Origin: Solidesulfovibrio magneticus RS-1
Lineage (GTDB): Bacteria > Desulfobacterota > Desulfovibrionia > Desulfovibrionales > Desulfovibrionaceae
Assembly (NCBI RefSeq): GCF_000010665.1
Contig: NC_012796.1
Location: 4,302,001 to 4,366,000 of the forward strand
DNA length: 64,000 nt
Direction: 5' to 3'
Shown piece after piece: positions 1-64,000 of this stretch. The number at the start of each line of letters is the position of its first letter. Position 1 is the stretch's first letter. A program made the position numbers and the translations under genes. The notes beneath the pieces were generated by a model, which was not told the origin of the DNA, did not search any database, and saw nothing but the letters and a program-made list of their open reading frames with translations.

Positions 1-2
1 GC

Positions 3-1133
3 GCGTTGGTTCCGGCCCGCATGGGCTCCAAGCGGTTGCCCGGCAAGAACATCATCGAACTCGGCGGCGTGCCGCTGGTCTGCCGTACCCTGGACATACT
101 GCTGCAAAGCGGCGTGTTCGCCGACGTCACGGTGTCCACGGAAAGCCCGGTCGTGGCGGAGCTGGTGCGCTCGCGCTATCCGGCCGGCGAAGTGGCCGTG
201 CTGCCGCGCCCCGAGTCCCTGGCCGGGGATGATGCGCCCTTGCATCTGGTGGCCGAGCACTACGCCGAAAACCGGCCCGACCTCCAGTGGTTGGGCCTTT
301 TCATGCCGACCTTTCCTTTTCGCACGGCCGACCGGCTGCGTGAAGCCGCCGCCGCCATCCACACCGGCCACGCCCTGCGCGTCCAGGCCGTGCGGCCCGA
401 ACAGCACTGGGACCGCGACTACTTCTACCCTGCGGCCGGCGGCTTTGCCCCGGTTTTTGCCGGCTTTCCCAATCTGCTGCGGTTTTCTTCCACGAGCTAC
501 ATGCTCTGGCGGCGGGAAACCCCAAGATTTCAGGCCATGTACATGGGCTACCGTCTGGGCGAACGAGAGTACCGTCTCGACGTCGGTCTGGCCGAAACCC
601 TGGACATCGACGACGCGGCCGATCTGGCCCTGGCCCGGCGCATCCTGGCCGGGGCGCGCTACGGCCTGACTCCGGCGACGACCACGGCGGTGGGTCCCTA
701 TTTCGTCCAAACCCCGGCCGGAGCCGACGTGGCCGCGTTTTTGCGCTGGCTGGGGCCGGAACTCCTGGCCGATCCGGCGAGTCCGCCGCTGCTTTTGCAA
801 AAGCCCAGGCCGCCGCTGTTCACGGCCCGGCTGGTGAGCGATCTGCCGGAACTGCATTTCCTCAACCCCGAAGCCAAGGACCACACCTGGTCGCCGCGCT
901 ACATCCAAACGGCCAACACCGCCCACTGTCTGCCCATTTACCAGCAAAGCCCGGTGTGGCGGATCATCCCGCGCGACGCCCCCCAGCATCAACCGCCCGA
1001 GCCGGTGGATCGAAGCAGTCTTGGCCAGCCGGCTGCTGCGGCCGACCACCTTATCCCGGCTGCACGCGCACGTTTTGTCGCCGACATGGAAGGCGAGGCG
1101 TTCTATGAGGGGCCGTATCGGCTGGAGGATTGA
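3..1133 (+). CDS. acylneuraminate cytidylyltransferase-like protein (5' end outside window)
   Basis: A nucleotidyltransferase of the NeuA/KdsB type that would activate a sugar acid with CTP for surface glycans. The opening LVPARMGSKRLPGKN is the family's nucleotide-binding signature. It is in frame from the first bases, so only the first few codons are probably missing. The cytidylyltransferase domain covers about residues 1-220 (for example RLDVGLAETLDIDDAADL). A further C-terminal part of about 150 residues is unlike the usual 230-residue enzyme, and I do not recognise it. The gene runs towards the convergent cobT. A weak hairpin at 1158-1189 followed by CTGTTTT may end its transcript. The exact sugar substrate cannot be told from the sequence. 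Confidence 0.8.
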   Translation, partial: ALVPARMGSKRLPGKNIIELGGVPLVCRTLDILLQSGVFADVTVSTESPVVAELVRSRYPAGEVAVLPRPESLAGDDAPLHLVAEHYAENRPDLQWLGLFMPTFPFRTADRLREAAAAIHTGHALRVQAVRPEQHWDRDYFYPAAGGFAPVFAGFPNLLRFSSTSYMLWRRETPRFQAMYMGYRLGEREYRLDVGLAETLDIDDAADLALARRILAGARYGLTPATTTAVGPYFVQTPAGADVAAFLRWLGPELLADPASPPLLLQKPRPPLFTARLVSDLPELHFLNPEAKDHTWSPRYIQTANTAHCLPIYQQSPVWRIIPRDAPQHQPPEPVDRSSLGQPAAAADHLIPAARARFVADMEGEAFYEGPYRLED

Positions 1134-1469
1134 AGGCCGGCATCGCCTCCAATGCCAAACGCCGCCCCGGAGCGATCCGAGACGGCGTTGCTGTTTTGGG
1201 GGACAGGAAGAACAGCCGAGAACCAGTTTGTTCTTTATCGCTTGCCGCGCAACCAGACGGCACAAGGGTGTCGGGGGCAGCATTGCCCCTGGCCAGGACG
1301 CCGGCCGCCGGGGCAGCACCAACAGCCGCCCCAGGCTATGCCGGCAACCAGCCTGTCCCGGCCCACAACCGCCCCCTACCAACGCCCTTTTAAGCAACTT
1401 TTCTCATTACAGGGGTCCGGGGGGATCATCCCCCCGGCCGCCGGAGGCATCCTCCATCTTCCCCCTGCC
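1134..1469. other. intergenic region between convergent genes, no gene
   Basis: No convincing coding sequence. It holds a weak hairpin (AACGCCG / CGGCGTT, 1158-1189) behind the cytidylyltransferase gene and one copy of the GC-rich 3'-end repeat at 1412-1452 behind cobT. Long frames here on both strands are compositional artefacts of high G+C. Confidence 0.6.
1412..1452 (-). repeat. 3'-end hairpin repeat, copy 1 (after cobT)
   Basis: Read on the minus strand, the element begins GATGCCTCCGGCGGCC 17 nt after the cobT stop. An 8-bp CCGGGGGG / CCCCCCGG stem follows. It belongs to a dispersed family of at least 11 copies in this window and probably acts at transcript 3' ends. Confidence 0.8.
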
Positions 1470-2534
1470 CTACCCTTCGCTCACGCCGGCCGAGGCGAAG
1501 GTCGCCATATCATTATAGATATTGCAGGCCGAGCGCATGAGGAACAGGGCCAGGGCCGCGCCGGTGCCTTCGCCCAGGCGCAGGCCAAGATCGAGCAGCG
1601 GCTTTTGGCCCAGGGCGGCCATGATCGGGGCGTAGCCCGGCTCGGCCGAGGCGTGGCTGACGACGGCGTAGTCGGCGACTGTCGGGCAGATGGCCCGGGC
1701 GGCCACGTAGGCGGCGGTGGAGATGAAGCCGTCCACGGCGATGGGCAGCCGGCAGGCAGCCGCGCCGATGACCAGACCGGCCAGGCAGGCGATTTCCAGC
1801 CCGCCCAGACAGGCCAGGACAGCCACCGGGTCGCCGCCGGCCACGACGTCCGCGTGCAGGGCAAGCCCCTTGGCCACGATGGCCGCCTTGCGGCCCACGC
1901 CCCCGGCGTCCAGGCCCGTGCCCGGGCCGGTGATCTCGGCCGGGGAAAGGCCGAGATAGGCGCAGAAAAGCGCGGTGGACGGCGTGGTGTTGGCGATGCC
2001 CATGTCGCCGGTGCCAAGAGCCCGCACGCCTTCGGCGGCGGCGGCCTCGGCCAGGGACACGCCAAGCAGCAGCGCGCTCTCGCACTGCTCCCGGGTCATG
2101 GCCGGGGCCTCGGCCAGATTGGCCGTGCCCGAGGCCACCCGCGCGCCGGCGAACCGGGGATGGGGGGCGAAGGGATCGCCCAGACAGCCGGCGTCCACCA
2201 CCCGCAAATCGATGCCGGCCGTGGCGGCCAGGACGTTGATGCCCGCGCCGCCGGCCAGAAAATTGGCCACCATCTGGCGGGTGACTTCCTGGGGAAACAG
2301 GCTCACGCCCTCGGCGGCCACGCCGTGGTCGCCGGCGCAGACGTAGATGCGGGCCGGGTCCACGACGGGTTTGGCCCCGCCGCCGATGACGAACAGCCGG
2401 GCCGCCAGTTCTTCCAGGCGGCCCAGGCTGCCGCGTGGCTTGGTGAGGTTGTCGAGATGGGCCTTGGCCACGGGAAAAAGCGACTGGTCCACCGGCCGCA
2501 CGGCGGCCAGGACCTCGGACAGAACGCGGGACAT
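1470..2534 (-). CDS. cobT: nicotinate-nucleotide--dimethylbenzimidazole phosphoribosyltransferase
   Basis: Makes alpha-ribazole phosphate from nicotinate mononucleotide and 5,6-dimethylbenzimidazole for the lower ligand of cobalamin. At 354 residues it has the normal CobT length. Family-typical segments include LTKPRGSLGRLEELA near residue 30, the G-rich stretch AGGAGINVLAA, and LGTGDMGIANTTPS near the middle. The ATG at 2534 is preceded by AAAAGGAGTCTCC, a good ribosome binding site; longer upstream readings run through a hairpin and are not real. It lies 85 bp downstream of the BNR lipoprotein gene, with a terminator-like hairpin between, so it may have its own promoter. No other cobalamin gene and no B12 riboswitch is visible nearby. 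Confidence 0.93.
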   Translation of the reverse strand: MSRVLSEVLAAVRPVDQSLFPVAKAHLDNLTKPRGSLGRLEELAARLFVIGGGAKPVVDPARIYVCAGDHGVAAEGVSLFPQEVTRQMVANFLAGGAGINVLAATAGIDLRVVDAGCLGDPFAPHPRFAGARVASGTANLAEAPAMTREQCESALLLGVSLAEAAAAEGVRALGTGDMGIANTTPSTALFCAYLGLSPAEITGPGTGLDAGGVGRKAAIVAKGLALHADVVAGGDPVAVLACLGGLEIACLAGLVIGAAACRLPIAVDGFISTAAYVAARAICPTVADYAVVSHASAEPGYAPIMAALGQKPLLDLGLRLGEGTGAALALFLMRSACNIYNDMATFASAGVSEG

Positions 2535-2563
2535 GGAGACTCCTTTTGGGGATGCAAAAGCCG

Positions 2564-2593
2564 GGCGGCCGGAAGGATCGCCTTCCGGCCGCC
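2564..2593 (-). terminator. hairpin terminator after the BNR lipoprotein gene
   Basis: Perfect 13-bp inverted repeat GGCGGCCGGAAGG / CCTTCCGGCCGCC with a 4-nt loop. On the minus strand it is followed by CGGCTTTTGC, a short T-tract. It separates the BNR lipoprotein gene from cobT. Confidence 0.6.
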
Positions 2594-2619
2594 GATGCTG
2601 CCCGTGCCGGGTGCGGACG

Positions 2620-5244
2620 TCAATTTTGCAGCAACAGCAAATCCACGGCCGGGCCGGCGGCCGTCTTGGCCGGAAGATTGACATGCCAGACGCCCCGGCC
2701 GTGGGTGAAGGCGTACAGCCGTTTGGACTGGGATTCAACCACCAGGGACTCGGTAATGACGTTGGCGAAGCCGGTGTTTTCCACGGCCCAGCTGCCCCCG
2801 CCGTCGAGGCTGGCGAAGACGCCGAGGTCCGTGCCGACGTAGAGGCGTTTGCGATTGTTGGGATCGACCACCGGGGCGAAGGTCGGCACGTCGGGCAGGG
2901 CTGTTGCGCCCGAGCCGGTGATGGTGGTCCAGGTCACGCCGCGGTCCGTGGACTTGCGCACATGGGCCTGACCAAAGTTGGAGCAGGTCATGTAGAGGAT
3001 GTTGGAATCGCCCGGGTCGAAAGCCAGGCCGGAAACCTGGCCGGCAACCGGCGTGGAGCTGGTCCAGGTAGGCAGGCTGCCGGTCTGCTGGCCGTTTGTG
3101 GTGACGTACACATACCCGTTGCTCGTGCCCACGGCCACGATGTTGGCGTTGCCCGGGGCCACGGCCAGGGCACTGACCGTGCCGCTGCCGGCCATATCGT
3201 TGCTGGCCTGGGTCCAGGTGGCCGCGCCGTCGGTGGTGCGCCAGACCTTGCGGCCGCCGAGCCACAGGGTGTTGGGATTGTTGGAGTCCATAAGAAAGGG
3301 CGTGATGAAGGGAAAGGTGTTTGAGGCGTCGGTGATGCCGGTGGTGGCGGCGCTGAAGTTCGCGCCGCCGTCGGTGGATTTTTGCAGACTCAGGTTGGTG
3401 TATTCGCCGTAGAGGATGTTGGTGTTTTGCGGATTGACGGCCACGGCCCCGCCGTCGCCGCCCATAAGCGAGGTCCAGGCGTTGGCTCCGGCGGCGATGG
3501 TTCCCCGGGTGGTGCCGTTGTCCTGGGCTCCGCCGAAAAAGGTCCCCCCGCCCGGGTAGACCGCGCCATAGTAGTACTGGGTGATGCCCAGGCCATTGTT
3601 GAGGCTCACCCAGGCGACCTGGGAAGATGAGTCGGAGCAGGTCTGGGTGGTGACGCCGGCTTGGGCGTCGTCGGTACGATACAGCCCGCCGTCGTTGCCG
3701 CTGTAGAGAATCTTGTTGCTGCCGCCGTTATAGTCGGGATGAAAGACCAGCACATGGTGGTCGGCATGGTTGTAGGCGGCCTTGCTCGTATTGGCCCACC
3801 ACACCGAGGCCATGCCCCAGCTCGTCCCGCCGTTGTCCGAGCGAAATAGGTCGATGCCGCCGACCCAGACCATGTTGGCATTGGTCGGGTCCACGGCGAT
3901 GACGTTGTCGTACCAGCCCTGGTTGGCCAGGGTGGTCAGCGTGCCCTCGCACTGGGAGCAAAAAGCCGAGCAGACGTTGGTCAGCAGCATGTTGGAAAGC
4001 ACGTCGGTCCCGGAGTTGGTGTAGGCCGCCACCCAGGTCGCGCCGCCGTCGACGGACTTGTAGACAGCAAACAAACCGTTTTCCCATTTGGTCTTGGCGT
4101 TGGTGGAGGCCAGGGCGTACATGACGCTCTGGTCGCTCTTGGCCACGGCCAGGGAGGTGCGGTCCATGTTGGCGACGCTGAGCACGTTCGACCAGTTCTG
4201 GCCGTTGTCGGTAGTGCGGTAGACAATGGCGGCGCTGCCTGGGGCCATGTACGTGCCGCAGGAAGCCACCACCACGTCGGCGCTGGTCACGTCGGTGCGC
4301 ACCACCATGTCGGTGCAGCCGTTTACACTCTCGGCGTCCACCTTGCGGGTGAAGCTGGCACCGGCGTCGGTGGAGACGTAGATGCCCTTGCGCGTGGCGG
4401 CGTAGACCCGGTTGGAGTCGTTGGGGCTCACCACGATCTTGTTGACGTAATAAAAATCTTCGTTGCCCGTGGAGGCCAGCTGGCTCCAACTCGTGCCGGC
4501 GTTGGTCGACTTGAAGATGCCGGCCCCGCGCACGGCGTCCACGTTGTAGTAGCCTTCGCCGGTGCCGGCGTAGAGGATGCTGCTGTTTTTGGGGTCCATG
4601 GCCATGGAGCACACAGCCAGATTGGACAAGAGATCGGTCAGCGGCGTCCAGGTCGTGCCGCTGTTGACGGTCTTCCAGACGCCGCCGGCCACGCCGCCGA
4701 GGTACATGGTGGCCGGGGTGGCCGGATCGATAAGCAAGGAACGCACCCGCCCGCCCACATTGCCCGGCCCCACGCCCGTCCAGCGGCCAAGGGCCTGGCC
4801 AAAGGGCGCGTCGGCCTTGGCATCGGCGGCGGAGACAAGTTTGTCGGCTTGGGTGGAAAAGACCGGCATGGCCTGCATGGCCTGCATGGCCTCGACATAG
4901 CGCTGGACCGGAATGGCGGTCTGGCCCACGGGAGCGCGTTTCTCGGCAAAAAAGATTTGGGCTTCCCGGGGCTTGTCAAAGCTCTTCTTGGGCTTGGCCC
5001 GTTTGCGCTCCATGATCTTGGCCAGGCGGGCCGCCTCGGCCTGGGGATCGAGGGCGGCCAGTTTCTTGGCCTCGGAAATCCCCGGCTTGAAGGCCGGCTC
5101 AGGTGCAGGCGCGGCGGTCTGGGCGGCGGGCTTGGCCGCCGGGACCGGCCCCTCGCCCTGGCTGCAGCCCCAAAGTCCGAGCGCCGCGCAGCCGGCGAGC
5201 ATCAACCAAACAAAGCATGGCCACCTAAGACGTCGACGAGGCAT
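2620..5244 (-). CDS. secreted lipoprotein with BNR / sortilin-type propeller repeats
   Basis: A large exported protein (874 residues). The N-terminus is basic (MPRRRLRW), then hydrophobic, with lipobox candidates LAGC (Cys19) and LWGC (Cys27), so an outer-membrane or surface lipoprotein is likely. Residues to about 120 are Ala/Pro-rich linker. From about residue 155 to the end there are many BNR/Asp-box blades: GGVAGGVWKTVNSGTTW, STNAGTSWSQL, STDAGASFTRK, STDGGANFSA, SLDGGGSWAVE. Such repeats build sialidase- or Vps10-like beta-propellers, which bind or hydrolyse glycans or simply scaffold. I see no catalytic residues that fix an enzymatic role. Neighbours (pfk, cobT) give no functional hint. 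The exact function is unknown. Confidence 0.8.
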   Translation of the reverse strand: MPRRRLRWPCFVWLMLAGCAALGLWGCSQGEGPVPAAKPAAQTAAPAPEPAFKPGISEAKKLAALDPQAEAARLAKIMERKRAKPKKSFDKPREAQIFFAEKRAPVGQTAIPVQRYVEAMQAMQAMPVFSTQADKLVSAADAKADAPFGQALGRWTGVGPGNVGGRVRSLLIDPATPATMYLGGVAGGVWKTVNSGTTWTPLTDLLSNLAVCSMAMDPKNSSILYAGTGEGYYNVDAVRGAGIFKSTNAGTSWSQLASTGNEDFYYVNKIVVSPNDSNRVYAATRKGIYVSTDAGASFTRKVDAESVNGCTDMVVRTDVTSADVVVASCGTYMAPGSAAIVYRTTDNGQNWSNVLSVANMDRTSLAVAKSDQSVMYALASTNAKTKWENGLFAVYKSVDGGATWVAAYTNSGTDVLSNMLLTNVCSAFCSQCEGTLTTLANQGWYDNVIAVDPTNANMVWVGGIDLFRSDNGGTSWGMASVWWANTSKAAYNHADHHVLVFHPDYNGGSNKILYSGNDGGLYRTDDAQAGVTTQTCSDSSSQVAWVSLNNGLGITQYYYGAVYPGGGTFFGGAQDNGTTRGTIAAGANAWTSLMGGDGGAVAVNPQNTNILYGEYTNLSLQKSTDGGANFSAATTGITDASNTFPFITPFLMDSNNPNTLWLGGRKVWRTTDGAATWTQASNDMAGSGTVSALAVAPGNANIVAVGTSNGYVYVTTNGQQTGSLPTWTSSTPVAGQVSGLAFDPGDSNILYMTCSNFGQAHVRKSTDRGVTWTTITGSGATALPDVPTFAPVVDPNNRKRLYVGTDLGVFASLDGGGSWAVENTGFANVITESLVVESQSKRLYAFTHGRGVWHVNLPAKTAAGPAVDLLLLQN

Positions 5245-5402
5245 GGCCTCCCTCCCGGGTTGCAGGTTCTTGAAACGACCAAACCCTTCCCGCCGCCAAC
5301 GCCCCAGGGATGCCCTCGCCCGGGGCCTCGTGTCGCGCTCACGAAAAGCGCACAGGACATATCAAAGAAAAAAACTCTCGTATTTTTTTAAGGGACGCGG
5401 CA
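5245..5402. promoter_or_regulatory. pfk / BNR lipoprotein spacer with A7-T7 inverted repeat
   Basis: Both flanking genes are on the minus strand. Behind the pfk stop there is an AT-only inverted repeat, seven A then seven T around TACGAGAG (about 5365-5387). The promoter of the lipoprotein gene should lie here, but no clear -35/-10 pair stands out. Confidence 0.3.
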
Positions 5403-6731
5403 TCAGCCCCCGGCCTGGGCAAAACGTGGCTGGCCCGTGGAATCAAGCACGGCCTGCCAATAGTCCGAGGCGATGTCCACGCGCTTGCGCTCGCCGGTGA
5501 CGAGCCGCAACGGCACATGGACGAAGCGGTCGTTGACCGAGCCGATCATGAGCCCGGTCTTGCCGGCCATGCCGGCGTGGACGGCCAGACGGCCCAGAAA
5601 GCCGCAGTAGACGGCGTCAGCAGTGTTGGCCGGCACGGAGCGGATGATGTAGCTGGGGTCGATGGCCTTGAGCGTGATGGGCAGGCCGGCCGCCTTGCAG
5701 TGGGCCTTGATGCGCGCGGCCAGCAGGCCGCAGAAATCGCCGAGCACCGGATTGCCCGAGGGATCGAACCGGCCGGTGTCGTCCACGAGATGCTGCCCGC
5801 CGCCCTCGGCCGCCACGATGACGGCATGGCCCCGGGAGCGCAGGCGCTTTTCCAGCACGTCCAGCACCCCGCCCGGCCCGTCCAGGGCAAACAGGTCCTC
5901 GGGCACCAGCACCATGTTGACGTGCTTGAGCCCCATGCTGGCCTCGGCGGCGATAAACCCGGACTGCCGGCCCATGAGCTTGACCAGGCCTATGCCGTAG
6001 GGCGCGCCCGAAGCCTCGACATGGGCGCAGGCAATGGCTTCGGCGGCCTGCTCCACGGCGGTGGCGAAGCCGAAGGTGCGCGAGACGAAATGGATGTCGT
6101 TGTCCACGGTCTTGGGGATGCACACCACCCCCATGGGCAGTTCGCGGGCGGTGATTTCGTCCCGGATGGCCGAGGCGGCGCGCATGGTGCCCACACCGCC
6201 GATGAAGACGCAAAAGCCGATGCCCAGGCGCTCCATGGCGTCCACGATCTCGTCCACGGCCTGGGGACCGCGCGAGGAGCCCAGGATGGTGCCGCCGAAT
6301 TCGTGGATCTCGGCCACGGCGTCCGGGGTCAGTTCCATGACGTCATGGCGACAGGCCGGGATGAAGCCGCGCAGGCCGTAGCGGATGCCCAGCACGGCGG
6401 CCACGCCGTAGTGGTGGTGGGCCTCCATGACGATGGAGCGGATGACGTCGTTGATGCCCGGGCACACGCCGCCGCAAGTGACCACGGCCACCTTGGTCTT
6501 GTGGGGCGAGAAAAAAAGCTGGCGGCGCGGGCCGGCCTCCTCGAAAAAGACCGGCACGGTCTCGGGATCGGCCAGATTCTGCCGGCTTATGCCGACCAGC
6601 ACCCCGGACTCGTCTTCAATAAAGGCCCCGGAACACTTGGGGCTGTCGCAGGCGGCCTGGCCGAGCTGGGGCACGGCCGCGTCGGCCGGGGTGAGGCGTT
6701 CGATCAGGGCGGCGTCCTGGGTGTTGCGCAT
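5403..6731 (-). CDS. pfkA: 6-phosphofructokinase (group A, ATP- or PPi-dependent)
   Basis: Phosphorylates fructose 6-phosphate in glycolysis. The 442-residue length and an N-terminal extension of about 80 residues fit the long PFK forms of deltaproteobacteria and trypanosomatids. Motifs seen: GGVCPGINDVIR (nucleotide loop), PKTVDND (catalytic Asp; the Lys is typical of PPi and trypanosome-type enzymes) and MGRQSGFIA (sugar binding). The usual GGDG(T/S) magnesium motif reads GGVGT, with Val180 in place of Asp; this is discussed as a finding. The ATG at 6731 has AAGGAG upstream. The gene is divergent from the glycosyltransferase at 6822. ATP versus PPi use cannot be settled by eye. Confidence 0.85.
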   Translation of the reverse strand: MRNTQDAALIERLTPADAAVPQLGQAACDSPKCSGAFIEDESGVLVGISRQNLADPETVPVFFEEAGPRRQLFFSPHKTKVAVVTCGGVCPGINDVIRSIVMEAHHHYGVAAVLGIRYGLRGFIPACRHDVMELTPDAVAEIHEFGGTILGSSRGPQAVDEIVDAMERLGIGFCVFIGGVGTMRAASAIRDEITARELPMGVVCIPKTVDNDIHFVSRTFGFATAVEQAAEAIACAHVEASGAPYGIGLVKLMGRQSGFIAAEASMGLKHVNMVLVPEDLFALDGPGGVLDVLEKRLRSRGHAVIVAAEGGGQHLVDDTGRFDPSGNPVLGDFCGLLAARIKAHCKAAGLPITLKAIDPSYIIRSVPANTADAVYCGFLGRLAVHAGMAGKTGLMIGSVNDRFVHVPLRLVTGERKRVDIASDYWQAVLDSTGQPRFAQAGG

Positions 6732-6821
6732 GAGGACTCCTTGCGGCACAAATACGCGTTGGGCGATTATTCCGGTCGTAGCCTTTTGCCCGGTTCCCGG
6801 CAACCGGCCCTGGGAGGCGTT

Positions 6822-7820
6822 TTGGCGCGTACCTGCATTTTCCTGCCGCCGCTTCGGGCGGTCTCCGGGGGCCTGGCCGTGCTGGCCGAGGTCGCGGCCG
6901 GGCTGGCCGGACTGGGCCAGGACGTGGTCCTGGTGCTGCGCGATCCGGCCGCGCCGCCGCTACGCCTGCCGCCCGGGCTGCCGGCGGTCGCGCTGGACGC
7001 CGCCGGCCTGACCCCGGACGACGTCTACGTCGTGCCCGAGGGTTGGCCCAACGCCCTGGCTCCGGGCCTGGCCGCCGGGGCGCGCTGCCTGGTCTACTGC
7101 CAGAACTGGGCCTACTTCCACAACGGCCTGCCCGATGGCGTGACCTGGGACCAGCTGCCGGTTTCCTTTCTCGCCGTGTCCGACCCGGTGGCCCGCTATA
7201 TCGAACTGGCGACCGGAACCCTGCCGTCGGTGCTGCGCCCGGCCATCGATCCGGCGCTTTTTTCGCCGCCCGCCCAAAAGCCGGCCCCCTCGCCGGTGCG
7301 AGTCGGCTACATGCCGCGCAAGAACAAGGCCCTGGCGACCATGATCCGCCAGACGACCACGGCCCGGGCCGCCCGGACCGGGCTGGCCCTCGAATGGATC
7401 GCCATCGAGGGGCTGCCGCGTGAGGGCGTGGCCGAGGCCCTGCGCGCTTGCCACGTGTTTCTGGCCACGGGCTTTCCCGAGGGCTGCCCGCTGCCGCCGC
7501 TGGAGGCCTTGGCCTGCGGCTGCATCGTGGCCGGCTTTGCCGGCTTTGGCGGCTTTGACTACATGCGCTCCATCGGCCCGGGCGGCCATGTCCCATCGGT
7601 TTCCCTGCGTGAGGTTCCCTGGGGCGGCAACGGGTTTTACGCCGCCGACAATGACGTTTTCGGGGCGACCCTGGCCCTGGAGGCGGCGGCCCGACTGTGG
7701 CTGGACGGCGGCCCGGCCCTGGCAGCGGCGCTGGAGAATGCGGCGGCCACGGCGGCGGCCTATGGGCCCCAGGCCCGGCAGGAGGCGTTGGCGGCCATTT
7801 GGCAAACGCTCGTCGGCTGA
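6822..7820 (+). CDS. glycosyltransferase (family 1 / GT4-like)
   Basis: A 332-residue protein with an N-terminal Rossmann-like half (FLPPLRAVSGGLAVLAEVA, the substrate-side G-rich loop) and a C-terminal half with FPEGCPLPPLEALACGC near residue 225. The latter matches the nucleotide-sugar-binding E-x7-E region of GT4 enzymes. It probably adds a sugar to a surface glycan. The start is inferred as TTG at 6822 behind GGGAGG with a 5-nt gap; longer frames upstream overlap the divergent pfk. It stands alone between pfk and the copper gene pair. Donor and acceptor are unknown. Confidence 0.7.
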   Translation: MARTCIFLPPLRAVSGGLAVLAEVAAGLAGLGQDVVLVLRDPAAPPLRLPPGLPAVALDAAGLTPDDVYVVPEGWPNALAPGLAAGARCLVYCQNWAYFHNGLPDGVTWDQLPVSFLAVSDPVARYIELATGTLPSVLRPAIDPALFSPPAQKPAPSPVRVGYMPRKNKALATMIRQTTTARAARTGLALEWIAIEGLPREGVAEALRACHVFLATGFPEGCPLPPLEALACGCIVAGFAGFGGFDYMRSIGPGGHVPSVSLREVPWGGNGFYAADNDVFGATLALEAAARLWLDGGPALAAALENAAATAAAYGPQARQEALAAIWQTLVG

Positions 7821-7897
7821 AAGCGCCCCTTGCCTTTCGCGGCGAATTGTTGCTTACATTGGTAGGAAACAGTTCCCGTCCCAGGCAAGGAGTTCCC

Positions 7898-9322
7898 ATG
7901 GCCGGTTTTTTCTATCGTCTCGCTTCCTGGCTGCCGCGTCGCCCGGACACGCCCGATACCACGCCCGACGACACGGCCGCCGCGCGGCCGGCGCGCCGCC
8001 GCTTCCTCTCCCTGGCCGCCCTGGCCCCGGTGCTGGCCGCCGCCCCGGCCCTGGCCAAGTCCGATCCCCACGCCGGCCATGCCATGCCGCCCGGACCTAG
8101 CGGACCAGGCGGACACGGCGGACACGGCGGCCACGGCGGCCACGGCGGCATGATCTTTCCCTGGCGCGATCCGGCCGTGGCTATCACCCCGCCCCCGCCG
8201 CTTACCGGCAAGGGCGAGGGAGAGGTCATCACACCCCATATCCCCAGCCTGGGCTACGAGCGCGACGGCGACGTCAAGGTTTTTCGTCTGACGGCCCAGC
8301 CCGTGACCCGGCTGCTGCTGGACGGGCCGCCGCGTCCCGGTTCGCTGTGGGACCGCTGGCACAAGGCCAAGGGGGCCATGCACGGCATGGACATCCCCAA
8401 ACCGGTCAAGCTCTGGGGATTCAACGGCTCCATGCCCGGCCCGGCCATCGAGGTCATCCAGGGCGACCGGGTGCGGATCATCGTCAAAAACGAGCTGCCC
8501 GAGGCCACCAGCATCCACTGGCACGGCCTGGAGATCCCCAACGACCAGGACGGCGTCGGGGGGCTGACCCAGCCGCCCATCCGCCCGGGCCAGACGTACG
8601 TCTACGAATTCACCGTCAATCAGGTCGGCACCTTCATGTACCACTCCTCGTTTAACGAGAAAAAGCAGGTGGGCATGGGCCTGGGCGGCTTTTTCATCAG
8701 CCATCCGGCCGACGGCACGCGCCGGGTGGACCGCGACTACGGCCTGCTGTTGCAGGAATGTTTTTTTTATCCCGGCAACGAGCACGTGGACGTGACCTCC
8801 ACCGACCCCAACTGGTTCACCATCAACGGCAAGGCCGCGCCGTCCACCGACGTGCTGACGGCCAGGGTCGGCCAGACCGTGCGCCTGCGCATCGCCAACC
8901 TGTCCAACATGCACGCCCACCCCATCCACCTCCACGGCGTCACCTGGCGCGTCACCGGCACCGAGGGCGGCCCCATCCCGGAATCGGCCCAGTGGCCGGG
9001 CAACACCGTCAACGTGGCTCCCGGAACCGTACGCGACGTGGAATTCACCTTCCATTATCCCGGCTACTGGCACCTGCACTGCCACAAGCTCCACCACACC
9101 GTGAACGCCCACGCCGCCGTGCCCATGGGCGTGATGCCCATGGGCGGCATGACCATGCTCTTCGAGGTCGCCCCGGCCCAGGGCGGGCACGACGCCGGAC
9201 ACGCCCCGCCCCAAACCGGACTCGACGGACAAGCCCCGGCAAACGCCGGACACGACGGCCACGTCCAGCCTGCTCCGGCCAACGCCGGACATGACAGCCA
9301 CCAAGGCCACGGAGGCAACTAG
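7898..9322 (+). CDS. Tat-exported multicopper oxidase
   Basis: A periplasmic copper oxidase, probably for Cu(I) oxidation or copper tolerance. The N-terminus has ARRRFLSLAA (residues 32-41), a Tat-like twin-arginine signal ending near ALA53. A Gly/His-rich run follows (GHGGHGGHGGHGG). Copper ligands seen: HWHG (207-210), HPIHLHG (from 341), HLHCHKLHH (392-400) and PMGVMPMGGM (axial Met). The second box reads YHSSF rather than HxH, so one type 3 ligand is Ser251. The C-terminal tail from about residue 430 is again His-rich. The ATG at 7898 follows CAAGGAGTTCCC. The TolC-like lipoprotein gene starts 2 bp after its stop, so the two form an operon. Confidence 0.88.
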   Translation: MAGFFYRLASWLPRRPDTPDTTPDDTAAARPARRRFLSLAALAPVLAAAPALAKSDPHAGHAMPPGPSGPGGHGGHGGHGGHGGMIFPWRDPAVAITPPPPLTGKGEGEVITPHIPSLGYERDGDVKVFRLTAQPVTRLLLDGPPRPGSLWDRWHKAKGAMHGMDIPKPVKLWGFNGSMPGPAIEVIQGDRVRIIVKNELPEATSIHWHGLEIPNDQDGVGGLTQPPIRPGQTYVYEFTVNQVGTFMYHSSFNEKKQVGMGLGGFFISHPADGTRRVDRDYGLLLQECFFYPGNEHVDVTSTDPNWFTINGKAAPSTDVLTARVGQTVRLRIANLSNMHAHPIHLHGVTWRVTGTEGGPIPESAQWPGNTVNVAPGTVRDVEFTFHYPGYWHLHCHKLHHTVNAHAAVPMGVMPMGGMTMLFEVAPAQGGHDAGHAPPQTGLDGQAPANAGHDGHVQPAPANAGHDSHQGHGGN

Positions 9323-9324
9323 CC

Positions 9325-10677
9325 ATGGGACGCGCCCTTTTGCCCGTGCTGCTCGTGTTCCTGGCCGCCGGCTGCGCCAAGGTGGAACCCCAGGCCGATT
9401 TCGCCAAGATGGCAGCCCTGGTGGCCGAGCGCGAAGGGGTCCAGCCCCTGTGGCGGCGCACCCCCGAGGACGACGCGGCCGTGGCCGGGCAAGCCGCCGC
9501 CGTGGCCGCCCGGGGCATGACGCTCTCCGACGCCGTGCGTCTGGCCCTGGTCAACAACCCCGGCGTCCAGGCCCGGTTCGAGGACATCGGCGTGGCCCGG
9601 TCCGAGGTGGTCCAGGCCGGGCTGCCCCAGAATCCGTCCCTGGCCGTGCTGTTCGGGTTCCCGCTATTCGCCGGCGGTCCCCTGGGCAGTCTGGCGGCCA
9701 CGGCCATGACCTCGGTGTCCGATCTGGCCCAGGTGAAGGACCGCACGGCCAAGGCCCAGGCCGAACTCGAACGCGACATCCTGCTGGTGGGACTAAGGGC
9801 CTGCGAGATCGCCCGGGAAGCCCGGCTGGCCTGGCTCGAAGTCGCCTATGCCAAGCGCGCCCTGACCCTTGGCGGGGAGGTGGCCGGACAGGTGAAGAAA
9901 CTGTCCGAGGCCGCCAAATACTACCGATCCTTTGGGCTGGCCGACGACGCCCGGGTGGCCGCTCTGGAAGCCGGCACGGCCAAGGCGGGCCTGGAAACCG
10001 CCGAACTGCGGGCTAGGCTCCAGGTGGCCAAGGCCCGGCTGGCCCGGCTGACCGGCCTCGACCCGGCCCAGCCCTTGGACATCGCCGGCGAAGTTCCGGC
10101 CAAGGCCGTGCCCCTGCCCCCAGCCGGCGAGGCCTCGGCCTACGCCAAGGCCCACAATCTGGCCGTCCAGGCCGCGATCTTTGCCGAAAAGGCCGCCCAA
10201 AGCGGCGTAGCCCTGGAAAAAATCCGGTGGCTTAAGGACTTCGACATTGGCCTGGGCTACGACCTCGACATCGAGAGCAACCGCACCGTCGGCCCGGGCG
10301 CGTCGGTGCGGCTGCCGCTTTTTGACCAGAACCAGGCCCAAAAGGCCAAGGCCGACCACCTGCGGCGGCAGGCCGCCCGGCTGGTGGAGGAGGCCAGGGG
10401 GCGGGCCGCCGAGGAGGCCCTGCGCGCCCTGGAGGAAGCCGGATTGGCCCGGACCACGGCCGAGGCCCTGGAAACGGGCGTGCTGCCGCCGGCCGCCCGG
10501 GCGGCCAAGTGGGCCGGAACCTACGCCGGGGCCATGCAGCTTTCGGAGCTGACCGCCCTGGAGGCATCCTTGGAGCTTTTGCGCGAACGGCTGCGCCACA
10601 ACCAGGCGCTCTTGGCCGAACAGCAAGCCCTGGTCCGGCTGGAGTTCGTACTGGGCGGCCCCATCCCGGGAGCCTGA
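9325..10677 (+). CDS. TolC-family outer-membrane efflux lipoprotein
   Basis: A 450-residue outer-membrane factor of the TolC/CusC type. The signal peptide ends in the lipobox LAAGC (Cys17). Two long alpha-helical halves follow, with the family signature LSDAVRLALVNNPGVQARFED near residue 70 and a second heptad-rich half from about residue 270 (VRLPLFDQNQ near 330). It would form the exit duct of an export system, here most likely for copper given the oxidase just upstream. No inner-membrane pump or adaptor gene is next to it, so partners must be encoded elsewhere. GGAGG lies 9 nt before the ATG. Confidence 0.87.
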   Translation: MGRALLPVLLVFLAAGCAKVEPQADFAKMAALVAEREGVQPLWRRTPEDDAAVAGQAAAVAARGMTLSDAVRLALVNNPGVQARFEDIGVARSEVVQAGLPQNPSLAVLFGFPLFAGGPLGSLAATAMTSVSDLAQVKDRTAKAQAELERDILLVGLRACEIAREARLAWLEVAYAKRALTLGGEVAGQVKKLSEAAKYYRSFGLADDARVAALEAGTAKAGLETAELRARLQVAKARLARLTGLDPAQPLDIAGEVPAKAVPLPPAGEASAYAKAHNLAVQAAIFAEKAAQSGVALEKIRWLKDFDIGLGYDLDIESNRTVGPGASVRLPLFDQNQAQKAKADHLRRQAARLVEEARGRAAEEALRALEEAGLARTTAEALETGVLPPAARAAKWAGTYAGAMQLSELTALEASLELLRERLRHNQALLAEQQALVRLEFVLGGPIPGA

Positions 10678-10803
10678 TCCGGGACGCGGAAAAATCTTTC
10701 CTCGGGCAACCTTTCAGGCTAGCATGGGGCGACCGGCCGCGTCTGGCGGCCTGTCGCCCGCCAGAACGTCGCGGCCCTCCACCAACCCAAGGAGGCTCAC
10801 GCC

Positions 10804-12012
10804 GTGCCCGCTTTCGCCAAACGCATGTCCCAGGTGCGCCGCTCGTTCATCCGGGAAATCCTCAAGGTCACCGCCGATCCGTCCATCATCTCCTTTGCCG
10901 GCGGTTTGCCCAAGCCCGACCTGTTTCCCACCGGCCCCATCGCCGACGCCGCCGCCCGGGTATTGGCCGAAAACGGCCCCGCCGCCCTGCAATACTCCGT
11001 CACCGAAGGCGAACCGGCCCTGCGCCAGTGGATCGCCGACCGCTACAAAAAAAAGCGCGGCCTGGACATTGATCCGGCCACGATCCTGATCACCAACGGC
11101 TCCCAGCAAAGCCTGGATCTCTTGGGCAAGGTCTTTCTCGACCCCGGCGACGTGGTCGGCGTGGAGCTGCCCGGCTACATCGGGGCCATCCAGGCCTTCT
11201 CGGTCTTCGAACCGACCTTTGCCGGCGTGCCGCTGGGGCCCGAAGGCCCGGACATCGACCGCCTGACCGACGTGCTCACCCGGCAACGGGCCAAGATGTT
11301 CTACGCCGTTCCCAACTTCCAGAATCCTTCGGGCCTGACCTATTCCCTGGCCGCCCGCCGGGCCGTGTCCGAGGCCATGCGCGTGTCCGACGCGGTTTTC
11401 GTCGAGGACGACCCTTACGGCGAACTGCGCTTCATGGGCGAAGCCCTGCCGCCGGTGTCAGCCTTCATGACCCAGGACCGCTATCTGCTGGGCACGTTCT
11501 CCAAGATCGCCGCCCCGGGCCTGCGCCTGGGCTGGGTGGTGGCCGATCCCGACTCCCTGCCCAAGCTCGTCACGGCCAAGCAGGCCTCCGACCTCCACTG
11601 TTCGACGCTGGTGCAGCGCATCCTGGTGCAGTACCTGGCCGACAACGACCTCGACGCCCATATCGCCACCATCAAGGCCGCCTACGGGGCCCAGCGCGAT
11701 CTCATGGTCGAACGCATCAAGGCCGAATTCCCCGAAGGCGTGGCGTACACCGAACCCGAGGGCGGCATGTTCCTGTGGGTCACTCTGCCCGAGGGCTGCT
11801 CGGCCTTTGCCCTGTTTGACCTGTGCATCAAGGAAAAGGTCGCCTTCGTGCCCGGCGAGCCGTTTTTCGTGGACGGCTCGGGCCAGCGCACCATGCGGCT
11901 CAACTTCTCCAACGCCGAACCCGAGCGCATCGTGGAAGGCATCCGCCGCATGGGCCGGGCCATTGAAAAGCTTCTGGAAACGCCGGCCTGTCCGGCCGGA
12001 CCGGACGCCTAA
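10804..12012 (+). CDS. PLP-dependent aminotransferase, class I/II
   Basis: A fold-type I aminotransferase of 402 residues resembling the 2-aminoadipate / MocR-like aminotransferase group (LysN type). Visible landmarks: IISFAGGLPKPDLFP at the start, the cofactor-binding TNGSQQSLDLLGKVF, YAVPNFQNPSGLTY, EDDPYGELRF, and GTFSKIAAPGLRLGW, whose Lys forms the Schiff base. It transfers an amino group between an amino acid and a 2-oxoacid; the substrate cannot be assigned from sequence. It starts with GTG at 10804 behind AAGGAGG. mnmE begins 6 bp after its stop, so the two are probably co-transcribed. Confidence 0.88.
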   Translation: MPAFAKRMSQVRRSFIREILKVTADPSIISFAGGLPKPDLFPTGPIADAAARVLAENGPAALQYSVTEGEPALRQWIADRYKKKRGLDIDPATILITNGSQQSLDLLGKVFLDPGDVVGVELPGYIGAIQAFSVFEPTFAGVPLGPEGPDIDRLTDVLTRQRAKMFYAVPNFQNPSGLTYSLAARRAVSEAMRVSDAVFVEDDPYGELRFMGEALPPVSAFMTQDRYLLGTFSKIAAPGLRLGWVVADPDSLPKLVTAKQASDLHCSTLVQRILVQYLADNDLDAHIATIKAAYGAQRDLMVERIKAEFPEGVAYTEPEGGMFLWVTLPEGCSAFALFDLCIKEKVAFVPGEPFFVDGSGQRTMRLNFSNAEPERIVEGIRRMGRAIEKLLETPACPAGPDA

Positions 12013-12018
12013 CGCCCC

Positions 12019-13410
12019 ATGCGCCCCAAGCCTTCCGACACCATCGCCGCCGTCGCGACCCCGCCGGGTCGCGGCGGCGTCGGCATTATTCGCGTCAGCG
12101 GCCCGGCCGCCCGGGACATTGCCGAGAAGCTCTTCCGGTCGCCACGGCCGGACTTTTCGGGCCTTAGGCCCTACCGCCTGCACCACGGGACCTTTCACGC
12201 GCCCGGGGGCAGGCTCCTCGACGAGGGCATGGCCGCCTTCATGCCCGGCCCGGGCAGCTACACCGGGCAGGACACGGCCGAGCTTTTCTGCCACGGCTCC
12301 CCGGCCGTGCTGGCTGCCGTGCTCGGGGCCGCTTACGCCCTGGGCGCGCGGCCGGCCGAAGCCGGGGAATTCACCAAGCGCGCCTTTTTAAACGGCCGGC
12401 TGGACCTGTCCCAGGCCGAGGCCGTGGCCGAACTCATCGCCGCCCGGGGCGCGGTCCAGGCCGATCTGGCGCTAAACCGCCTGACCGGCGGCATGGGCGA
12501 GGCGGCCCGGGAACTGGGGCAGGCCCTGGCCGATCTCCTGGCCGGCATCTGCCTGGCCGTGGATTTTCCGGAAGAGGAAGTGGAATGCCTGCCGCGCGAG
12601 GCCTTTGCCGACGGCGTGGCAGCGGCTGTTGCCCGCATCGACGCCCTGCTCGAAGCCGGACAACGGGCCGCGCCCTACCGGCAAGGCGCGACGGTGGCCC
12701 TTTTCGGCAAGGTCAACGCCGGCAAGTCGAGCTTATTTAATGCCCTGCTCGGCACGGACCGGGCCATCGTGACGGCGCTTCCCGGCACCACCCGCGATTA
12801 TCTGGAAGAGAGCCTCGACCTCGACGGCCTGCCCGTGCGCCTGACCGACACGGCCGGGCTGCGGGCCACCGACGACGCCATCGAGGACATGGGCAAGAAG
12901 CGCGGCCTGGAAAAGGCCCGGCGGGCCACGCTGGGACTGTACGTGGTGGACGGCTCCACGCCCTTTGCCCCGGACCCCGAGGCCGAGGCCGTGCTGGCCG
13001 AACTGGGGCCGGGCAAGGTGCTGGCCGTCGCCACCAAGGCCGACCTGCCGCCGGCCGAACCCGCGCCGTTGGCCGCGCTTGCCGGGCGCGGCATCCGTGG
13101 CGTGGCCGTGTCCTCGCGCACCGGCCACGGCCTCACCGGTCTTGTGGCCGCCATCCGGGCCATGCTGACCGCCGAGAACGGCCCGCCCGAGCCGGACACG
13201 CCGGCCCCCAGCGACCGCGAAGCGGCGGCGCTGTCGGCGGCTCGAGCCGAGCTGGCCGCCCTGGCCGAGGACATCGCTTCAGGCATCCCCTACGACCTCA
13301 TGGGCGTGCGCCTGGAGACGGCCGCCGGGCTGGTCGCCGACATCACCGGCGAGACCACGCCCGACGACGTCCTAAACGCCGTCTTCGACCGGTTCTGCAT
13401 CGGAAAATGA
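12019..13410 (+). CDS. mnmE: tRNA modification GTPase MnmE
   Basis: With MnmG it builds the 5-carboxymethylaminomethyl group on wobble uridine of certain tRNAs. The 463-residue protein has the normal length. It has the N-terminal folate-binding domain (DTIAAVATPPGRGGVGIIRVSG), helical regions, an inserted G domain with GKVNAGKSSLFNALLG (G1), DTAGLR (G3) and a TKAD-like G4, and the family's C-terminal FCIGK whose Cys is needed for modification. It lies directly behind the aminotransferase gene. Nothing unusual. Confidence 0.95.
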   Translation: MRPKPSDTIAAVATPPGRGGVGIIRVSGPAARDIAEKLFRSPRPDFSGLRPYRLHHGTFHAPGGRLLDEGMAAFMPGPGSYTGQDTAELFCHGSPAVLAAVLGAAYALGARPAEAGEFTKRAFLNGRLDLSQAEAVAELIAARGAVQADLALNRLTGGMGEAARELGQALADLLAGICLAVDFPEEEVECLPREAFADGVAAAVARIDALLEAGQRAAPYRQGATVALFGKVNAGKSSLFNALLGTDRAIVTALPGTTRDYLEESLDLDGLPVRLTDTAGLRATDDAIEDMGKKRGLEKARRATLGLYVVDGSTPFAPDPEAEAVLAELGPGKVLAVATKADLPPAEPAPLAALAGRGIRGVAVSSRTGHGLTGLVAAIRAMLTAENGPPEPDTPAPSDREAAALSAARAELAALAEDIASGIPYDLMGVRLETAAGLVADITGETTPDDVLNAVFDRFCIGK

Positions 13411-13816
13411 CAAGCATGGCGTGAGAAGCGCAACGGTCAAGACCATCAGCAGGACATCTTCCACAAACACAGGCCCTGGGCGACACGCTGACCGTTCGCG
13501 CCAGGATCGTCCTCCCGCCCGCCTCCTGCGCGGAGCTCAAGAATCTGCCGCCCGGCTTTCCGGGCATCCCCGCCTGACCCTTTGCGCTGAAATCACTGTT
13601 GGCAAGCGCCGCGTCATTGAGTATTTCCTGTATCCAATCCTCGAAGGTTTAGATACGGGCAGGTCAAAACGAAGCTCCATGGGCAACTGATGCCCGTGGA
13701 GACGCTTGGAATGTATGAGACATGGGACTGGCTCACCGGGGGGCTCAGGCAAAAATGGTCGCGCAACTCTATAATACTGCGGTAGACAACAACTTGCCGC
13801 AACGACGTTGGTAAGC
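13411..13816. other. degenerate intergenic region, start of AT-richer island
   Basis: No intact gene. It contains the broken end of an HlyD-like gene (listed separately) and then about 120 bp with no recognisable coding. TATAAT at 13770-13775 is a good -10 hexamer for the following membrane protein, but the -35 is weak. G+C drops visibly from about 13.6 kb onwards. Confidence 0.5.
13482..13690 (+). pseudogene. remnant: C-terminus of an HlyD-family type I secretion adaptor
   Basis: Two reading frames together spell the end of an HlyD membrane-fusion protein. One frame gives DTLTVRARIVLPPA then LKNLPPGFPGIPA. It then stops, and the next frame continues LTLCAEITVGKRRVIEYFLYP. The closing G-K-R-x-V-I-x-Y-F-L-x-P is the hallmark of HlyD-type C-termini. 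No start, no upstream domain and no ABC partner are present, so this is a frameshifted fragment. It implies that a type I secretion locus once stood here. Confidence 0.7.
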
Positions 13817-14653
13817 ATGTTACAGGGCAGTGATTTCGTAAGTTATATCTGGATGTATGCAGCGCTGCTGCATACCATTATTGGCCTTCACGCCCAGATT
13901 GCCATATCTATCTTTTCATTTATAGCAATGCTTTTGTTTTGGCGCGTCTCTTTGTTGCGATGGATTTTTCTGACAATCCTCATTCTCGTTGCCGGCCCGA
14001 GGTTGTTCGTATCGAGCGGAAAGATCGTGAGCGATGCGCTGACGACAACAGTTATAAAATATAAAATAATTATTGAAGTTGAAACGCCAGAAGGATTAAA
14101 GACAGGATCGAATGTTGTCCAGGTGACTATTACGCCGAAGTTTGTCCATTGGAACCCGAGTGCTTCTCCCATAATCATCCGCGTCGAGGGAGAGGCAATT
14201 TTTCTTGATCTTGGCCAAGGGAAAAATGTTATTGCTACCCTAGGCTTCGGTCCCACTGGAGCCAATGAGGGTCGGCTGTCGCGGTTGCCGTCGGAGGTGC
14301 TTGGTGGGGACAATGGTCAGTCCTATACGAGGGCGCGCACCTGGGAAGGGCGGGCCGAACTCCATGGCGACCTCATCCCTACCATGGTCACATTTGGCGA
14401 TCTCGCCGACCCTTATACGGTCCAAGTTGTTATGCCTGACGAGTTCGCGACCGTCTTCGGTCCAGGATATCGATTTAAGGGGGCCTGGATTGAGATGACG
14501 ATGGATGACGTGACGAGAGCAGGGATCGAAGAAAAATTGCCATGGATTTATCATATGAGCAAGTACGTAAACGCTGGTAATGCAGGCGCTTTAAGCACTC
14601 CTTTTACTAACAAGCTAGACTACTCTATGCTATTATTCAAGAGAGGGAATTAA
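13817..14653 (+). CDS. membrane-anchored protein of unknown function
   Basis: A 278-residue protein with two N-terminal hydrophobic stretches (about residues 10-30 and 35-58: IAISIFSFIAMLLFWRVSLL). A hydrophilic, beta-rich domain without Cys motifs follows, ending LDYSMLLFKRGN. I do not recognise the family. G+C and codon use are lower than in the flanking genes, which suggests foreign origin. Neither the ATG at 13817 nor the TTG three codons earlier has a clear ribosome binding site. The -10 hexamer at 13770 is suitably placed. Decayed genes lie on both sides. Confidence 0.6.
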   Translation: MLQGSDFVSYIWMYAALLHTIIGLHAQIAISIFSFIAMLLFWRVSLLRWIFLTILILVAGPRLFVSSGKIVSDALTTTVIKYKIIIEVETPEGLKTGSNVVQVTITPKFVHWNPSASPIIIRVEGEAIFLDLGQGKNVIATLGFGPTGANEGRLSRLPSEVLGGDNGQSYTRARTWEGRAELHGDLIPTMVTFGDLADPYTVQVVMPDEFATVFGPGYRFKGAWIEMTMDDVTRAGIEEKLPWIYHMSKYVNAGNAGALSTPFTNKLDYSMLLFKRGN

Positions 14654-14716
14654 ATTGTTGATGCTTGGCTGATTTCGTAGAAACCAGAAGAAATACTCCT
14701 TTATGGAGGAAGCTTT

Positions 14717-14785
14717 ATGGCTATCGATAATGATGTCTTTCGATCCATTCTGGCAATGGATTCGTATAATCGGGGCGCTCAGTGA
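14717..14785 (+). pseudogene. truncated gene start, copy A (N-terminal DVFRSILAMDSYNRG)
   Basis: ATG at 14717 has a near-ideal ribosome binding site (GGAGGAAGCTTT) and opens MAIDNDVFRSILAMDSYNRG, but hits TGA after 22 codons. A second version of the same peptide follows in another frame. The good start signals on such a short frame indicate a gene that has lost its body. I cannot name the family with certainty. Confidence 0.5.
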
Positions 14786-14871
14786 GGATGTTTTCAGATC
14801 TATTCTGGCAATAGACACCTACAATCGAGGCATCTTCCGCTTCTCCGCCCTTCTCTTCTCGCCCCTCTCTC
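14784..14871 (+). pseudogene. truncated gene fragment, copy B (EDVFRSILAIDTYNRG)
   Basis: 55 bp after copy A the peptide EDVFRSILAIDTYNRG is encoded in a different frame. The sequence then turns into low-complexity C/T-rich DNA up to the TPR gene. Differences from copy A are almost all synonymous, so both once encoded protein. Confidence 0.45.
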
Positions 14872-15717
14872 TCAACGATTCTCAATCGCGTCCTGAATAG
14901 CCTTGGCCTCCGCCAAGGTGGCGTCCAGGTCCAAGGCCCGTTGGGCGTAGTCGTAGGCGTCGTCTTTCTTGTGCCATTTCATATAGAACTTGGCGATGTT
15001 GAGGAAGGTCATGGGGTGGCCGCCGAAGGTTTTGACGGCGTCGAGGTAGAGGGCTTCGGCCTGTTTGAATTCGCCAAGGGCGTCCCAGGCGTCGATGGCC
15101 ATGCGCCAGGCCTGCTGGTCGGACGGGAAGCGTTCGATGGCCAGCATGAACATTTCCGAGGCTTCGGGCAACAGCCCGGCGTCGGCGAAAAGCTTGCCGA
15201 CTTCGCGGATCATGCCCGGCTCATCGCCGTAGTTTTCCACCAGCCGGCGCAGGTAGACCTTGCCCTTGGGGAAGCTCTTCTGGTCCAGGCACTCCCGGCC
15301 CAGGGCCAGCCATTCCTCGCGCTGGGCGTTGCGGCGCTTTTCTTCCTTGGCGGCGGCCTGCTCCTCCAGCTCTTCCATCTTGAGGCGAAAGGCCGTGAGT
15401 TTTTTAATCAGCAGCGTCTCATCGCCGGACTTGTAGCGCAAAAACGGGCCGCCACACACGCCGAGGCTTTCCAGGAAAGCGATCACGCGCGGGTGGCGGC
15501 TGAAATCGTCGCACATTTCGACAAAAAGCAGATCGACCTCGGACCGGCCCATGCCCAGGGCCGAGCTGGTGGATTTGAGCACCAGCGCGTCGTTGGCCGC
15601 CTCGATGCAGCGGTAGAAGTCGTCGCGCCGCAGATACCCCCGGGCGCGACTGATGTTCTCCCGGATGGTGCGGGCATCGGCCAGCATCCGGTTATGGTCG
15701 ACCTTACGTTGCGCCAT
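14872..15717 (-). CDS. tetratricopeptide-repeat protein
   Basis: A 281-residue soluble protein. The N-terminal half is helical with a charged coiled-coil stretch near residue 130 (LEEQAAAKEEKRRNAQREE). The C-terminal half has TPR units, for example GLLPEASEMFMLAIERFPSD, FKQAEALYLDAVKTFGG and DDAYDYAQRALDLDATLA. TPRs mediate protein-protein contacts; no enzymatic motif is seen. It has GGAGGCGGACAC before the ATG and follows the second epimerase gene by 65 bp, so it may be the last gene of the glycan operon. Its role there is unknown. Confidence 0.8.
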   Translation of the reverse strand: MAQRKVDHNRMLADARTIRENISRARGYLRRDDFYRCIEAANDALVLKSTSSALGMGRSEVDLLFVEMCDDFSRHPRVIAFLESLGVCGGPFLRYKSGDETLLIKKLTAFRLKMEELEEQAAAKEEKRRNAQREEWLALGRECLDQKSFPKGKVYLRRLVENYGDEPGMIREVGKLFADAGLLPEASEMFMLAIERFPSDQQAWRMAIDAWDALGEFKQAEALYLDAVKTFGGHPMTFLNIAKFYMKWHKKDDAYDYAQRALDLDATLAEAKAIQDAIENR

Positions 15718-15782
15718 GTGTCCGCCTCCGTGGACGGCGGCCCGCGCAACCGGCCAAACGGCGCCCCTGATCCGGGGGGGCT

Positions 15783-16850
15783 TTAGAGGCCGGAGAGCGT
15801 GCGCAGGCTCGCTTCGTTGTCGCGGACCCAGTCAAAGAGGTCCGTCAGGACCGTTTCCGCGCTCCGCTTGGGCTTCCACCCATAGTCGGCCGTCACCCGG
15901 CGGTTGTCGCCGATGTAGATGGCCAGATCGGCCGGCCGATTGACCGGATCGCGCCGTATCTCGATGGCGTTGCCGGTGAGCTGCTCGCAAAGGCGGGTGG
16001 TCTCCAGAAGCGACAGGCTGGTTTCCCTGCCGCCGCCGACATTGTACACCTTGCCCTTGGCTTTCTCAAGGTCGGCCAGCTGCAGATCGAGCAGATCGAA
16101 CAAGTCGTCGATATGGAGCAGATCGCGCACCTGCTTGCCCAGGCCGCCAAAGCCGATGTAGGAGAGCTTGCGTTTGAAATAATGGGCCTGGACCCACAGC
16201 GAGAACACGCCCTGGTCGACCTTGCCGAACTGCCAGGGACCGGCGATGACGCCGCAGCGGTTGATGACGCTGCGCACGCCGTACATGGCTTCGTATTCGC
16301 GCAGCACGAATTCCGAACAGAGCTTGGTCGCGCCGTACATGGACTTGGGACCGTTTAAGTCAAAGTCGATGTCCACGCCCGCTTCGCTCCAGCCGCGCGG
16401 CCCGTCCCCGGCCTGCCACACGAAGCGCGATTCTTCCTCGCGCAGGCCGATGGCGTTGATGGGATCGTAGGGATAGACCCGGCTGGTGGAGAGAAACACC
16501 ACGTCGGCGGCGTTTTTACGGGCCACTTCCAGGCAGTTGATGGTGCCGGTCAGGTTGGTGTTGATGAGGTACTTGGGCGAACCGCCAAAGCCGGCCAGCA
16601 CCGACGGCTCGGCTGAGCATTCCAGCAGCACGTCGATCTTGTCGTCGAACTCCATGTCCTCGGGATTGCGGATGTCGCCGTGGATAAACCGGATGCCCTC
16701 GGCCACCAGCCGGGGCACGTTGAATTCCGAACCGCGCCGCTTGAGGTTATCGAGCACGATGACCGTGCGCTCGGGATATTTGCGCTTGAAGGCCACGGCC
16801 AGATTGCTGCCCACGAATCCGGCGCCGCCGGTCACCAACATGGTCTGCAT
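15783..16850 (-). CDS. NAD-dependent sugar epimerase/dehydratase (CDP-paratose 2-epimerase-like)
   Basis: An extended short-chain dehydrogenase of 355 residues acting on a nucleotide sugar. It has the NAD-binding loop TGGAGFVGSN at the N-terminus and the catalytic YGATK (in SMYGATKLCSE), and a C-terminal half that binds the nucleotide sugar. Overall it is closest in style to CDP-tyvelose/paratose 2-epimerases. The ATG at 16850 has AAGGAG upstream; a longer frame through the preceding spacer is not real. It lies in the minus-strand surface-glycan block, 251 bp behind a second epimerase of the same length. The exact sugar is not determinable here. Confidence 0.83.
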   Translation of the reverse strand: MQTMLVTGGAGFVGSNLAVAFKRKYPERTVIVLDNLKRRGSEFNVPRLVAEGIRFIHGDIRNPEDMEFDDKIDVLLECSAEPSVLAGFGGSPKYLINTNLTGTINCLEVARKNAADVVFLSTSRVYPYDPINAIGLREEESRFVWQAGDGPRGWSEAGVDIDFDLNGPKSMYGATKLCSEFVLREYEAMYGVRSVINRCGVIAGPWQFGKVDQGVFSLWVQAHYFKRKLSYIGFGGLGKQVRDLLHIDDLFDLLDLQLADLEKAKGKVYNVGGGRETSLSLLETTRLCEQLTGNAIEIRRDPVNRPADLAIYIGDNRRVTADYGWKPKRSAETVLTDLFDWVRDNEASLRTLSGL

Positions 16851-17007
16851 ATCAACTCCTTCGGGTAACGAAGCGAAGCCCCGGGGGGAGGAAACCCCGG
16901 GCCAAGCGGCCCGCAGCAACAGGGAAAACCCTGGCATGGGTCCCCACCTTCCTCTCCCCAAAATATCAATGGGGGATACCGTACTTCCACTTCGGGAATC
17001 AACTGAA

Positions 17008-17046
17008 GAGGCGGGGTTGCGGCCGTTTCGGCCGCAACCCCGCCTC
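17008..17046. terminator. 18-bp perfect hairpin between the two epimerase genes
   Basis: GAGGCGGGGTTGCGGCCG pairs perfectly with its complement around a TTT loop. No T-tract follows on either strand, so it is a very stable hairpin that may act as a Rho-assisted terminator or mRNA-protecting structure. A 3'-end repeat copy lies 6 bp away. Confidence 0.55.
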
Positions 17047-17052
17047 AATAGA

Positions 17053-17095
17053 GGGGGTCCGGGGGGCATCATGTCCCCCGGCCGCCGGAGGCATC
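17053..17095 (-). repeat. 3'-end hairpin repeat, copy 2
   Basis: On the minus strand GATGCCTCCGGCGGCC begins 6 nt after the stop of the epimerase gene at 17102. It continues into a GGGGGACATGATGCCCCCC hairpin. Same family as the copy at 1412. Confidence 0.8.
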
Positions 17096-17101
17096 TTCGA
17101 T

Positions 17102-18169
<1,068 letters not shown>

Positions 18170-18214
18170 GGGGATCTCTCCTGTTGGCGATTGGGTGCGA
18201 GTTTCGGGGGCGGC

Positions 18215-19150
18215 TTACGCGCTTGGGGCCTGGCGTGATCTTCTGGCCAAAAACAGGGCGCCCACGAGGAAACGCAGGAAATACATGCCGCAGGCCTTGA
18301 CCGGATGGGCCAGGAGCCGGCGGTAGCGGCCTTGTTCGACGAATACGCCAACGAACCGGTAGAACGCCCCGTACTGGCGGGCGATGTCCGGGTCCTGCCG
18401 GGTCCATTTGGCGATGTAGGCTTCGGCGCTGCCTGTGTAATACGTCTTCTTCTTCAGGTAGCGGCCGAGGTGAAAGGCGGCTTCGTTGTGAAACAGCAGC
18501 GGCACGTCCTGTCCGCTTTTCGCTTCGAAGCCCACGAGCGCATCGGGAATGCCCGCAGCGGGCAACCCGGAAACATAGGCGTCCACCGCGTCGAAATCGT
18601 AGCGCGACAGGAGGCCGATGGTCCCGATGCCTTTAAGTTTCTTGTCCAGGTCCCAGTCCTCGGGACCGGTCAGGGACGTGTCGAACCCGCCCACGGCGGC
18701 AAAGGCGTCACGGCGCATGAACCGCGCGCCGTCGATGACCGTGCCGTCGTAGAAGCTGCGCTCGAAACGTCGCACCGACGGAAAAAAGCCCGTGCCGAGC
18801 ACGATCTCGGGCACATGCAGGGCCACGTGGCCGGAGGCGTCCAGGAGTTCCACGCAACGCCGCACCACGGTGCGCGACAGGATCATGTCCGCGTCGAGGA
18901 ACATGACGTACTCCCCGGCGGCCACGTCGAGCATGCCGTAGTTGCGCTGGGCAGAGCGTTCCGGCCCTTTGTCGAAGACGCGGTCGGTGAAACGGCGGGC
19001 AATGGCCTTGGTGTCGTCGGTGGAGGCGTTGTCCACGACGATGATTTCCAGGGCTTCCCGGGGGAAGTCCTGGCCGGCCACCGAAGCCAGGCAATTGCCG
19101 ATGTTGGCCGCCTCGTTTCGAGTGGTGACCACCACGGAAACGCGGATCAT
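18215..19150 (-). CDS. glycosyltransferase family 2
   Basis: A 311-residue inverting glycosyltransferase. The GT-A fold is shown by VSVVVTTRNEAANIGNCL at the start, VVDNASTDDT, and the metal-binding DADM (MFLDADMI) near residue 87. The middle contains GGFDTSLTGPEDWDLDKK, the acceptor-side ED motif. The C-terminal 60 residues are basic and hydrophobic (FVGVFVEQGRYRRLLAHPVKA, then a possible membrane segment). It sits between the radical SAM gene and the epimerase gene, so it probably adds one sugar of the surface glycan. Donor unknown. Confidence 0.85.
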   Translation of the reverse strand: MIRVSVVVTTRNEAANIGNCLASVAGQDFPREALEIIVVDNASTDDTKAIARRFTDRVFDKGPERSAQRNYGMLDVAAGEYVMFLDADMILSRTVVRRCVELLDASGHVALHVPEIVLGTGFFPSVRRFERSFYDGTVIDGARFMRRDAFAAVGGFDTSLTGPEDWDLDKKLKGIGTIGLLSRYDFDAVDAYVSGLPAAGIPDALVGFEAKSGQDVPLLFHNEAAFHLGRYLKKKTYYTGSAEAYIAKWTRQDPDIARQYGAFYRFVGVFVEQGRYRRLLAHPVKACGMYFLRFLVGALFLARRSRQAPSA

Positions 19151-19248
19151 GCCGGGACTCCGGGCCGGCTGGAGCCGGCGGACAGGCGACCGTGGCCGGT
19201 AAAGCGTATGCGCGTCTTTGACATGGTGGATGGCGGGTCGGCGGCTGC

Positions 19249-20724
19249 CTATTTGCAGCCGCAGGATTTGGCGCGGCTTTTGTTGAGCAGGTGTCCGATG
19301 AGCTTGGAAGCGGCCCGGGCCAGGAACTTGATGTCGTCGAGGTCCCGGATGCTCAGGATCTTTCGGGCGATGAACGCCGGCGTGAGGGCGGCTTTATACA
19401 ACTCGTCCTTGAATTGCAACACGTCGCTGGAGGAGATGGGGCTTTTCCAGACCGAGTCGCGCATGTCGTAGTCATCCCAGTTCTCGGTGGTGAGCCAGCC
19501 GTTGGCCTTGGCTTCCTCGAAAAGCGGCGTGCCGGGATAGGGCACGACGATGGTGGCCTGCAAGGTATTGAGCAGGCCGCGCGAGAACAGCGACTTGGCG
19601 AAATCCACGGTGCGCCGGGCGTCCTCGCGGGTTTCCCAGGGGTAGCCCACCATGGTGGTGATGTGGGGTTCCAGGCCGGCCTTCTTGGCCATGCGCACGG
19701 TCTCCTCGATCTGGGAGACCTTGATGCCCTTTTTGAGACGATTGAGCGTATCCTGGGACATGGACTCCAGGCCGATCAGGATAAAGCGGAAATTAGCTTT
19801 TTTCAGCAGATTCCACTGGGCCTGGGTCAGCTCGCCCACGCGCATGTTGCAGCCCATGACGACTTTCTTGTGCAAGCCCTTGGCGATAAGAAGGTTGCAG
19901 AACTCCTCCAGCCAAGCCCCGCGCGGGAAGCAACCCGAGTCGTCGAAGATCTCGCGGATGCCGTAGTCGGCAACCAGCCGCTCGATCTCGGCCACGTGGC
20001 GGGCCGGGGACACGGTGCGGTAGGTCGCGCCGGGAAACAGGGTCGTCCAGCTGCAAAAGGTGCAACGCCCCCACCAGCAGTCGCGCCCGGCCATGACATA
20101 GGCCCCGGGGGTGTACTTGAAATTGCCGTTTTTAAAGGCGTAGCGCTTCCACTTGATGAGTTCGCGGTCGATGTAGGGCAACTCGTCCAGGTTGTGGGTG
20201 AGGTTCCCCAGGCCGCCGTCGACGATTTCACCGTTCTCGCGCCGCCAGACACCAGCCGGCAGGGCCACGGGCCGGCCGTCGAGATGATCGACCAGATCGG
20301 CCAGGATGAAATCGAAGTCGCCGCCGCAAATGACGTAGTCCACCGGGCAGTTTTCCATGGTTTCGCGGGGAAGCGCGGTGACGTGGTCGCCCATGAGCAC
20401 GATGGTCGCGCCGGGCAAAGCCGCCTTGAAGTCGGCCACGATCTTCCAGTGCCGGGTCACCACCGGGGTCTTGGTCTCCATGGCGATGACATCCGGGGCC
20501 TTGGCCACCAGATCGCGCTTGAAGGCCTCGTAGGTCATCTCGTCGGCGATGCCGTCGTCAAAGGTGACGGTATGCCCGCGCGAGGCCATGAGGCTGGCGG
20601 CATAGGCCGGCACCATGGGGTAGATGTAGGTGGGGTTGGTGAACCACTGGAACTGCCGGTTCTGGGACAGAAGCGGCGTGCCTTTGTCCGAGGACAGCGG
20701 CGGATAGGCCACGGAAACTTTCAT
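19249..20724 (-). CDS. B12-binding-domain radical SAM protein
   Basis: A 491-residue protein with an N-terminal cobalamin-binding-like domain (KAPDVIAMETKT, MGDHVTALPRE) and a radical SAM core. The cluster motif is CWWGRCTFC, a C-x4-C-x2-C spacing as in several B12-type radical SAM groups rather than C-x3-C-x2-C. GVKVSQIEETVRMAKKAGLEP-type barrel segments and VPYPGTPLFEEAKANG follow. Such enzymes methylate or rearrange unreactive carbons. The product here is unknown, but its place between two GT2 genes suggests modification of a sugar or lipid carrier. The ATG at 20724 lies 1 bp past the stop of the upstream GT2 gene. The C-terminus ends in KSCGCK. Confidence 0.82.
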   Translation of the reverse strand: MKVSVAYPPLSSDKGTPLLSQNRQFQWFTNPTYIYPMVPAYAASLMASRGHTVTFDDGIADEMTYEAFKRDLVAKAPDVIAMETKTPVVTRHWKIVADFKAALPGATIVLMGDHVTALPRETMENCPVDYVICGGDFDFILADLVDHLDGRPVALPAGVWRRENGEIVDGGLGNLTHNLDELPYIDRELIKWKRYAFKNGNFKYTPGAYVMAGRDCWWGRCTFCSWTTLFPGATYRTVSPARHVAEIERLVADYGIREIFDDSGCFPRGAWLEEFCNLLIAKGLHKKVVMGCNMRVGELTQAQWNLLKKANFRFILIGLESMSQDTLNRLKKGIKVSQIEETVRMAKKAGLEPHITTMVGYPWETREDARRTVDFAKSLFSRGLLNTLQATIVVPYPGTPLFEEAKANGWLTTENWDDYDMRDSVWKSPISSSDVLQFKDELYKAALTPAFIARKILSIRDLDDIKFLARAASKLIGHLLNKSRAKSCGCK

Positions 20725-20725
20725 A

Positions 20726-21754
20726 TCACCTGCCAAGGGAGCTGGTCAGCGTTTTGCGGGAAAGGCCTACGAGAAAACGGACGCCGTACCAAACGTGGGT
20801 GAGCGCCACGTAAGGCAAAGCGGCTAGGGCCACAAGGGCCGGCTCGCGGCGAAGGACCGTGAGATCGAAAAAGACGGCGGCCAGGAAACAGCCGTAGGCG
20901 GCAAAGCCCAGGCTTAAAAGGCAGCCCAGAAACGGCCAGGGCGAGCTCCCGTCGGCCACGTAAAAAAAGCCGTAGCCCAGGGCCAGGACCAGAAAGAGCA
21001 CCCAGGCCGAGGGGATGAAATAACACGGGCGGCGCGAGGTTTCGGGATGCACCCGCACGAAATGGCCCCGGTGCAGGCCGTAGTTGCCGACCTGACGCAG
21101 GTGCTTGGCCAGGCCCGGCCGGCGGTGGTGCCACACAAATAGCTCGGGCAGATAGAGGATGCGCCCGCCCTTTTTGTGGACCAGATCCAGGCAGAACTTG
21201 GTGTCCTCGCCGGGCCAGCAGGCGGTGTCGAAGCCGCCCACGTCGTAAAAGGCGTCGCGCCGCACGATGAGGTTCACCGTGGGCCAGTCGTCCACCTCCC
21301 GCCGGGGCGGGGTCGGGCGGTAGCGCTCGGGCACGCCGGTGAGGCGGCTCAAAAAGACGGCGCCCGAAGCCCTGGCCCAGAAGGGATCGTCCGGGGGCGT
21401 GGCCGCCGGTCCGCCCACGGCGGACAGGGTCGGATCGCCCTCGAAGGCGGCCCGGGCGATGGAGAGCCAGCCGCGTTCGGGATAGGCGTCGTCGTCGATG
21501 AAAGCGAGGTAAAGCCCAAGGGAGGCGGCCGCGCCGAGGTCGCGCTTGACGGCTGGCGACACCGGCCCCGAGGCAATGGCCCGCACCCGGGGATCGGCCG
21601 TCAGGGCGGCCACGTCCATGGGGCCGTCGGGCACGAGGATGACCTCGAAATCCGCTTCGGCCAGGGCCAGCAGATGAGGCAGGCTCTCTTCGATGTAAGG
21701 GCCGGGGGCCCTAAACGGAATGATGATGGAAAACAGCGGCGGCGTCGGACTCAC
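20726..21754 (-). CDS. membrane-associated glycosyltransferase family 2
   Basis: A 342-residue GT2 enzyme: FSIIIPFRAPGPYIEESL at the start, FIDDDAYPERGWL (DxD-like) near residue 85, and GGFDTACWPGEDTKFCLDL as the acceptor motif. The C-terminal 90 residues hold about three hydrophobic segments (VLFLVLALGYGFFYVA, LGCLLSLGFAAYGCFLAAVFF). The start is GTG at 21754, overlapping the previous gene's stop by 4 bp (GTGA), which fixes it and shows translational coupling. It probably elongates a lipid-linked glycan at the inner membrane face. Confidence 0.85.
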   Translation of the reverse strand: MSPTPPLFSIIIPFRAPGPYIEESLPHLLALAEADFEVILVPDGPMDVAALTADPRVRAIASGPVSPAVKRDLGAAASLGLYLAFIDDDAYPERGWLSIARAAFEGDPTLSAVGGPAATPPDDPFWARASGAVFLSRLTGVPERYRPTPPRREVDDWPTVNLIVRRDAFYDVGGFDTACWPGEDTKFCLDLVHKKGGRILYLPELFVWHHRRPGLAKHLRQVGNYGLHRGHFVRVHPETSRRPCYFIPSAWVLFLVLALGYGFFYVADGSSPWPFLGCLLSLGFAAYGCFLAAVFFDLTVLRREPALVALAALPYVALTHVWYGVRFLVGLSRKTLTSSLGR

Positions 21755-22734
21755 TGCGTCTCGTCCCAGGTTCCGGCGCGGGAGCGCACGATGTAGAGGG
21801 GCCGGTTGACCACCTCGGTGTGGATGTGGCCGATATACAGCGACATCATGCCCAAAGCGCACAGCACGATGCCGATTAAAAGCGTATTAAAGACCGTGAA
21901 AAAGGCCAAGGCGGTGATGTTGGCCCCGAAAAACCAGTTGCTGACGACCATAAGCCCCAGCACCGGCACGGTGACGGCCATGATCAAAAGCCCCAGATAG
22001 CCGGTCAGGCGCAGCGGCACCAGGGAAAAGGAGGTGAAGCTGTTGATGGCCAGATCAAAAAGCTTCTTGACGGAATAGGCCGGCTCGCCCTGGCTGCGGG
22101 CCGGGGCGCAAAAGGAAATGTAGGTCTTTTTATAGCCCATCCAGTCGATAAGTCCCCGAAACATGCGCGAGCCTTCGGTGAACTGCGACAGCGTCTCCAC
22201 CACCTTGCGGTCCAGCAGCCGGAAATCGGTGGAATTGGGCGGCAAATCGAGATCGGTGAACCGACGCATGAACCAGTAAAAGGCCTTGGACCCCATCTTT
22301 TTGACCAGGGAGTAGTCGGCGACCTTTTCGCGGATGGTGGCCACGATGTCGTAGCCCTCCTCCCACTTGGCCAAAAGCTCGGGGATGATCTCGGGCGGAT
22401 GCTGGAGGTCGGCGTCGAGGCAGATGACGGCGTCGGAGCCGATGGCGTGCTCCACGCCGGCGGTCAGGGCCATCTCCTTGCCGAAGTTGCGCGAGAACAT
22501 GAGGCCCTTGAAGCGGCCGTCGGCGGCGGACAGCTCTTCAATGACGGCCCAAGAGCGGTCGCGGCTGCCGTCATCGACCAGGATGCACTCCCAATCGTAG
22601 GCCGTGGCCTCCATGACCGCCGTGACGCTGTCGCGCAGGGCATAAAGCCCCGGGCCTTCGTTGTAGACCGGGACCACAAGGGAAATTTTGCCGCCCCGCC
22701 GGGAGGCGGGGCGGCTGTCGGCGTCATACGTCAT
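21751..22734 (-). CDS. polyprenyl-phosphate glycosyltransferase (GtrB/DPM-like, GT2)
   Basis: A 327-residue GT2 with two C-terminal transmembrane helices. It has KISLVVPVYNEG, CILVDDGSRDRSW, CLDADLQHPPEIIPEL (the DxD-QxP motif) and SRMFRGLIDWMGYKK. The membrane part is about residues 225-300 (GLLIMAVTVPVLGLMVVS, FFTVFNTLLIGIVLCALG). This is the layout of enzymes that put a hexose on undecaprenyl phosphate for later flipping and transfer in the periplasm. It starts 22 bp after the UXS stop and is coupled to the next GT2 gene. Confidence 0.88.
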   Translation of the reverse strand: MTYDADSRPASRRGGKISLVVPVYNEGPGLYALRDSVTAVMEATAYDWECILVDDGSRDRSWAVIEELSAADGRFKGLMFSRNFGKEMALTAGVEHAIGSDAVICLDADLQHPPEIIPELLAKWEEGYDIVATIREKVADYSLVKKMGSKAFYWFMRRFTDLDLPPNSTDFRLLDRKVVETLSQFTEGSRMFRGLIDWMGYKKTYISFCAPARSQGEPAYSVKKLFDLAINSFTSFSLVPLRLTGYLGLLIMAVTVPVLGLMVVSNWFFGANITALAFFTVFNTLLIGIVLCALGMMSLYIGHIHTEVVNRPLYIVRSRAGTWDETQ

Positions 22735-22755
22735 CCGGGATTCCGTTTCGCTGGC

Positions 22756-23706
22756 TTAGGCCTGGCGCAGGAAGGCATCGAAGTATTCGATGGTCTTTTT
22801 AAGGCCCTCGGGCAGGGCAACCTTGGGTTCCCAACCAAGCTTGGCCTTGGCCAGGGTGATGTCCGGGCGGCGCTGTTTGGGATCGTCCTGGGGCAGGGGG
22901 CGGTAGTCGATGATCGACTTGGAGCCGGTGTATTCGATGACCAGCTTGGCCAGTTCCAGTATGGTGAATTCGCCCGGGTTGCCGGTGTTGACCGGGCCGG
23001 TGAAGTCGTCGGGGGTATCCATGAGGCGCAGGAAGGCTTCGACGAGGTCGTCAACATAGCAAAACGACCGGGTCTGCTGGCCCTGGCCGTAGACGGTCAG
23101 CGGCTCGCCGCGCAAAGCCTGGATGATGAAGTTGGAGACAACGCGGCCGTCGTTGGGATGCATTCTCGGCCCGTAGGTATTGAAGATGCGGGCGACTTTG
23201 ATGCGCAGGTTGTGCTGACGGCGGTAGTCGAAGAACAAGGTTTCGGCGCAGCGCTTGCCTTCGTCGTAGCAGGAGCGGAAACCGATGGGGTTGACGTTGC
23301 CCCAGTAGGATTCGGGCTGGGGATGCACCGACGGGTCGCCGTAGACCTCGGAAGTGGAGGCCTGCATGATCTTGGCCCGCAGGCGCTTGGCCAGGCCGAG
23401 CATGTTGATGGCGCCATGCACGCTGGTCTTGGTGGTGGCCACCGGGTCGTGCTGGTAGTGGATGGGCGAGGCCGGACAGGCCAGGTTGTAGATCTCGTCG
23501 ACTTCCACGTAGAGGGGGAAGGTGACGTCGTGGCGCATCAGCTCGAAGTTCGGATTGTCGAGGAGATGCGCGACGTTTTGCTTGGAGCCGGTGAAATAGT
23601 TGTCCAGGCAGATGACGTCGCAACCCTGGGCGAGCAGGCGTTCGCACAGGTGCGAACCGAGAAAGCCGGCGCCGCCGGTGACGAGAACACGTTTTTTCAG
23701 GTGCAT
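22756..23706 (-). CDS. UDP-glucuronate decarboxylase (UDP-xylose synthase)
   Basis: Extended SDR of 316 residues that oxidises and decarboxylates UDP-glucuronate to UDP-xylose. It has [15 protein letters not shown] (NAD loop), [29 protein letters not shown], the catalytic YDEGK ([11 protein letters not shown]), [20 protein letters not shown], and the UXS-typical [15 protein letters not shown]. The ATG at 23706 has AAGG upstream; a start 13 codons earlier is possible. It supplies an activated pentose to the glycosyltransferases downstream. Confidence 0.92.
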
Positions 23707-23788
23707 GGCTTGTGCCTTGAAGACGGTTTGAGGTGGATGATGCAAACGCGGAAAGCGTCCCCATAATCCCCTTTTGGGGGAATGTAAA

Positions 23789-24649
23789 TCACTGCCAGGA
23801 AAGCGAGGCCCATTCCCCGGACACCCGTCGCACGGGCTGCCCGAGGCCAGTGGCCTGGTAGGCGGCGGCCACGTCGTTGGCCTGGGTTTCGAGGATGCCG
23901 GACAGGACGAGCATCCCGCCCTGGGCCACGTGGCGCGTGAGCAGCTTGGCCATGGCCATGAGCGGCGCGGCCAGGATGTTGGCGGCCACGACCTCGAAGC
24001 GGCTGTCCGGGGCCAGGCTCCCCACCCCGCCCACGGCCAGGGACATGGCGCCTTCCACGCCGTTTAAGCGCAGGTTGTCGGCGGCGCACCACACGGCCTG
24101 GGGGTCGATGTCCAGGCCCACGCCAGTCAGCCCCAGGCGGCAAAGCCCGATGCCCAGGATGCCCGAGCCGGTGCCGAGATCGAGAAAACGCATGGACGGG
24201 GTCAGCCAGCCCGAGGTCTGGGCCTGGGCAAAGGCTTCCAGACACAGGGCCGTGGTGGGGTGGTGGCCGGTGCCGAAGGCCATCTTGGGTTCGATGAGGA
24301 GGGGCTTCTTGCCGCCGGTGTCGTGGTCGGCCATCCAGGGCGGCAGGATCTCGTAGACGCCGCCGACCTCGATGGGCGTGAAAAAGGCCATCCAGGCCGC
24401 GCCCCAGTCCTCTTCTTCCAGGGTGGAGACTTCCCGGGGCAGGTCCGGCCAGTCGGCGGCGACTTCCTCGGCAAAGGCCCGGGCCGGCGGGGCGTCTTCC
24501 ATGTGGACGCGGAAGCGGACGGTCTCGCCGTCCTCCAGGACGGCCTCTTCCCAGCCCTGGGCGGCCCGGCCGGCCAGCCAAGCTTCCAGCAGTTCGGCGG
24601 TTTCGCCGCCGCCGGGCACGGTGATATCAACGCGAAGCAGTTTGCGCAC
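23789..24649 (-). CDS. prmA: ribosomal protein L11 methyltransferase
   Basis: A 286-residue class I SAM methyltransferase that trimethylates L11. The N-terminal substrate-recognition domain is acidic. The catalytic domain has [17 protein letters not shown] (the PrmA signature), [14 protein letters not shown] (motif I) and [12 protein letters not shown] (NPPY-like NIL). It starts with GTG at 24649 behind TAGGAG. Far longer frames upstream are artefacts. It is the first of the same-strand block that leads into the glycan genes, 82 bp before the UXS gene. Confidence 0.92.
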
Positions 24650-24669
24650 AGGTGCTCCTAAACGCAGAA

Positions 24670-24688
24670 ACAGGGGCCAAGCCCCTGT
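24670..24688 (-). terminator. short hairpin upstream of prmA
   Basis: ACAGGGGC / GCCCCTGT with a 3-nt loop, followed on the minus strand by TTCTGCGTTT. It lies between the small gene at 24952 and prmA and could end the former's transcript. Confidence 0.4.
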
Positions 24689-24951
24689 CGTTATTGTGGC
24701 ATTCGACATATCCAAACGCAAAAAACACAGGCCGCCGGGCTTTCGCCCTTTGGTGCGCCATGTATCGCCCTTGCCGGTCAACCACACCGGGGCAGACCCA
24801 GGTTTCTCGACCGCAGGGCCGGCCGCCCTCCCCAGGGCCAGGGCCGCCGTGCTGGAAGTGGAAGCGCCAGGCCCCGTTCCCGGGGCAACGCCGCCTCGCC
24901 TGGGCCTGCGTTCTGCGCAGCGCCCACGACGGCATTCCCCGCCGGCCGGCC

Positions 24952-25254
24952 TCAGACGTCGGCGTCGGCCAGGGTGCCTATGCCCGAGGCGTAGGCTCCG
25001 AGCACGTCCTTGGAAAACTGGTAGGTCTGGCTCATGTCGTTTGAGGCGGTCGCCCCCGAGGAGCCGGAGTTCATGTAATCCAAAGTTTTTTCCACCACAG
25101 CCGCGCCAAAGGTCTGCTTGTCGAAGGGCGCGGCGTCGCCGGCCGAGGATGCGCCGGACGAGGAAGGCATGCTGTTGAAGGTGTCCAGCGTCTTGGTCAC
25201 GATGCCGCCGGCGACCTCGGCGCTTAAGGGATTGGAAAACGTGATGGCGCTCAT
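24952..25254 (-). CDS. small hypothetical protein (paralogue of the 25491 gene)
   Basis: 100 residues, no signal peptide, no membrane segment, rich in Ser/Ala/Gly in the middle (SMPSSSGASSAGD). The C-terminus LGAYASGIGTLADADV closely matches the end of the next small gene upstream. The ATG at 25254 has GGGAG 8 nt before it, which supports translation. I do not recognise the family. It may be a secreted or surface protein read by its C-terminus, but that is only a guess. Confidence 0.55.
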   Translation of the reverse strand: MSAITFSNPLSAEVAGGIVTKTLDTFNSMPSSSGASSAGDAAPFDKQTFGAAVVEKTLDYMNSGSSGATASNDMSQTYQFSKDVLGAYASGIGTLADADV

Positions 25255-25490
25255 GGCGTTGCTCCCTGCCGCGTCGTCGGAGCAGGCCCCGGCGCACGGC
25301 GTGTTCGGTTCGTCGCCTCGTGTCGCGCTCCCGGCGTGCGCCTATGGCGCGGGCCGGGAATACTTCTGCAGGAAAAGCCCGGTGCCTGCCCTAAAAACCC
25401 AGGCTGTCGCCCAACCTCGCAAATCTTCGGGATTTCCACCAATGCGCCGGCCGCAGTGCTCACGTCAACTGCCGGAGCGCGCCCGACCGG

Positions 25491-25703
25491 TCAGGTTTTT
25501 TTATCCGCCAGCGACCCCACGCCCGAAGCAAATGCCTGGGCTTCGCCGCTCCGGGGCGTGCTGGGCCCCGTGTAGACAAGGTCGATGGCGTCGCCGCGCT
25601 CGAAGGCTGTGGTGGGCGCGACTTCCCGGATGTTGTCCAGGGTGTCCATCATCAGGGTATACCCGGCCTTGCTCCCCATGACGTCCCAGATTTTTCCGCC
25701 CAT
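25491..25703 (-). CDS. small hypothetical protein sharing its C-terminus with the 24952 gene
   Basis: 70 residues from the ATG at 25703 (GGAG 8 nt upstream): MGGKIWDVMGSKAGYTLMMD at the start and AQAFASGVGSLADKKT at the end. The ending A-[FY]-A-S-G-[VI]-G-[ST]-L-A-D is shared with the 100-residue protein encoded 240 bp downstream, so the two are diverged relatives. No family recognised. Confidence 0.5.
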   Translation of the reverse strand: MGGKIWDVMGSKAGYTLMMDTLDNIREVAPTTAFERGDAIDLVYTGPSTPRSGEAQAFASGVGSLADKKT

Positions 25704-25878
25704 GGCCGACTCCGCCGACAAACCTGTTTTTTCCTCTCTACCCGGCCGAGGGTCGCCGGTCAAATGGCGTCAGGCCATCTTCGGGCAATCGCAAACGGAA
25801 AACACATTCTAGCCAACACAACAGCCTGTTCAAAACACCATCACGCCCACCCGCGAATCGGCTTTGCCGCGCACGAAA

Positions 25879-28311
25879 CTAGCGGGCGGCCATGGAGGCC
25901 ACGCCCACGGGCAACTGCAACACCGTGCCCACGCGCAGACGCATGGGGTCCAGCCCGCTGTTCTCGGCCAGGATGCGCTGGACGCTCAGGCCATACGCCC
26001 GCGAGAGCTTCCAGAGGTTGTCGCCCTCGGAAATGACGTGCTGCCGGGCCGGGGCATGGGCCGGACCTGCGGTCGGCGCCGGGGTGGCGGCCGGGACAGT
26101 CCCGCCCTGGGCCTCGGCCGGCAGGATAGCCGGCGCGGCCACGGACGCCGCCTTGGCCGAAGCTTCCTTGGCCGGCGCGCCGGAAGCGGCCACGGCAGCC
26201 AGAGACGACGGCACGCGCAGGGTCTGGCCCTCGCGCAGGCGCAACGGATCGACGCCGGGATTGGCGGCGGTCAAAGCCTCGACGCTGACGTCGAAACGCT
26301 TGGCGATGCTCCACAGGCTATCGCCGGCCGAGACCGGGAAGAGCAGCATTTCGGCGCTGGCCAGGCCGCCCTCCGCAGGCACGGTGACCAGCTGGCCAAC
26401 GCGCAGCCGCGACGGATCGACCTCGCCGTTGACGGCCAGCATCTCCTCCAGGGAGACGCCGAACCGGCGCGACAGGCCCCACAGGGTGTCGCCCGGGGCC
26501 ACGGGATAAAGCCCCGCGTCGCTGACCGTCCGGGTTTCGGCGGCGGCCGGAGCGGGTGCGGCCAGGGCCTCGGCCCGGGCGTTGTCCGGCACGGCCAGGA
26601 CCTGTCCGGGCTGCAGGCGCAGGGGGTCAAGGCCGGCGTTTAAGCGGGTCAGGTCGTCGGCCGACACGCCCAGGCGCTTGGCGATGGACCAGAAGTTGTC
26701 GCCGTCGGCCACCACATAGCCAGCCCCGTCCAGGGCAGCGTGCTGCTTGCCGGCGGCCGGCCGGGCGGCCGTGGCCGAGGCGGCGGCGGGCAGGGCCAGG
26801 GGCTGGCCGATGCGCAGCCGGGTGGGATCGACGCCGGGATTGGCTTCGGTGAGCGCGGCTACGGTGACGCTGTGCTGGCGGGCCACGGACCAAAAGTTGT
26901 CGCCGTCGGCCACGGTGTGGACCTTGGTCGCGGCGGTGGGGCTGCTCGGGCGGATCTGGGCCTTGGTGACCTGGGCGAGGTCCACCCCGGCCGGCACGGC
27001 CAGGCGCTGGCCGATGCTCATGCGACGGGGATCGACGCCGGGATTGGCAGCGGCCAGGGCGTCGGCGGACACCCCCAGGCGCTTGGCCACGGACCACAGG
27101 GTGTCGCCGTCGGCCACGGCGTAGCTGACGCCGGGAGCCACAGCCGGCGTGGCGACCACCGGAGCCGGCGCGGCCGGGCGGCCCATGGGATCGACGGACG
27201 AGGCGGCGGCCTTGGTCGGAGCCTCGGCGACCTGGATCGGCGCGGCGGCCTTGGCGGCGGCGGCCGGAGCAGGCGTCGGCTGGACAGCCGGAGCGGCGCC
27301 CTTGGCCGGCGCAGCGGCCGAGGACAGAGCCTTGGGCGCGGCGGTCGCCTGGGCGACCTGCACGGCCGGGGCGGCTACAGGCTTGGCCGCCACGGCGGCG
27401 GCGGCAACGGCCACGGGGGCGGCCGGCTTCTCGGCGGCGGCAACGGCCGGGGCCGAAGCCGGGGCCGTCGCGGAAGCGACCGCCGTCACGGACGGGGTCG
27501 CCGGACGGCCGGGGCGGGCCATGGGCGTCAGATCGCGGTTTTCAATGGCGGCCAGCAGTTCGCCCCGGGGCAGGCCCGAGGGTTCGGCCACGGTTTCGAT
27601 CAGCCGGGCAGCCAGCAGGCGCGAGCCGGCGGCGGAGATGTGCACCCCGTCGTCGGCGCGTAGCTTGACAGTGGCGCCCAAAGCCGTGCGGGCCACCGGA
27701 GCGTAGGCCCCGGAGGCGTCGGCCAGGACGTCGCGAACGTTAATATAGGCGCAGTCCGGCAAGCTGGCGGCGGTCCTGGCCAGCACGCCGTTGACATGGC
27801 CCATGCCGGCGTCGAAAGCGGCGTCGCCCATAATGGGCACGCCGATCAAGTACACGGCAGCGGCGGGGTTCTCGCTTTTGGCGATGGCGTGCAGCCGGGC
27901 CACGCGCCGGGCGTATTCGACGTCCCAGGACGCGGACTTGTACGGCGCGCTGCGCCCGGAGGGCGTGGGCAGGGGCTTGTCGTCATTGGCTCCGAGCATG
28001 ATCATGACCACATCGGGATGATGAGCCTTCACCTGGGCGTCGAGATTGGCCTCCCAGTCGAAAAACGAGGGATTGGCCAGACCGCTCGACACCTTGCCCA
28101 GGTACGCGAAACGCACCGCTGGCTTGCCGGCGAAAGCGGTCTCCATCTGCTGGCCCAGGCCAATGGACAAGGAATCGCCCACCAGCAGGATACGCTTGGC
28201 TTTGGGCGCGCCGGGATCGACCTTGGCCGCGCCCGCCACGGGCAGTCCGGGAGGGAGAATCAAGGAGACGATCAGTACGGCCAGGAGGAGGACCTGACTC
28301 GGGCTTCGCAT
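25879..28311 (-). CDS. SGNH/GDSL hydrolase-like protein with six LysM repeats
   Basis: An 810-residue exported protein. Signal peptide residues 1-29 (VLLLAVLIVSLILPPGLPVAGA). SGNH domain about 35-240 with GDSLSIGLG (nucleophile Ser), GANDDKP (block III Asn) and DGVHISAAG (Asp-x-x-His), of the DUF459 type seen near O-acetyltransferases. Then an Ala/Pro-rich linker of about 140 residues. Then six LysM domains, each with a GD[TNS]-[LF]-W core and ending near G-x-x-L-x-[VL]-P; LysM binds peptidoglycan or other GlcNAc polymers. It probably works in the periplasm with the MBOAT protein encoded next, as an O-acetylation partner or esterase anchored to the wall. GAGGTG lies before the ATG. Confidence 0.85.
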   Translation of the reverse strand: MRSPSQVLLLAVLIVSLILPPGLPVAGAAKVDPGAPKAKRILLVGDSLSIGLGQQMETAFAGKPAVRFAYLGKVSSGLANPSFFDWEANLDAQVKAHHPDVVMIMLGANDDKPLPTPSGRSAPYKSASWDVEYARRVARLHAIAKSENPAAAVYLIGVPIMGDAAFDAGMGHVNGVLARTAASLPDCAYINVRDVLADASGAYAPVARTALGATVKLRADDGVHISAAGSRLLAARLIETVAEPSGLPRGELLAAIENRDLTPMARPGRPATPSVTAVASATAPASAPAVAAAEKPAAPVAVAAAAVAAKPVAAPAVQVAQATAAPKALSSAAAPAKGAAPAVQPTPAPAAAAKAAAPIQVAEAPTKAAASSVDPMGRPAAPAPVVATPAVAPGVSYAVADGDTLWSVAKRLGVSADALAAANPGVDPRRMSIGQRLAVPAGVDLAQVTKAQIRPSSPTAATKVHTVADGDNFWSVARQHSVTVAALTEANPGVDPTRLRIGQPLALPAAASATAARPAAGKQHAALDGAGYVVADGDNFWSIAKRLGVSADDLTRLNAGLDPLRLQPGQVLAVPDNARAEALAAPAPAAAETRTVSDAGLYPVAPGDTLWGLSRRFGVSLEEMLAVNGEVDPSRLRVGQLVTVPAEGGLASAEMLLFPVSAGDSLWSIAKRFDVSVEALTAANPGVDPLRLREGQTLRVPSSLAAVAASGAPAKEASAKAASVAAPAILPAEAQGGTVPAATPAPTAGPAHAPARQHVISEGDNLWKLSRAYGLSVQRILAENSGLDPMRLRVGTVLQLPVGVASMAAR

Positions 28312-28755
28312 ACACAACACCTCAGTGCCGGCCCGGCCCCGCGCCGCGCGACCCCCATCGCGCCCGCCAAGTCCCGGTAACGGCATGATAATGTAAGAAA
28401 CGCGACCCTGGATGGTATGAGTTTCTCAAACAGCCGGCGTCCCATAAAGCCTCGTCCGGATCTGCGCCCAAGCCTCCTACGGACTTCGTTCCCCAACGAT
28501 TTCGGGCGCTTATCTGTGGACGACGCCGCCGAAGCTGCGTTCCCATCCTGAGTCTGCACACTAGCAGAACGCGATGCTCCTTTCAAGATAAATACCAGAT
28601 TCATCCACTTATCGGAAAAAAAAGGAAAAAATGCAGAGAGAAAGGATCGGGCGACTGCCCCGCTGTCGGGCACGGCGGCCGCAAAACGAGGACTGGCGGG
28701 ACTTGGCGGCCATGTCCCCGCCCAGCCCCGCCAGACCGATGGCGGAAGAAAAAAA
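28312..28755. other. gene-free region between MBOAT and SGNH-LysM genes
   Basis: 444 bp without a convincing gene. It is AT-richer around 28560-28640 with T-rich tracts on the minus strand, where the promoter of the SGNH-LysM gene should be. The pieces around 28440-28560 have scattered hairpins, but I could not fit them to a known riboswitch. Confidence 0.5.
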
Positions 28756-30222
28756 TCAGAAGGCGAAGTAGATAAACGGCAGCACGCCGTCCGGGCCGAG
28801 TTTCAAGATGCAGGCCGCAGCCACGCCCAGGGCCGCGCCCTGGAGCGGAAACGGCATCCAGTCGAAACTCTTGCGAAAGACGTCGCGGCCGGTGAAATTG
28901 AGCAACTGCACCCCCAACACCAGGACCACCAGGACCAGGCAGGTCGGCCGGAAACCCGCGCCGTCAGGATCCAGGGCCACGGCGCGCTTCAAGATGTCCA
29001 CGGCCTTGCCGGCGTCCTCGGCCCCGAAAAACACCCAGGCCACGTTGACGTAGGCAAAGGTTGAAACCCAGCAGACCGCGTTCCACAGGCCGCCGAAGAA
29101 GCCCGGCCCCGAGGGGACATTGGCGTCGCCCGCCGCCGGAGCAGCCGGCTTGGCCGCCCGGGTCGGGCGCAGCGAACCCACGAAATGGGCGATGACCAGT
29201 CCGAAGCCGTGGATGAAGCCCCAGACCAGGAAATTGTAGGCCGCGCCGTGCCACAGCCCGCCCAAGGCCATGGTAGCCACGAGGTTGGCGTACTTGCGCA
29301 CGGTGCCTTTGCGGTTGCCGCCCAGGGAAATATAGAGGTAGTCTCGTAGCCAGGTGGAGAAGGTGATGTGCCAGCGTCGCCAGAAATCGCGCAGGCTCAA
29401 GCTCGTGTACGGGGCGTTGAAGTTGTCCGGGATGTCAAAGCCCATGAGCAGCCCCACGCCCTGGGCCAGATCGGAATAGCCCGAAAAGTCACAATAAATC
29501 TGGGCGGCATAGGACAGGATGCCGACGAGGACCGCCGCCGAGCTGAAGCCCTCGGGCGCGCCGAAGGTGGTGCGCACGATGTGTTCGGACAGGTAACTCG
29601 AAATGATGATCTTTTTAATAAGGCCCCGGATCAGCAGATAAAAGGCCCGGGAAAAATCCGGCTGCCCCACCCGCTCCTTTTTGAGCTGGGGCAGGAAATT
29701 GCCGGCCCGCAGGATGGGGCCGGACAGGATGGTCGGAAAAAAGGAAATGAAACAGAAGACTTCCACCAGACTGCGCTCGACCTTGATCGGGTCGCGGTAG
29801 ACGTCGATGGCGTATGACATGCCCTGGAAGGTGAAAAACGAAATGCCGATCGGCATGATGACGTCAAGCAGCGGCACCGGGCTTTTGACCGAAAGCACCC
29901 GGAACAGCCAATCCGCCGAAATGTAGAGCATCTCGTAATACTTAAAGAAAACGAGCATCCCCAAGGCAAAGCCGACGTAAAGCACCAGGCAGAAGCGCCG
30001 AAAACGCTGGTCCGAGGTTTCGGCGAAGACCACGGCGAAAAACCAGGTCAGGAAGCTGAAAACCAGCAGGATCAGCAAGAATTTGGCGTTAAACGAGGCG
30101 TAGAAGACGTAGGAGGCCAACAACAAAAACAGGCGATACGCCCCGGCATGGGGCCGCAGCAGCCAGTTGAGCGGCAAGATGGCGGCAAAAAACAGGGCGA
30201 ATTCAAAGCTGGTGATGTTCAT
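28756..30222 (-). CDS. MBOAT-family O-acyltransferase (AlgI-like)
   Basis: A 488-residue polytopic inner-membrane protein with 10 or more hydrophobic segments. It carries the AlgI/DltB signature: GYSDLAQGVGLLMGFDIPDNF, SLRDFWRRWHITFSTWLRDY, and GGLWHGAAYNFLVWGFIHG with the conserved catalytic His. Such proteins move acetyl groups across the membrane onto exopolysaccharide or peptidoglycan. An SGNH partner normally completes the transfer, and SGNH genes flank it on both sides. GAGGCG lies upstream of the ATG. Which polymer is acetylated is not shown by the sequence, but the glycan cluster just downstream is the obvious candidate. Confidence 0.9.
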   Translation of the reverse strand: MNITSFEFALFFAAILPLNWLLRPHAGAYRLFLLLASYVFYASFNAKFLLILLVFSFLTWFFAVVFAETSDQRFRRFCLVLYVGFALGMLVFFKYYEMLYISADWLFRVLSVKSPVPLLDVIMPIGISFFTFQGMSYAIDVYRDPIKVERSLVEVFCFISFFPTILSGPILRAGNFLPQLKKERVGQPDFSRAFYLLIRGLIKKIIISSYLSEHIVRTTFGAPEGFSSAAVLVGILSYAAQIYCDFSGYSDLAQGVGLLMGFDIPDNFNAPYTSLSLRDFWRRWHITFSTWLRDYLYISLGGNRKGTVRKYANLVATMALGGLWHGAAYNFLVWGFIHGFGLVIAHFVGSLRPTRAAKPAAPAAGDANVPSGPGFFGGLWNAVCWVSTFAYVNVAWVFFGAEDAGKAVDILKRAVALDPDGAGFRPTCLVLVVLVLGVQLLNFTGRDVFRKSFDWMPFPLQGAALGVAAACILKLGPDGVLPFIYFAF

Positions 30223-30456
30223 AGGGCGTCGCCTCGGGACCTCCGGGAAATGTGGCGCACGCTAGCCGCGCCGCCGCCAAAAGGCAACCGGCCAACCGCC
30301 CCAACCCCGGACCGTCGGCGGTCTGACGCCGGCCAAAAGCTGCTTTTCTCCATTATTCCAAAGAACTGCCCCATCGCGCATTTCGGCCCGGACCTTGCTT
30401 TGCCTGTCATGCCCCCGAGCGGATGCCCCGCTTGGGGCAAACAGCCGGCAACCACC

Positions 30457-31701
30457 ATGCAGCATATCCGCTCCGACCACCCGCGCTCGCGCCGCCCTGC
30501 CGCCGCCCTGGCCCTGGCCTTGGCCGCCCTGCTCGCCGCGCCGGCCCTCACCCACCCGGGCCTGGCCCCGCCCCACGGCCCGGATCGGCCGTCCCTGGCC
30601 GCCGTGTTCGACGCCCCGGACCAGTCCCCGAACGCCGCCTTGATCGCCGCCGTCATGCCACACGCCGTGCGACTGCCCGTGGACAAGGCCGCCCGCCATC
30701 CCCTGGACAGCCGGCTGGCCGTGCGCCCCGGCGAACCCCTCGGGTCCAAGGCCTCGGCCCTGCGCCTGGTACGCCTGCCCGCCCCCGGGATCGATGCCGT
30801 CGCCGCCCTGGAAACGCCACCCGTCAAAACTCCGTCGCCTGCTCCCGACACGCCAGCCGCCAAATCCGTCGCCATCCTGGCCGCCACCTCGGCGACCGCT
30901 CCCGGCGGCAAGGCCCTGCCGCCGGCAACGCCCCAGCCGGCCGCCCCGCTCCGAACCGCCACACCAGCCGCCCAGACCACGCCAGCCCAGCCGGTCCCCT
31001 CGGCCAAGGCCGCCGCGCCCGCTGCGCCGCCCGCCCCGGCCCAGCTCGCCACCGCACCCGGCAAACGCATCCTGGTCGCCGGCGACTCCTTGTCGCTGTT
31101 TTTGGCCGACGCCCTGCGCCCCATGCTGGCTGGCCGGCCCCAAACCGCCTTCGCCTCGCGCGGCAAGGTCTCCAGCGGCCTAGCCCGGCCCGATTTCTTC
31201 AACTGGGAACGCGAAATGGCCGCCCTCACCACCGCCCACGCCCCCGACACCGTCATCGTCATGATCGCCACCAACGACAACCAGACCCTGGCCCGCCCAG
31301 ACGGAACCAAGCTCGCCTTCGGCCGCCCGGGCTGGGACGCTGAATACGGCCGCCGGGTGCGCCGGCTGGTGGAAATCGCCCGCTCGGCCAACCCCAGCGC
31401 CCGCATCTACTGGCTCGGCGCGCCGGTCATGGCCGACCCCAAGCTCAACGCCGACGTGGCCGCCATCAACGCCGTCATCGCCCGGGAACTGGCCGCCCTG
31501 CCCGGCTGCCGCTACATCGACGTCTCCCGCACCCTGGCCGACCCGGCCGGCCGCTACGCCCAGGCCAAAATCACCCCCGACGGCCCCAAAGCCACCCGCA
31601 CCAAGGACGGCGTCCACCTCACCCCCTTTGGCGCCAAACTCCTGGCCAACGCCGCCCTGGCCTCCCTTGGCCCCAACCTCGCCGCCTTGTCCAAACCTTA
31701 A
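30457..31701 (+). CDS. SGNH hydrolase-like protein (DUF459 type)
   Basis: A 414-residue exported protein. Signal peptide about 1-30 (ALALALAALLAAPALT). A long Ala/Pro-rich, probably disordered linker runs to about residue 195. A C-terminal SGNH domain has AGDSLSLFLADAL (nucleophile Ser), IATNDNQTL (Asn block) and KDGVHLTPFG (Asp/His). The domain is clearly related to that of the LysM protein (KVSSGLA[NR]P[SD]FF[DN]W is common to both). It is divergent from the MBOAT gene. No clear ribosome binding site is seen; ATG 30457 is chosen because the signal peptide starts there. Probably the periplasmic half of the O-acetylation system. Confidence 0.78.
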   Translation: MQHIRSDHPRSRRPAAALALALAALLAAPALTHPGLAPPHGPDRPSLAAVFDAPDQSPNAALIAAVMPHAVRLPVDKAARHPLDSRLAVRPGEPLGSKASALRLVRLPAPGIDAVAALETPPVKTPSPAPDTPAAKSVAILAATSATAPGGKALPPATPQPAAPLRTATPAAQTTPAQPVPSAKAAAPAAPPAPAQLATAPGKRILVAGDSLSLFLADALRPMLAGRPQTAFASRGKVSSGLARPDFFNWEREMAALTTAHAPDTVIVMIATNDNQTLARPDGTKLAFGRPGWDAEYGRRVRRLVEIARSANPSARIYWLGAPVMADPKLNADVAAINAVIARELAALPGCRYIDVSRTLADPAGRYAQAKITPDGPKATRTKDGVHLTPFGAKLLANAALASLGPNLAALSKP

Positions 31702-31790
31702 CCCACCACTAAAACAGAACAAAAACGAGCCACCACATTTCCCGGGGCGGGCCGCTTTACCACCCATTTCGCGCGTGCTAAGCCCGCCCC

Positions 31791-32237
31791 ATGGAAACCA
31801 TCCTGCTCAAAATCCTCGAAGTCCAAAACGAGATCCTCGCGGAAGTGCGGATGCTGCGCCAGGCCGTCACCCACGGCGCGCCCCTGGCCGCCCAGGCCGC
31901 CGCTCCCGCCAGCCAGCCCCTCACCGCCGCCGCGCCGCCGTCCGCGCCCGAACCCGCGCCGCAGGCCGCCTACACGCCCACCTTCGTGCCCGAGCCGGAA
32001 CCCGAGCCGCAACCCTACCTCGCGCCGCCGCAACAACAGCCCGGCGGGCGGCTCACCGTCAACGAACTGGCCGACCTCGGCGGCCAGTTCCTCGATCCCG
32101 GCCAGATGCCGCGCGGCAAGGTCAAAGCCGTGGACGCCTCGGACCTGAGCCACTCCATCCTCGACGACATCAAGGCGAAGAATAAAGCCAAGCGCAGCGC
32201 GTTTGCCGAATTCGAGAAGTTTGATCGATTTAAGTAG
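31791..32237 (+). CDS. hypothetical protein with Pro/Ala-rich linker
   Basis: 148 residues. An amphipathic N-terminal helix (METILLKILEVQNEILAEV), a low-complexity Pro/Ala/Glu segment from about residue 30 to 85, and a charged C-terminal part (RLTVNELADLGGQFLDPGQ, then a Lys-rich tail). No known domain, signal peptide or membrane segment. It is followed within 26 nt by a 3'-end repeat copy, which marks the gene end and supports expression. Confidence 0.6.
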   Translation: METILLKILEVQNEILAEVRMLRQAVTHGAPLAAQAAAPASQPLTAAAPPSAPEPAPQAAYTPTFVPEPEPEPQPYLAPPQQQPGGRLTVNELADLGGQFLDPGQMPRGKVKAVDASDLSHSILDDIKAKNKAKRSAFAEFEKFDRFK

Positions 32238-32262
32238 GTTGATGGAGAGCGAGAGAAGAGAA

Positions 32263-32365
32263 GATGCCTCCGGCGGCCGGGGGGCTCAGCCCCCCGGACC
32301 CCCGACATGGGGGGACGGTCGGCGGGGGTGAGGCGATGGTCGGCGGGCGGTTGGCCCGAGAGAGA
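32263..32365 (+). repeat. 3'-end hairpin repeat, copy 3, extended form
   Basis: GATGCCTCCGGCGGCC plus a CCGGGGGG-type hairpin (32263-32303) starts 26 nt after the stop at 32237. About 60 more bases (GGTCGGCGGGCGG... GGCCCGAGAGA) are shared with the copy at 42653, so the unit here is about 100 bp. Confidence 0.75.
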
Positions 32366-32444
32366 GGAAGATCAACAGGATGACTGGGCTGGGCAATAAA
32401 TGTTCAGCTAAAGCTCTCCCGCACCGGGCACCCCCGGGCGAACC

Positions 32445-32520
32445 GGGTCGTTGGAATTTCCGGGGCGTCGAGCACCCGGCGCAAGCCGGGCGCTCGACGC
32501 CCCGGAAATTCCAACGACCC
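32445..32520. repeat. 36-bp inverted repeat with GCAA tetraloop
   Basis: Arms 32445-32480 and 32485-32520 are reverse complements apart from one A/C mismatch, and the loop is exactly GCAA, a GNRA tetraloop. No T-tract follows. If transcribed from either side it forms an exceptionally stable hairpin. It lies between two convergent genes. Confidence 0.9.
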
Positions 32521-32592
32521 ACGCGGCGCAGCCGCCATGCCCCCGCGCCTGTCCCTCCCGCTTGTCGCTCGCCCGCCCGCCACAGACGATCA

Positions 32593-32639
32593 GGGGGTCC
32601 GGAGGGATTATCCCCCCGGCGGGTCACGGGCAGCGCCCT
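32593..32639 (-). repeat. 3'-end hairpin repeat, copy 4 (long-form fragment)
   Basis: Read on the minus strand it starts 2 nt after the exonuclease stop with AGGGCGCTGCCCGTGACCCG, then the GGGGGGATAATCC hairpin. It matches the long version within pspF but lacks the GCCTCCGGCGGC tail. Confidence 0.65.
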
Positions 32640-32641
32640 AG

Positions 32642-33484
32642 TTATGAACGATGATGATAGCGTTCGTGCCAGACGCGGCGCAGGACGGCGGGATCGGGGA
32701 TATGCGGATTTTGGCCTGGGCTGGGGATGTCCTGGCCGTAGGCGTCGGCGAAGGGGGTGTCTTCCAGCAGCCGATTGATGGCGTGGGCCAGCAGCACGGG
32801 CAGGGCCAGGACGTCGGCGGCGTTGTAGGCGAGCAGCGTTTCCAGGACGGCGGGATCGCCGTGGCGGGAGTATTCACGCCACAGCAGCACGGCCATGTAG
32901 CCATCGGCTCCGGCCAGATCGCCCCGGTCGATGCCGAAGTGTTCCTCGCTTTTTTTCAGCCCGCCCTTGATGCCGATACCGCATAGGACGTTTCGCAGGT
33001 CGATGTGGGCTTTGGGAAGTTTTGCGCCGAGGTGCGAGGTGAGCACCGGGGCGTCGAAGCAGCGGCCGTTGTAGGTGACCAGCACCTTGCTGGTCAGGAT
33101 GTCGCCGGTGAAGTCGTGGAGGTTTTGGCCGTGGGCGTAGGTGCGGGCGGCGTTTATGCCGTCGTAGAGGGCCACGGCGGTGACTTCGTTTTGGGGTGTG
33201 CCGTCGGTTTCGATATCGACGCAGGCCAGGCTGTCCTTGAAGTCGAAGAACAGCCTCCAGGCTTCGGCGGGCGGCAGGCGCTGAGCAAACCAGTCGGCGT
33301 CGCCGGCGGCCAGGCGTTCCTTGGATTCGAGGAGTTCGTTGCGCCACATGGGCGCCTTGGCCGAAGCCAGGGGCGGGGTGTCGGCGTCAAGGAAAGCGTC
33401 CCAGTCGCGGATGCCGGCGGCCCAGAGGCGGCGTTCGGTGGACGGCCCCAAGCCGGGCAGATGGAGGAAGGTATGGCGCAGCAC
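32642..33484 (-). CDS. ribonuclease H-like (YprB-type) exonuclease domain protein
   Basis: A 280-residue protein with an N-terminal helix-hairpin-helix-like stretch (HLPGLGPSTERRLWAAGI) and a DEDD-type 3'-5' exonuclease fold. The acidic residues are in CVDIETDG (ExoI), YNGRCFDAPVL (ExoII) and LLAYNAADVLALP (ExoIII). It probably trims nucleic acid; the substrate is unknown. The start is uncertain: GTG at 33484 matches the usual LRHTF opening, while a TTG 12 codons earlier is also possible; neither has a clear ribosome binding site. Confidence 0.8.
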   Translation of the reverse strand: MLRHTFLHLPGLGPSTERRLWAAGIRDWDAFLDADTPPLASAKAPMWRNELLESKERLAAGDADWFAQRLPPAEAWRLFFDFKDSLACVDIETDGTPQNEVTAVALYDGINAARTYAHGQNLHDFTGDILTSKVLVTYNGRCFDAPVLTSHLGAKLPKAHIDLRNVLCGIGIKGGLKKSEEHFGIDRGDLAGADGYMAVLLWREYSRHGDPAVLETLLAYNAADVLALPVLLAHAINRLLEDTPFADAYGQDIPSPGQNPHIPDPAVLRRVWHERYHHRS

Positions 33485-33618
33485 GGCTGGTCGTGTACCT
33501 GTTTTGTCTGCCGATCTCAACCATTTGCAAAGGCTGCGACGGCATCATTTCTGCATGGGTTACGCCGACTCGGCGATTTTTTCCGCCGGGTTGGACCGCT
33601 TATCCAAGGAAGGAGCCC

Positions 33619-34605
33619 ATGATGCGACCAAACGACGCCGCTTCCGCCTCGCCACGGCGGCAGACGCCGGCCGCGATCCGTCGGGAAACCGTCATCGCCG
33701 CTGACGTTTACCGTTCCGGGACGTTGCGAAATGACTTCGAGCGGCTGGCAAGCCCGGCAACGCCCATGGCCGAAGCCGACATTTTGAGCCTTTTGCTCAA
33801 GTATTTCCATGCTTGTCTGTATCCCGGCTCTCAGGAGCACCCCATTGCGCTCAAAGAGATCAGCGGGCTTTTGGAGCAGTTTTACGAGCTGTGGTCCGAG
33901 GGTTCGCTGGAGAAGGTGTTGCCCCTGGCCGGGGACTACAGCGCCTACCCGCTGCGGATGCTGACGGATTTGCCGCGCACGGCCCATATTTTCCGTTCCA
34001 TCGCCAACCGGCCATTGCCGCCGGCCATGGTGCAGGACCCGTTTTTGGGTCTGGACATCGGCACGGGCAGCGGCATTTTGTTGGCCGCGGCCTGGTTTCA
34101 GGCCAGGCGCAACGGGGTGGGGGAGACCCGGTTGTACGGCTTCGAGCTGGATTCGGGCATCAGCGAGCGCACCGACGCCTTGCTGCGTTCCCTGGGCGTC
34201 GGGCAGGTGATGGCGGCCGACGCGCGCGATCCGGGCGTGTATGCCGCGCTGCCGGACGGGCCGGTGGCGTTCGTGGCCAACGAAAATGTGGCCGCGCCCA
34301 CAGCCCGGCATACGGCCGAGCCTTTCAGCCAGCTCCATGCCGCGCTGTTCGAGGCCATGGCCGCAAGACTCAAGCATACCGTCTTTTTCCCGGAGGCGCT
34401 GGTGGTGCGCGACCGGGACGCCGAGTTGGACGTGGTGCTGTCAAAAAACAATCGCTTCCAGATTCCGCGCCATTATCGGGCGCTGCGGCCCAGGCCGCGC
34501 TCCATTGTCATTGAGGGACGGCTGACCAAGCTGTGGCAGGTGGGTAAGGATTTCCGGCCGCTTATTCCGGAGGCCTGGCAGTCGATCATGCCCGGGCGCT
34601 GGTAG
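33619..34605 (+). CDS. class I SAM-dependent methyltransferase-like protein
   Basis: 328 residues. Helical N-terminal region of about 120 residues, then a Rossmann methyltransferase core with FLGLDIGTGSGILLAAAWF (SAM loop), YGFELDSGI (acidic end of strand 2) and FVANENVAAPTARHT (motif IV area). The C-terminus is basic. The target molecule cannot be named. GGAAGGAG precedes the ATG at 33619, and a strong terminator follows. It appears to be a single-gene unit. Confidence 0.75.
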   Translation: MMRPNDAASASPRRQTPAAIRRETVIAADVYRSGTLRNDFERLASPATPMAEADILSLLLKYFHACLYPGSQEHPIALKEISGLLEQFYELWSEGSLEKVLPLAGDYSAYPLRMLTDLPRTAHIFRSIANRPLPPAMVQDPFLGLDIGTGSGILLAAAWFQARRNGVGETRLYGFELDSGISERTDALLRSLGVGQVMAADARDPGVYAALPDGPVAFVANENVAAPTARHTAEPFSQLHAALFEAMAARLKHTVFFPEALVVRDRDAELDVVLSKNNRFQIPRHYRALRPRPRSIVIEGRLTKLWQVGKDFRPLIPEAWQSIMPGRW

Positions 34606-34628
34606 CCCGGGGAGACAGGAAACGCTTC

Positions 34629-34662
34629 GGGCGCGGGGACAGGGTCCCCGCGCCCTTTTTTT
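34629..34662 (+). terminator. Rho-independent terminator of the methyltransferase gene
   Basis: GGGCGCGGGGAC / GTCCCCGCGCCC (12 bp, loop AGG) followed by seven T. Confidence 0.9.
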
Positions 34663-34819
34663 GCGGCATCCAAAGGTTTCCAACGCTGCGGATCTGGGCT
34701 TGGCCGTCAGCGGTTCGTCTTGGCCACGAGCCTTGAAAAGGGGTCTTTCGCCTTGCAAGCAGCTTCCGAGCACCGCGTGAGGTCTTGAAAATACTGTTGT
34801 ATTTTCAAGGGGCGAGGGG

Positions 34820-35206
34820 TCAGGGCCGGAACAGGCGGCGATCGAAGTCGAATTCCCGGGAGGTGACGTGGTCTTCCAGGCGGCGTACCCGGCGTTCCAG
34901 GCGCTCGGCCCGGTCGCGCAGCCGGGCCAAGACGGCTTTGCGGTCGGTCTGATAGGCGTTGCAGGCGTCGCTTTCGGCCTCGGAGTCCGGGGGCAGGGCC
35001 GGCTCCAGCTTGAGGCAGAAACCGGCAATGACGTAGGCGGCGACCACGGGCCACACGCCGGCGGAAAGGGTCAGCAGGACCACGCCGGCGCGAACGGCGG
35101 CCACGGGCACGTCGAGAAAGGCGGCCAGCCCCTTGCACACGCCAAGCACGGCCCCGGTACGCGAGCGGTAAAGCCGCCGCCAATCGAGTTCGCTTACGTG
35201 TCGCAT
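34820..35206 (-). CDS. PspC-domain protein (second copy)
   Basis: 128 residues. N-terminal PspC domain: WRRLYRSRTGAVLGVCKGLA, then one or two membrane segments (VRAGVVLLTLSAGVWPVVAAYVIAGF). The C-terminal cytoplasmic coiled coil ends in DHVTSREFDFDRRLFRP. PspC helps sense inner-membrane stress. The closing motif HVTSRE[FY]DFDRRL is shared with the other PspC at 38020, so the two are paralogues. It overlaps the PspB-like gene by 13 bp and is the last gene of a unit headed by a chemoreceptor. Confidence 0.85.
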   Translation of the reverse strand: MRHVSELDWRRLYRSRTGAVLGVCKGLAAFLDVPVAAVRAGVVLLTLSAGVWPVVAAYVIAGFCLKLEPALPPDSEAESDACNAYQTDRKAVLARLRDRAERLERRVRRLEDHVTSREFDFDRRLFRP

Positions 35207-35448
35207 GACCCGCGCCCCTTGGCCCGGGCGTCGAGCACCACGGTTTCGAGGGTATCGACCCGGGATTCCAGACGTTCCAGGCTTCGGTGGATTTCCTGGA
35301 GCAGCCGGACCTCATCGGCGTCGCCGCCGGGCGCGGCCCGGCCTGCCGGGCGCACGAGACGCACGCCGATGAGAAACACCGCGCCAAGAATCACCAGACC
35401 GACCAGGGTGGCCCCGGCCACCACCAGGGAAGAAAGCAGTCCCATCAT
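35194..35448 (-). CDS. PspB-like small membrane protein (second copy)
   Basis: 84 residues: one N-terminal transmembrane helix (LVVAGATLVGLVILGAVFLIG), then a charged coiled coil (LLQEIHRSLERLESRVDTLE). This is the PspB layout, and the protein precedes a PspC gene as in psp operons. It starts 29 bp after the chemoreceptor stop. It probably partners the adjacent PspC in the inner membrane. Confidence 0.7.
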   Translation of the reverse strand: MMGLLSSLVVAGATLVGLVILGAVFLIGVRLVRPAGRAAPGGDADEVRLLQEIHRSLERLESRVDTLETVVLDARAKGRGSCDT

Positions 35449-35477
35449 ACATGCGGCTCCGGACCGGAGCAGGCGGT

Positions 35478-37520
35478 CTAGGCCTTGGCCTCCCCCTCGC
35501 GCTGCATGTCGAGGACGAGCCCCTGCAAGGCCTTGGCCTGTCCGGCAAGGTTGTCCACGGCCGCCGACGACTCGCCCATGGCCTGGGCGGTTTCGCCGGA
35601 AATGCGGCTGACGCGGTCCACGGTGCGGCCGATTTCCTCGGCGGCGGCGGACTGTTCTTCGGCGGCGGTGGCGATGGAGCGTACCTGATCGGCCACAGCG
35701 TCGACAAGGCCGACGATGGAGGTCAGGGCCTCGCCGGAACGACGGGCCAGATCGGTGGCGGCTTCCACGCCTTCCACGGCCTTGTCGAAACCGGCGACGT
35801 TGCGCCGCGCGCCGTCCTGGATACCCTGGATGGCCGCGCCGACTTCCTTGGTGGCGGTCATGGTCTTTTCGGCCAGTTTTCGCACTTCGTCGGCCACCAC
35901 GGCAAATCCCCGGCCGGCGTCGCCGGCCCGGGCGGCCTCGATGGCGGCATTAAGGGCCAGGAGGTTGGTCTGGTCGGCGATGTCGGAAATGACTTCCATG
36001 ATGGCCCCGATGTTCTGGGCCTTCTGGCCCAGCGCCCCCATGTCGTCCTTGAGGCCCCGGGCCTGGTCGGCCACCTGGAAGATGCCGCGCACCACCTCGT
36101 CCACCACCGATGCGCCTTCCTCGGCCCGCTTGCGGGCGGCCTCGGCGGCATCGGCGGCCTCGGAAGCGTTTTTGGCCACCTCCAGCACCGTGGAATTGAG
36201 CTGCTCCATGGAGCCGGCGGCTTCGGCCACCTGGCGCGACTGGTCCTTAGCCCCCTGGGTGGACTGCTCGATCTGGGCGGCCAGCTGGTGGGAAGCGTTG
36301 GTCACGGCCTCGACCACGACCTCGATGCGTTCAGCGGCGTGGAGCATCCCTTCCATCTTGGCGGTTTCGGCCAGACGGCAGGCCTCGTCGGCCTTGGCCC
36401 GGTCGGCCTTGGCGCAAAGGGCCTCGGCTTCGGCCTGCTGCTTGGCGGCGGCGGCCTCGTCCATGCGGCAGCGGATGTCGCCGGCCATGGCGGTCAGGGC
36501 CTGGGCCAGAACGCCGGTCTCGTCGGCCCGGGAAACGACGAGCGCCCGGTCGGTCTCGCCCCGGGCCACGGCTCGGGCGAAGTCCATACAGGCCAAAAGC
36601 GGACGAACCAGCACCTTGGACAGCCACCAGGCCAGGGCGGCGAACAGGATCAGGCTGCCGAGACCGGCTAGGCCGATCTGCTTGATGATGGCGTCGCGGG
36701 CGGCCATGACCTGGGAAATGTCCACGCCGATAAAGACCATGCCGACGATGTTGCCGTCGTTTTTGAGCGGGGCGTAGGCGGTGCGGTAGAGGCGGCCGAA
36801 CAGGGTGTTCTCGCCCAGATAGGTTTTGCCCTGGCGCAGCACCGCATCGACGATGGCCTTGTTGTCGAGGGCGGTGCCCACGGCGCGTTTGCCGTCAACG
36901 ACCAGGGAGGTGGAGACGCGGGTGTCGCCGTAAAAAATGGTGGCTTCGGCTCCCAGGTCTTTTTTCACGCCGTCGACAAGGGTGCTGTTGTTGGAAAGGT
37001 CCTGGCCGACGATGACCACGCCGATGACGGCCCCGTCTTTTTTGATGGGCGCATAGGCGCGGATGGAAAAACGCACCGTGTTGCCGGATTCGAAAACCGA
37101 GCAGGGTTCGCCGGCCAGGGCGCGCTTGACGCCTTCCTGGTTGCCGATGTTGTCGCCGGCCTTGTCGTTATGCGCCCGGGCCAAGACGTCGGCCTTGGCG
37201 TTGGCGAAGACAACGAGGTCGGCCTTGCCGCCGGCCATGAGGGTTTGGCCGAGATCGCGCAGTTTGGCCGTGTCGCCGGCCAGGACGCCGTCGATGACGT
37301 TGGGACGCAAGGCCTGGGTCCGGGCCATGTCCGCGTAGACTTCCTTGTAGGATTCGATCTGGCGGTTGAGGACATGAAGATAGCTTTCGACCGCCTGGGC
37401 GGTGACGGCTTCGTAGCCGTCCTTGACGCTGGAGTAGGCCACGGCCTGGATGATGGCCACGGTGGCGACGACGGAAGCAATGACCAGGGCCATGATTTTG
37501 GCCGCGATGGAAACCCGCAT
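35478..37520 (-). CDS. methyl-accepting chemotaxis protein with Cache sensor domain
   Basis: 680 residues. TM1 about 8-28 ([18 protein letters not shown]). Periplasmic sensor about 30-290, similar to the single-Cache type of anaerobes ([40 protein letters not shown]). TM2 about 300-325, HAMP, then the kinase-control coiled coil with the hairpin tip [19 protein letters not shown] and [18 protein letters not shown]. The ligand is unknown; Cache domains bind small organic acids or amino acids. The ATG at 37520 has GAGGGGGACGTC upstream. The PspB-like and PspC genes follow closely on the same strand. Confidence 0.93.
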
Positions 37521-38019
37521 GACGTCCCCCTCGGTGTTTCCCAGCGGCCCGGCTGTCTCGACGACGGCCGTCGAGACCCGCGGCTTTCCGGACCTGCCTC
37601 GCGGCAGGGGTGGCGTTATTGGGCAAAATCCTCCTAGCAACGCCAGCGGACCGAAGCAAGAGACGTTTTATGTGTGTACTTTTTCCACAGTTACATGAGC
37701 CATGCGACGCCAATAGCCGAACCAGATGCCCGAACAAACCACCGATGCAACACGATAGTAATTAACCAAGAAAGCGTACAGCCGCTCCAGGATGCCTCCT
37801 CGCTCATCTGTGCCAAGAAATTATGCCCGCGCTGCGTCAACGTAGCATCAACACGCAATCATCCGAAGCCACCCGACACCAGGGCTTTCGCAACGCCCCG
37901 TGCGCCGGGGAGGATTCATGCCCGGGGCAATTGTTCCCATCTTCACCATATCAAGAATCACTATAGGCCAGGCGAACACCATCTTTGTTAAAAATCGCAC
38001 AAGAGACGTTTCCTCCCGC
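37521..38019. other. gene-free region between chemoreceptor and psp operon
   Basis: About 500 bp of lower G+C without a convincing gene. It lies upstream of the chemoreceptor gene (minus strand) and downstream of pspC, so it should hold the chemoreceptor promoter. I see no clear operator or terminator. Confidence 0.5.
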
Positions 38020-38388
38020 TCATCGGCCGCGCAATCTCCGGTCGAAATCATACTCCCGGGAGGTCACATGGGACTCCATCCGCGAAAGCCGGACATCCAA
38101 ATCCTTGAAACGCCGCGATACATCGACTGCTGCCCGGCCGAGCCGGCCCGTGTCGATGTCTTCGCCCCCCCCCGTTTCGGGAGCCAGGGGCACGAAGAAG
38201 GCTGCGGCAAAGTAGAGAATCGCGGCCGTAAAACCGGTGGAAACAAACAGCACGACCACAAAGGCCCGCACCACCCAGCGCGGCAAGCCGAGATAGTCGG
38301 CCAGCCCCCGGCACACGCCCAGGGCCAAGCCGTTTCGGGACCGATAGAGCTTTTTGCGGCCGGGGAAATCGTCGTTACGGCTTCTCAT
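38020..38388 (-). CDS. pspC: phage shock protein C
   Basis: 122 residues: KLYRSRNGLALGVCRGLADYLGL at the start (PspC domain), a membrane segment (VRAFVVVLFVSTGFTAAILYFAAAFF), then a cytoplasmic tail ending SHVTSREYDFDRRLRGR. Inner-membrane stress sensor that recruits PspA. It starts within the end of pspB (14-bp overlap), GAGGCGGAC before the ATG. Third gene of the sigma-54 controlled psp operon. Confidence 0.88.
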   Translation of the reverse strand: MRSRNDDFPGRKKLYRSRNGLALGVCRGLADYLGLPRWVVRAFVVVLFVSTGFTAAILYFAAAFFVPLAPETGGGEDIDTGRLGRAAVDVSRRFKDLDVRLSRMESHVTSREYDFDRRLRGR

Positions 38389-38626
38389 GTCCGCCTCGTT
38401 TGCCGGATGCTTCCGGCAGCAGGGTTTCCAGGTTGTCCATGCGCTCTTCCAGGCGGGCCAGTCCGGCGCGCACCTCGTCCACCACAGCCATGGCCGCTTC
38501 CTCGTCGCGGCCGCGCACCCGGTCGTCGCGGCGGCGCAACTGCCGCAGCACGAGGATGGCTGCGACCACCAGAAGGATTTTGACGACCAGCGGCACGTGG
38601 CCGATATAAACTGTGTGTTCCAGCAC
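38375..38626 (-). CDS. pspB: phage shock protein B-like
   Basis: 83 residues, N-terminal membrane helix (VPLVVKILLVVAAILVLRQL) and a charged coiled coil (VDEVRAGLARLEERMDNLE), the PspB layout. GTG start at 38626 behind AAAGGAC. It lies between pspA and pspC. Confidence 0.78.
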   Translation of the reverse strand: MLEHTVYIGHVPLVVKILLVVAAILVLRQLRRRDDRVRGRDEEAAMAVVDEVRAGLARLEERMDNLETLLPEASGKRGGHEKP

Positions 38627-38694
38627 TGCTTGTCCTTTTGCAACAGCGTGTCCGTCTTGGGGCCGCGACGTTCCCCTTATGCCTTTTCCCAGGT

Positions 38695-38733
38695 GGGGGT
38701 TCTGGGGGCCTCAGGCCCCCAGCCACCGGAGGC
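38695..38733 (-). repeat. 3'-end hairpin repeat, copy 5 (after pspA)
   Basis: On the minus strand GCCTCCGGTGGCTGGGGGCC starts 13 nt after the pspA stop and forms a CTGGGGGCC / GGCCCCCAG hairpin. It separates pspA from pspBC and may lower pspBC expression relative to pspA. Confidence 0.75.
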
Positions 38734-38746
38734 CTCCCCCTCCGCC

Positions 38747-39427
38747 CTACTGGGCGCGGCGGGATTTGATTTGAGCCAGTTCGCGTTCCACGTCTTCGTC
38801 GGCAGCCAGGCGGTCGAAGCGGGCGTCGAGGCTTTGGTCTTCGGCCGGCCGGCGTCGCGAGGCGGCCGTGCCGGCCAGTTCGGCTTCGGCTTCCAGGCGG
38901 TCGATGCGGGCTTCGAAGGCCTCGAAGCGTTGCAGGGCTTCGCTGGAGTCGGCGCGGGAGACGTCCTCGCGCATGCGCTTGCGTCCGGTGGCGCGCATAT
39001 GGCGGGCCAGCAGGGTGCGCTGGCGCTCCTTGGCCGAGGCGAGCTTTTCCTCAAGGGTGGCGATGTCTTCGCGGCAGGCTTCGATGAGGCCTTCCACGGC
39101 GGCCAGTTCGCCGGCCACGACGCTGGCCCGGGTTTCGAGGTCGCGCTTTTCCAGCAGCGCCTCCCGGGCCATGTCTTCGCGGCCCTTGTCCACGGCCAGT
39201 TCGGCCTTTTCGCCCCAGCGGCCGGCGGCGGCGGCGAGCATGTCGTGTTCGCGGGCGATGCGGGCGGCCTGGGCCATGGTGCGGGCGCAGTCGGCCTTAA
39301 GTTCCACCAGCGTTTCTTCCATCTCCTGGATCATGAGCCGGATGAGCTTTTCGGGCTCCTCGGCCTTGTCGAGCATGGCGTTGATGTTGGAGTGGATGAT
39401 GTCGCGGAAGCGGCTGAAAATACCCAT
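38747..39427 (-). CDS. pspA: phage shock protein A
   Basis: 226-residue ESCRT-III-like protein, nearly all coiled coil. MGIFSRFRDIIHSNINAMLDK is the membrane-binding amphipathic helix, followed by EKLIRLMIQEMEETLVELK. PspA coats and repairs the stressed inner membrane and, at rest, inhibits PspF. It is the first gene of the psp operon, with a sigma-54 type promoter 42-58 bp upstream, and is divergent from pspF. Confidence 0.93.
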   Translation of the reverse strand: MGIFSRFRDIIHSNINAMLDKAEEPEKLIRLMIQEMEETLVELKADCARTMAQAARIAREHDMLAAAAGRWGEKAELAVDKGREDMAREALLEKRDLETRASVVAGELAAVEGLIEACREDIATLEEKLASAKERQRTLLARHMRATGRKRMREDVSRADSSEALQRFEAFEARIDRLEAEAELAGTAASRRRPAEDQSLDARFDRLAADEDVERELAQIKSRRAQ

Positions 39428-39468
39428 GGCGTTCCTCCTGGCGCGGCTGCGCCGTGATGGCTGCCGTA

Positions 39469-39485
39469 AAGCAGGGAGCGTGCCA
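39469..39485 (-). promoter_or_regulatory. sigma-54 promoter of the psp operon
   Basis: On the minus strand: TGGCACGCTCCCTGCTT, with GG and GC exactly 10 nt apart as in the -24/-12 consensus. The PspF-type activator is encoded divergently. The expected transcript start is near 39460, giving a leader of about 30 nt before pspA. Confidence 0.8.
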
Positions 39486-39593
39486 GATATTTTCTGTCGT
39501 ACTTTCAGGATGTTGCCCGAAATGACGAAGCAAGATCGTTGCAGTTATCGCCAGATACTGGTATTTTTCGCCACAAAACTGGAGAAAATCGCC

Positions 39594-40715
39594 ATGACGC
39601 CCGACGCTCCCTGGCTGGCCGAGGCCCTGGGCCAATCCGACGCCTTTCTGGCCTGCATGGAGGCCGTGGCCCAGGCCGCCGGCATCGACCGGCCGGCGCT
39701 CGTCGTGGGCGAGCGCGGCACGGGCAAGGAGCTGGCCGCCGCCCGGCTGCACTACCATTCCCCGCGCTGGGACCGCCCCTATGTGCCGGTCAATCTGGCC
39801 GCCTTGCCCCGAACGCTCATGGAATCCGAGCTGTTCGGCCATGAGGCCGGGGCTTTTACCGGCGCGGCGCGGCGTCGGGCCGGGCGCTTCGAGACAGCTG
39901 ACGGGGGGACGCTGTTTCTGGACGAACTCCACGCCGCGCCGGTGGCCGTCCAGGCCAAACTGCTGCGGGCGGTGGAATATGGGCTTATTGAGCGCATCGG
40001 GTCGAGCCAGCCCGTGGCCGTGGACGTGCGCATCGTGGCGGCGGTCAACGTCGATCCGCGTCGGCTCGTGGCCAAGGGCAGGCTCTTGCCCGATCTCCTG
40101 GACCGGCTGGCCTTTTGCGTGCTGGTCATGCCGCCCCTGCGCGAGCGCCATGGCGACATCCCGTACCTGGCCGAGCGGTTCGCCGCCCGGTTCGCCGCCC
40201 AGCTCGGCCGGCCCGAGCCGCCGACCTTTTCCCGGGCTGCCATGACCGCCCTTGCCGCCCACCCCTGGCCCGGCAACATCCGCGAACTCAAGACCGTGGT
40301 CGAACGCGCCGTGCTGGCCTGCCCCACCCCCCTTATCGACACGATCACCCTCGACCCTTTCGCCGCCCTGTCCCCCACCCGGGAGGTCCAGGAGGGGGTG
40401 ACCCCCTCCTGGCCGCCGGAGGCATCTACTGTTTCATCCACCCCTTCCCCCCATCCAGGGGGTTCGGGGGGGATGATCCCCCCCGACGGGTCCAGGGCAG
40501 CGCCCTGGCCGCCGGAGGCATCCCCATCTTCTCCCCTCCCCAACTTCACCGAAGCTGTCGCGTCCCTGGAAATCGCGCTGCTCGGCCGCGCCTTGGCGCG
40601 TTCGGGCGGCAACCAGCGCCGGGCGGCCGGGTTGCTCGGGCTTGGCTATCACCAGTTCCGGGGGCTGTACCGCAAGTATGCCGGCGCTCTTGACGCCGCG
40701 TCCAAAGCCCCGTAG
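39594..40715 (+). CDS. pspF: sigma-54-dependent activator PspF, with repeat-derived insertion
   Basis: 373 residues. AAA+ domain with VVGERGTGKELAA (Walker A), GHEAGAFTGA (the sigma-54 contact loop), GGTLFLDELHA (Walker B) and an arginine-finger region. There is no N-terminal receiver domain, as in PspF. A C-terminal Fis-type HTH has GGNQRRAAGLLGLGYHQFRG. Between AAA+ and HTH, at about residues 265-320, lies a Pro/Ser/Gly-rich stretch in which WPPEAS occurs twice; it is the translation of two copies of the dispersed hairpin repeat. The ATG at 39594 has GGAG 9 nt upstream. It activates the divergent pspABC promoter. Confidence 0.9.
   Translation: MTPDAPWLAEALGQSDAFLACMEAVAQAAGIDRPALVVGERGTGKELAAARLHYHSPRWDRPYVPVNLAALPRTLMESELFGHEAGAFTGAARRRAGRFETADGGTLFLDELHAAPVAVQAKLLRAVEYGLIERIGSSQPVAVDVRIVAAVNVDPRRLVAKGRLLPDLLDRLAFCVLVMPPLRERHGDIPYLAERFAARFAAQLGRPEPPTFSRAAMTALAAHPWPGNIRELKTVVERAVLACPTPLIDTITLDPFAALSPTREVQEGVTPSWPPEASTVSSTPSPHPGGSGGMIPPDGSRAAPWPPEASPSSPLPNFTEAVASLEIALLGRALARSGGNQRRAAGLLGLGYHQFRGLYRKYAGALDAASKAP
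40388..40426 (+). repeat. hairpin repeat inside pspF, copy 6a
   Basis: A CCAGGAGGGGGT / ACCCCCTCCTGG-type stem followed by the constant tail CCGCCGGAGGCATC. It is in frame in pspF and encodes part of the linker (WPPEAS). Confidence 0.85.
40458..40522 (+). repeat. hairpin repeat inside pspF, copy 6b (long form)
   Basis: GGGGGTTCGGGGGGGATGATCC, then CGGGTCCAGGGCAGCGCCCT, then GGCCGCCGGAGGCATC: the fullest copy in the window. It has two hairpins, a central G/C stem and CCAGGGC-AGC-GCCCTGG. In frame in pspF. Confidence 0.85.
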
Positions 40716-40724
40716 CCCCAGGCG

Positions 40725-41984
40725 ATGCGCCAAATCACCGAATCCGACAGCCGTATCCGCGCCGACAGGCTGCCTAACGGCGTCCGTATCGTCACCGAAC
40801 ACATGCCCGTTTCCAAAACCGCCAGCCTCGGCATCTGGATCGAGGCCGGTTCGCGCCACGAAGCCCCGGGTCAGGAAGGCATGGCCCATCTGATGGAGCA
40901 CATGGCTTTCAAGGGCACGGCCCGGCGCGACGCCCTGGCCATCGCCAAGGAACTTGACACCCTGGGCGGGCTTTCCAACGCGTTTACCTCCCGCGAGGCC
41001 ACCTGTTTCCACGTGCGCGTCATGGACGCCCACTTGGCCCGGGCTTTCGACATTTTAAGCGACATCGTCTTGCGTCCGCTGCTTGATCCCGAGGAGCTGG
41101 CCCGGGAACAGGCCGTCATCCTGCAGGAAATCTCCATGGTCGAGGAGACGCCCGAGGAAAAAATCCACGAGGACTTCTGGGCCGCCGCCTGGGCCGATCC
41201 GGGGCTGGCCCATCCCATCACCGGCACGCCGCAGTCCGTGGGCGCGGTCACGGCCGAGGCCCTGGCTCAGTGGCGGCGCGCCGCTTACCATCCCGAGGCC
41301 ATCACCGTGGTCGCCGCCGGGGCCCTTGACCACGACGCCCTGGCCGAAATGGCCGAGGCCGCCTTCGGCTCGTTGCGAAAAATCCAGACCGCGCCCGCGC
41401 CGGCCGCCGGGGCCTACACGCCGCCGTACCTGGCCGAGCGCCGTGACTGGGAACAAAACCACGTCATCCTGTCCTACCCCTCGGTCGGCAACGTCAGCGC
41501 CGACCGCTTCGCCCATACCCTTTTGGCCACGCTGCTTGGCGGCAACATGTCCTCGCGGCTTTTCCAGGAAGTGCGGGAAAAACGCGGACTGGCCTACTCC
41601 ATCTACGCTGGCGTCAACGGCCTGGCCGACGTGGGGCTGCTGGAAATCCAGGCCGCCGTGGACCCGGACCGCACGGCCGAGCTGCTCTCGGTGGTCAACG
41701 CCGAACTGGCCGCCGTGGCCGACGGCGCGGTGACGGCCGAGGAACTCGACCACACCCGCGAACACTTGAAGGGCCTTTTATACCTCGGCGCGGAATCCAC
41801 CGAGAACCGCATGATGCGCCTGGCCCGCAACATCCTGCTGTTTAACCGCTCCATCCCGCTTGAGGAAACCGCCGCCTGCCTCGACGCCGTGACCCCGGAC
41901 GACATCGCCCGCACCGCCAAGGCGGCCTTTGCGCCGGGCAGCGCCGGATTGGCCGTCATGGGGCCGACTGCCGCCTTGCCCTAA
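40725..41984 (+). CDS. M16-family zinc metallopeptidase
   Basis: 419 residues. The inverted zinc motif HLMEH (in MAHLMEHMAFKGT) lies near residue 50, with the distal Glu about 75 residues later (LAREQAVILQEISMVEETPEE). The second half is the inactive M16 repeat (YSIYAGVNGLADVGLLEI). Similar to the processing-peptidase-like proteases of bacteria (PqqL/YmxG group), usually cytoplasmic or periplasmic; no signal peptide is seen. It follows pspF by 9 bp on the same strand, so may share its transcript. Confidence 0.9.
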   Translation: MRQITESDSRIRADRLPNGVRIVTEHMPVSKTASLGIWIEAGSRHEAPGQEGMAHLMEHMAFKGTARRDALAIAKELDTLGGLSNAFTSREATCFHVRVMDAHLARAFDILSDIVLRPLLDPEELAREQAVILQEISMVEETPEEKIHEDFWAAAWADPGLAHPITGTPQSVGAVTAEALAQWRRAAYHPEAITVVAAGALDHDALAEMAEAAFGSLRKIQTAPAPAAGAYTPPYLAERRDWEQNHVILSYPSVGNVSADRFAHTLLATLLGGNMSSRLFQEVREKRGLAYSIYAGVNGLADVGLLEIQAAVDPDRTAELLSVVNAELAAVADGAVTAEELDHTREHLKGLLYLGAESTENRMMRLARNILLFNRSIPLEETAACLDAVTPDDIARTAKAAFAPGSAGLAVMGPTAALP

Positions 41985-42082
41985 GCCCGGCGGTGCTTCG
42001 AAAACACGCCGGTCTTCTTGCAGCGTTCGGTATCGCAACAGGAAACCGCCCGTCCCAAGACCATGCCCCGGAGGTGTTCCCC

Positions 42083-42652
42083 ATGCCCGGACACGCCGCC
42101 TACGACATCGGCCCAGGAAGCCTTCGCCTCATCGAAGGCGACATCACCGTCGATGACGCCGACGCCATCGTCAACGCCGCCAACTCGGCCCTGGCCGGCG
42201 GCGGCGGCGTGGACGGGGCCATCCACCGCGCCGCCGGCCCGAAACTGCCCGCAGCCTGCCGCGACATCATCGCCCGCATCGGCAGCCTGCCGGCCGGCGG
42301 CGCGGTCATCACTCCCGGCTTCGAGCTGCCCGCCCGCCACATCATCCACACCGTCGGCCCCATCTGGCGCGGCGGCGAGACGGGCGAACCCGAAGCCCTG
42401 CGCTCGGCTTACGCCCAGTCCATCAACCGGGCCGTGGAACACGGCCTGACCACCGTCGCCTTCCCGGCCGTGTCCACCGGCGTCTACGGTTTCCCCGTCC
42501 ACCTGGCCGCGCCCATCGCCCTTGGCGTTATGGCCGAGGCGTTAAGGGGCGGAAGACTGCGCGAAGTGCGCATGTACCTGCACGGCACGGCAGCTTTCGG
42601 GGTCTGGCGCTCGGCGGCGGATGCGTTATTTGGCGGGAACGCGGGAGAGTAG
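42083..42652 (+). CDS. macrodomain protein, O-acetyl-ADP-ribose deacetylase-like
   Basis: 189-residue stand-alone macrodomain (YmdB/MacroD type). [34 protein letters not shown] is the signature region with the Asn and Asp that bind ADP-ribose; later [13 protein letters not shown] forms the phosphate loop. It removes ADP-ribose or acetyl-ADP-ribose adducts. GGAGG precedes the ATG at 42083. A 3'-end repeat starts at the base after its stop codon. Confidence 0.9.
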
Positions 42653-42752
42653 GATGCCTCCGGCGGCCGGGGGGCTCAGCCCCCCGGACCCCCGACCTGG
42701 GGACGGTCGTGCGGAGGGGGGATGGTCGGCGGGCGGCAGGCCCGAGAGAAGA
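42653..42752 (+). repeat. 3'-end hairpin repeat, copy 7, extended form
   Basis: GATGCCTCCGGCGGCC starts immediately after the macrodomain stop; the hairpin runs to 42693. The following 60 bases resemble those behind the copy at 32263. Confidence 0.8.
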
Positions 42753-42819
42753 TTTTCGGCTGATACGACCCATAGTTGGTGAAAAGTACACCCCCCCATT
42801 GAAAGTTTTTGGGGAGGAT

Positions 42820-42885
42820 GGGGGTCTGGGGGAAGGAACCCTTTTTTTCAAAAAAGGGTTCCTTCCCCCAGCCGCCGGAGGCAAA
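42820..42885 (+). repeat. hairpin repeat, copy 8, forming the hslV leader
   Basis: CTGGGGGAAGGAACCC (42826-42841) pairs with GGGTTCCTTCCCCCAG (42856-42871). The stem extends through T and A runs around a tiny loop. The constant tail CCGCCGGAGGC follows, and its GGAGG lies 10 nt before the hslV ATG. Confidence 0.85.
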
Positions 42886-42891
42886 CTCACG

Positions 42892-43437
42892 ATGCAACTA
42901 CGTGGAACGACGATTGTGGCGGTGCGGACCGAGGCCGGCGTGGCCGTGGCCGGCGACGGGCAGGTGACGTTGGGCCAGGCCATTGCCGTCAAGCATACCG
43001 CGCGCAAGGTGCGCCGGATGTACAAGGACAAGGTCGTCATCGGCTTTGCCGGGGCCACGGCCGACGCCTTCACGCTTTTCGAGCGCTTCGAGGCCAAGCT
43101 GGAGGAATTCGGCGGCAACCTCGTGCGCGCCTCGGTGGAGCTGGCCAAGGATTGGCGCAAAGACAAGTATTTACGGCGTCTGGAGGCCATGATGATCGTG
43201 GCCGACGCCGGCAATGTGTTGATTTTATCCGGCACGGGCGACGTCATCGAGCCCGACGACGGCGTGGCCGCCATTGGTTCCGGCGGCCCCTACGCCATGG
43301 CCGCCGCCCGGGCGCTGTTGCGCAACACCGAACTGTCGGCCCGGGAGATCGTGGAAAAATCCATGGCCATCGCCGCCGAGATGTGCGTCTACACCAACGA
43401 CCAGTTGGTGGTGGAGACGCTGGAAAAGCCTGCTTAA
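42892..43437 (+). CDS. hslV: ATP-dependent protease proteolytic subunit HslV
   Basis: 181-residue N-terminal-threonine protease, the core of the HslUV proteasome-like machine. MQLRG is presumably removed to expose Thr6 in [36 protein letters not shown] follows, as in the family. The start is fixed by the catalytic Thr and by GGAGG 10 nt upstream, which is part of a hairpin-repeat copy. hslU follows after 88 bp. Confidence 0.95.
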
Positions 43438-43525
43438 TTGCGTATCGTAGAAGAAGAATGGTTTTCGTGGCTTGCCAGCGAAAGCGCCAAGGCGCTTTTC
43501 GCGGACGCCGCAGCAAGGAGCACCC

Positions 43526-44899
43526 ATGCACGCCAGCCTGACGCCGCGTGAAATCGTTTCGGAACTCGACAAATACATCATCGGCCAGCGCGACGCCAAG
43601 CGCATGGTGGCCATCGCCATGCGCAACCGCTGGCGTCGCCAGCAGATCGAGCCGGTCTTGCGCGACGAGATCGCGCCCAAAAACATCATCATGATCGGCC
43701 CCACGGGCGTGGGCAAGACCGAGATCGCCCGGCGGCTGGCGCGGCTGGCCGGGTCGCCTTTTTTCAAGGTCGAAGCCACCAAGTTCACCGAGGTCGGTTA
43801 TGTCGGGCGCGACGTGGAATCCATGGTGCGCGACCTCATGGAAATCGGCGTCAACCTCGTGCGCCAGGAAGAACTGGAGCGGGTGCGGGTCAAGGCCGAG
43901 AAGGCCGCCGAGGAACGCCTGCTTGATTTGCTCCTGCCCGAATCCCAGCGTCCGGCCCACGGCCCCATCCCCATGCCGGCCGCCATCGAGGCCCCGGCCG
44001 AGCCGGCCGGCGAGCAAGGGCTGACCACCCGCGACAAGCTGCGCAAGCTGTGGCGCGAGGGCAAGCTCGACGACCGCATGGTGCCCGTGGAGGTGTCCAT
44101 GCCCTCGCCCCAGGTGGAGATCATGTCCATGCCGGGCATGGAAGAGATGGGCAGCCAGTTCAAGGACCTGTTCTCCAAGGCCTTTCCCCAGCGCAAGAAG
44201 ACCAAGACCATGCGGGTGCGCGAGGCCTACGAGGTGATCCTGCAGGAGGAGTCCGACCGGCTGGTGGACATGGACAAGGTTTCCGAGACGGCCCGGGAGC
44301 GCGTGGAACAGACCGGCATCATCTTTATCGACGAGATCGACAAGATCTGCGGCAGGCAGGGCGGCGGCCAGGGGCCGGACGTGTCCCGCGAGGGCGTGCA
44401 GCGCGACCTCTTGCCCGTGGTCGAAGGCTGCGTGGTCAACACCAAGTACGGCATGGTCAAGACCGACCATATTCTGTTCATCGCCGCCGGCGCGTTCCAC
44501 TTCTCCAAGCCCTCCGACCTCGTGCCGGAGCTGCAAGGCCGGTTTCCCCTGCGCGTGGAGCTGCGGGCGCTGACGGCCGAGGATTTCCACCGCATCCTCA
44601 CCGAGCCGCAAAACGCGCTCACCGTGCAGTACAAGGCCCTGCTCGCCACCGAGAACGTGACCCTGGAATTCACCGATGAGGCGCTGCGGGAAGTGGCCCA
44701 GTTCGCCCAGCGTATCAACGCGGACACCGAGAATATCGGAGCCAGGCGGCTTTACACCATCATGGAAAAGATTCTATCCGACCTGTCCTTTGCCGCCTCG
44801 GACCAGGGCGGCCAAACCGTGGTCGTGGACCCGGCCTACGTGCGCGAAAAGCTCGCCGACGTGGCCGAGGACCGGGATTTGTCCCGGTACATTCTCTAA
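43526..44899 (+). CDS. hslU: ATP-dependent protease ATPase subunit HslU
   Basis: 457-residue AAA+ unfoldase for Hsl[18 protein letters not shown] at the start, [15 protein letters not shown] (Walker A), an I domain of about 110 residues, [12 protein letters not shown] (Walker B), and a C-terminal sensor-2 region ending in the conserved LSRYIL that docks into HslV. The length is typical. AAGGAG precedes the ATG. The argB gene starts 17 bp after the stop. Confidence 0.96.
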
Positions 44900-44916
44900 T
44901 CTCCCGGGGAGCGACA

Positions 44917-45810
44917 ATGAACCGCGAACACGCCAAGGCGCATCTGCTGCTGGAGGCCCTGCCCTACATCCGCAATTTCTACGGCCAGACCGTGGTCATC
45001 AAATACGGCGGCCACGCCATGGTCGATGAACAGTTGCAGGAAAGCTTCGCCTTAAACGTCATCCTGCTCAAATACATCGGCATCAACCCCGTCATCGTCC
45101 ACGGCGGCGGCCCGCAGATCGGCCGGATGCTTAAGCTGCTGAACATCGAAAGCCAGTTCAAACAAGGCCTTCGCGTCACCGACGACGCCACCATGGACGT
45201 GGTCGAGATGGTGCTCGTGGGCAAGGTCAACAAAAACATCGTCAACCTGATCAACCTCAAAGGCGGCTCGGCCGTGGGCCTGTCCGGCAAGGACGGCCGG
45301 CTCATCACCGCCCGCAAGCTCGAAATGGTGCTGGAACGCGGCGACGCCCCGCCCGAAATCATCGACCTCGGCAAGGTCGGCGAAGTGACCGGCATCAACA
45401 CCCAGCTCATCACCACGCTCCTTGCCCAGGGATTCATCCCGGTCATCGCGCCAGTGGGCGTCGACGAAGACGGCGAGACCTACAACATCAACGCCGACAC
45501 CGTGGCCGGAGCCGTAGCCGCCGCCCTCGGGGCCAAGCGCCTGGTGCTTTTAACCGACGTTTCCGGCGTCCTGGACAAGGACAAGACGCTCATCTCGTCG
45601 CTGGACATCAAGGAAGCCTCCCAGGCCATGGCCGACGGCGTGCTGGTCGGCGGCATGATCCCCAAGGTCAGCTGCTGCATGGAAGCCGTGGACGCGGGCG
45701 TGGAAAAAGCCCACATCCTCGACGGCCGCGTCGAGAACTGCATCATCCTGGAACTGTTCACCCGCTCCGGCATCGGCACCGAAATCGTGTGCAAGCGGTG
45801 CCAGGCGTAG
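44917..45810 (+). CDS. argB: acetylglutamate kinase
   Basis: 297 residues, second step of arginine synthesis (phosphorylates N-acetylglutamate). [10 protein letters not shown] near residue 28, VHGGGPQIG near 62, and [16 protein letters not shown] near 245 are ArgB signatures. The N-terminal helix ([17 protein letters not shown]) is of the kind found in the arginine-feedback-sensitive hexameric form. It is the third gene of the hslV-hslU-argB unit, followed by a 3'-end repeat and then a terminator hairpin. Confidence 0.95.
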
Positions 45811-45826
45811 GGGAAAAGAATATAAA

Positions 45827-45870
45827 GATGCCTCCGGCGGCCGGGGGGGATAATCCCCCCCGGACCCCCT
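45827..45870 (+). repeat. 3'-end hairpin repeat, copy 9 (after argB)
   Basis: GATGCCTCCGGCGGCC starts 16 nt after the argB stop, then GGGGGGGATAATCCCCCCC, then GGACCCCC. Same family as the copy at 1412. Confidence 0.8.
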
Positions 45871-45885
45871 TGATGAGCGAGATTT

Positions 45886-45917
45886 AACGGGGACAACGTT
45901 GTAACGTCGTCCCCGTT
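45886..45917 (+). terminator. terminator of the hslVU-argB transcript
   Basis: AACGGGGAC / GTCCCCGTT with an inner ACGTT / AACGT stem and one mismatch, followed by TCGTCTTT. It lies between two repeat copies. Confidence 0.6.
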
Positions 45918-45937
45918 TCGTCTTTCAGGAGGGATTC

Positions 45938-45971
45938 CAAAGGGGTCACCCCTTTGGCCGCCGGAGGCATC
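45938..45971 (-). repeat. 3'-end hairpin repeat, copy 10 (after the flavodoxin-like gene)
   Basis: Minus strand: GATGCCTCCGGCGGCC begins 34 nt after the stop at 46006. The stem here is CCAAAGGGG / CCCCTTTGG, different in sequence from other copies but still fully paired. Confidence 0.8.
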
Positions 45972-46005
45972 TTATTCTTATTCCGACCTGTTATAGTCCA
46001 TCGTC

Positions 46006-46659
46006 CTACTCTTTAAACCCCGCCGCCAATCTCTCGCCCAAATCAAACGCTTTGGCCAGGTCCTGCGGGAACACTTCCTCGCGGCGTTTGGCCTTGGCTT
46101 CGGCGTCCCAGACGGTGCAGAGATATTTGGAATAGTCGTCGAACTGGTAGGTGTCGTTGACGGTGAGCACTTCGCAGGCGCCGAAGGTGCGGCTCATGAA
46201 GCCTTGGGCCAGACCGGTCATGTGGCCGTAGTTGCGCTGTTCCATGACGTCTTCGGGCACATTCATGGTGTAGACCATGGCCGTGGGGATCTTGCGCGGG
46301 AAGATGGCGGCGTAGCCCGGGGTGTAGGTCAGGTAGGGGAACAGCAGCCGTTCGATGAACGAGCGGGTTTCGCCGGTTTCGGCCCCGAAGTAGACGGGCG
46401 TGCCGATGACCAGGGCATCGGCCGCGGCGGCTTCGGCCAGAAGCGGGGTCAGGCCGTCCTTGACGGCGCAGCGGCCGTAGTTCTTGCCGCCGATGCGCTT
46501 GCATTCAAAGCAGCTGACGCAGCCTTTGAAGTCGTAGTCGTAGAGATGAACAAGCTTGGTTTCGGCTCCGGCCTTGGCCGCGCCGTCGAGGACGCTTTTA
46601 AGGACCTGGGCGGTGTTCCATTTCTTGCGCGGGCTGCCGTTAATGGCGAGTATCGTCAT
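46006..46659 (-). CDS. flavodoxin-like NAD(P)H-dependent oxidoreductase / iron-sulfur flavoprotein
   Basis: 217 residues. ILAINGSPRKKWNTAQVL is the FMN phosphate-binding loop of the NADPH-dependent FMN reductase family. The cysteine group GCVSCFECKRIGGKNYGRC near residue 46 is like that of iron-sulfur flavoproteins of anaerobes, though spacing differs among members. GTPVYFGAETGETRSFIERL binds the flavin ring. It probably reduces a small molecule or handles oxygen species. AGGAGG precedes the ATG at 46659; a longer frame upstream is not needed. Confidence 0.83.
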   Translation of the reverse strand: MTILAINGSPRKKWNTAQVLKSVLDGAAKAGAETKLVHLYDYDFKGCVSCFECKRIGGKNYGRCAVKDGLTPLLAEAAAADALVIGTPVYFGAETGETRSFIERLLFPYLTYTPGYAAIFPRKIPTAMVYTMNVPEDVMEQRNYGHMTGLAQGFMSRTFGACEVLTVNDTYQFDDYSKYLCTVWDAEAKAKRREEVFPQDLAKAFDLGERLAAGFKE

Positions 46660-46776
46660 GGCGGTTTCCTCCTGAAGCAGGTATGGCCGCCGGATACGTC
46701 TTTTGCCGGGCCGTGGCAACGGCTTCCCGAAACGGTACAGAGGCTCCGCCAAGGTACTGCGTTCCCCAAAAGTGCC

Positions 46777-47313
46777 TTACTCCATGAGCAACACGCCGTC
46801 CTCGCCGTCGAGCTCGGCCACGGCCACATCCACCCGTTCGCCAGGTTCGGTGTGCACGCGTTTGCCCACGTAATCGGCCTGGATGGGCAGTTCGCGGTGG
46901 CCGCGCCGGTCGATGAGCACGAGCAGTTCCACGCGTTTGGGGCGGCCGTAGTCCAGCAGCGCTTCCAGGGCGGCCCGGATGGTGCGGCCGGAGAACAGCA
47001 CGTCGTCAACGAGGATGACGTTTTTTTCGGCCAGGGAGAAGGCGATCTCCGACGGCCCGACCTGGGGCTGCACCTCGCGGGTGGTCCAGTCGTCGCGGTA
47101 GAGATTGATGTCGAGCTTGCCCAGCGGCACGTCGCACTGGCCCCGGGCGTCGATGAGGGCTTTGAGCCGGGTGGCCAGCTCGGCCCCGCGCCGTTGGATG
47201 CCGACGATGGCCAGATGGCAGCTAGGGTCGTGGCGTTCGATGATTTCGAAAGCGAGGCGCTCCAGGGTGCGGCGCACCTCGCCGGCGGTCATAATTTTTT
47301 TGTGCTTGCTCAC
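46777..47313 (-). CDS. pyrR: bifunctional pyr operon regulator / uracil phosphoribosyltransferase
   Basis: 178-residue type I phosphoribosyltransferase. VILVDDVLFSGRTIRAAL is the PRPP-binding loop; LAIVGIQRRGAELA, INLYRDDW and LIDRRGHRELPIQADYVG are PyrR signatures. In Gram-positives it attenuates pyr mRNA; here it may serve mainly as uracil phosphoribosyltransferase, since no pyr gene or attenuator is next to it. GTG start at 47313 behind GGGAG. Confidence 0.92.
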   Translation of the reverse strand: MSKHKKIMTAGEVRRTLERLAFEIIERHDPSCHLAIVGIQRRGAELATRLKALIDARGQCDVPLGKLDINLYRDDWTTREVQPQVGPSEIAFSLAEKNVILVDDVLFSGRTIRAALEALLDYGRPKRVELLVLIDRRGHRELPIQADYVGKRVHTEPGERVDVAVAELDGEDGVLLME

Positions 47314-47459
47314 GCAATACTCCCGTCCGGCTTTGCATCCGTCTAGCCTAAAAGGGGAAACCCTGGCAATCGGCCCGACGGCCCGGCGGCGGCTCCTATT
47401 TGACTTTCTGATCGGTCATGCTTAGTTGCATTGAACGAGCTTGTCCTATGGAGGTTCCC

Positions 47460-47780
47460 ATGGTTGAGTTGACGGAATCGGCAAAGACCCAGTTGGATGG
47501 GTATTTCGCCGACAAGGAAAAGACCCCGGTCCGTATTTACCTGTCGTCTGGCGGCTGAGCGGGTCCGAGACTAGCGCTGGCTCTGGATGAGCCGCGCGAA
47601 GCGGACGAGGTGCTCGACGTTTCCGGATACACCTTTGTCATCGAAAAGGAGCTTTACGAGAAGGCTTCCCCGCTGAAGGTCGACATGACCTACATGGGCT
47701 TTTCGGTGACTTCCAGCCTGGAGCTGGGCGGCGGCAGCGGCTGCGGCTCGTCCTGTTCCGGCGGTTCCTGCTCGGTCTAA
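47460..47780 (+). CDS. HesB/IscA-like selenoprotein (in-frame UGA at codon 33 = selenocysteine)
   Basis: 106 residues if TGA 47556-47558 is read as Sec. It begins MVELTESAKTQLDGYFADK and reads YLSSGG-U-AGPRLALALDEP. The Sec aligns exactly with Cys33 of the paralogue encoded at 48016 (NKGGCCGPSLTLALDEP). Similarity continues without a gap on both sides of the TGA, so it is not a frameshift. Just downstream, GGCT (47553-47556) can pair with AGCC (47590-47593), and TCC-GAG with CTC-T-GGA, giving a bacterial SECIS-like hairpin with a bulged T. The C-terminus is Gly/Ser/Cys-rich (GCGSSCSGGSCSV). ATG at 47460 has GGAGG upstream. HesB-like selenoproteins are known from deltaproteobacteria. The role may be iron-sulfur or redox chemistry but is unproven. 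Confidence 0.9.
47565..47593 (+). promoter_or_regulatory. putative bacterial SECIS element
   Basis: Hairpin within the coding sequence directly after the UGA: TCC (47564-47566) with GGA (47585-47587), GAG with CTC, T47584 bulged, 11-nt apical loop. The lower stem is GGCT/AGCC. Position and bulge are as expected for SelB recognition, but it was folded by eye. Confidence 0.55.
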
Positions 47781-47805
47781 CCGCCGAGGTTGATGTGCTT
47801 TCCCG

Positions 47806-47833
47806 GGCCGGCTGGCGACAGCCGGCCTTTTTT
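47806..47833 (+). terminator. terminator of the selenoprotein gene
   Basis: GGCCGGCTG-GCGA-CAGCCGGCC followed by six T: a canonical intrinsic terminator with a GNRA loop. Confidence 0.92.
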
Positions 47834-48015
47834 ATGGTTCCGGCCGGTTCGCCGGACAGGGCGACGGGCTTGGCCGACTGGCCGAAGCAAGACGGGCCGA
47901 AACCGCCCTTGCATCACGTTTTCCTCTCAAACACCCGAAAATCCATCGACCAGGCGTATTTGACAATGCCCTGGGGCGTGATTACCCGTTAACCAACTCT
48001 CGCCTGGAGGTATCC

Positions 48016-48357
48016 ATGGTTTCTTTGAGCGATTCTGCCCGGACCGAACTGGACAATTACTTTGCCGACAAACAGAAAACGCCCATCCGCGTCTATCTCA
48101 ACAAGGGCGGCTGCTGCGGTCCGTCCCTGACCCTGGCCCTGGACGAGCCCCGGGACAACGACGACGTCTTTGACGTCAACGGCTACACCATTGTTGTGGA
48201 CAAGGAACTGGCGGCCATGGCCAGCCCCATCGACATCGACATGACCGACTACGGGTTCACCGTGAAATCAAGCCTGCAGCTTGGCGGCGGCTCCTGCGGT
48301 TCCGGGGGTTGCGGCGGCGGTTCCGGCGGCGGCTGCGGCGGCGGCTCCTGCTCCTGA
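48016..48357 (+). CDS. HesB/IscA-like protein, cysteine version
   Basis: 113 residues, about the same length as the upstream selenoprotein and alignable from end to end. GGCCGPSLTLALDEP carries the Cys33-Cys34 pair (Sec-Ala in the paralogue). The C-terminus is a Gly-rich tail with five Cys (GSCGSGGCGGGSGGGCGGGS). A-type carrier proteins use a C-x(n)-CGC pattern for cluster binding; here the tail cysteines may play that part. TTGACA at 47960 could be the -35 of its own promoter. Ribosome binding site CTGGAGG before the ATG; own terminator behind. Confidence 0.87.
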   Translation: MVSLSDSARTELDNYFADKQKTPIRVYLNKGGCCGPSLTLALDEPRDNDDVFDVNGYTIVVDKELAAMASPIDIDMTDYGFTVKSSLQLGGGSCGSGGCGGGSGGGCGGGSCS

Positions 48358-48392
48358 TTGTCGCGACGTCCCCTCCAAACACCGTGTTTGCA

Positions 48393-48416
48393 GGCCGGCT
48401 TTCGCCGGCCTTTTTT
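48393..48416 (+). terminator. terminator of the Cys-type HesB gene
   Basis: GGCCGGC-TTTC-GCCGGCC followed by six T. Confidence 0.92.
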
Positions 48417-48470
48417 CTTCAATGTCCATGGCCGGTTGACAGCCCGCGCCACGAAACGTAAGTCACGCGT

Positions 48471-48809
48471 ATGGAGTCCGCCGCCACGTCCCCCATCCGT
48501 CTGACCGAGACCGCCCGCCAGGCCCTGGAGGGCCTTTTCCCGGGCGCGGCCCGGCCGCAACTCCGCATCTTTTTGTCCTTTATGCACGCCTCCGGCCCCC
48601 GGCTCGACCTTGCCCCGGATACGGCCACGGACGCCGACGTCGTCGTGGAGGCGGCCGGTCATGCCCTGTGCATGGCCCGGCTGCTGTGCGATCAGGCCGC
48701 GCCGGTCACCGTGGACTGCGGGCCGCAGGGCTTCGTCATCCATTCGAGCCTGGATTTTTCCGGGGCCGGCGGCAATTGCGGCGGGGCCTGCGGCTCCCAT
48801 CATCACTGA
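48471..48809 (+). CDS. HesB/IscA-like protein, divergent third paralogue without the Cys/Sec
   Basis: 112 residues. LRIFLSFMHASGPRLDLAPD aligns with RIYLSSGG-U-AGPRLALALDEP of the first gene, but the Sec/Cys position is Ala or His and no Cys is near it. The ending FVIHSSLDFSGAGGNCGGAC matches the F-x-V-x-SSL-x-x-GGG tail of the others and ends in GSHHH. So it is the same fold with a changed active site. Ribosome binding site weak. It is the last of the three tandem genes. Confidence 0.72.
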   Translation: MESAATSPIRLTETARQALEGLFPGAARPQLRIFLSFMHASGPRLDLAPDTATDADVVVEAAGHALCMARLLCDQAAPVTVDCGPQGFVIHSSLDFSGAGGNCGGACGSHHH

Positions 48810-48930
48810 TCCTGGTCACGGACCGACCGCCGTTTTCGGTTTTTTGCGCGCAAATGCCCGTGTGTCCTTGCCTTCGGCTTGGGCATTGACTACCATTCGG
48901 GTCGGTTGGCGCCACCCAAAGGAGACGGTC

Positions 48931-49317
48931 ATGCCCGGAACGATTCTCATCGTCGATGATGAGGTCCACATCCGTATGCTCCTGGAGCAGACGCTGGAAG
49001 AGCTGGAAGAGGATTATGGCGTGGAGATTCTTTCCGCCCAAAACGGCGAGGAAGGTCTGGGACTCATCAAGTCCCGCAAGCCCGACGTCGTTTTCCTCGA
49101 CATCATGATGCCCAAGCTCAACGGCTACGAAGTCTGCCAGCGCGTCAAGGAAGACCCCGAAGCCACCGGCATCGGCATCGTGCTGCTGACCGCCAAGGGC
49201 CAGGAGGTCGACCGCCGCCAAGGCCTGGAACTCGGGGCCAGCCGCTACATGACCAAGCCTTTCGACCCCGATGAAGTGCTCAAGGTGGCCAAGGAACTGC
49301 TCGGACTCGACCCCTGA
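48931..49317 (+). CDS. single-domain response regulator (CheY-like)
   Basis: 128-residue receiver domain. TILIVDDEVHIRML (acidic pocket), PDVVFLDIMMPKLNGYE with the phosphoacceptor Asp near residue 57, LLTAKGQE (Thr) and YMTKPFDPDEV (Lys). No output domain, so it signals through protein contacts, probably with the HD-GYP protein encoded 22 bp downstream. AAAGGAG before the ATG. Confidence 0.93.
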   Translation: MPGTILIVDDEVHIRMLLEQTLEELEEDYGVEILSAQNGEEGLGLIKSRKPDVVFLDIMMPKLNGYEVCQRVKEDPEATGIGIVLLTAKGQEVDRRQGLELGASRYMTKPFDPDEVLKVAKELLGLDP

Positions 49318-49339
49318 GCGGGCCGGGGAATCTGCCGAC

Positions 49340-51058
49340 ATGGTGCCGTTGCGGCGACTGCTCAAAAAAAGGGCCCTGGCCCCCCTGCTCGAACGGGCCA
49401 GCCGCATGTTGGGCCCGGGTTGGGCCGCCACGGTCATCGACGCCGCCGACCCCATCCCGGCAAGCGTCCATCGGCTTGAACCCCTGCGCCAGGACGGCCT
49501 AATCCTGGGCTATCTGGCCTGCACGCCGCCAGGAGGCGCGCCCCCGGACCCGGCCGGCGAGGCCGCCCTGGCCGAAACGGCCCGATTCGCCGCCGACTGC
49601 CTGGAAACCATCATCGACGGCGAGGCCCTGCGCCGGACCCTGGCCGCCGAAACCCTGGTCAAATACCGCGAAGTCTCCCTGCTCCACCGGGCCACCACCG
49701 GACTCAACGCCTCCCTGCGCCCCCGCGAAGCGGCCCTGGCCCTTTTAGACGAATGCCGCCGCGGCGAACTGCCGGCCGACAGCGGCATGGTGTTTTTGCG
49801 CGAAGCCGCCGACGCCCCGTTCGCGCCGGCCGTGAGCTTCGGCCAGACCAGTGCCTGCCGCCTGGACAACATCGCCGCCTCGACCCTTTTTACCGCCATC
49901 GTCGCCAGCCGCAAGGGCGAGATCATCAACGACCTGGCCGCCGACAAACGCTGGGCCGGCGAGGCCGACGTGGCCTCCCTGCTGGTCTATCCCCTTTTGT
50001 CCTCGGGCAAATGCGTGGGCATGCTGGTTCTGGCCGGGCCGGTCCCCATGCTGTTCGAGGCCAGCCACCTCCAGCACGTCGGCACCCTGGCCGCAGTGGC
50101 CGGCATCGCCCTGGGCAACGCGCTCCACTTCAAGTCCATCCAGACCCTGATCAATTCCCTCATGCAGGCCCTGGCCACGGCCATCGACGCCCGCGATCCC
50201 TTCACCTCGGGCCATTCCCAGCGGGTGGCCCGCCTCGGCGTGGCCCTGGCCCGGGCCGTGCACGAAGACGAGGGCGCGTTTGCCGGCGTGACCTTCACCC
50301 CAAGCGATCTTGAGGAACTGCTCTACGCCGGGCTGCTCCACGACGTGGGCAAGATCGGCATCCGCGAGGAAGTGCTCACCAAGGCCACCCGCCTGTCCGA
50401 CGGGACCATGGCCGTCATCGGCCAGCGTCTGGCCCTGCTCGGCCAGCTCCAGGGGCGGGATTACGGGCCTGAGGCGGAACACCTGGCCCGGATCAACGCC
50501 GCCGACGCCGTCAGCTCCGACGACCTCGCCCTGGTGGCCAGGATCAGCCAGCTGCGCCTGGACACCGCCCACGGGTCCCTGCCCGTGCTCGAACCGGACG
50601 AAGCCGCCTGCCTTTGCATCGCCCGGGGCAACCTGACCCCCGAGGAGCGCAAGGAGATCGAGCGCCACCCCGAGGAAAGCCGGCGCATCCTCCAGCACAT
50701 CCCCTTTCCCGAAAACATGGCCCGCCTTTTAGCCATCATCTCCCAGCACCACGAACGCCTGGACGGCTCGGGCTACCCCGACGCCCTGCGCGGCGAGGCC
50801 ATCCTGCTGCAAAGCCGCATCATCGCCATTGTCGACATCTACGACGCCATCACCATGGCCCGCCATTACAAACCGGCCCTGTCCCGGCAGCGGGCGCTGT
50901 CGATCCTGGGCGACGAGGCGGCCAGGGGCCGCATCGACGGCGAGCTGGTGGCTCTGCTGGCGGCCAACATCGAGGCTGTGGAACGCGACAGCGCCCGTCT
51001 GGAGACTGGCTTCGACCTCGGCGAGCTGCTGTTGGCCCCGTTCCCCGACCTTTCCTGA
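49340..51058 (+). CDS. GAF / HD-GYP domain phosphodiesterase-like protein
   Basis: 572 residues. N-terminal region about 1-100 unassigned, GAF-like sensor about 110-270 (SGMVFLREAADAPFAP, LLVYPLLSSGKCVGMLVLAGP), HD-GYP domain from about 285. Metal ligands: GHSQRVARL, LLHDVGKIGI (HD 334-335), ERHPEESRRIL (H443), and QHHERLDGSGYP (the GYP signature). The distance from HD to HP is about 108 residues where 25 or so is usual, so there is an insertion of about 80 residues. HD-GYP proteins usually hydrolyse cyclic di-GMP. It probably works with the response regulator upstream. Confidence 0.88.
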   Translation: MVPLRRLLKKRALAPLLERASRMLGPGWAATVIDAADPIPASVHRLEPLRQDGLILGYLACTPPGGAPPDPAGEAALAETARFAADCLETIIDGEALRRTLAAETLVKYREVSLLHRATTGLNASLRPREAALALLDECRRGELPADSGMVFLREAADAPFAPAVSFGQTSACRLDNIAASTLFTAIVASRKGEIINDLAADKRWAGEADVASLLVYPLLSSGKCVGMLVLAGPVPMLFEASHLQHVGTLAAVAGIALGNALHFKSIQTLINSLMQALATAIDARDPFTSGHSQRVARLGVALARAVHEDEGAFAGVTFTPSDLEELLYAGLLHDVGKIGIREEVLTKATRLSDGTMAVIGQRLALLGQLQGRDYGPEAEHLARINAADAVSSDDLALVARISQLRLDTAHGSLPVLEPDEAACLCIARGNLTPEERKEIERHPEESRRILQHIPFPENMARLLAIISQHHERLDGSGYPDALRGEAILLQSRIIAIVDIYDAITMARHYKPALSRQRALSILGDEAARGRIDGELVALLAANIEAVERDSARLETGFDLGELLLAPFPDLS

Positions 51059-51358
51059 TCCCGCCCGCCCGCAAAGGCCACGCGAAAAGCGTTTGCCGCA
51101 CAGGCTCTCTTTTACAGACTTGTCAACAGCCCCAGGTCCGAGTAGGCCAAGCTGAAGGCCCTGGCCCTTCCGGGCATCCGGCTCCTCGCGATGCGCCCGG
51201 CCGCCGGCAGGCTGCCGCGGCTTTGCCGCGCCGTTTGCCGGCCCAACACGCAAACGCCACGGCGCGAGAGCGGGGCCGGCCCATGAACGCCAAGCCTTGC
51301 AACAGGGAAACCGTCTCGATCCAACCGGCAACGAAGCTTCAACCACACGGCGCCGCCC
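51059..51358. promoter_or_regulatory. leader region upstream of luxR
   Basis: 300 bp without a gene. It contains a compound hairpin at about 51200-51244: inner CGCGGC-TTT-GCCGCG, outer GCCGGCA / TGCCGGC, separated by an internal loop. This could be a terminator without T-tract or a leader structure. No ribosome binding site is evident before the luxR ATG. Confidence 0.4.
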
Positions 51359-52132
51359 ATGTCTCAAAACGATGGCCCCAAAAAACTGCCACGACTGTCC
51401 AAACTCGACGCGCTTACCCTGCTCGACATCACGGTCAAATGTCTGGAGTGCAGCACGGAAGCCGAGTACAAACAGATATTTGCCCTTTTAAACACCATCG
51501 TGCCCTTCGACCAGTCCACCTCGGGCCTGGCCAAGCTGAGCTCGGACGGCGCGGTCGAGTCCTACGAACTGGCCAACATCAACTATCCCGTTGAATGGCT
51601 CCAAACCTACAAGGAGAAGAACTTCAGCGGCATCGACGTCATCGTCAAACGCAACTTCACGTCTTTTACCCCGCAATACTGGGACCATACCTACAAAGCG
51701 CACAAGCCGGCCCGCGAGTTCATCACCCTGGCCTCGGACTTCAACCTGATCCATGGCTACACCTACGGCGCCAGACCGTTCGGTTTTTGCAAGCAGGCCA
51801 GCTTGTTTTCCTTTTCCGGAAATTTCAAGAAATATGACCCGACCGTCATCGCCATTTTGCAGACCATCGTCCCCCATCTGCATCTGGCCTCTTCGAGAAT
51901 CATCGAGTCGCGCCTGATCCAGCACAACCGCAAATTACTCTCCGGGCGCGAGCGGGAAGTCCTCAGCTGGCTCAAGCACGGCAAAAGCTCCTGGGACATT
52001 TCAACCATACTGCAAATAAGCGAATGCACGGTCAATTATCATATCTACAACATCATAAAGAAACTTGACGTCCAGAATAGGCCCCAGGCGGTGGCGGTAG
52101 CAACCCACCTCGGTATTCTGGATCCTGATTGA
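51359..52132 (+). CDS. LuxR-family quorum-sensing transcription regulator
   Basis: 257 residues. N-terminal autoinducer-binding domain with the conserved ligand residues in place: NYPVEWLQTY (Tyr76, Trp80, Tyr84), GIDVIV (Asp93) and QYWDHTY (Trp108). C-terminal LuxR-type HTH about 195-255: LLSGREREVLSWLKHGKSSW, ECTVNYHIYNIIKKL. It should bind an acyl-homoserine lactone made by the LuxI-like enzyme encoded convergently, and regulate genes including possibly luxI. Its last 80 bp overlap the end of the luxI-like gene on the other strand. Confidence 0.88.
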   Translation: MSQNDGPKKLPRLSKLDALTLLDITVKCLECSTEAEYKQIFALLNTIVPFDQSTSGLAKLSSDGAVESYELANINYPVEWLQTYKEKNFSGIDVIVKRNFTSFTPQYWDHTYKAHKPAREFITLASDFNLIHGYTYGARPFGFCKQASLFSFSGNFKKYDPTVIAILQTIVPHLHLASSRIIESRLIQHNRKLLSGREREVLSWLKHGKSSWDISTILQISECTVNYHIYNIIKKLDVQNRPQAVAVATHLGILDPD

Positions 52133-52796
52133 ACCAGTCCAGCAGTTCGGGCCGCGAGAGCAGGTTTTTCGCCTCGAATTCCCGCCAGTCCATGATCGCC
52201 GCCGCCGCCACCACGCCGTCGGGCATCCGCGTCGGCTCACCGACCAGCACGCACGGAAAGCCGAACATCTTAAGCAACCGCAGCACCTTGTATTCGACCA
52301 CCAGATACAGATAGCGGACCTTGTTGGGGACGCACCACTGGTAGACCTGGCGATACAGCAGCATGGACACGCCCAGGGAACCAAGGGACGTCCGCACTTT
52401 GGTGCCGCGCTCGTCGAAGCTGACGCATAACCGGGAAACCTCACGCGTGTCCGGGGCCTTGCGGATGTCATGGTCCGGCGAGACCAGGGCGCGAAACTCC
52501 TTTTCCAGCATGTAGCGATGCTCCGGCGAAACCAGGCGCAGGTAGGAAAGGATCTTCCTGTCCCGAAACACGCCGAAATGCAGGGCATGGGCGTCATAGA
52601 CGTCCCGTTCCAGGCCGTCGTCGCTTTGCGGCACCCATCGCAATTCCTGGGCAAACACCTTGTGCCGCAACCCATAGGCGGACGGGACGTCCCGCGCCTG
52701 CAGCACCCTGGCCGTGACGTCCTGGGCGGATGCATACGGCAGGCCGAGGGGGATGCCGTTGTCCAGGCGTTCGCCCGTATTGTACTCGATTTGCAT
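52053..52796 (-). CDS. LuxI-family acyl-homoserine lactone synthase
   Basis: 247 residues, GNAT-like fold. The LuxI invariants are visible: YGLRHKVFAQELRWV (Arg44, Phe48, Trp54), ERDVYDAHALHF (Asp65, Asp68), SYLRLV (Arg87) and REVSRLCV (Glu119, Arg122). It would make an acyl-homoserine lactone from SAM and an acyl donor. The ATG at 52796 is behind a perfect AAGGAGG. It is longer than classic LuxI (about 200): both an N-terminal extension of about 30 residues and a C-terminal tail (GGLLPPPPGAYSGRQVSL) that lies in the overlap with luxR. The upstream region is AT-rich with TTGACA. Confidence 0.87.
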   Translation of the reverse strand: MQIEYNTGERLDNGIPLGLPYASAQDVTARVLQARDVPSAYGLRHKVFAQELRWVPQSDDGLERDVYDAHALHFGVFRDRKILSYLRLVSPEHRYMLEKEFRALVSPDHDIRKAPDTREVSRLCVSFDERGTKVRTSLGSLGVSMLLYRQVYQWCVPNKVRYLYLVVEYKVLRLLKMFGFPCVLVGEPTRMPDGVVAAAAIMDWREFEAKNLLSRPELLDWFNQDPEYRGGLLPPPPGAYSGRQVSL

Positions 52797-53158
52797 GTGC
52801 GACCTCCTTGTTCGCACATGCATATCGAGGATTTAATAACGCATAACCTGTCAATAGTTCTAGTTGTTATTGATTTACTTATTTATTATAATAAAAAATT
52901 TTTGCATTGTTACTAGATAGTTCTACCAGTGTTCGACACCCCGCGCCTCTCGGCCATTCATCAGCAAGACATGCAACCTGCCTACAGCGCGACGAATTTG
53001 CAGAAAAAATCCGTGCATCGGATCGATACAACATGGCTATACAGGATATTAGATACGACGCAACACGCCGGCCCCATAATTATTTAGAGTAGCCCGGAGC
53101 TCCGCTTTGGGGCTATCGGTCAAGGTGACAGGGCACTCTACTCGCTTGGAGAATCACC
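52797..53158. other. AT-rich intergenic region upstream of luxI-like gene
   Basis: 362 bp, clearly lower in G+C than the surroundings, no convincing gene. It holds the luxI ribosome binding site and promoter region on the left and the start signals of the 67-residue protein on the right. A small hairpin (AGCCC...GGGCT type, about 53093-53125) is the only other structure noticed. Confidence 0.6.
52846..52865 (-). promoter_or_regulatory. possible lux-box / -35 region of luxI-like gene
   Basis: Minus strand AACTAGAACTATTGACAGGT. The right half (TTGACAGGT) resembles the lux-box half-site ACAGGT and contains a perfect TTGACA; the left half is poor. It lies 50 bp upstream of the ATG, with a GATATG -10-like hexamer at 52821-52826. 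Confidence 0.35.
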
Positions 53159-53362
53159 ATGGCCAGCCACACTGACAAAAATGCTTTTATCTCGGTTTTT
53201 TACGAACCAATCTATTCGCACAAGGAACAGAAAGCCTTGCTGCGTTACGAGCGGGAGGACGGGAGCAAGGGCGTCATCGGCGTCCGCCGTGAATCGCTCT
53301 CGACCTTGCAGGAAGCCATCAACGCCATTGCCAACGGCAACGCGTCGGAGCAAAACGCCTAG
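53159..53362 (+). CDS. small hypothetical protein
   Basis: 67 residues, soluble, mixed charge: FISVFYEPIYSHKEQKALLR and SLSTLQEAINAIANGNAS. No known motif. TTGGAGAATCACC before the ATG supports translation. It follows the quorum-sensing locus; no functional link is shown. Confidence 0.55.
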   Translation: MASHTDKNAFISVFYEPIYSHKEQKALLRYEREDGSKGVIGVRRESLSTLQEAINAIANGNASEQNA

Positions 53363-54089
53363 CCGGGAAACGGGTTTCCCTCGCGTCGGCCCGATCTCGG
53401 CCGACGCGACGGCGACAGACGCGAGGCAAGGCCACGACGCCCGTGGCATTGGGCGCTTGGGCATGGTCCCGGGGGATGTTTGCGGCCTGTTGACGGCACC
53501 CCCCTCGGCCAAGTCGGCACGGCGGCATTGCCTTGTCTGCCGGGCCGCCGGCCTGAGGCATGGGCCAGGCTCCATCCCGTCCGCAACGGCTCGCCAGTTC
53601 CTTCGGCCCCCGGGCCAGGCAAGGGTGTTGCCCAGGCCGCCGTCTCGGGCCGCGCCCGCGTATGCCGTTTCGCCGACGACAGCCTTTGGAAAACCTCCTC
53701 GTCTCCGCCTCGCGCCGCACCCGCATGGGCGATTTCGCGCCTGCGCCTCTACGAACACTCCAGCAAGGACGGAAACGCCTGGTCTGCGGTGAGGCCGGCG
53801 ACGCTAAAAGGAAAAAGGCTTCCGGGAGCCACCCCAAAAGCCTTTCTCGTCAATCCACAGTCGGCGGAAGGCGGATCTGTAAAGTACAGCAGCCGCGCCC
53901 AAGGGCGCATGCCGAGCGCCTTCCCCTTTTGAAACGAAAATCCGGTCAGTTCCCCCTGCCGTCTGTTCCCGATTTCCTCATAATCCCGCCCGAGACATAT
54001 GGCATTCTATACCAGTTCTGTAACAAAAGCCAACATGGGGCAAGAATTTGTCCTCGGCCCTGCTCGGCTGAAACGCCGCGCCAAGGGCA
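53363..54089. other. gene-free region
   Basis: 727 bp. Left part (to about 53930) is GC-rich with overlapping frames on both strands that have no ribosome binding site and Arg/Pro-biased composition, so I take them as chance. Right part is AT-richer. I see no RNA gene, repeat or mobile element. Confidence 0.5.
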
Positions 54090-54260
54090 TCACCATTTGG
54101 TCTTGTTGAATAGCCCGCGCGTGGAAAGTTCCTGGGACTTGTATTTATCAAAGTCGATGAATCCTGGGGCAGTCGCACTGACATTGCTGTTGGCTGCGAT
54201 GGCGAAGATGGCTACCAAGGCAAGAAGTCCTACGGCAAGGCTGATAAAGATCCATTCCAT
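54090..54260 (-). CDS. small single-pass membrane protein
   Basis: 56 residues: N-terminal membrane helix MEWIFISLAVGLLALVAIFA, then a polar tail (GFIDFDKYKSQELSTRG, ending FNKTKW). GAGAAG just before the ATG at 54260. AT-richer than neighbours. Too short for many gene finders. No family recognised; the compact helix-plus-tail layout and clean start suggest it is real. Confidence 0.55.
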   Translation of the reverse strand: MEWIFISLAVGLLALVAIFAIAANSNVSATAPGFIDFDKYKSQELSTRGLFNKTKW

Positions 54261-54420
54261 GCTTCTCAATAACAGGGACCTGGGGGCATGTCATCAAGCA
54301 ATATGTCCAAGGCCCGTGGCCCCTCCCGCCGCTATCTGGCGGGTTGTCCGGGCAAGAAGCCTGGCCGGGCGGGCGTCGTTCTGGGGATGCGCGAGGGGGA
54401 AGGCGAAAAGCTGCCCAAAG

Positions 54421-54451
54421 AAAAAGGGAGCCGGTGGTTAAACCGACTCCC
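54421..54451 (-). terminator. terminator of tRNA-Asn
   Basis: Minus strand GGGAGTCGGT / ACCGGCTCCC hairpin followed by TTTTTCTTT, directly behind the tRNA. Confidence 0.9.
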
Positions 54452-54460
54452 TGAATCTGC

Positions 54461-54536
54461 TGGCTCCCCGGGACGGACTCGAACCGCCAACCTAGTGGTT
54501 AACAGCCACCCGCTCTGCCAATTGAGCTACCGGGGA
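54461..54536 (-). tRNA. tRNA-Asn (anticodon GUU)
   Basis: 76 nt with encoded CCA. Acceptor TCCCCGG / CCGGGGA, D arm AGCTCAATTGGCAGAGC, anticodon loop CTGTTAA, T arm GGCGGTTCGAGTCCGTC. All stems pair. Confidence 0.97.
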
Positions 54537-54744
54537 TCGTTGAGGCGAGAAAGGTGTTTATCCTCGACCCTCCCACCCGTCAAGCGAAAAATTCCCTGAC
54601 GCGAAAAAAAGTTCCCCGCCCCACACCCCGGGGCGCGGCGGGCCGGCCGGCCCATTCTTGACGGGGCACGCTAATTCTCGTAGGCAAATGCGCTTGTCCG
54701 GTCGTATCGGCCGGGGCAACGACATGCAGCAACGGAGAACCGCC

Positions 54745-56334
54745 GTGGGCAGCGACGCGCCACGTAAGAAAGAATACAAGCTCCCGGTCAAGTCCAAGCG
54801 GGTGGAGGACTTCCGTCCCCTGCTCGAAAGCCTGGACGCCCGCGACGAACTCAACGAAGTCTTCAAGAACCGCATCGCCAAGGCCGTCCAGCTCCTGGAC
54901 GACGGCGTGCCGCTCTATCCCAACGACTTTGCCAAAGGCGACGACATCGGCCCGGTGGCCGAGGCCCACGAGCCCCTGACCGAGGAAGCCCTGGCCGAAC
55001 TGGGCCGGACCTTCCGCCTGGCCGGCCGCATCGTGTCCCTGCGTTCGTTTGGCAAGGTGGCCTTTTTCACCATCCAGGACGCCTCGGGCCGCATCCAGGT
55101 CTTTGCCGAGCGCGAGACCCTTGGCCAGGAAGCCTACACGGTCTTCAAGAAATTCGACATCGGCGACATCGTCGGCGTCACGGGCCGGCTGTTTCGCACC
55201 AAGACCGGGGAACTGACGCTGCATGCCGACACGCTCTCCCTGGTCACCAAGTCCATGCGGCCCCTGCCCGAGAAGTACCACGGCTTAAAGGACGTCGAGA
55301 CCCGCTACCGCCAGCGCTACGTGGACCTCATCGTCACCCCGCGCTCGGTGGAGATCTTCAAGGCCCGCACCACCATCATCCGGGAACTGCGCGCCTTCCT
55401 CGACTCGTCGGGCTTTATGGAAGTGGAAACGCCCATGATGCAGGCCATCCCCGGCGGCGCCACGGCTCGGCCCTTCGTGACGCACCACAATGCCCTGGAC
55501 ATGGGCCTGTACATGCGCATCGCCCCGGAACTGTACCTCAAACGCCTGCTTGTGGGCGGCTTCGAGAAGGTCTACGAGGTCGGGCGCAACTTCCGCAACG
55601 AGGGCGTGTCCACCCGGCACAATCCCGAATTCACCATGTGCGAGTTCTACTGGGCCTACGCCCGGTACACCGACCTCATGGACCTGACCGAGCGGCTGTT
55701 TGCCCGCCTGGCCAAGGCCGTCACCGGGTCGGAGGCGGTCAGCTACCAGGGCCAGGAGATCAACCTCGCCCCGGGCTGGGCGCGCCTGTCTTTCCACGAG
55801 TCCATCGAAAAGGTGGGCGGCATCGATCCCGAGATCATCCGCGACTACGACAAGGCCAAGTCCCTGGTCGAAAAAAGCGGTGAAAAGGTGCTCAAGGGCG
55901 ACAAGCTCGGCAAGGTCCAGGCCAAGCTCTTCGACATCTTCGTCGAGCCCAAGCTCATCCAGCCCCACTTCATCTACCATTATCCCACGGAAATCTCGCC
56001 GTTGTCGCGACGCAACACCGAGAACCCGGAGATCACCGACCGCTTCGAGCTCTTTATCGCCGGACGCGAAATGGCCAACGCCTTTTCCGAGCTCAACGAT
56101 CCCGTGGACCAGCGCCAGCGCTTCGAGGATCAGGTGCGCGAGAAAGAGGCCGGCGACGACGAGGCCCACCGCATGGACGAGGACTACGTCCGGGCCCTGG
56201 AGTACGGGATGCCGCCGGCGGCCGGCGAAGGCATCGGCATCGACCGTCTGGTCATGCTGCTGACCGACCAGGCGTCCATCCGCGAGGTCATTCTCTTTCC
56301 GCTGCTGCGCCCCGAGGGCCAGCCGGGGTCATGA
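54745..56334 (+). CDS. lysS: lysyl-tRNA synthetase (class II)
   Basis: About 529 residues. OB-fold anticodon-binding domain (RLAGRIVSLRSFGKVAFFTI), then the class II core: motif 1 near FLDSSGFMEVETPMM, motif 2 VGRNFRNEGVSTRHNPEF, motif 3 GEGIGIDRLVML. Start inferred as GTG 54745 because GGAG lies 7 nt before it; an ATG at 54724 is an alternative with a weaker site. The next gene starts inside its stop codon (ATGA). First gene of an outer-membrane biogenesis operon. Confidence 0.93.
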   Translation: MGSDAPRKKEYKLPVKSKRVEDFRPLLESLDARDELNEVFKNRIAKAVQLLDDGVPLYPNDFAKGDDIGPVAEAHEPLTEEALAELGRTFRLAGRIVSLRSFGKVAFFTIQDASGRIQVFAERETLGQEAYTVFKKFDIGDIVGVTGRLFRTKTGELTLHADTLSLVTKSMRPLPEKYHGLKDVETRYRQRYVDLIVTPRSVEIFKARTTIIRELRAFLDSSGFMEVETPMMQAIPGGATARPFVTHHNALDMGLYMRIAPELYLKRLLVGGFEKVYEVGRNFRNEGVSTRHNPEFTMCEFYWAYARYTDLMDLTERLFARLAKAVTGSEAVSYQGQEINLAPGWARLSFHESIEKVGGIDPEIIRDYDKAKSLVEKSGEKVLKGDKLGKVQAKLFDIFVEPKLIQPHFIYHYPTEISPLSRRNTENPEITDRFELFIAGREMANAFSELNDPVDQRQRFEDQVREKEAGDDEAHRMDEDYVRALEYGMPPAAGEGIGIDRLVMLLTDQASIREVILFPLLRPEGQPGS

Positions 56335-57560
56335 GTTTCGAACTCTTCGTCGCCAGGCGCTACCTGACGGCCCGCCAAAAGCAGGCGTTTATTTCCGTCA
56401 TCTCGCTCATCTCGGTGCTCGGGGTGGGCCTTGGCGTGGCCTCGCTCATTGTCGTGGTCGGGGTGATGCACGGCTTTTCCACCGAGCTTCGCGACAAGAT
56501 CCTCGGCATCAACGCCCACATGGTGGCGGCCGTGGCCGGCGGCGCCATGCACGACTACCGCGAGCTCATGGGCAAGGCCGAGGCCGTGCCCGGAGTCCTT
56601 GGCGCCACGCCCTTTGTCTATACCGAAGTCATGCTGTCCAGTGCGCGCGGGGTCAAGGGAGTGGTCCTTCGCGGCGTGGACCCGGCTTCGGCCGGCAAGG
56701 TGCTGGCCCTGCCCAAGGAAATGATCGTCGGCAGCCTGGACGACCTGGAGATTCCTGGGCCGTTTCCGGGCATCGTGCTGGGGCGCGAACTGGCCGACCG
56801 GCTGGGCCTGATCGTCGGCGAGACGGTCAACCTCATGTCCCCGGCCGGCAAGGAAAGCGCCGCCGGGTTCTCGCCCAAGGTCAAGACCTTCGTGCTGCGC
56901 GGGCTTTTCAAGTCCGGCATGTACGAATACGACTCGACCCTGGCCTACGTCACCATCCCGGCCGCCCAGGAACTGCTGGGGTTCAAGCGCGACATCGCCA
57001 CCGGCCTTGAGCTCAAGGTCGCCGACGTGGACGCCGTGGACGCGCTGGCCCCCAAGGTCCGGGCGGCGCTGGGCGGACCGCCGCTTTTCGTGCGCACCTG
57101 GATCGACATGAACGGCAACCTGTTCAAGGCGCTGCATCTCGAAAAAACGGCCATGTTCGTGATTCTCGTCATGATCGTGGTGGTGGGCTGCTTTTCCATC
57201 ATCACCACGCTGATCATGCTGGTCATGGAAAAAACCCGCGACATCGCCATCCTCATGTCCATGGGGGCCACGCCAGCCGCCATCCGCAAGATCTTCATGC
57301 TCCAGGGCGTGATCATCGGCGTCGTGGGCACCGCCCTGGGCTATGCCCTTGGCCTGGGCGTGGCTTTGGCCCTGGAAAAGTACCAATTCATCAAGATTCC
57401 CGGCGACGTCTACCCCATGGACCATCTGCCGGTGCGTCTGGACTGGTCCGACATGGTCATCATCGGCGTCACGGCCCTGGCCCTGTGTTTCCTGGCCACC
57501 ATGTATCCGGCCCGGCAGGCGGCGCGCCTGAGTCCCGTGGAGGCCCTGCGCCATGACTGA
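56331..57560 (+). CDS. lolC: lipoprotein-releasing ABC transporter permease (LolC/LolE)
   Basis: 409 residues. N-terminal TM (FISVISLISVLGVGLGVASL), a large periplasmic domain about 45-270, then three TMs at the C-terminus (MFVILVMIVVVGCFSIITTL, GVIIGVVGTALGYALGLGVAL, MVIIGVTALALCFLATMYPA). It extracts lipoproteins from the inner membrane for transfer to LolA. A single permease gene is present, as in species whose permease forms a homodimer (LolF type). It overlaps lysS by 4 bp and lolD by 8 bp. Confidence 0.92.
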   Translation: MSFELFVARRYLTARQKQAFISVISLISVLGVGLGVASLIVVVGVMHGFSTELRDKILGINAHMVAAVAGGAMHDYRELMGKAEAVPGVLGATPFVYTEVMLSSARGVKGVVLRGVDPASAGKVLALPKEMIVGSLDDLEIPGPFPGIVLGRELADRLGLIVGETVNLMSPAGKESAAGFSPKVKTFVLRGLFKSGMYEYDSTLAYVTIPAAQELLGFKRDIATGLELKVADVDAVDALAPKVRAALGGPPLFVRTWIDMNGNLFKALHLEKTAMFVILVMIVVVGCFSIITTLIMLVMEKTRDIAILMSMGATPAAIRKIFMLQGVIIGVVGTALGYALGLGVALALEKYQFIKIPGDVYPMDHLPVRLDWSDMVIIGVTALALCFLATMYPARQAARLSPVEALRHD

Positions 57561-58254
57561 GCCGCTGCTCTACGAACTGCGCCAGGTGCGCAAGGTCTAC
57601 CAGGGGCCGGCCGAGGAAGTGACGGTGCTCTCGGGCCTGGACTTCGCCATCGCCAAGGGCGATTCACTTGCGATTTTGGGCTCTTCCGGCTCGGGCAAGT
57701 CCACTTTGCTGCACCTTTTGGGGGCTCTGGACCGGCCGACGTCGGGGCAGATCCTGTTTAACGGCCGGGACCTGGCCGGCCTTGGGCCGGTGGAGGCGGC
57801 GGCGCTGCGCAACCGGGACATCGGTTTCGTGTTCCAGTTCCACCACCTGCTGCCGGAATTCACCGCCCTGGAAAACGTGGCCATGCCGGCGCTCATTGCC
57901 GGCATGGAAAGAAAAGAAGCTTTTGCGCGGGCCAGGGCATCTTTGTCGCTCGTGGGACTTGATGAAAGGGTGGAACACAGGGTAACAACCCTTTCCGGGG
58001 GAGAGAGGCAGAGGGCGGCTATCGCCCGTGCTGTCCTGTTGCGGCCATCCGTTCTGTTGGCCGATGAACCCACCGGCAATCTTGACGAAGCCACAGGCGG
58101 CAGGGTCGGCGATATGCTCGCCCGCCTCAACGCCGATCTGGGCATGACGTTGGTTGTGGTCACCCACAACCATAACCTGGCCGCTCTCATGGGCCGGAGA
58201 CTGGAGCTGCAGGGTGGAGAACTCTATGCGCGGAATGAAACGAATCGGTCTTAA
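57553..58254 (+). CDS. lolD: lipoprotein-releasing ABC transporter ATP-binding protein LolD
   Basis: 233-residue ABC ATPase: GSSGSGKSTLLHLLGALD (Walker A), LSGGERQRAAIARAVL (signature) and VLLADEPTGNLDE (Walker B), closely following the LolD/MacB group. It powers the permease encoded just upstream. Its end overlaps the bamA start by 29 bp. Confidence 0.95.
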   Translation: MTEPLLYELRQVRKVYQGPAEEVTVLSGLDFAIAKGDSLAILGSSGSGKSTLLHLLGALDRPTSGQILFNGRDLAGLGPVEAAALRNRDIGFVFQFHHLLPEFTALENVAMPALIAGMERKEAFARARASLSLVGLDERVEHRVTTLSGGERQRAAIARAVLLRPSVLLADEPTGNLDEATGGRVGDMLARLNADLGMTLVVVTHNHNLAALMGRRLELQGGELYARNETNRS

Positions 58255-60886
58255 AGGGCTTTTGCTCGCCGCACTCTTGTTGGCGGCGGCGGGGCAGGCC
58301 CTGGCCCAGTCCGGCAAAGTGCTGGTCGTGCCTTTCGCGGTCAACGCTGCCGACGCCCTGCATTCCGTACAGGGAAGCCTGCCTCCGATTCTGGCTGAAA
58401 AGCTCAAGGCCCTGGGCGTCACCGCCCAGGCCGAGGGCGGCAAGGCCGCCCCTGACGCCGCCGCAGCCCGCAAGCTGGCCGGCGCGGCCCGGGCCGAATA
58501 CGTCGTTTTCGGCAGCATTTCCAAGGTCGGCGAGGGACTGAGCCTCGACGCGCGGGTGGCCAAGGTCGGGGGTGGGGAGCCCCAGGCCGTGTTCGCCTCG
58601 GCGGCGACGGTGATGGGCCTGGACGGCGCGGCCGCCCAGCTGGCCGACAAAATCAAGCCCCTGGTGGCCGTGTCCACGGCTGCGGGCGGCGGCTCGGACC
58701 GCATTGTCGAAGTGGACGTTGAAGGCAACTCCATCCTCGACAAGGAAGTGGTCATTCTCAAGGTCAAAAGCCAGGTCAACCAGGCCTATGATCCCAAGAC
58801 CGTCAACGACGACGTCAAAAAGCTCTTCGACATGGGCTATTTCGACGACGTCCAGGTGCGTCTGGACAACGTGGCTGGCGGCAAGCGCCTGACCTTCGTG
58901 GTCAAGGAAAAGCCGCGCATCCAGGCCATCGGCGTCACCGGCAACGGGGACGTGAAAAAGGACGACATCCTGGAAGCCATGAGCACCAAGGCCGGCGGCG
59001 TGCTCAACCTCAAGGTCCTGGCCGACGACCTCGGCAAGATCCGCGAGCTCTACAGCAAGAAAGGCTACTACAAGACCGAAGTCACCTACGAGCTGGAACA
59101 GACCGATCCCCGCATCGCCCGGCTCAACATCGTGATCAAGGAGCCCAAAAAGCTCTATATCAAAGAAGTCAAGATCGAAGGGGCCAAGCAGATCAGCGCC
59201 GGCGATCTCCAGGACGAGCTGGCCACTTCCACCCGCCACTTCTGGTCCTGGGTGACCGGTTCGGGCGTGCTCAAGGAAGAAATGCTGGAGCGCGACGCCG
59301 CCGCCCTGGAATCCTATTACGCCAACCGCGGCTTCGTCGACGCCCGGGTCGGCCAGCCCGAGGTCATCTACGGCGACGACGGCATCACCGTCATCTTCCG
59401 GGTTGAGGAAGGCGACCGCTACAAGGTCGGTTCCGTGGCCTTCTCCGGCGACCTGCTCTTCGACCAGCCCAAGCTCATGGACCGGGTCAAGCTCGACGAG
59501 CTCTCCGGCAAGGGCGAATACTTCAACCGGTCGGTGGTGCGCGACGATTTGAACGCCCTGGCCGAACTCTACGCCGACGACGGCTACGCCTTTGCCGAAG
59601 CCGACGTCGACATGCAAAAACACGCCGACACCAAGACCATCGACATCACCTACATGATCGCCAAGGGCCGCAAGGTCTACGTGCGCCGGGTGACCATCGA
59701 GGGCAACGACAAGACCCGCGACAACGTCATCCGCCGCGAGGTCAAGCTGGCCGACGGCGACATGTTCTCGGGCTCCAAGCTGCGCCGCTCCAACGAGCGC
59801 CTGGACAAGCTCGAGTACTTCGAGAAGATCGACATCGAGACCGTGCCCACCGACAACCCGGGCGAAGTGGACATCAAAGTCAAGGTGAAGGACAAGAACA
59901 CCGGCTCCATCAGCCTCGGCGCCGGCTACTCCACCTCCGACAGCGTGTTCTTCGGCGGCTCCGTTGAGGAGAAAAACCTCTTCGGCAAGGGCTACCACGC
60001 CAAGTTCCAGGGCATGTTCAGCGGCAAGTCCAGCCGCGGCATCCTGTCGTTCACCAACCCCTACGTCTACGACACCAACCTGTCCGTGGGCGCCGACATC
60101 TACCAAGTCTACCGCGCCTACGACGACTTCAAGAAATCGACCTCCGGCGCCAAGCTCCGCTTCGCCTACCCCTTGGGCGAATACACGATCCTGTCGTGGG
60201 ACTACCGCCTGGACCACTACCACATCTACAATACCAACCCTTGGGCTTCGAGCGTCATCACCGAGTCCGCCGGCTGGCATTGGTCGAGTTCGGTCTTCGC
60301 CTCCATCGACCGTGACACCGTGGACAGCGCCACCAAGCCCACCAAGGGCACCAAGAATACCCTGTCGCTGGAATACGCCGGCGGCGCGGTAGGCGGCGAC
60401 GACGCCTTCGTCAAGCCCATGTTCACCTCCAACTTCTTCTACCCGCTGCCCATGGATCTCGTCTTCCACTGGCGGGGCCAGGCCGGCGTGCTGCTGCCCA
60501 ACTCCGGCGGCGACATCCCCGTCTACGAACGCTTTTACCTCGGCGGCATCAACAACGTCCGCGGCTACGAGTTGGACAAGATCTCGCCCAAGGACCCCTG
60601 GACCGGCGAGCGCATCGGCGGCAAGGCGGAGTTTTTCACCAACTTCGAAACCATCTTCCCCATCAGCAAGTCCAACGGCCTGTTCGGCGTGGCCTTCTTC
60701 GACGCCGGCAACTCCTGGCGCGAATACGACCAGGTCTGCTGGGACTTCTACCGGGCCGTGGGCGCCGGCGTGCGCTGGTACTCGCCCCTGGGCCTGATCC
60801 GGGTGGAATACGGCTACGGTCTCGACGCCGACAAACACAATCTGCAGCCGTCCCAGATCGGCTTCTCCATGGGACAGACCTTCTAG
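58226..60886 (+). CDS. bamA: outer membrane protein assembly factor BamA
   Basis: 886 residues. Signal peptide to about Ala27 (GLLLAALLLAAAGQALA). Residues 28-165 form an extra domain before the POTRAs (VLVVPFAVNAADALHSVQGS ... AEYVVFGSISKVGEGL) with TolB/FlgO-like features. Five POTRA domains follow to about 580, with typical GNxxxxxxxI starts (VEGNSILDKEVV, VTGNGDVKKDDI, IEGNDKTRDNVI). Then the 16-strand beta-barrel with the lid-lock motif region (FYLGGINNVRGYE) and a C-terminal Phe (SMGQTF). It inserts beta-barrel proteins. GGTGGAG precedes the ATG at 58226. Confidence 0.95.
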   Translation: MRGMKRIGLKGLLLAALLLAAAGQALAQSGKVLVVPFAVNAADALHSVQGSLPPILAEKLKALGVTAQAEGGKAAPDAAAARKLAGAARAEYVVFGSISKVGEGLSLDARVAKVGGGEPQAVFASAATVMGLDGAAAQLADKIKPLVAVSTAAGGGSDRIVEVDVEGNSILDKEVVILKVKSQVNQAYDPKTVNDDVKKLFDMGYFDDVQVRLDNVAGGKRLTFVVKEKPRIQAIGVTGNGDVKKDDILEAMSTKAGGVLNLKVLADDLGKIRELYSKKGYYKTEVTYELEQTDPRIARLNIVIKEPKKLYIKEVKIEGAKQISAGDLQDELATSTRHFWSWVTGSGVLKEEMLERDAAALESYYANRGFVDARVGQPEVIYGDDGITVIFRVEEGDRYKVGSVAFSGDLLFDQPKLMDRVKLDELSGKGEYFNRSVVRDDLNALAELYADDGYAFAEADVDMQKHADTKTIDITYMIAKGRKVYVRRVTIEGNDKTRDNVIRREVKLADGDMFSGSKLRRSNERLDKLEYFEKIDIETVPTDNPGEVDIKVKVKDKNTGSISLGAGYSTSDSVFFGGSVEEKNLFGKGYHAKFQGMFSGKSSRGILSFTNPYVYDTNLSVGADIYQVYRAYDDFKKSTSGAKLRFAYPLGEYTILSWDYRLDHYHIYNTNPWASSVITESAGWHWSSSVFASIDRDTVDSATKPTKGTKNTLSLEYAGGAVGGDDAFVKPMFTSNFFYPLPMDLVFHWRGQAGVLLPNSGGDIPVYERFYLGGINNVRGYELDKISPKDPWTGERIGGKAEFFTNFETIFPISKSNGLFGVAFFDAGNSWREYDQVCWDFYRAVGAGVRWYSPLGLIRVEYGYGLDADKHNLQPSQIGFSMGQTF

Positions 60887-60907
60887 GCAGTCCGCGACGT
60901 GGGCGAA

Positions 60908-60928
60908 GGCCGGAACACGCTTCCGGCC
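60908..60928 (+). terminator. hairpin after bamA
   Basis: GGCCGGAA-CACGC-TTCCGGCC followed by CTTTC. Short T-tract, so possibly a partial terminator. Confidence 0.55.
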
Positions 60929-60996
60929 CTTTCGGAATACAGACCAACGGGGGGCCAATGCCCCCCGCAAACGTGAATGGATCAAGGAGCGAAATA

Positions 60997-61503
60997 ATGG
61001 GCGTTATGGTTCGGGTTTTCTTTATCATGGCCGTGTTGGCGATGCCGGTTGCGGCGTTTGCCCAGGGAAAGATCGGCATCATCAACCTCGATGACGCCCT
61101 GTCCAACTCCAGCGCCGGCAAGTCTGCCCTGGGCAGCCTCAAGTCGAAGTTCGAAGCTCGCGAAAAGTCTTTGGCCGCCCAGGGCGACGAGCTCAAGAAA
61201 ATGCAGGACGAGCTGCAGAAGAAAAGCGTGGCCCTGTCCCAGGACGCCATGAAGGCCAAGGCCGCCGACTTTGAAGCCAAGGCCCGCAAGTACATGGAAG
61301 ACCGCAACAAGCTGCAGCAGGAAGAACAGCAGTCCCAGCAGACCGTGCTGCAGCCCCTGCTGACCCGCCTGCAGAAGGTCGTCAGCGATTACGCCGCGAA
61401 AAACGGCTTCTCCGTCATCTTGGAGTCCCGCTCCGTGCCCTACTTCGATCCCAAGCTCGACGTCACCGCCGCCATCCAGGCTGAATTCGACAAGAGCAAA
61501 TAA
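60997..61503 (+). CDS. OmpH/Skp-family periplasmic chaperone
   Basis: 168 residues. Signal peptide ends MPVAAFA; then GKIGIINLDDALSNSSAGK, a long charged coiled-coil arm (about 60-120, Gln-rich EEQQSQQTVLQ), and a return strand (GFSVILESRSVPYFDP). Skp holds unfolded outer-membrane proteins on the way to BamA, encoded just upstream. AAGGAG 6 nt before the ATG at 60997. Confidence 0.92.
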   Translation: MGVMVRVFFIMAVLAMPVAAFAQGKIGIINLDDALSNSSAGKSALGSLKSKFEAREKSLAAQGDELKKMQDELQKKSVALSQDAMKAKAADFEAKARKYMEDRNKLQQEEQQSQQTVLQPLLTRLQKVVSDYAAKNGFSVILESRSVPYFDPKLDVTAAIQAEFDKSK

Positions 61504-61525
61504 GGGACCCCATCCAGCCAATCCA

Positions 61526-61557
61526 GGGCCGGGACGCTGCCGCGTCCCGGCCCTTTT
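61526..61557 (+). terminator. terminator of the ompH/skp gene
   Basis: GGGCCGGGACG / CGTCCCGGCCC, 6-nt loop, then TTTTCTC. Confidence 0.85.
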
Positions 61558-61574
61558 CTCATGAGGAGACCGCC

Positions 61575-62042
61575 ATGGCCGAGACGAACAATACGGTGAT
61601 CGGCATCACCGAAATCCAAAAGCTTTTGCCCCATCGCTATCCCTTCCTGCTGGTGGATCGGGTGGTGGAGCATGTCCCGGGACAGTCCATCACGGCGATC
61701 AAAAACGTCACCATCAACGAACCGTTCTTCCAGGGCCATTTCCCGGGATTACCGGTGATGCCCGGGATGCTCATCCTGGAAGCCCTGGCGCAAGCCGGCG
61801 GGGTATTGGTGTCCAAATCCCTGGAAGGCCCCTTGGGCGACCGCATCTTCATGTTCACAGGCGTGGAGAAAGCCAAGTTCCGCAAGCCGGTCGTGCCGGG
61901 GGATCAACTTGTGTTGCGCTGTTTTGACCTCAAGCGCCGCATGACCTTGTGCAAGATGCGGGCGGAAGCTTCGGTTGCCGGCGTCGTGGTGGCCGAAGCC
62001 GATCTGAGCGCCGCCGTGGTCGATGGGGCGAACCTGGGCTAG
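61575..62042 (+). CDS. fabZ: 3-hydroxyacyl-ACP dehydratase FabZ
   Basis: 155 residues, hot-dog fold. LLPHRYPFLLVDRV contains the catalytic His, and GHFPGLPVMPGMLILEALAQ the catalytic Glu. It dehydrates 3-hydroxyacyl-ACP in fatty acid (and lipid A precursor) synthesis. GAGGAG before the ATG. It closes the envelope-biogenesis run and has its own terminator. Confidence 0.96.
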   Translation: MAETNNTVIGITEIQKLLPHRYPFLLVDRVVEHVPGQSITAIKNVTINEPFFQGHFPGLPVMPGMLILEALAQAGGVLVSKSLEGPLGDRIFMFTGVEKAKFRKPVVPGDQLVLRCFDLKRRMTLCKMRAEASVAGVVVAEADLSAAVVDGANLG

Positions 62043-62094
62043 TGTTTTGGCGCTGCTTGGTCAAAGGCTACAACCAGGGCCAGGCCTTTACCGA

Positions 62095-62128
62095 CCAAGG
62101 GCCCGGGCGTTTTCGCCCGGGCCCTTGG
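62095..62128 (+). terminator. terminator of fabZ
   Basis: CCAAGGGCCCGGGCG-TTTT-CGCCCGGGCCCTTGG, a perfect 15-bp stem, then TTATGG. Confidence 0.8.
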
Positions 62129-62244
62129 TTATGGAGCGCCGCCGACGGACTCATGCCCGCGAAGCAGTCGCACGCTTGCCGCAGCCGGCCTTCGGATCAA
62201 AGCGGAAGTGGACTAACGCCAAGGGCTCCCGCTGCCAGGGGCGC

Positions 62245-62805
62245 TCAAATGGCCTTGGGCCGGTTCATACCCAGGCCGGCGAGATAGCTTCTGGCTTCGA
62301 CGCAACCCAGAAAGGCCGCCTTTTCGATGTAGGGCAGGGCCAATTGTCCCTTGCCCTGCATCAACAGGCTCGTTCCCACGCCGAAACAGGCCGTGCCGCT
62401 GGTGTGGTTATGCCGCAAGACTGCCAGGAATTTCCGGCAGGACAGCTTGTAGTCGCCGTTCTCAGCCGCCTGGACCGCTTCAAGAACCAGCGCATTTTCA
62501 GCATCCGCCGTTTTATCCCGGGCTGTTCTGTTGGCAAGGGCGACGCACAAGTCATCCAAGGCATACCGCACGCCAAAGCCGACAATAAGGTAAGAAAAAA
62601 AAATGATGGTATAGCGATTGAATACCGCATCATGATCGTAGACAGAAACGAAGCACAAGGCCAGCTCGGCAAAGCCGGGCAGGGCCAGGCCGGCGATGGC
62701 CCAGGATTGTCCGTGATGTTGATAAAGGTAATAGGCCGTATAGCCGTGCATGCCGGCTGCCAGCAGGATATTGATTATCAGGGCCAATCTTTTGAAGTAT
62801 ATCAC
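62245..62805 (-). CDS. membrane protein with three TM segments and a repeat-like tail
   Basis: 186 residues. TM segments near 5-27 (LALIINILLAAGMHGYTAYY), 33-53 (AIAGLALPGFAELALCFVSV) and 62-82 (TIIFFSYLIVGFGVRYAL). The cytoplasmic C-terminal 90 residues look like Sel1/TPR repeats (SLLMQGKGQLALPYIEKAA). No enzyme motif; function unknown. Lower G+C than the neighbours. Confidence 0.6.
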   Translation of the reverse strand: MIYFKRLALIINILLAAGMHGYTAYYLYQHHGQSWAIAGLALPGFAELALCFVSVYDHDAVFNRYTIIFFSYLIVGFGVRYALDDLCVALANRTARDKTADAENALVLEAVQAAENGDYKLSCRKFLAVLRHNHTSGTACFGVGTSLLMQGKGQLALPYIEKAAFLGCVEARSYLAGLGMNRPKAI

Positions 62806-63141
62806 GACTACTCCGCAGCGCTTACAGCTCTCGATAAGCCCTCAACAAGCCGCCATGCTTTCACTCCATCCCTTTCTGGCTTTCCACAATGAACCAGTGT
62901 CAAACCATACCTCAATTCTCCGACGTGTTTTATGCCTATCAGACTTTGCCCATTTGCGCCAGCCGGGTCTGTGGCCGAACAGGCGTGCTAGCGCTCCCTT
63001 AGCTCACCGGGGAGTGTAGAAACGACGAAAACCGGCCGGTCGGGAAATCGGCAAAACATTGTGGATTCCCGACCGGCCGGCCCGACTGGATGTAACAGGC
63101 AGCCAGCTGCAGACGTGCTCCCCGTGCTATGGCCAGCCGCG
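62806..63141. other. gene-free region with one terminator
   Basis: No gene seen. It contains the terminator of the DUF134 gene (63032-63080) and about 220 bp of unassigned, AT-richer sequence upstream of the three-TM protein gene, where its promoter should lie. Confidence 0.55.
63032..63080 (-). terminator. terminator of the DUF134 gene
   Basis: CCGGCCGGTCGGGAA / TTCCCGACCGGCCGG, 15 bp, longer with a bulge; on the minus strand followed by TTTTCGTC. Confidence 0.75.
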
Positions 63142-63807
63142 TTACGCGCCCATGGCTGCGCCGCAGCCCGGGCAAAACGCTCCGGCGGAAGCCGCACCGC
63201 AGGCCGGGCACAGTCGTTCCAGGGACTTTTGCCCAAGCAACTCCTCGCCCACCGCCGCCTGTCCACGTCTGCGACCGGTTCCACGTCCTTGGCTCAGGCC
63301 ACGGCCCGGCCCGCCCCGGCCGCCTTGTCCCTGGCCGCCACAGCCGCCCAGACCGCCGCGCCCCTGTCCGCCGCGGCCGCAGCGACCACCTCGTCCTTGT
63401 CCTTGTCCTTGTCCTTGTCCTTGTCCTTGCATGTCCGTGTCCTCCTCGGCGGGGCCGGCAACGCCGCAACCGGCCGGTCCCGTCTGTTCGTTTTCAGGGT
63501 TGCGCGGGCCTTCGCCAGCCAACCGGTAACTGCCGCCCTCGATGCGAAGGGCCAGCCCGCCGACCAGGGCCGTGGCCGTGACGCGACGCGCCTCGGCCAA
63601 CACCCGCCCAAACGTATGGCGCGAAACACCCATGGCCTCGGCCGCCGCCTCGGCGCACAGGCCTTCCAGATCGGCCAGGCGCAGGGCCTCCAGCCCTTCC
63701 ACCGGCAACACCACCTCTTGGGTCTCCCGAAGCGATGCCCCCTGGGGCTTGAAAAACGTGGCCGCCGGCGCGGCCGCCACCCGGCGATGCTGGCGATGTC
63801 TGGGCAT
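63142..63807 (-). CDS. DUF134-family DNA-binding protein with zinc-ribbon tail
   Basis: 221 residues. MPRHRQHRRVAAAPAATFFK and LEALRLADLEGLCAEAAAEA, then MGVSRHTFGRVLAEARRVTA (HTH), are the DUF134 regulator layout. From about residue 125 there is a Gly/Gln/Arg-rich region with a (QG)n run coded by six perfect TCCTTG repeats. The end, CPACGAASAGAFCPGCG, is a C-x2-C ... C-x2-C zinc ribbon. DUF134 proteins usually sit beside FeMo-cofactor-like or iron-sulfur genes. AAAGGAG before the ATG, with a palindrome 18 bp upstream that may be its own operator. Confidence 0.83.
   Translation of the reverse strand: MPRHRQHRRVAAAPAATFFKPQGASLRETQEVVLPVEGLEALRLADLEGLCAEAAAEAMGVSRHTFGRVLAEARRVTATALVGGLALRIEGGSYRLAGEGPRNPENEQTGPAGCGVAGPAEEDTDMQGQGQGQGQGQGRGGRCGRGGQGRGGLGGCGGQGQGGRGGPGRGLSQGRGTGRRRGQAAVGEELLGQKSLERLCPACGAASAGAFCPGCGAAMGA
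63394..63429. repeat. hexanucleotide microsatellite (TCCTTG)6
   Basis: Six perfect tandem copies of TCCTTG on the plus strand, coding for alternating Gln-Gly on the minus strand within the DUF134 gene. Copy-number change would alter the protein by two residues per unit without a frameshift. Confidence 0.95.
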
Positions 63808-63824
63808 GGTCGTCTCCTTTAAAA

Positions 63825-63838
63825 TGCTTATATGAGCA
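63825..63838. promoter_or_regulatory. palindromic operator candidate 1
   Basis: TGCTTATATGAGCA: a palindrome with a single mismatched pair, 18 bp upstream of the DUF134 start. Similar half-sites (GCTCA / TGAGC) recur in the second site. Confidence 0.5.
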
Positions 63839-63880
63839 AAATAAGCGCCGTCTCCCGAAGGTCAAGACCAATCGAGATTG

Positions 63881-63900
63881 TTTTGCTCAATTGCGCAAAA
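63881..63900. promoter_or_regulatory. palindromic operator candidate 2
   Basis: TTTTGCTCAATTGCGCAAAA: a 20-bp palindrome with one mismatched pair. Its TTTTGCTCA arm is the reverse complement of TGAGCAAAA at site 1. Centres of the two sites are 59 bp apart. Confidence 0.5.
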
Positions 63901-63902
63901 AA

Positions 63903-63926
63903 AGGAGCCGGACCAAGCCGGCTCCT
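63903..63926 (-). terminator. terminator of the gene at the right edge
   Basis: AGGAGCCGG-loop-CCGGCTCCT with T-tracts on the minus strand (seven T) and an A-tract on the other side, so it may act on both strands. Confidence 0.85.
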
Positions 63927-63958
63927 CAAAAAAATAAGCATTCCAGGCAGTAGTGAAG

Positions 63959-64000
63959 CTAGAAGGACAAACAGCTCACCCCGTCCTGGACCAGCAAGTC
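63959..64000 (-). CDS. 3' end of a gene running in from the right edge
   Basis: Minus-strand frame DLLVQDGVSCLSF then TAG, followed 33 bp later by an intrinsic terminator. Only 13 codons are visible, so no product can be named. Position before the DUF134 gene makes a cofactor- or iron-related gene possible, but this is a guess. Confidence 0.45.
   Translation of the reverse strand, partial: DLLVQDGVSCLSF

Follow-up and report, generated by a model that had tools for sequence, protein, structure and literature searches.

The window, that is the whole stretch of 64,000 nucleotides analysed here (Solidesulfovibrio magneticus RS-1, NC_012796.1, positions 4,302,001 to 4,366,000), carries a dispersed hairpin element among its genes. 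A preliminary description had claimed at least 11 copies of it, and a hairpin element is present at 11 of the 11 places listed, the one at 32593 being a small array without tag. Also as described, 8 of the 11 copies start 0-35 nt past a stop codon: seven at distances of 18, 6, 25, 10, 0, 16 and 34 nt, and the untagged array as the eighth. The three others lie antisense in a sigma-54 activator gene (40411 and 40507) and antisense before a PF00227 gene (42870). Genes were called with our own script and not with a published caller. The copies are the following:

1409..1451, minus strand: element with tag 1438-1451, hairpin 1417-1437 (CCGGGGGGA/TGA) and tail 1409-1416, 18 nt from a gene end at 1470
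17051..17095, minus strand: element with tag 17082-17095, hairpin 17059-17081 and tail 17051-17058, 6 nt from a gene end at 17102; GC hairpin next
32263..32305, plus strand: element with tag 32263-32276, hairpin 32277-32297 (CCGGGGGGC/TCA) and tail 32298-32305, 25 nt from a gene end at 32237
32593..32641, minus strand: untagged array of hairpin and tail units, after a gene ending at 32642
38694..38736, minus strand: variant-tag (GCCTCCGGTGG) element with tag 38723-38736, hairpin 38702-38722 and tail 38694-38701, 10 nt past a PspA-like gene
40380..40426, minus strand: element with tag 40413-40426, hairpin 40388-40412 (CCAGGAGGGGG/TCA) and tail ACCTCCCG 40380-40387, antisense within the coding linker of the sigma-54 activator gene
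40458..40522, minus strand: element with tag 40509-40522, hairpin 40492-40508 (CCAGGGC/GCT) and tail ACCCG, followed by an untagged GGGGGGGATCATCCCCCCC unit; antisense in the same linker as 40380..40426
42653..42695, plus strand: element with tag 42653-42666, hairpin 42667-42687 and tail 42688-42695, adjoining the stop codon of a macro-domain gene (0 nt)
42818..42885, minus strand: long-stem element (21 bp) with tag 42872-42885, hairpin 42826-42871 and tail ACCCCCAT 42818-42825, antisense ahead of the start of a proteasome-subunit (PF00227) gene
45827..45871, plus strand: element with tag 45827-45840, hairpin 45841-45863 (CCGGGGGGGA/TAA) and tail 45864-45871, 16 nt past an amino-acid-kinase gene
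45929..45971, minus strand: element with tag 45958-45971, hairpin 45937-45957 (CCAAAGGGG/TGA) and tail AATCCCTC 45929-45936, 34 nt past a flavodoxin-fold gene and opposite element 45827..45871 across a shared hairpin

The exact 16-mer GATGCCTCCGGCGGCC occurs in eight of the listed copies (at 1436, 17080, 32263, 40411, 40507, 42653, 45827 and 45956), and a version of it with three mismatches in two others (38721 and 42870). With up to three mismatches allowed, the 16-mer gave 22 matches in the window for 3.98 expected. Arrays are also found at the site equivalent to 32593..32641 in two other genomes, G397 (where the array is longer) and G401. Rfam gave no match at the elements in the window. 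The Rfam family Clostridiales-2 was rejected as a candidate after reading of the alignment, its score being 25.2 bits for a gathering score of 58.6, and this on the opposite strand; below threshold it signals 37 places in the host, yet 10 of 14 control genomes also give a signal.

Read 5' to 3' on the sense strand, the element consists of a stop codon, a purine-rich leader of about 10-30 nt (purine fraction 0.85 vs 0.47 at other gene ends), the near-invariant tag GCCTCCGGCGG, a GC-rich and mostly perfect hairpin (arm X, short loop, arm X'), a turn GGA, and a tail. A sample of 1.66 Mb of the host chromosome contained 132 tagged hairpins. At 111 of these 132, the exact 11-nt tag led straight into a perfect hairpin with 6 bp or more, for 10, 2, 0, 0, 0 and 0 at six shifted control places (131 or 132 each). 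The exact 13-mer of the tag occurs 272 times in the whole host genome, and its reversed pattern twice. Host stems are dominated by a few types, the main one being GGGGGCC; natural unit arms include AGAGGG, AGGAGAGG, AAAGGGG and GGGGGG. Beyond the tail, 3' homology is clear for about 30 nt in GGGGGCC copies and longer in a few. No bias with respect to the replication strand was detected (+/- 35/37 and 28/32 by chromosome half).

The rule of position behind stop codons, proposed from the window, was borne out by distances to stops over a third of the host genome and in other species. Among intergenic copies of the 1.66 Mb sample, 85 of 121 start no more than 40 nt from a same-strand stop (expected 6.1%), and the called upstream neighbour is on the same strand for 94 of 119 (null 51%). 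In gaps of at least 60 nt, the element was found at 50/300 convergent and 35/513 codirectional gene ends; in shorter gaps (<60 nt), these values fall to 0/58 and 1/431, respectively. Called genes are overlapped by 11 of the 132 copies. The rule holds in Oscillibacter (21/38), Desulfovibrio sp. DV (18/32), four other Solidesulfovibrio (18/23), nDJH2bin10 (7/15) and Aminicenantes (5/12), with nulls of 7-9% for all these groups, and was not seen in the small samples from Alphaproteobacteria (0/4), Fundidesulfovibrio (0/2), Selenomonadaceae (2/8) and G405 with G399 (2/4).

Such a position recalls intrinsic (Rho-independent) terminators, which also place a GC hairpin shortly past the stop, at the ends of transcription units; here, however, a C-rich tail replaces the U-tract, and a fixed tag stands ahead of the hairpin. 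A canonical terminator with its U-tract was found in only 15 of the 132 elements, in a search that covered the element and the next 110 nt. At convergent ends separated by 100 nt or more, canonical terminators are equally common with the element (0.30, n = 44) and without it (0.27, n = 204), and the element is thus not simply "the" terminator. An ordinary 3'-end hairpin, helping termination or blocking exonucleases, with a protein-binding tag and a tail shaped by some other constraint than a triplex, would account for the position, the orientation and the near-absence from short gaps. Stem-loops in general cluster on the 3' side of genes, according to the available part of PMC1590033, which also favours it. 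We nevertheless regard this explanation as unlikely: the tail is C-rich, with no U-tract, and the parallel match between tail and arm described below, which recurs in second units, has no role in it.

The preliminary description combined a covarying stem with a constant tail. In 39 equal-length copies, selected from 351 hairpins already found perfect, both sides change in 7 of 9 pairs (shuffled mean 4.7, 8/500 as high) with a covariation score of 0.548 vs 0.201; further pair types are no more numerous than after shuffling (9 vs 9.2). At orthologous sites, entire stems are exchanged rather than changed pair by pair. The pairing, the fixed sequence and the selected structure stand; that two strands alone covary does not, since a third segment follows them. 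Similarly, the constancy of the tail is true of the CCTCC-bearing tag, if that was meant, and not of the sequence 3' of the hairpin, which tracks the stem.

This tail corresponds to arm X at each base, with both read in one direction: it complements the 5' arm and mirrors the 3' arm. It was analysed behind 475 tags (461 distinct), all of them followed by at least 60 letters and no N; 124 of the 475 have no perfect hairpin and were left out of the tail tests, and pyrimidine-arm units, such as those with CTTCCTTTTCT arms, were left out of the main ones. For 23 distinct mixed arms, the match reached 4.65 of 6 positions vs 3.38 when permuted (0/5000), and for 15 second-unit arms 4.20 vs 3.11 (0/5000). 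For 16 arm types, which partly share ancestry and whose commonest tails were picked by hand, it reached 72 vs 49.4 (0/20000 permutations). In base tallies restricted to tails starting with A (16/211 excluded), the tail has C opposite arm G in 433 of 507 cases, and T 69, A 40, C 18 and G 6 times opposite arm A (n = 133). Length follows as well: the C-run of the tail correlates with the G-run of the arm (rho 0.59, 25 arms, p 0.002), although loosely, as G5 arms mostly have 6 C, and G6 and G7 arms 4-6 C. No pairing of the tail with the next hairpin was detected (395/500 permutations at least as good).

The tail could instead be an alternative 3' arm, X pairing antiparallel with either X' or the tail as in a switch. 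A weak antiparallel excess exists in first units (1/5000; 212/20000 for the 16 arm types); none is found in second units (3731/5000), and AGAGGG arms with ACTCCC tails match antiparallel at just 3 of 6 places, which makes a switch very improbable. We consider even more improbable that the CCTCC of the tag pairs with GGAGG Shine-Dalgarno sites, as had been suggested. The motif is within the tag, and the leader is purine-rich, yet the 11 letters of the tag are conserved as a whole (184 exact vs 11 one-mismatch copies, hairpins of at least 7 bp). In all 11 single-mismatch copies, a small number, TCCGG is unchanged, so that the conserved part of the tag is not CCTCC as a unit. In addition, the tag is kept antisense within a coding sequence in 8/8 relatives, and the mRNA of that gene would lack CCUCC. 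The suggestion has found no positive support.

X, X' and the tail have the layout expected of an intrastrand triple helix. In the classification of Holder et al. (2015), the transcript strand would carry class III (pyrimidine motif) and the template strand class I (purine motif). We searched for class-I-like triads with a criterion modelled on ITxF, distinct from the ITxF program and allowing hairpin loops up to 9; ITxF itself is defined by three stems of 6-15 nt, loops of 1-6 nt, a triad code and no more than a single mismatch, allowed from 7 nt upwards. With repeats removed, such triads were found in 33/107 host units and 121/227 others (0 and 1 in a control shifted by 10 nt), and under a second coding in 35/107 and 155/227 (control 0 and 3). 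About two thirds of host units lack them, and the main host stems (GGGGGCC) permit only about 5 triads, below the 6-nt floor. In RNA at neutral pH, consecutive C+.G-C triads are unfavourable. An A facing A is better suited to the DNA template strand than to RNA, and counts against a triplex in the transcript. RNA folding of three 91-nt stretches (z = -3.57, -1.53 and -0.76) is uninformative on the third strand.

From the tag, the position and the mirror rule, all computed, we infer that this is a tagged 3'-end element, dispersed over the genome, and that a third strand would lock its hairpin. This reading is tentative, with a probability of somewhat less than 40%; that the host has the tag at only 15/40 of its relatives' sites counts against it. 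Upon transcription of the gene, the three strands would fold into a triplex, at least transiently. The locked hairpin could either stop the polymerase, or yield an mRNA 3' end with a short tail tucked away, on which 3'-5' exonucleases would be unable to load. The tag would be recognised by a partner, either protein or RNA. That such an element, shared across phyla, uses a triple helix to end transcription units, with natural variation altering all three strands jointly, is slightly more doubtful.

The layout itself belongs to a known class (PIT/TM motifs); the tail following the stem is new here. According to the available part of PMC4666352, PIT, BoxC or TM-ECO motifs share with our elements a purine arm, a pyrimidine arm and a mirror-image third strand on one strand, short loops, G-rich triads that accept T as well as A opposite A, many mostly intergenic copies, and a patchy occurrence among close relatives. 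In that same part, TM-ECO belongs to class II; it has a single, nearly fixed sequence and an unbiased strand orientation, and no outside tag is described. The elements reported here have variable arms with a third strand that follows, a purine leader, a tag of 11 nt outside the triplex, and a preference for one place and direction after the stop codon, the 94/119 same-strand neighbours (null 51%) departing from the absence of bias. The TM-ECO pattern CCCTCNCCC N3-6 GGGNGAGGG N3 GGGNGAGGG had 0 matches on both strands of the window and 80 host stretches (1.66 Mb). Promoter or terminator activity is reported absent for E. coli PIT elements in the part of PMC4666352 available, which counts against the 3'-end reading, and the E. 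coli motif is described there as folding in vitro, with in vivo footprinting not supporting a stable triplex. For the question of whether intrastrand triplexes form in cells, natural stem variants with a matching third strand enable a direct mutational test in a bacterium. If the triple-helix reading is true, covariation would provide comparative evidence of selection for, and hence formation of, such triplexes in living bacteria, for which we found no earlier evidence of this kind in the literature.

The tag is also present in distant genomes. Its 13-letter form occurs 22 to 324 times per genome in five genomes of other phyla, chosen for holding the motif. In Oscillibacter, one MAG has 240 exact 13-mers, and the 244 other searched genomes of the class 0-4. 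The common tag in distant phyla, usually before such a hairpin and often after stops, points to a tag-reading factor or a novel route of spreading. The patchy spread, with dozens to hundreds of copies in some genomes of other phyla, is consistent with a miniature mobile or gene-conversion repeat of the REP type, its tag read by some enzyme, tolerated after stops, and with hairpin and tail serving its own copying. The few dominant host stem types, the copies alike beyond the tail, the entire stems swapped at orthologous sites and the in-frame linker copies (from blast-derived gaps) agree with such a repeat. We find it rather unlikely, however, given its scarcity among viral contigs (17 stretches, of which several showed no element by eye), plasmids (one match covering the query) and phages (none), and given that some orthologous gene ends retain tag and position, their stems exchanged and their flanks no longer alignable. 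A Y1/RAYT transposase was not found in 11 element-bearing genomes, several of them MAGs and possibly incomplete (no match to Y1, PF01797, in G398, G405, G040, G408, G410, G411, G413, G416, G418, G419 and G423), and is matched in the host only in pieces. Of the 21 genomes searched, 9 gave a Y1 match, including the element-bearing G397, G277, G036, G409, G412, G414 and G422.

REP/BIME sequences are described, in the available part of PMC3733652, as short multicopy extragenic palindromes, often after genes and in facing pairs, with subfamilies showing compensating stem changes. The present elements resemble them in these respects, and differ by almost wholly variable arms, a third segment and the failure to find RAYT in the 11 genomes. 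The REP end signatures GTAG and CGTC lie, as raw counts, near either unit end in 1/108 and 8/108 cases. An origin from RAYT/REP is thus disfavoured.

Two copies lie within coding sequence, an exception here that counts against the 3'-end reading. Rickettsia palindromic elements are palindromes within coding sequence, and the pair at 40388-40522 is like them, by description alone; a CGTC tag is reported for the Rickettsia elements (PMC3733652, in part). In linker copy 40458..40522, the tag is retained in the 8 relatives and the stem differs in six of them, a sign of selection. Judged by blast-derived gaps, the coding-linker copies preserve the reading frame.

The element, a tag followed by a GC hairpin (arm X, short loop, arm X′) and a tail, was present at all eleven places named in the preliminary description, with the exact 16-mer at eight, a 3-mismatch form at two, and a hairpin array without tag at 32593. 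In the whole host genome (5,315,620 bases searched, of which C2 makes up 5,248,049), the 13-mer GCCTCCGGCGGCC occurred 272 times and its backward control twice. The host sample consisted of 80 stretches of 20 kb across the chromosome plus the window, C2:4302001-4366000 (1.664 Mb in all). Since at up to 3 mismatches ten permuted tags also gave 79–170 matches (true tag, 308), only a strict set was used (12-nt tag, at most 1 mismatch, hairpin of at least 6 bp); it held 132 copies, 123 with the exact tag. The exact 11-nt tag was followed without a break by a perfect hairpin (6 bp or longer) in 111 of 132 cases, and six shifted places gave 10, 2, 0, 0, 0 and 0 hairpins. Likewise, for other species, 79 of 116 tags in sequence retrieved by position led into such a hairpin (2/111 when shifted). 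Single-mismatch tags were rare (11 vs 184 exact), and all 11 changes left TCCGG untouched.

Called genes were overlapped by 11 of the 132 copies, leaving 121 intergenic ones. Placement behind stop codons, as first proposed, was borne out against random intergenic placement: 85/121 copies started at most 40 nt from a same-strand stop (6.1% at random). The upstream gene lay on the same strand for 94/121 (51% at random), with a median stop-to-element distance of 21 nt, and on the opposite strand for 25/121. Where gaps were at least 60 nt, the element was found at 50/300 convergent and 35/513 codirectional gene ends; in gaps below 60 nt, which leave little room anyway, it was found at 1/431 codirectional and 0/58 convergent ends. 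The 14 nt ending two bases before the tag were 85% purine, compared with 47% for the 14 nt directly after other stop codons. The element does not replace canonical terminators at convergent ends with gaps of at least 100 nt (0.30 with element, 0.27 without; n = 44, 204); at codirectional ends with such gaps, terminators were rarer with the element (0.09 vs 0.21; n = 34, 364). At window 45864-45936 and at L062:15860-15960, a terminator-like hairpin lies between the facing elements of two convergent genes, which share it.

Some copies in the window break the positional rule:

39510-40715, + strand: sigma-54 activator gene, beside a PspA-like gene
40388-40522, antisense inside the sigma-54 activator gene: two element copies (gene calls, domain matches)
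42870, antisense: element copy before a proteasome-subunit (PF00227) gene

In the activator protein, the AAA+ lid covers residues 211-283 and the Fis-type helix-turn-helix 351-383; both copies sit in the stretch between these domains, and the pre-Fis linker consists largely of the two copies, with two WPPEAS motifs. Linker length varies among relatives by multiples of three, to the extent that blast-derived gaps show it. Also in the window, a c-di-GMP-I riboswitch aptamer (37540-37624, - strand; 42.8 bits, Rfam cut-off 35) immediately precedes a called gene (35478-37520).

The sequence behind the hairpin varies with stem type, by which the copies group.

Tail types found with each arm type (arm, tail)
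AGGAGAGG, ACCTCTCC
GGGAGGGG, ACCCTCCC
AGAGGG, ACTCCC
AAGGAGG, ATTCTCC
AAAGGG, AATCCC or AAACCC
G-run arms, ACCCC...

A leading A opened the tail in 195 of 211 unique units. Past it, the tail complements arm X in the same direction, which makes it a mirror image of the 3′ arm. Tails were permuted among arms, and parallel and antiparallel matches were scored. For 23 distinct mixed A/G arms, the parallel match was 4.65 of 6 vs 3.38 permuted (sd 0.17; 0/5000) and the antiparallel match 3.96 vs 3.56 (1/5000). Second hairpins, 58 of which were found behind 351 first units, yielded 15 arms, with a parallel match of 4.20 vs 3.11 permuted (sd 0.23; 0/5000) and no antiparallel excess (3.40 vs 3.46; 3731/5000). 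With arms collapsed to 16 types, the values were 72 vs 49.4 (parallel, 0/20000) and 61 vs 54.8 (antiparallel, 212/20000). Tail C runs lengthened with arm G runs (rho 0.59, p 0.002; 25 distinct arms compared), though loosely: G5 arms mostly had 6 C, and G6 and G7 arms 4–6. The tail base facing G was C in 433/507 cases; facing A (133 cases) it was T in 69, A in 40, C in 18 and G in 6, and codes of T only or T or A fitted nearly equally (z 7.0 and 6.6). As we know of no copying process that yields a parallel complement, we take the tail rule to reflect selection for a bundle of three strands (up, down, up).

Class III intrastrand triplex motifs comprise a purine arm, a pyrimidine arm and a 3′ third strand, and their complement is class I, according to PMC4666352. 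The element shares this order of segments, and its complement that of class I. With a class-I-like triad criterion modelled on PMC4666352, 33/107 host units and 121/227 others (repeats removed) qualified; the control, with the tail window shifted by 10 nt, gave 0 and 1. A second coding gave 35/107 and 155/227 (control 0 and 3). A facing A is permitted in the purine motif and excluded from the pyrimidine motif. Since the purine motif allows it, A opposite A in the tails may point to the template DNA strand; the way the elements face relative to genes may point to transcription or the transcript itself. TM-ECO, the known E. coli motif, belongs to class II and shows no strand bias (PMC4666352); it was absent from the 1.664 Mb host sample. 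Judged by sequence, the element is laid out as an intrastrand triplex motif agreeing with the definition in part, and is distinct from TM-ECO. The main text of PMC4666352 names neither Desulfovibrio nor Clostridia, and its database, which covers 3173 genomes, may contain some of these units. Full-text (CCTCCGGCGGCC, CCTCCGGCGGC) and keyword searches, in literature mostly outside subscription journals, gave no account of the tag as a repeated element of bacteria. Pyrimidine 5′ arms (CTTCCTTTTCT, CTTACTTTTCT, CCCGCTTTTTT) occur in tagged hairpins of the Oscillibacter MAG (L306, L308) and the Aminicenantes MAG (L295, L300, L303); their A-rich tails, too, appear to be offset mirror images of the arm, and such units would be class II triplexes.

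We tentatively propose, with a probability of about 0.38 for the whole, a locked three-strand structure at transcribed gene ends. Transcription of the gene end would let tag and hairpin emerge, the short tail would fold back alongside the arm, and the locked structure might stall polymerase or block 3′-5′ decay, with help from a putative tag-reading partner. Two rival readings rank a little lower: a selfish repeat, somewhat less likely than this proposal, and a plain hairpin, slightly less likely again.

At orthologous sites, the tag of the second linker copy (40507) was retained in 8/8 relatives. Their first stems were AGGGC (G397, G401), GGGGGGA, AGGAGGGGA, AGGAGAGGC, AGGAGGGGG and AGGAGGGGC (G405, G399), and the tails track these differing stems. 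Retention was 6/8 at 38721 (one further with one change), 7/8 at 42653 (one of these by eye), 4/8 at 45827 (one further with one change) and 3/8 at 45956; for 1436, 17080 and 32263 the upstream flank was unmatched in several relatives and no rate is given. Elements of relatives with a host gene-end counterpart in the sample gave 40 sites, with a host tag at 15, two of which correspond to one host copy. Of these 15, 9 had a different stem; the 6 whose stem was unchanged all came from genomes more than 94% identical at the gene. The relatives' loci in this comparison were fetched with the CCTCCGGCGGCCAAAGGG pattern, so this stem is over-represented in them. Where UBA7700 (L185) has a pair of facing elements, the host (L066) has them fused to a single tag-hairpin-tag palindrome, apparently through a deletion between palindromes.

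The 13-mer was also counted in 16 genomes, among the pattern matches listed; the lowest count was 6.

Counts of the 13-mer (control in brackets); these MAGs may hold contamination
Oscillibacter MAG: 240 (2)
Aminicenantes MAG, 10.4 Mb: 324 (0)
Alphaproteobacteria UBA2562: 66 (0)
Selenomonadaceae MAG: 31 (1)
D16-76: 22 (0)
Fundidesulfovibrio agrisoli: 127 (3)
Desulfovibrio Ct408: 166 (0)

Among 395 genomes of the host phylum, another 13-mer, TGCCTCCGGCGGC, was counted 257 times in the host, 28–47 times in five genomes of two sister genera and 35 times in one genome of another family, and no further genome above 5 was seen. Of 245 genomes in the same class as the Oscillibacter MAG, 19 matched, all except the MAG itself with 1–4, which the control also reaches.

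Copies in keeping with the stop rule
Oscillibacter: 21/38
Desulfovibrio sp. DV: 18/32
Four other Solidesulfovibrio: 18/23
G397: 5/6
nDJH2bin10: 7/15
Aminicenantes: 5/12
G405 and G399: 2/4
Selenomonadaceae: 2/8
Alphaproteobacteria: 0/4
Fundidesulfovibrio: 0/2

Two Y1 (IS200-like) transposase places in the host (G000:C2:126492-126849 and C2:4653125-4655142) are apparently broken, because each matched piecemeal. Also, a second palindrome repeat with arms TTAAAAAATAC...GTATTTTTTAA, unrelated to the element tag and often preceded by a GCGTC-like lead, lies behind genes (L035, L038, L081 and a stretch of G407).
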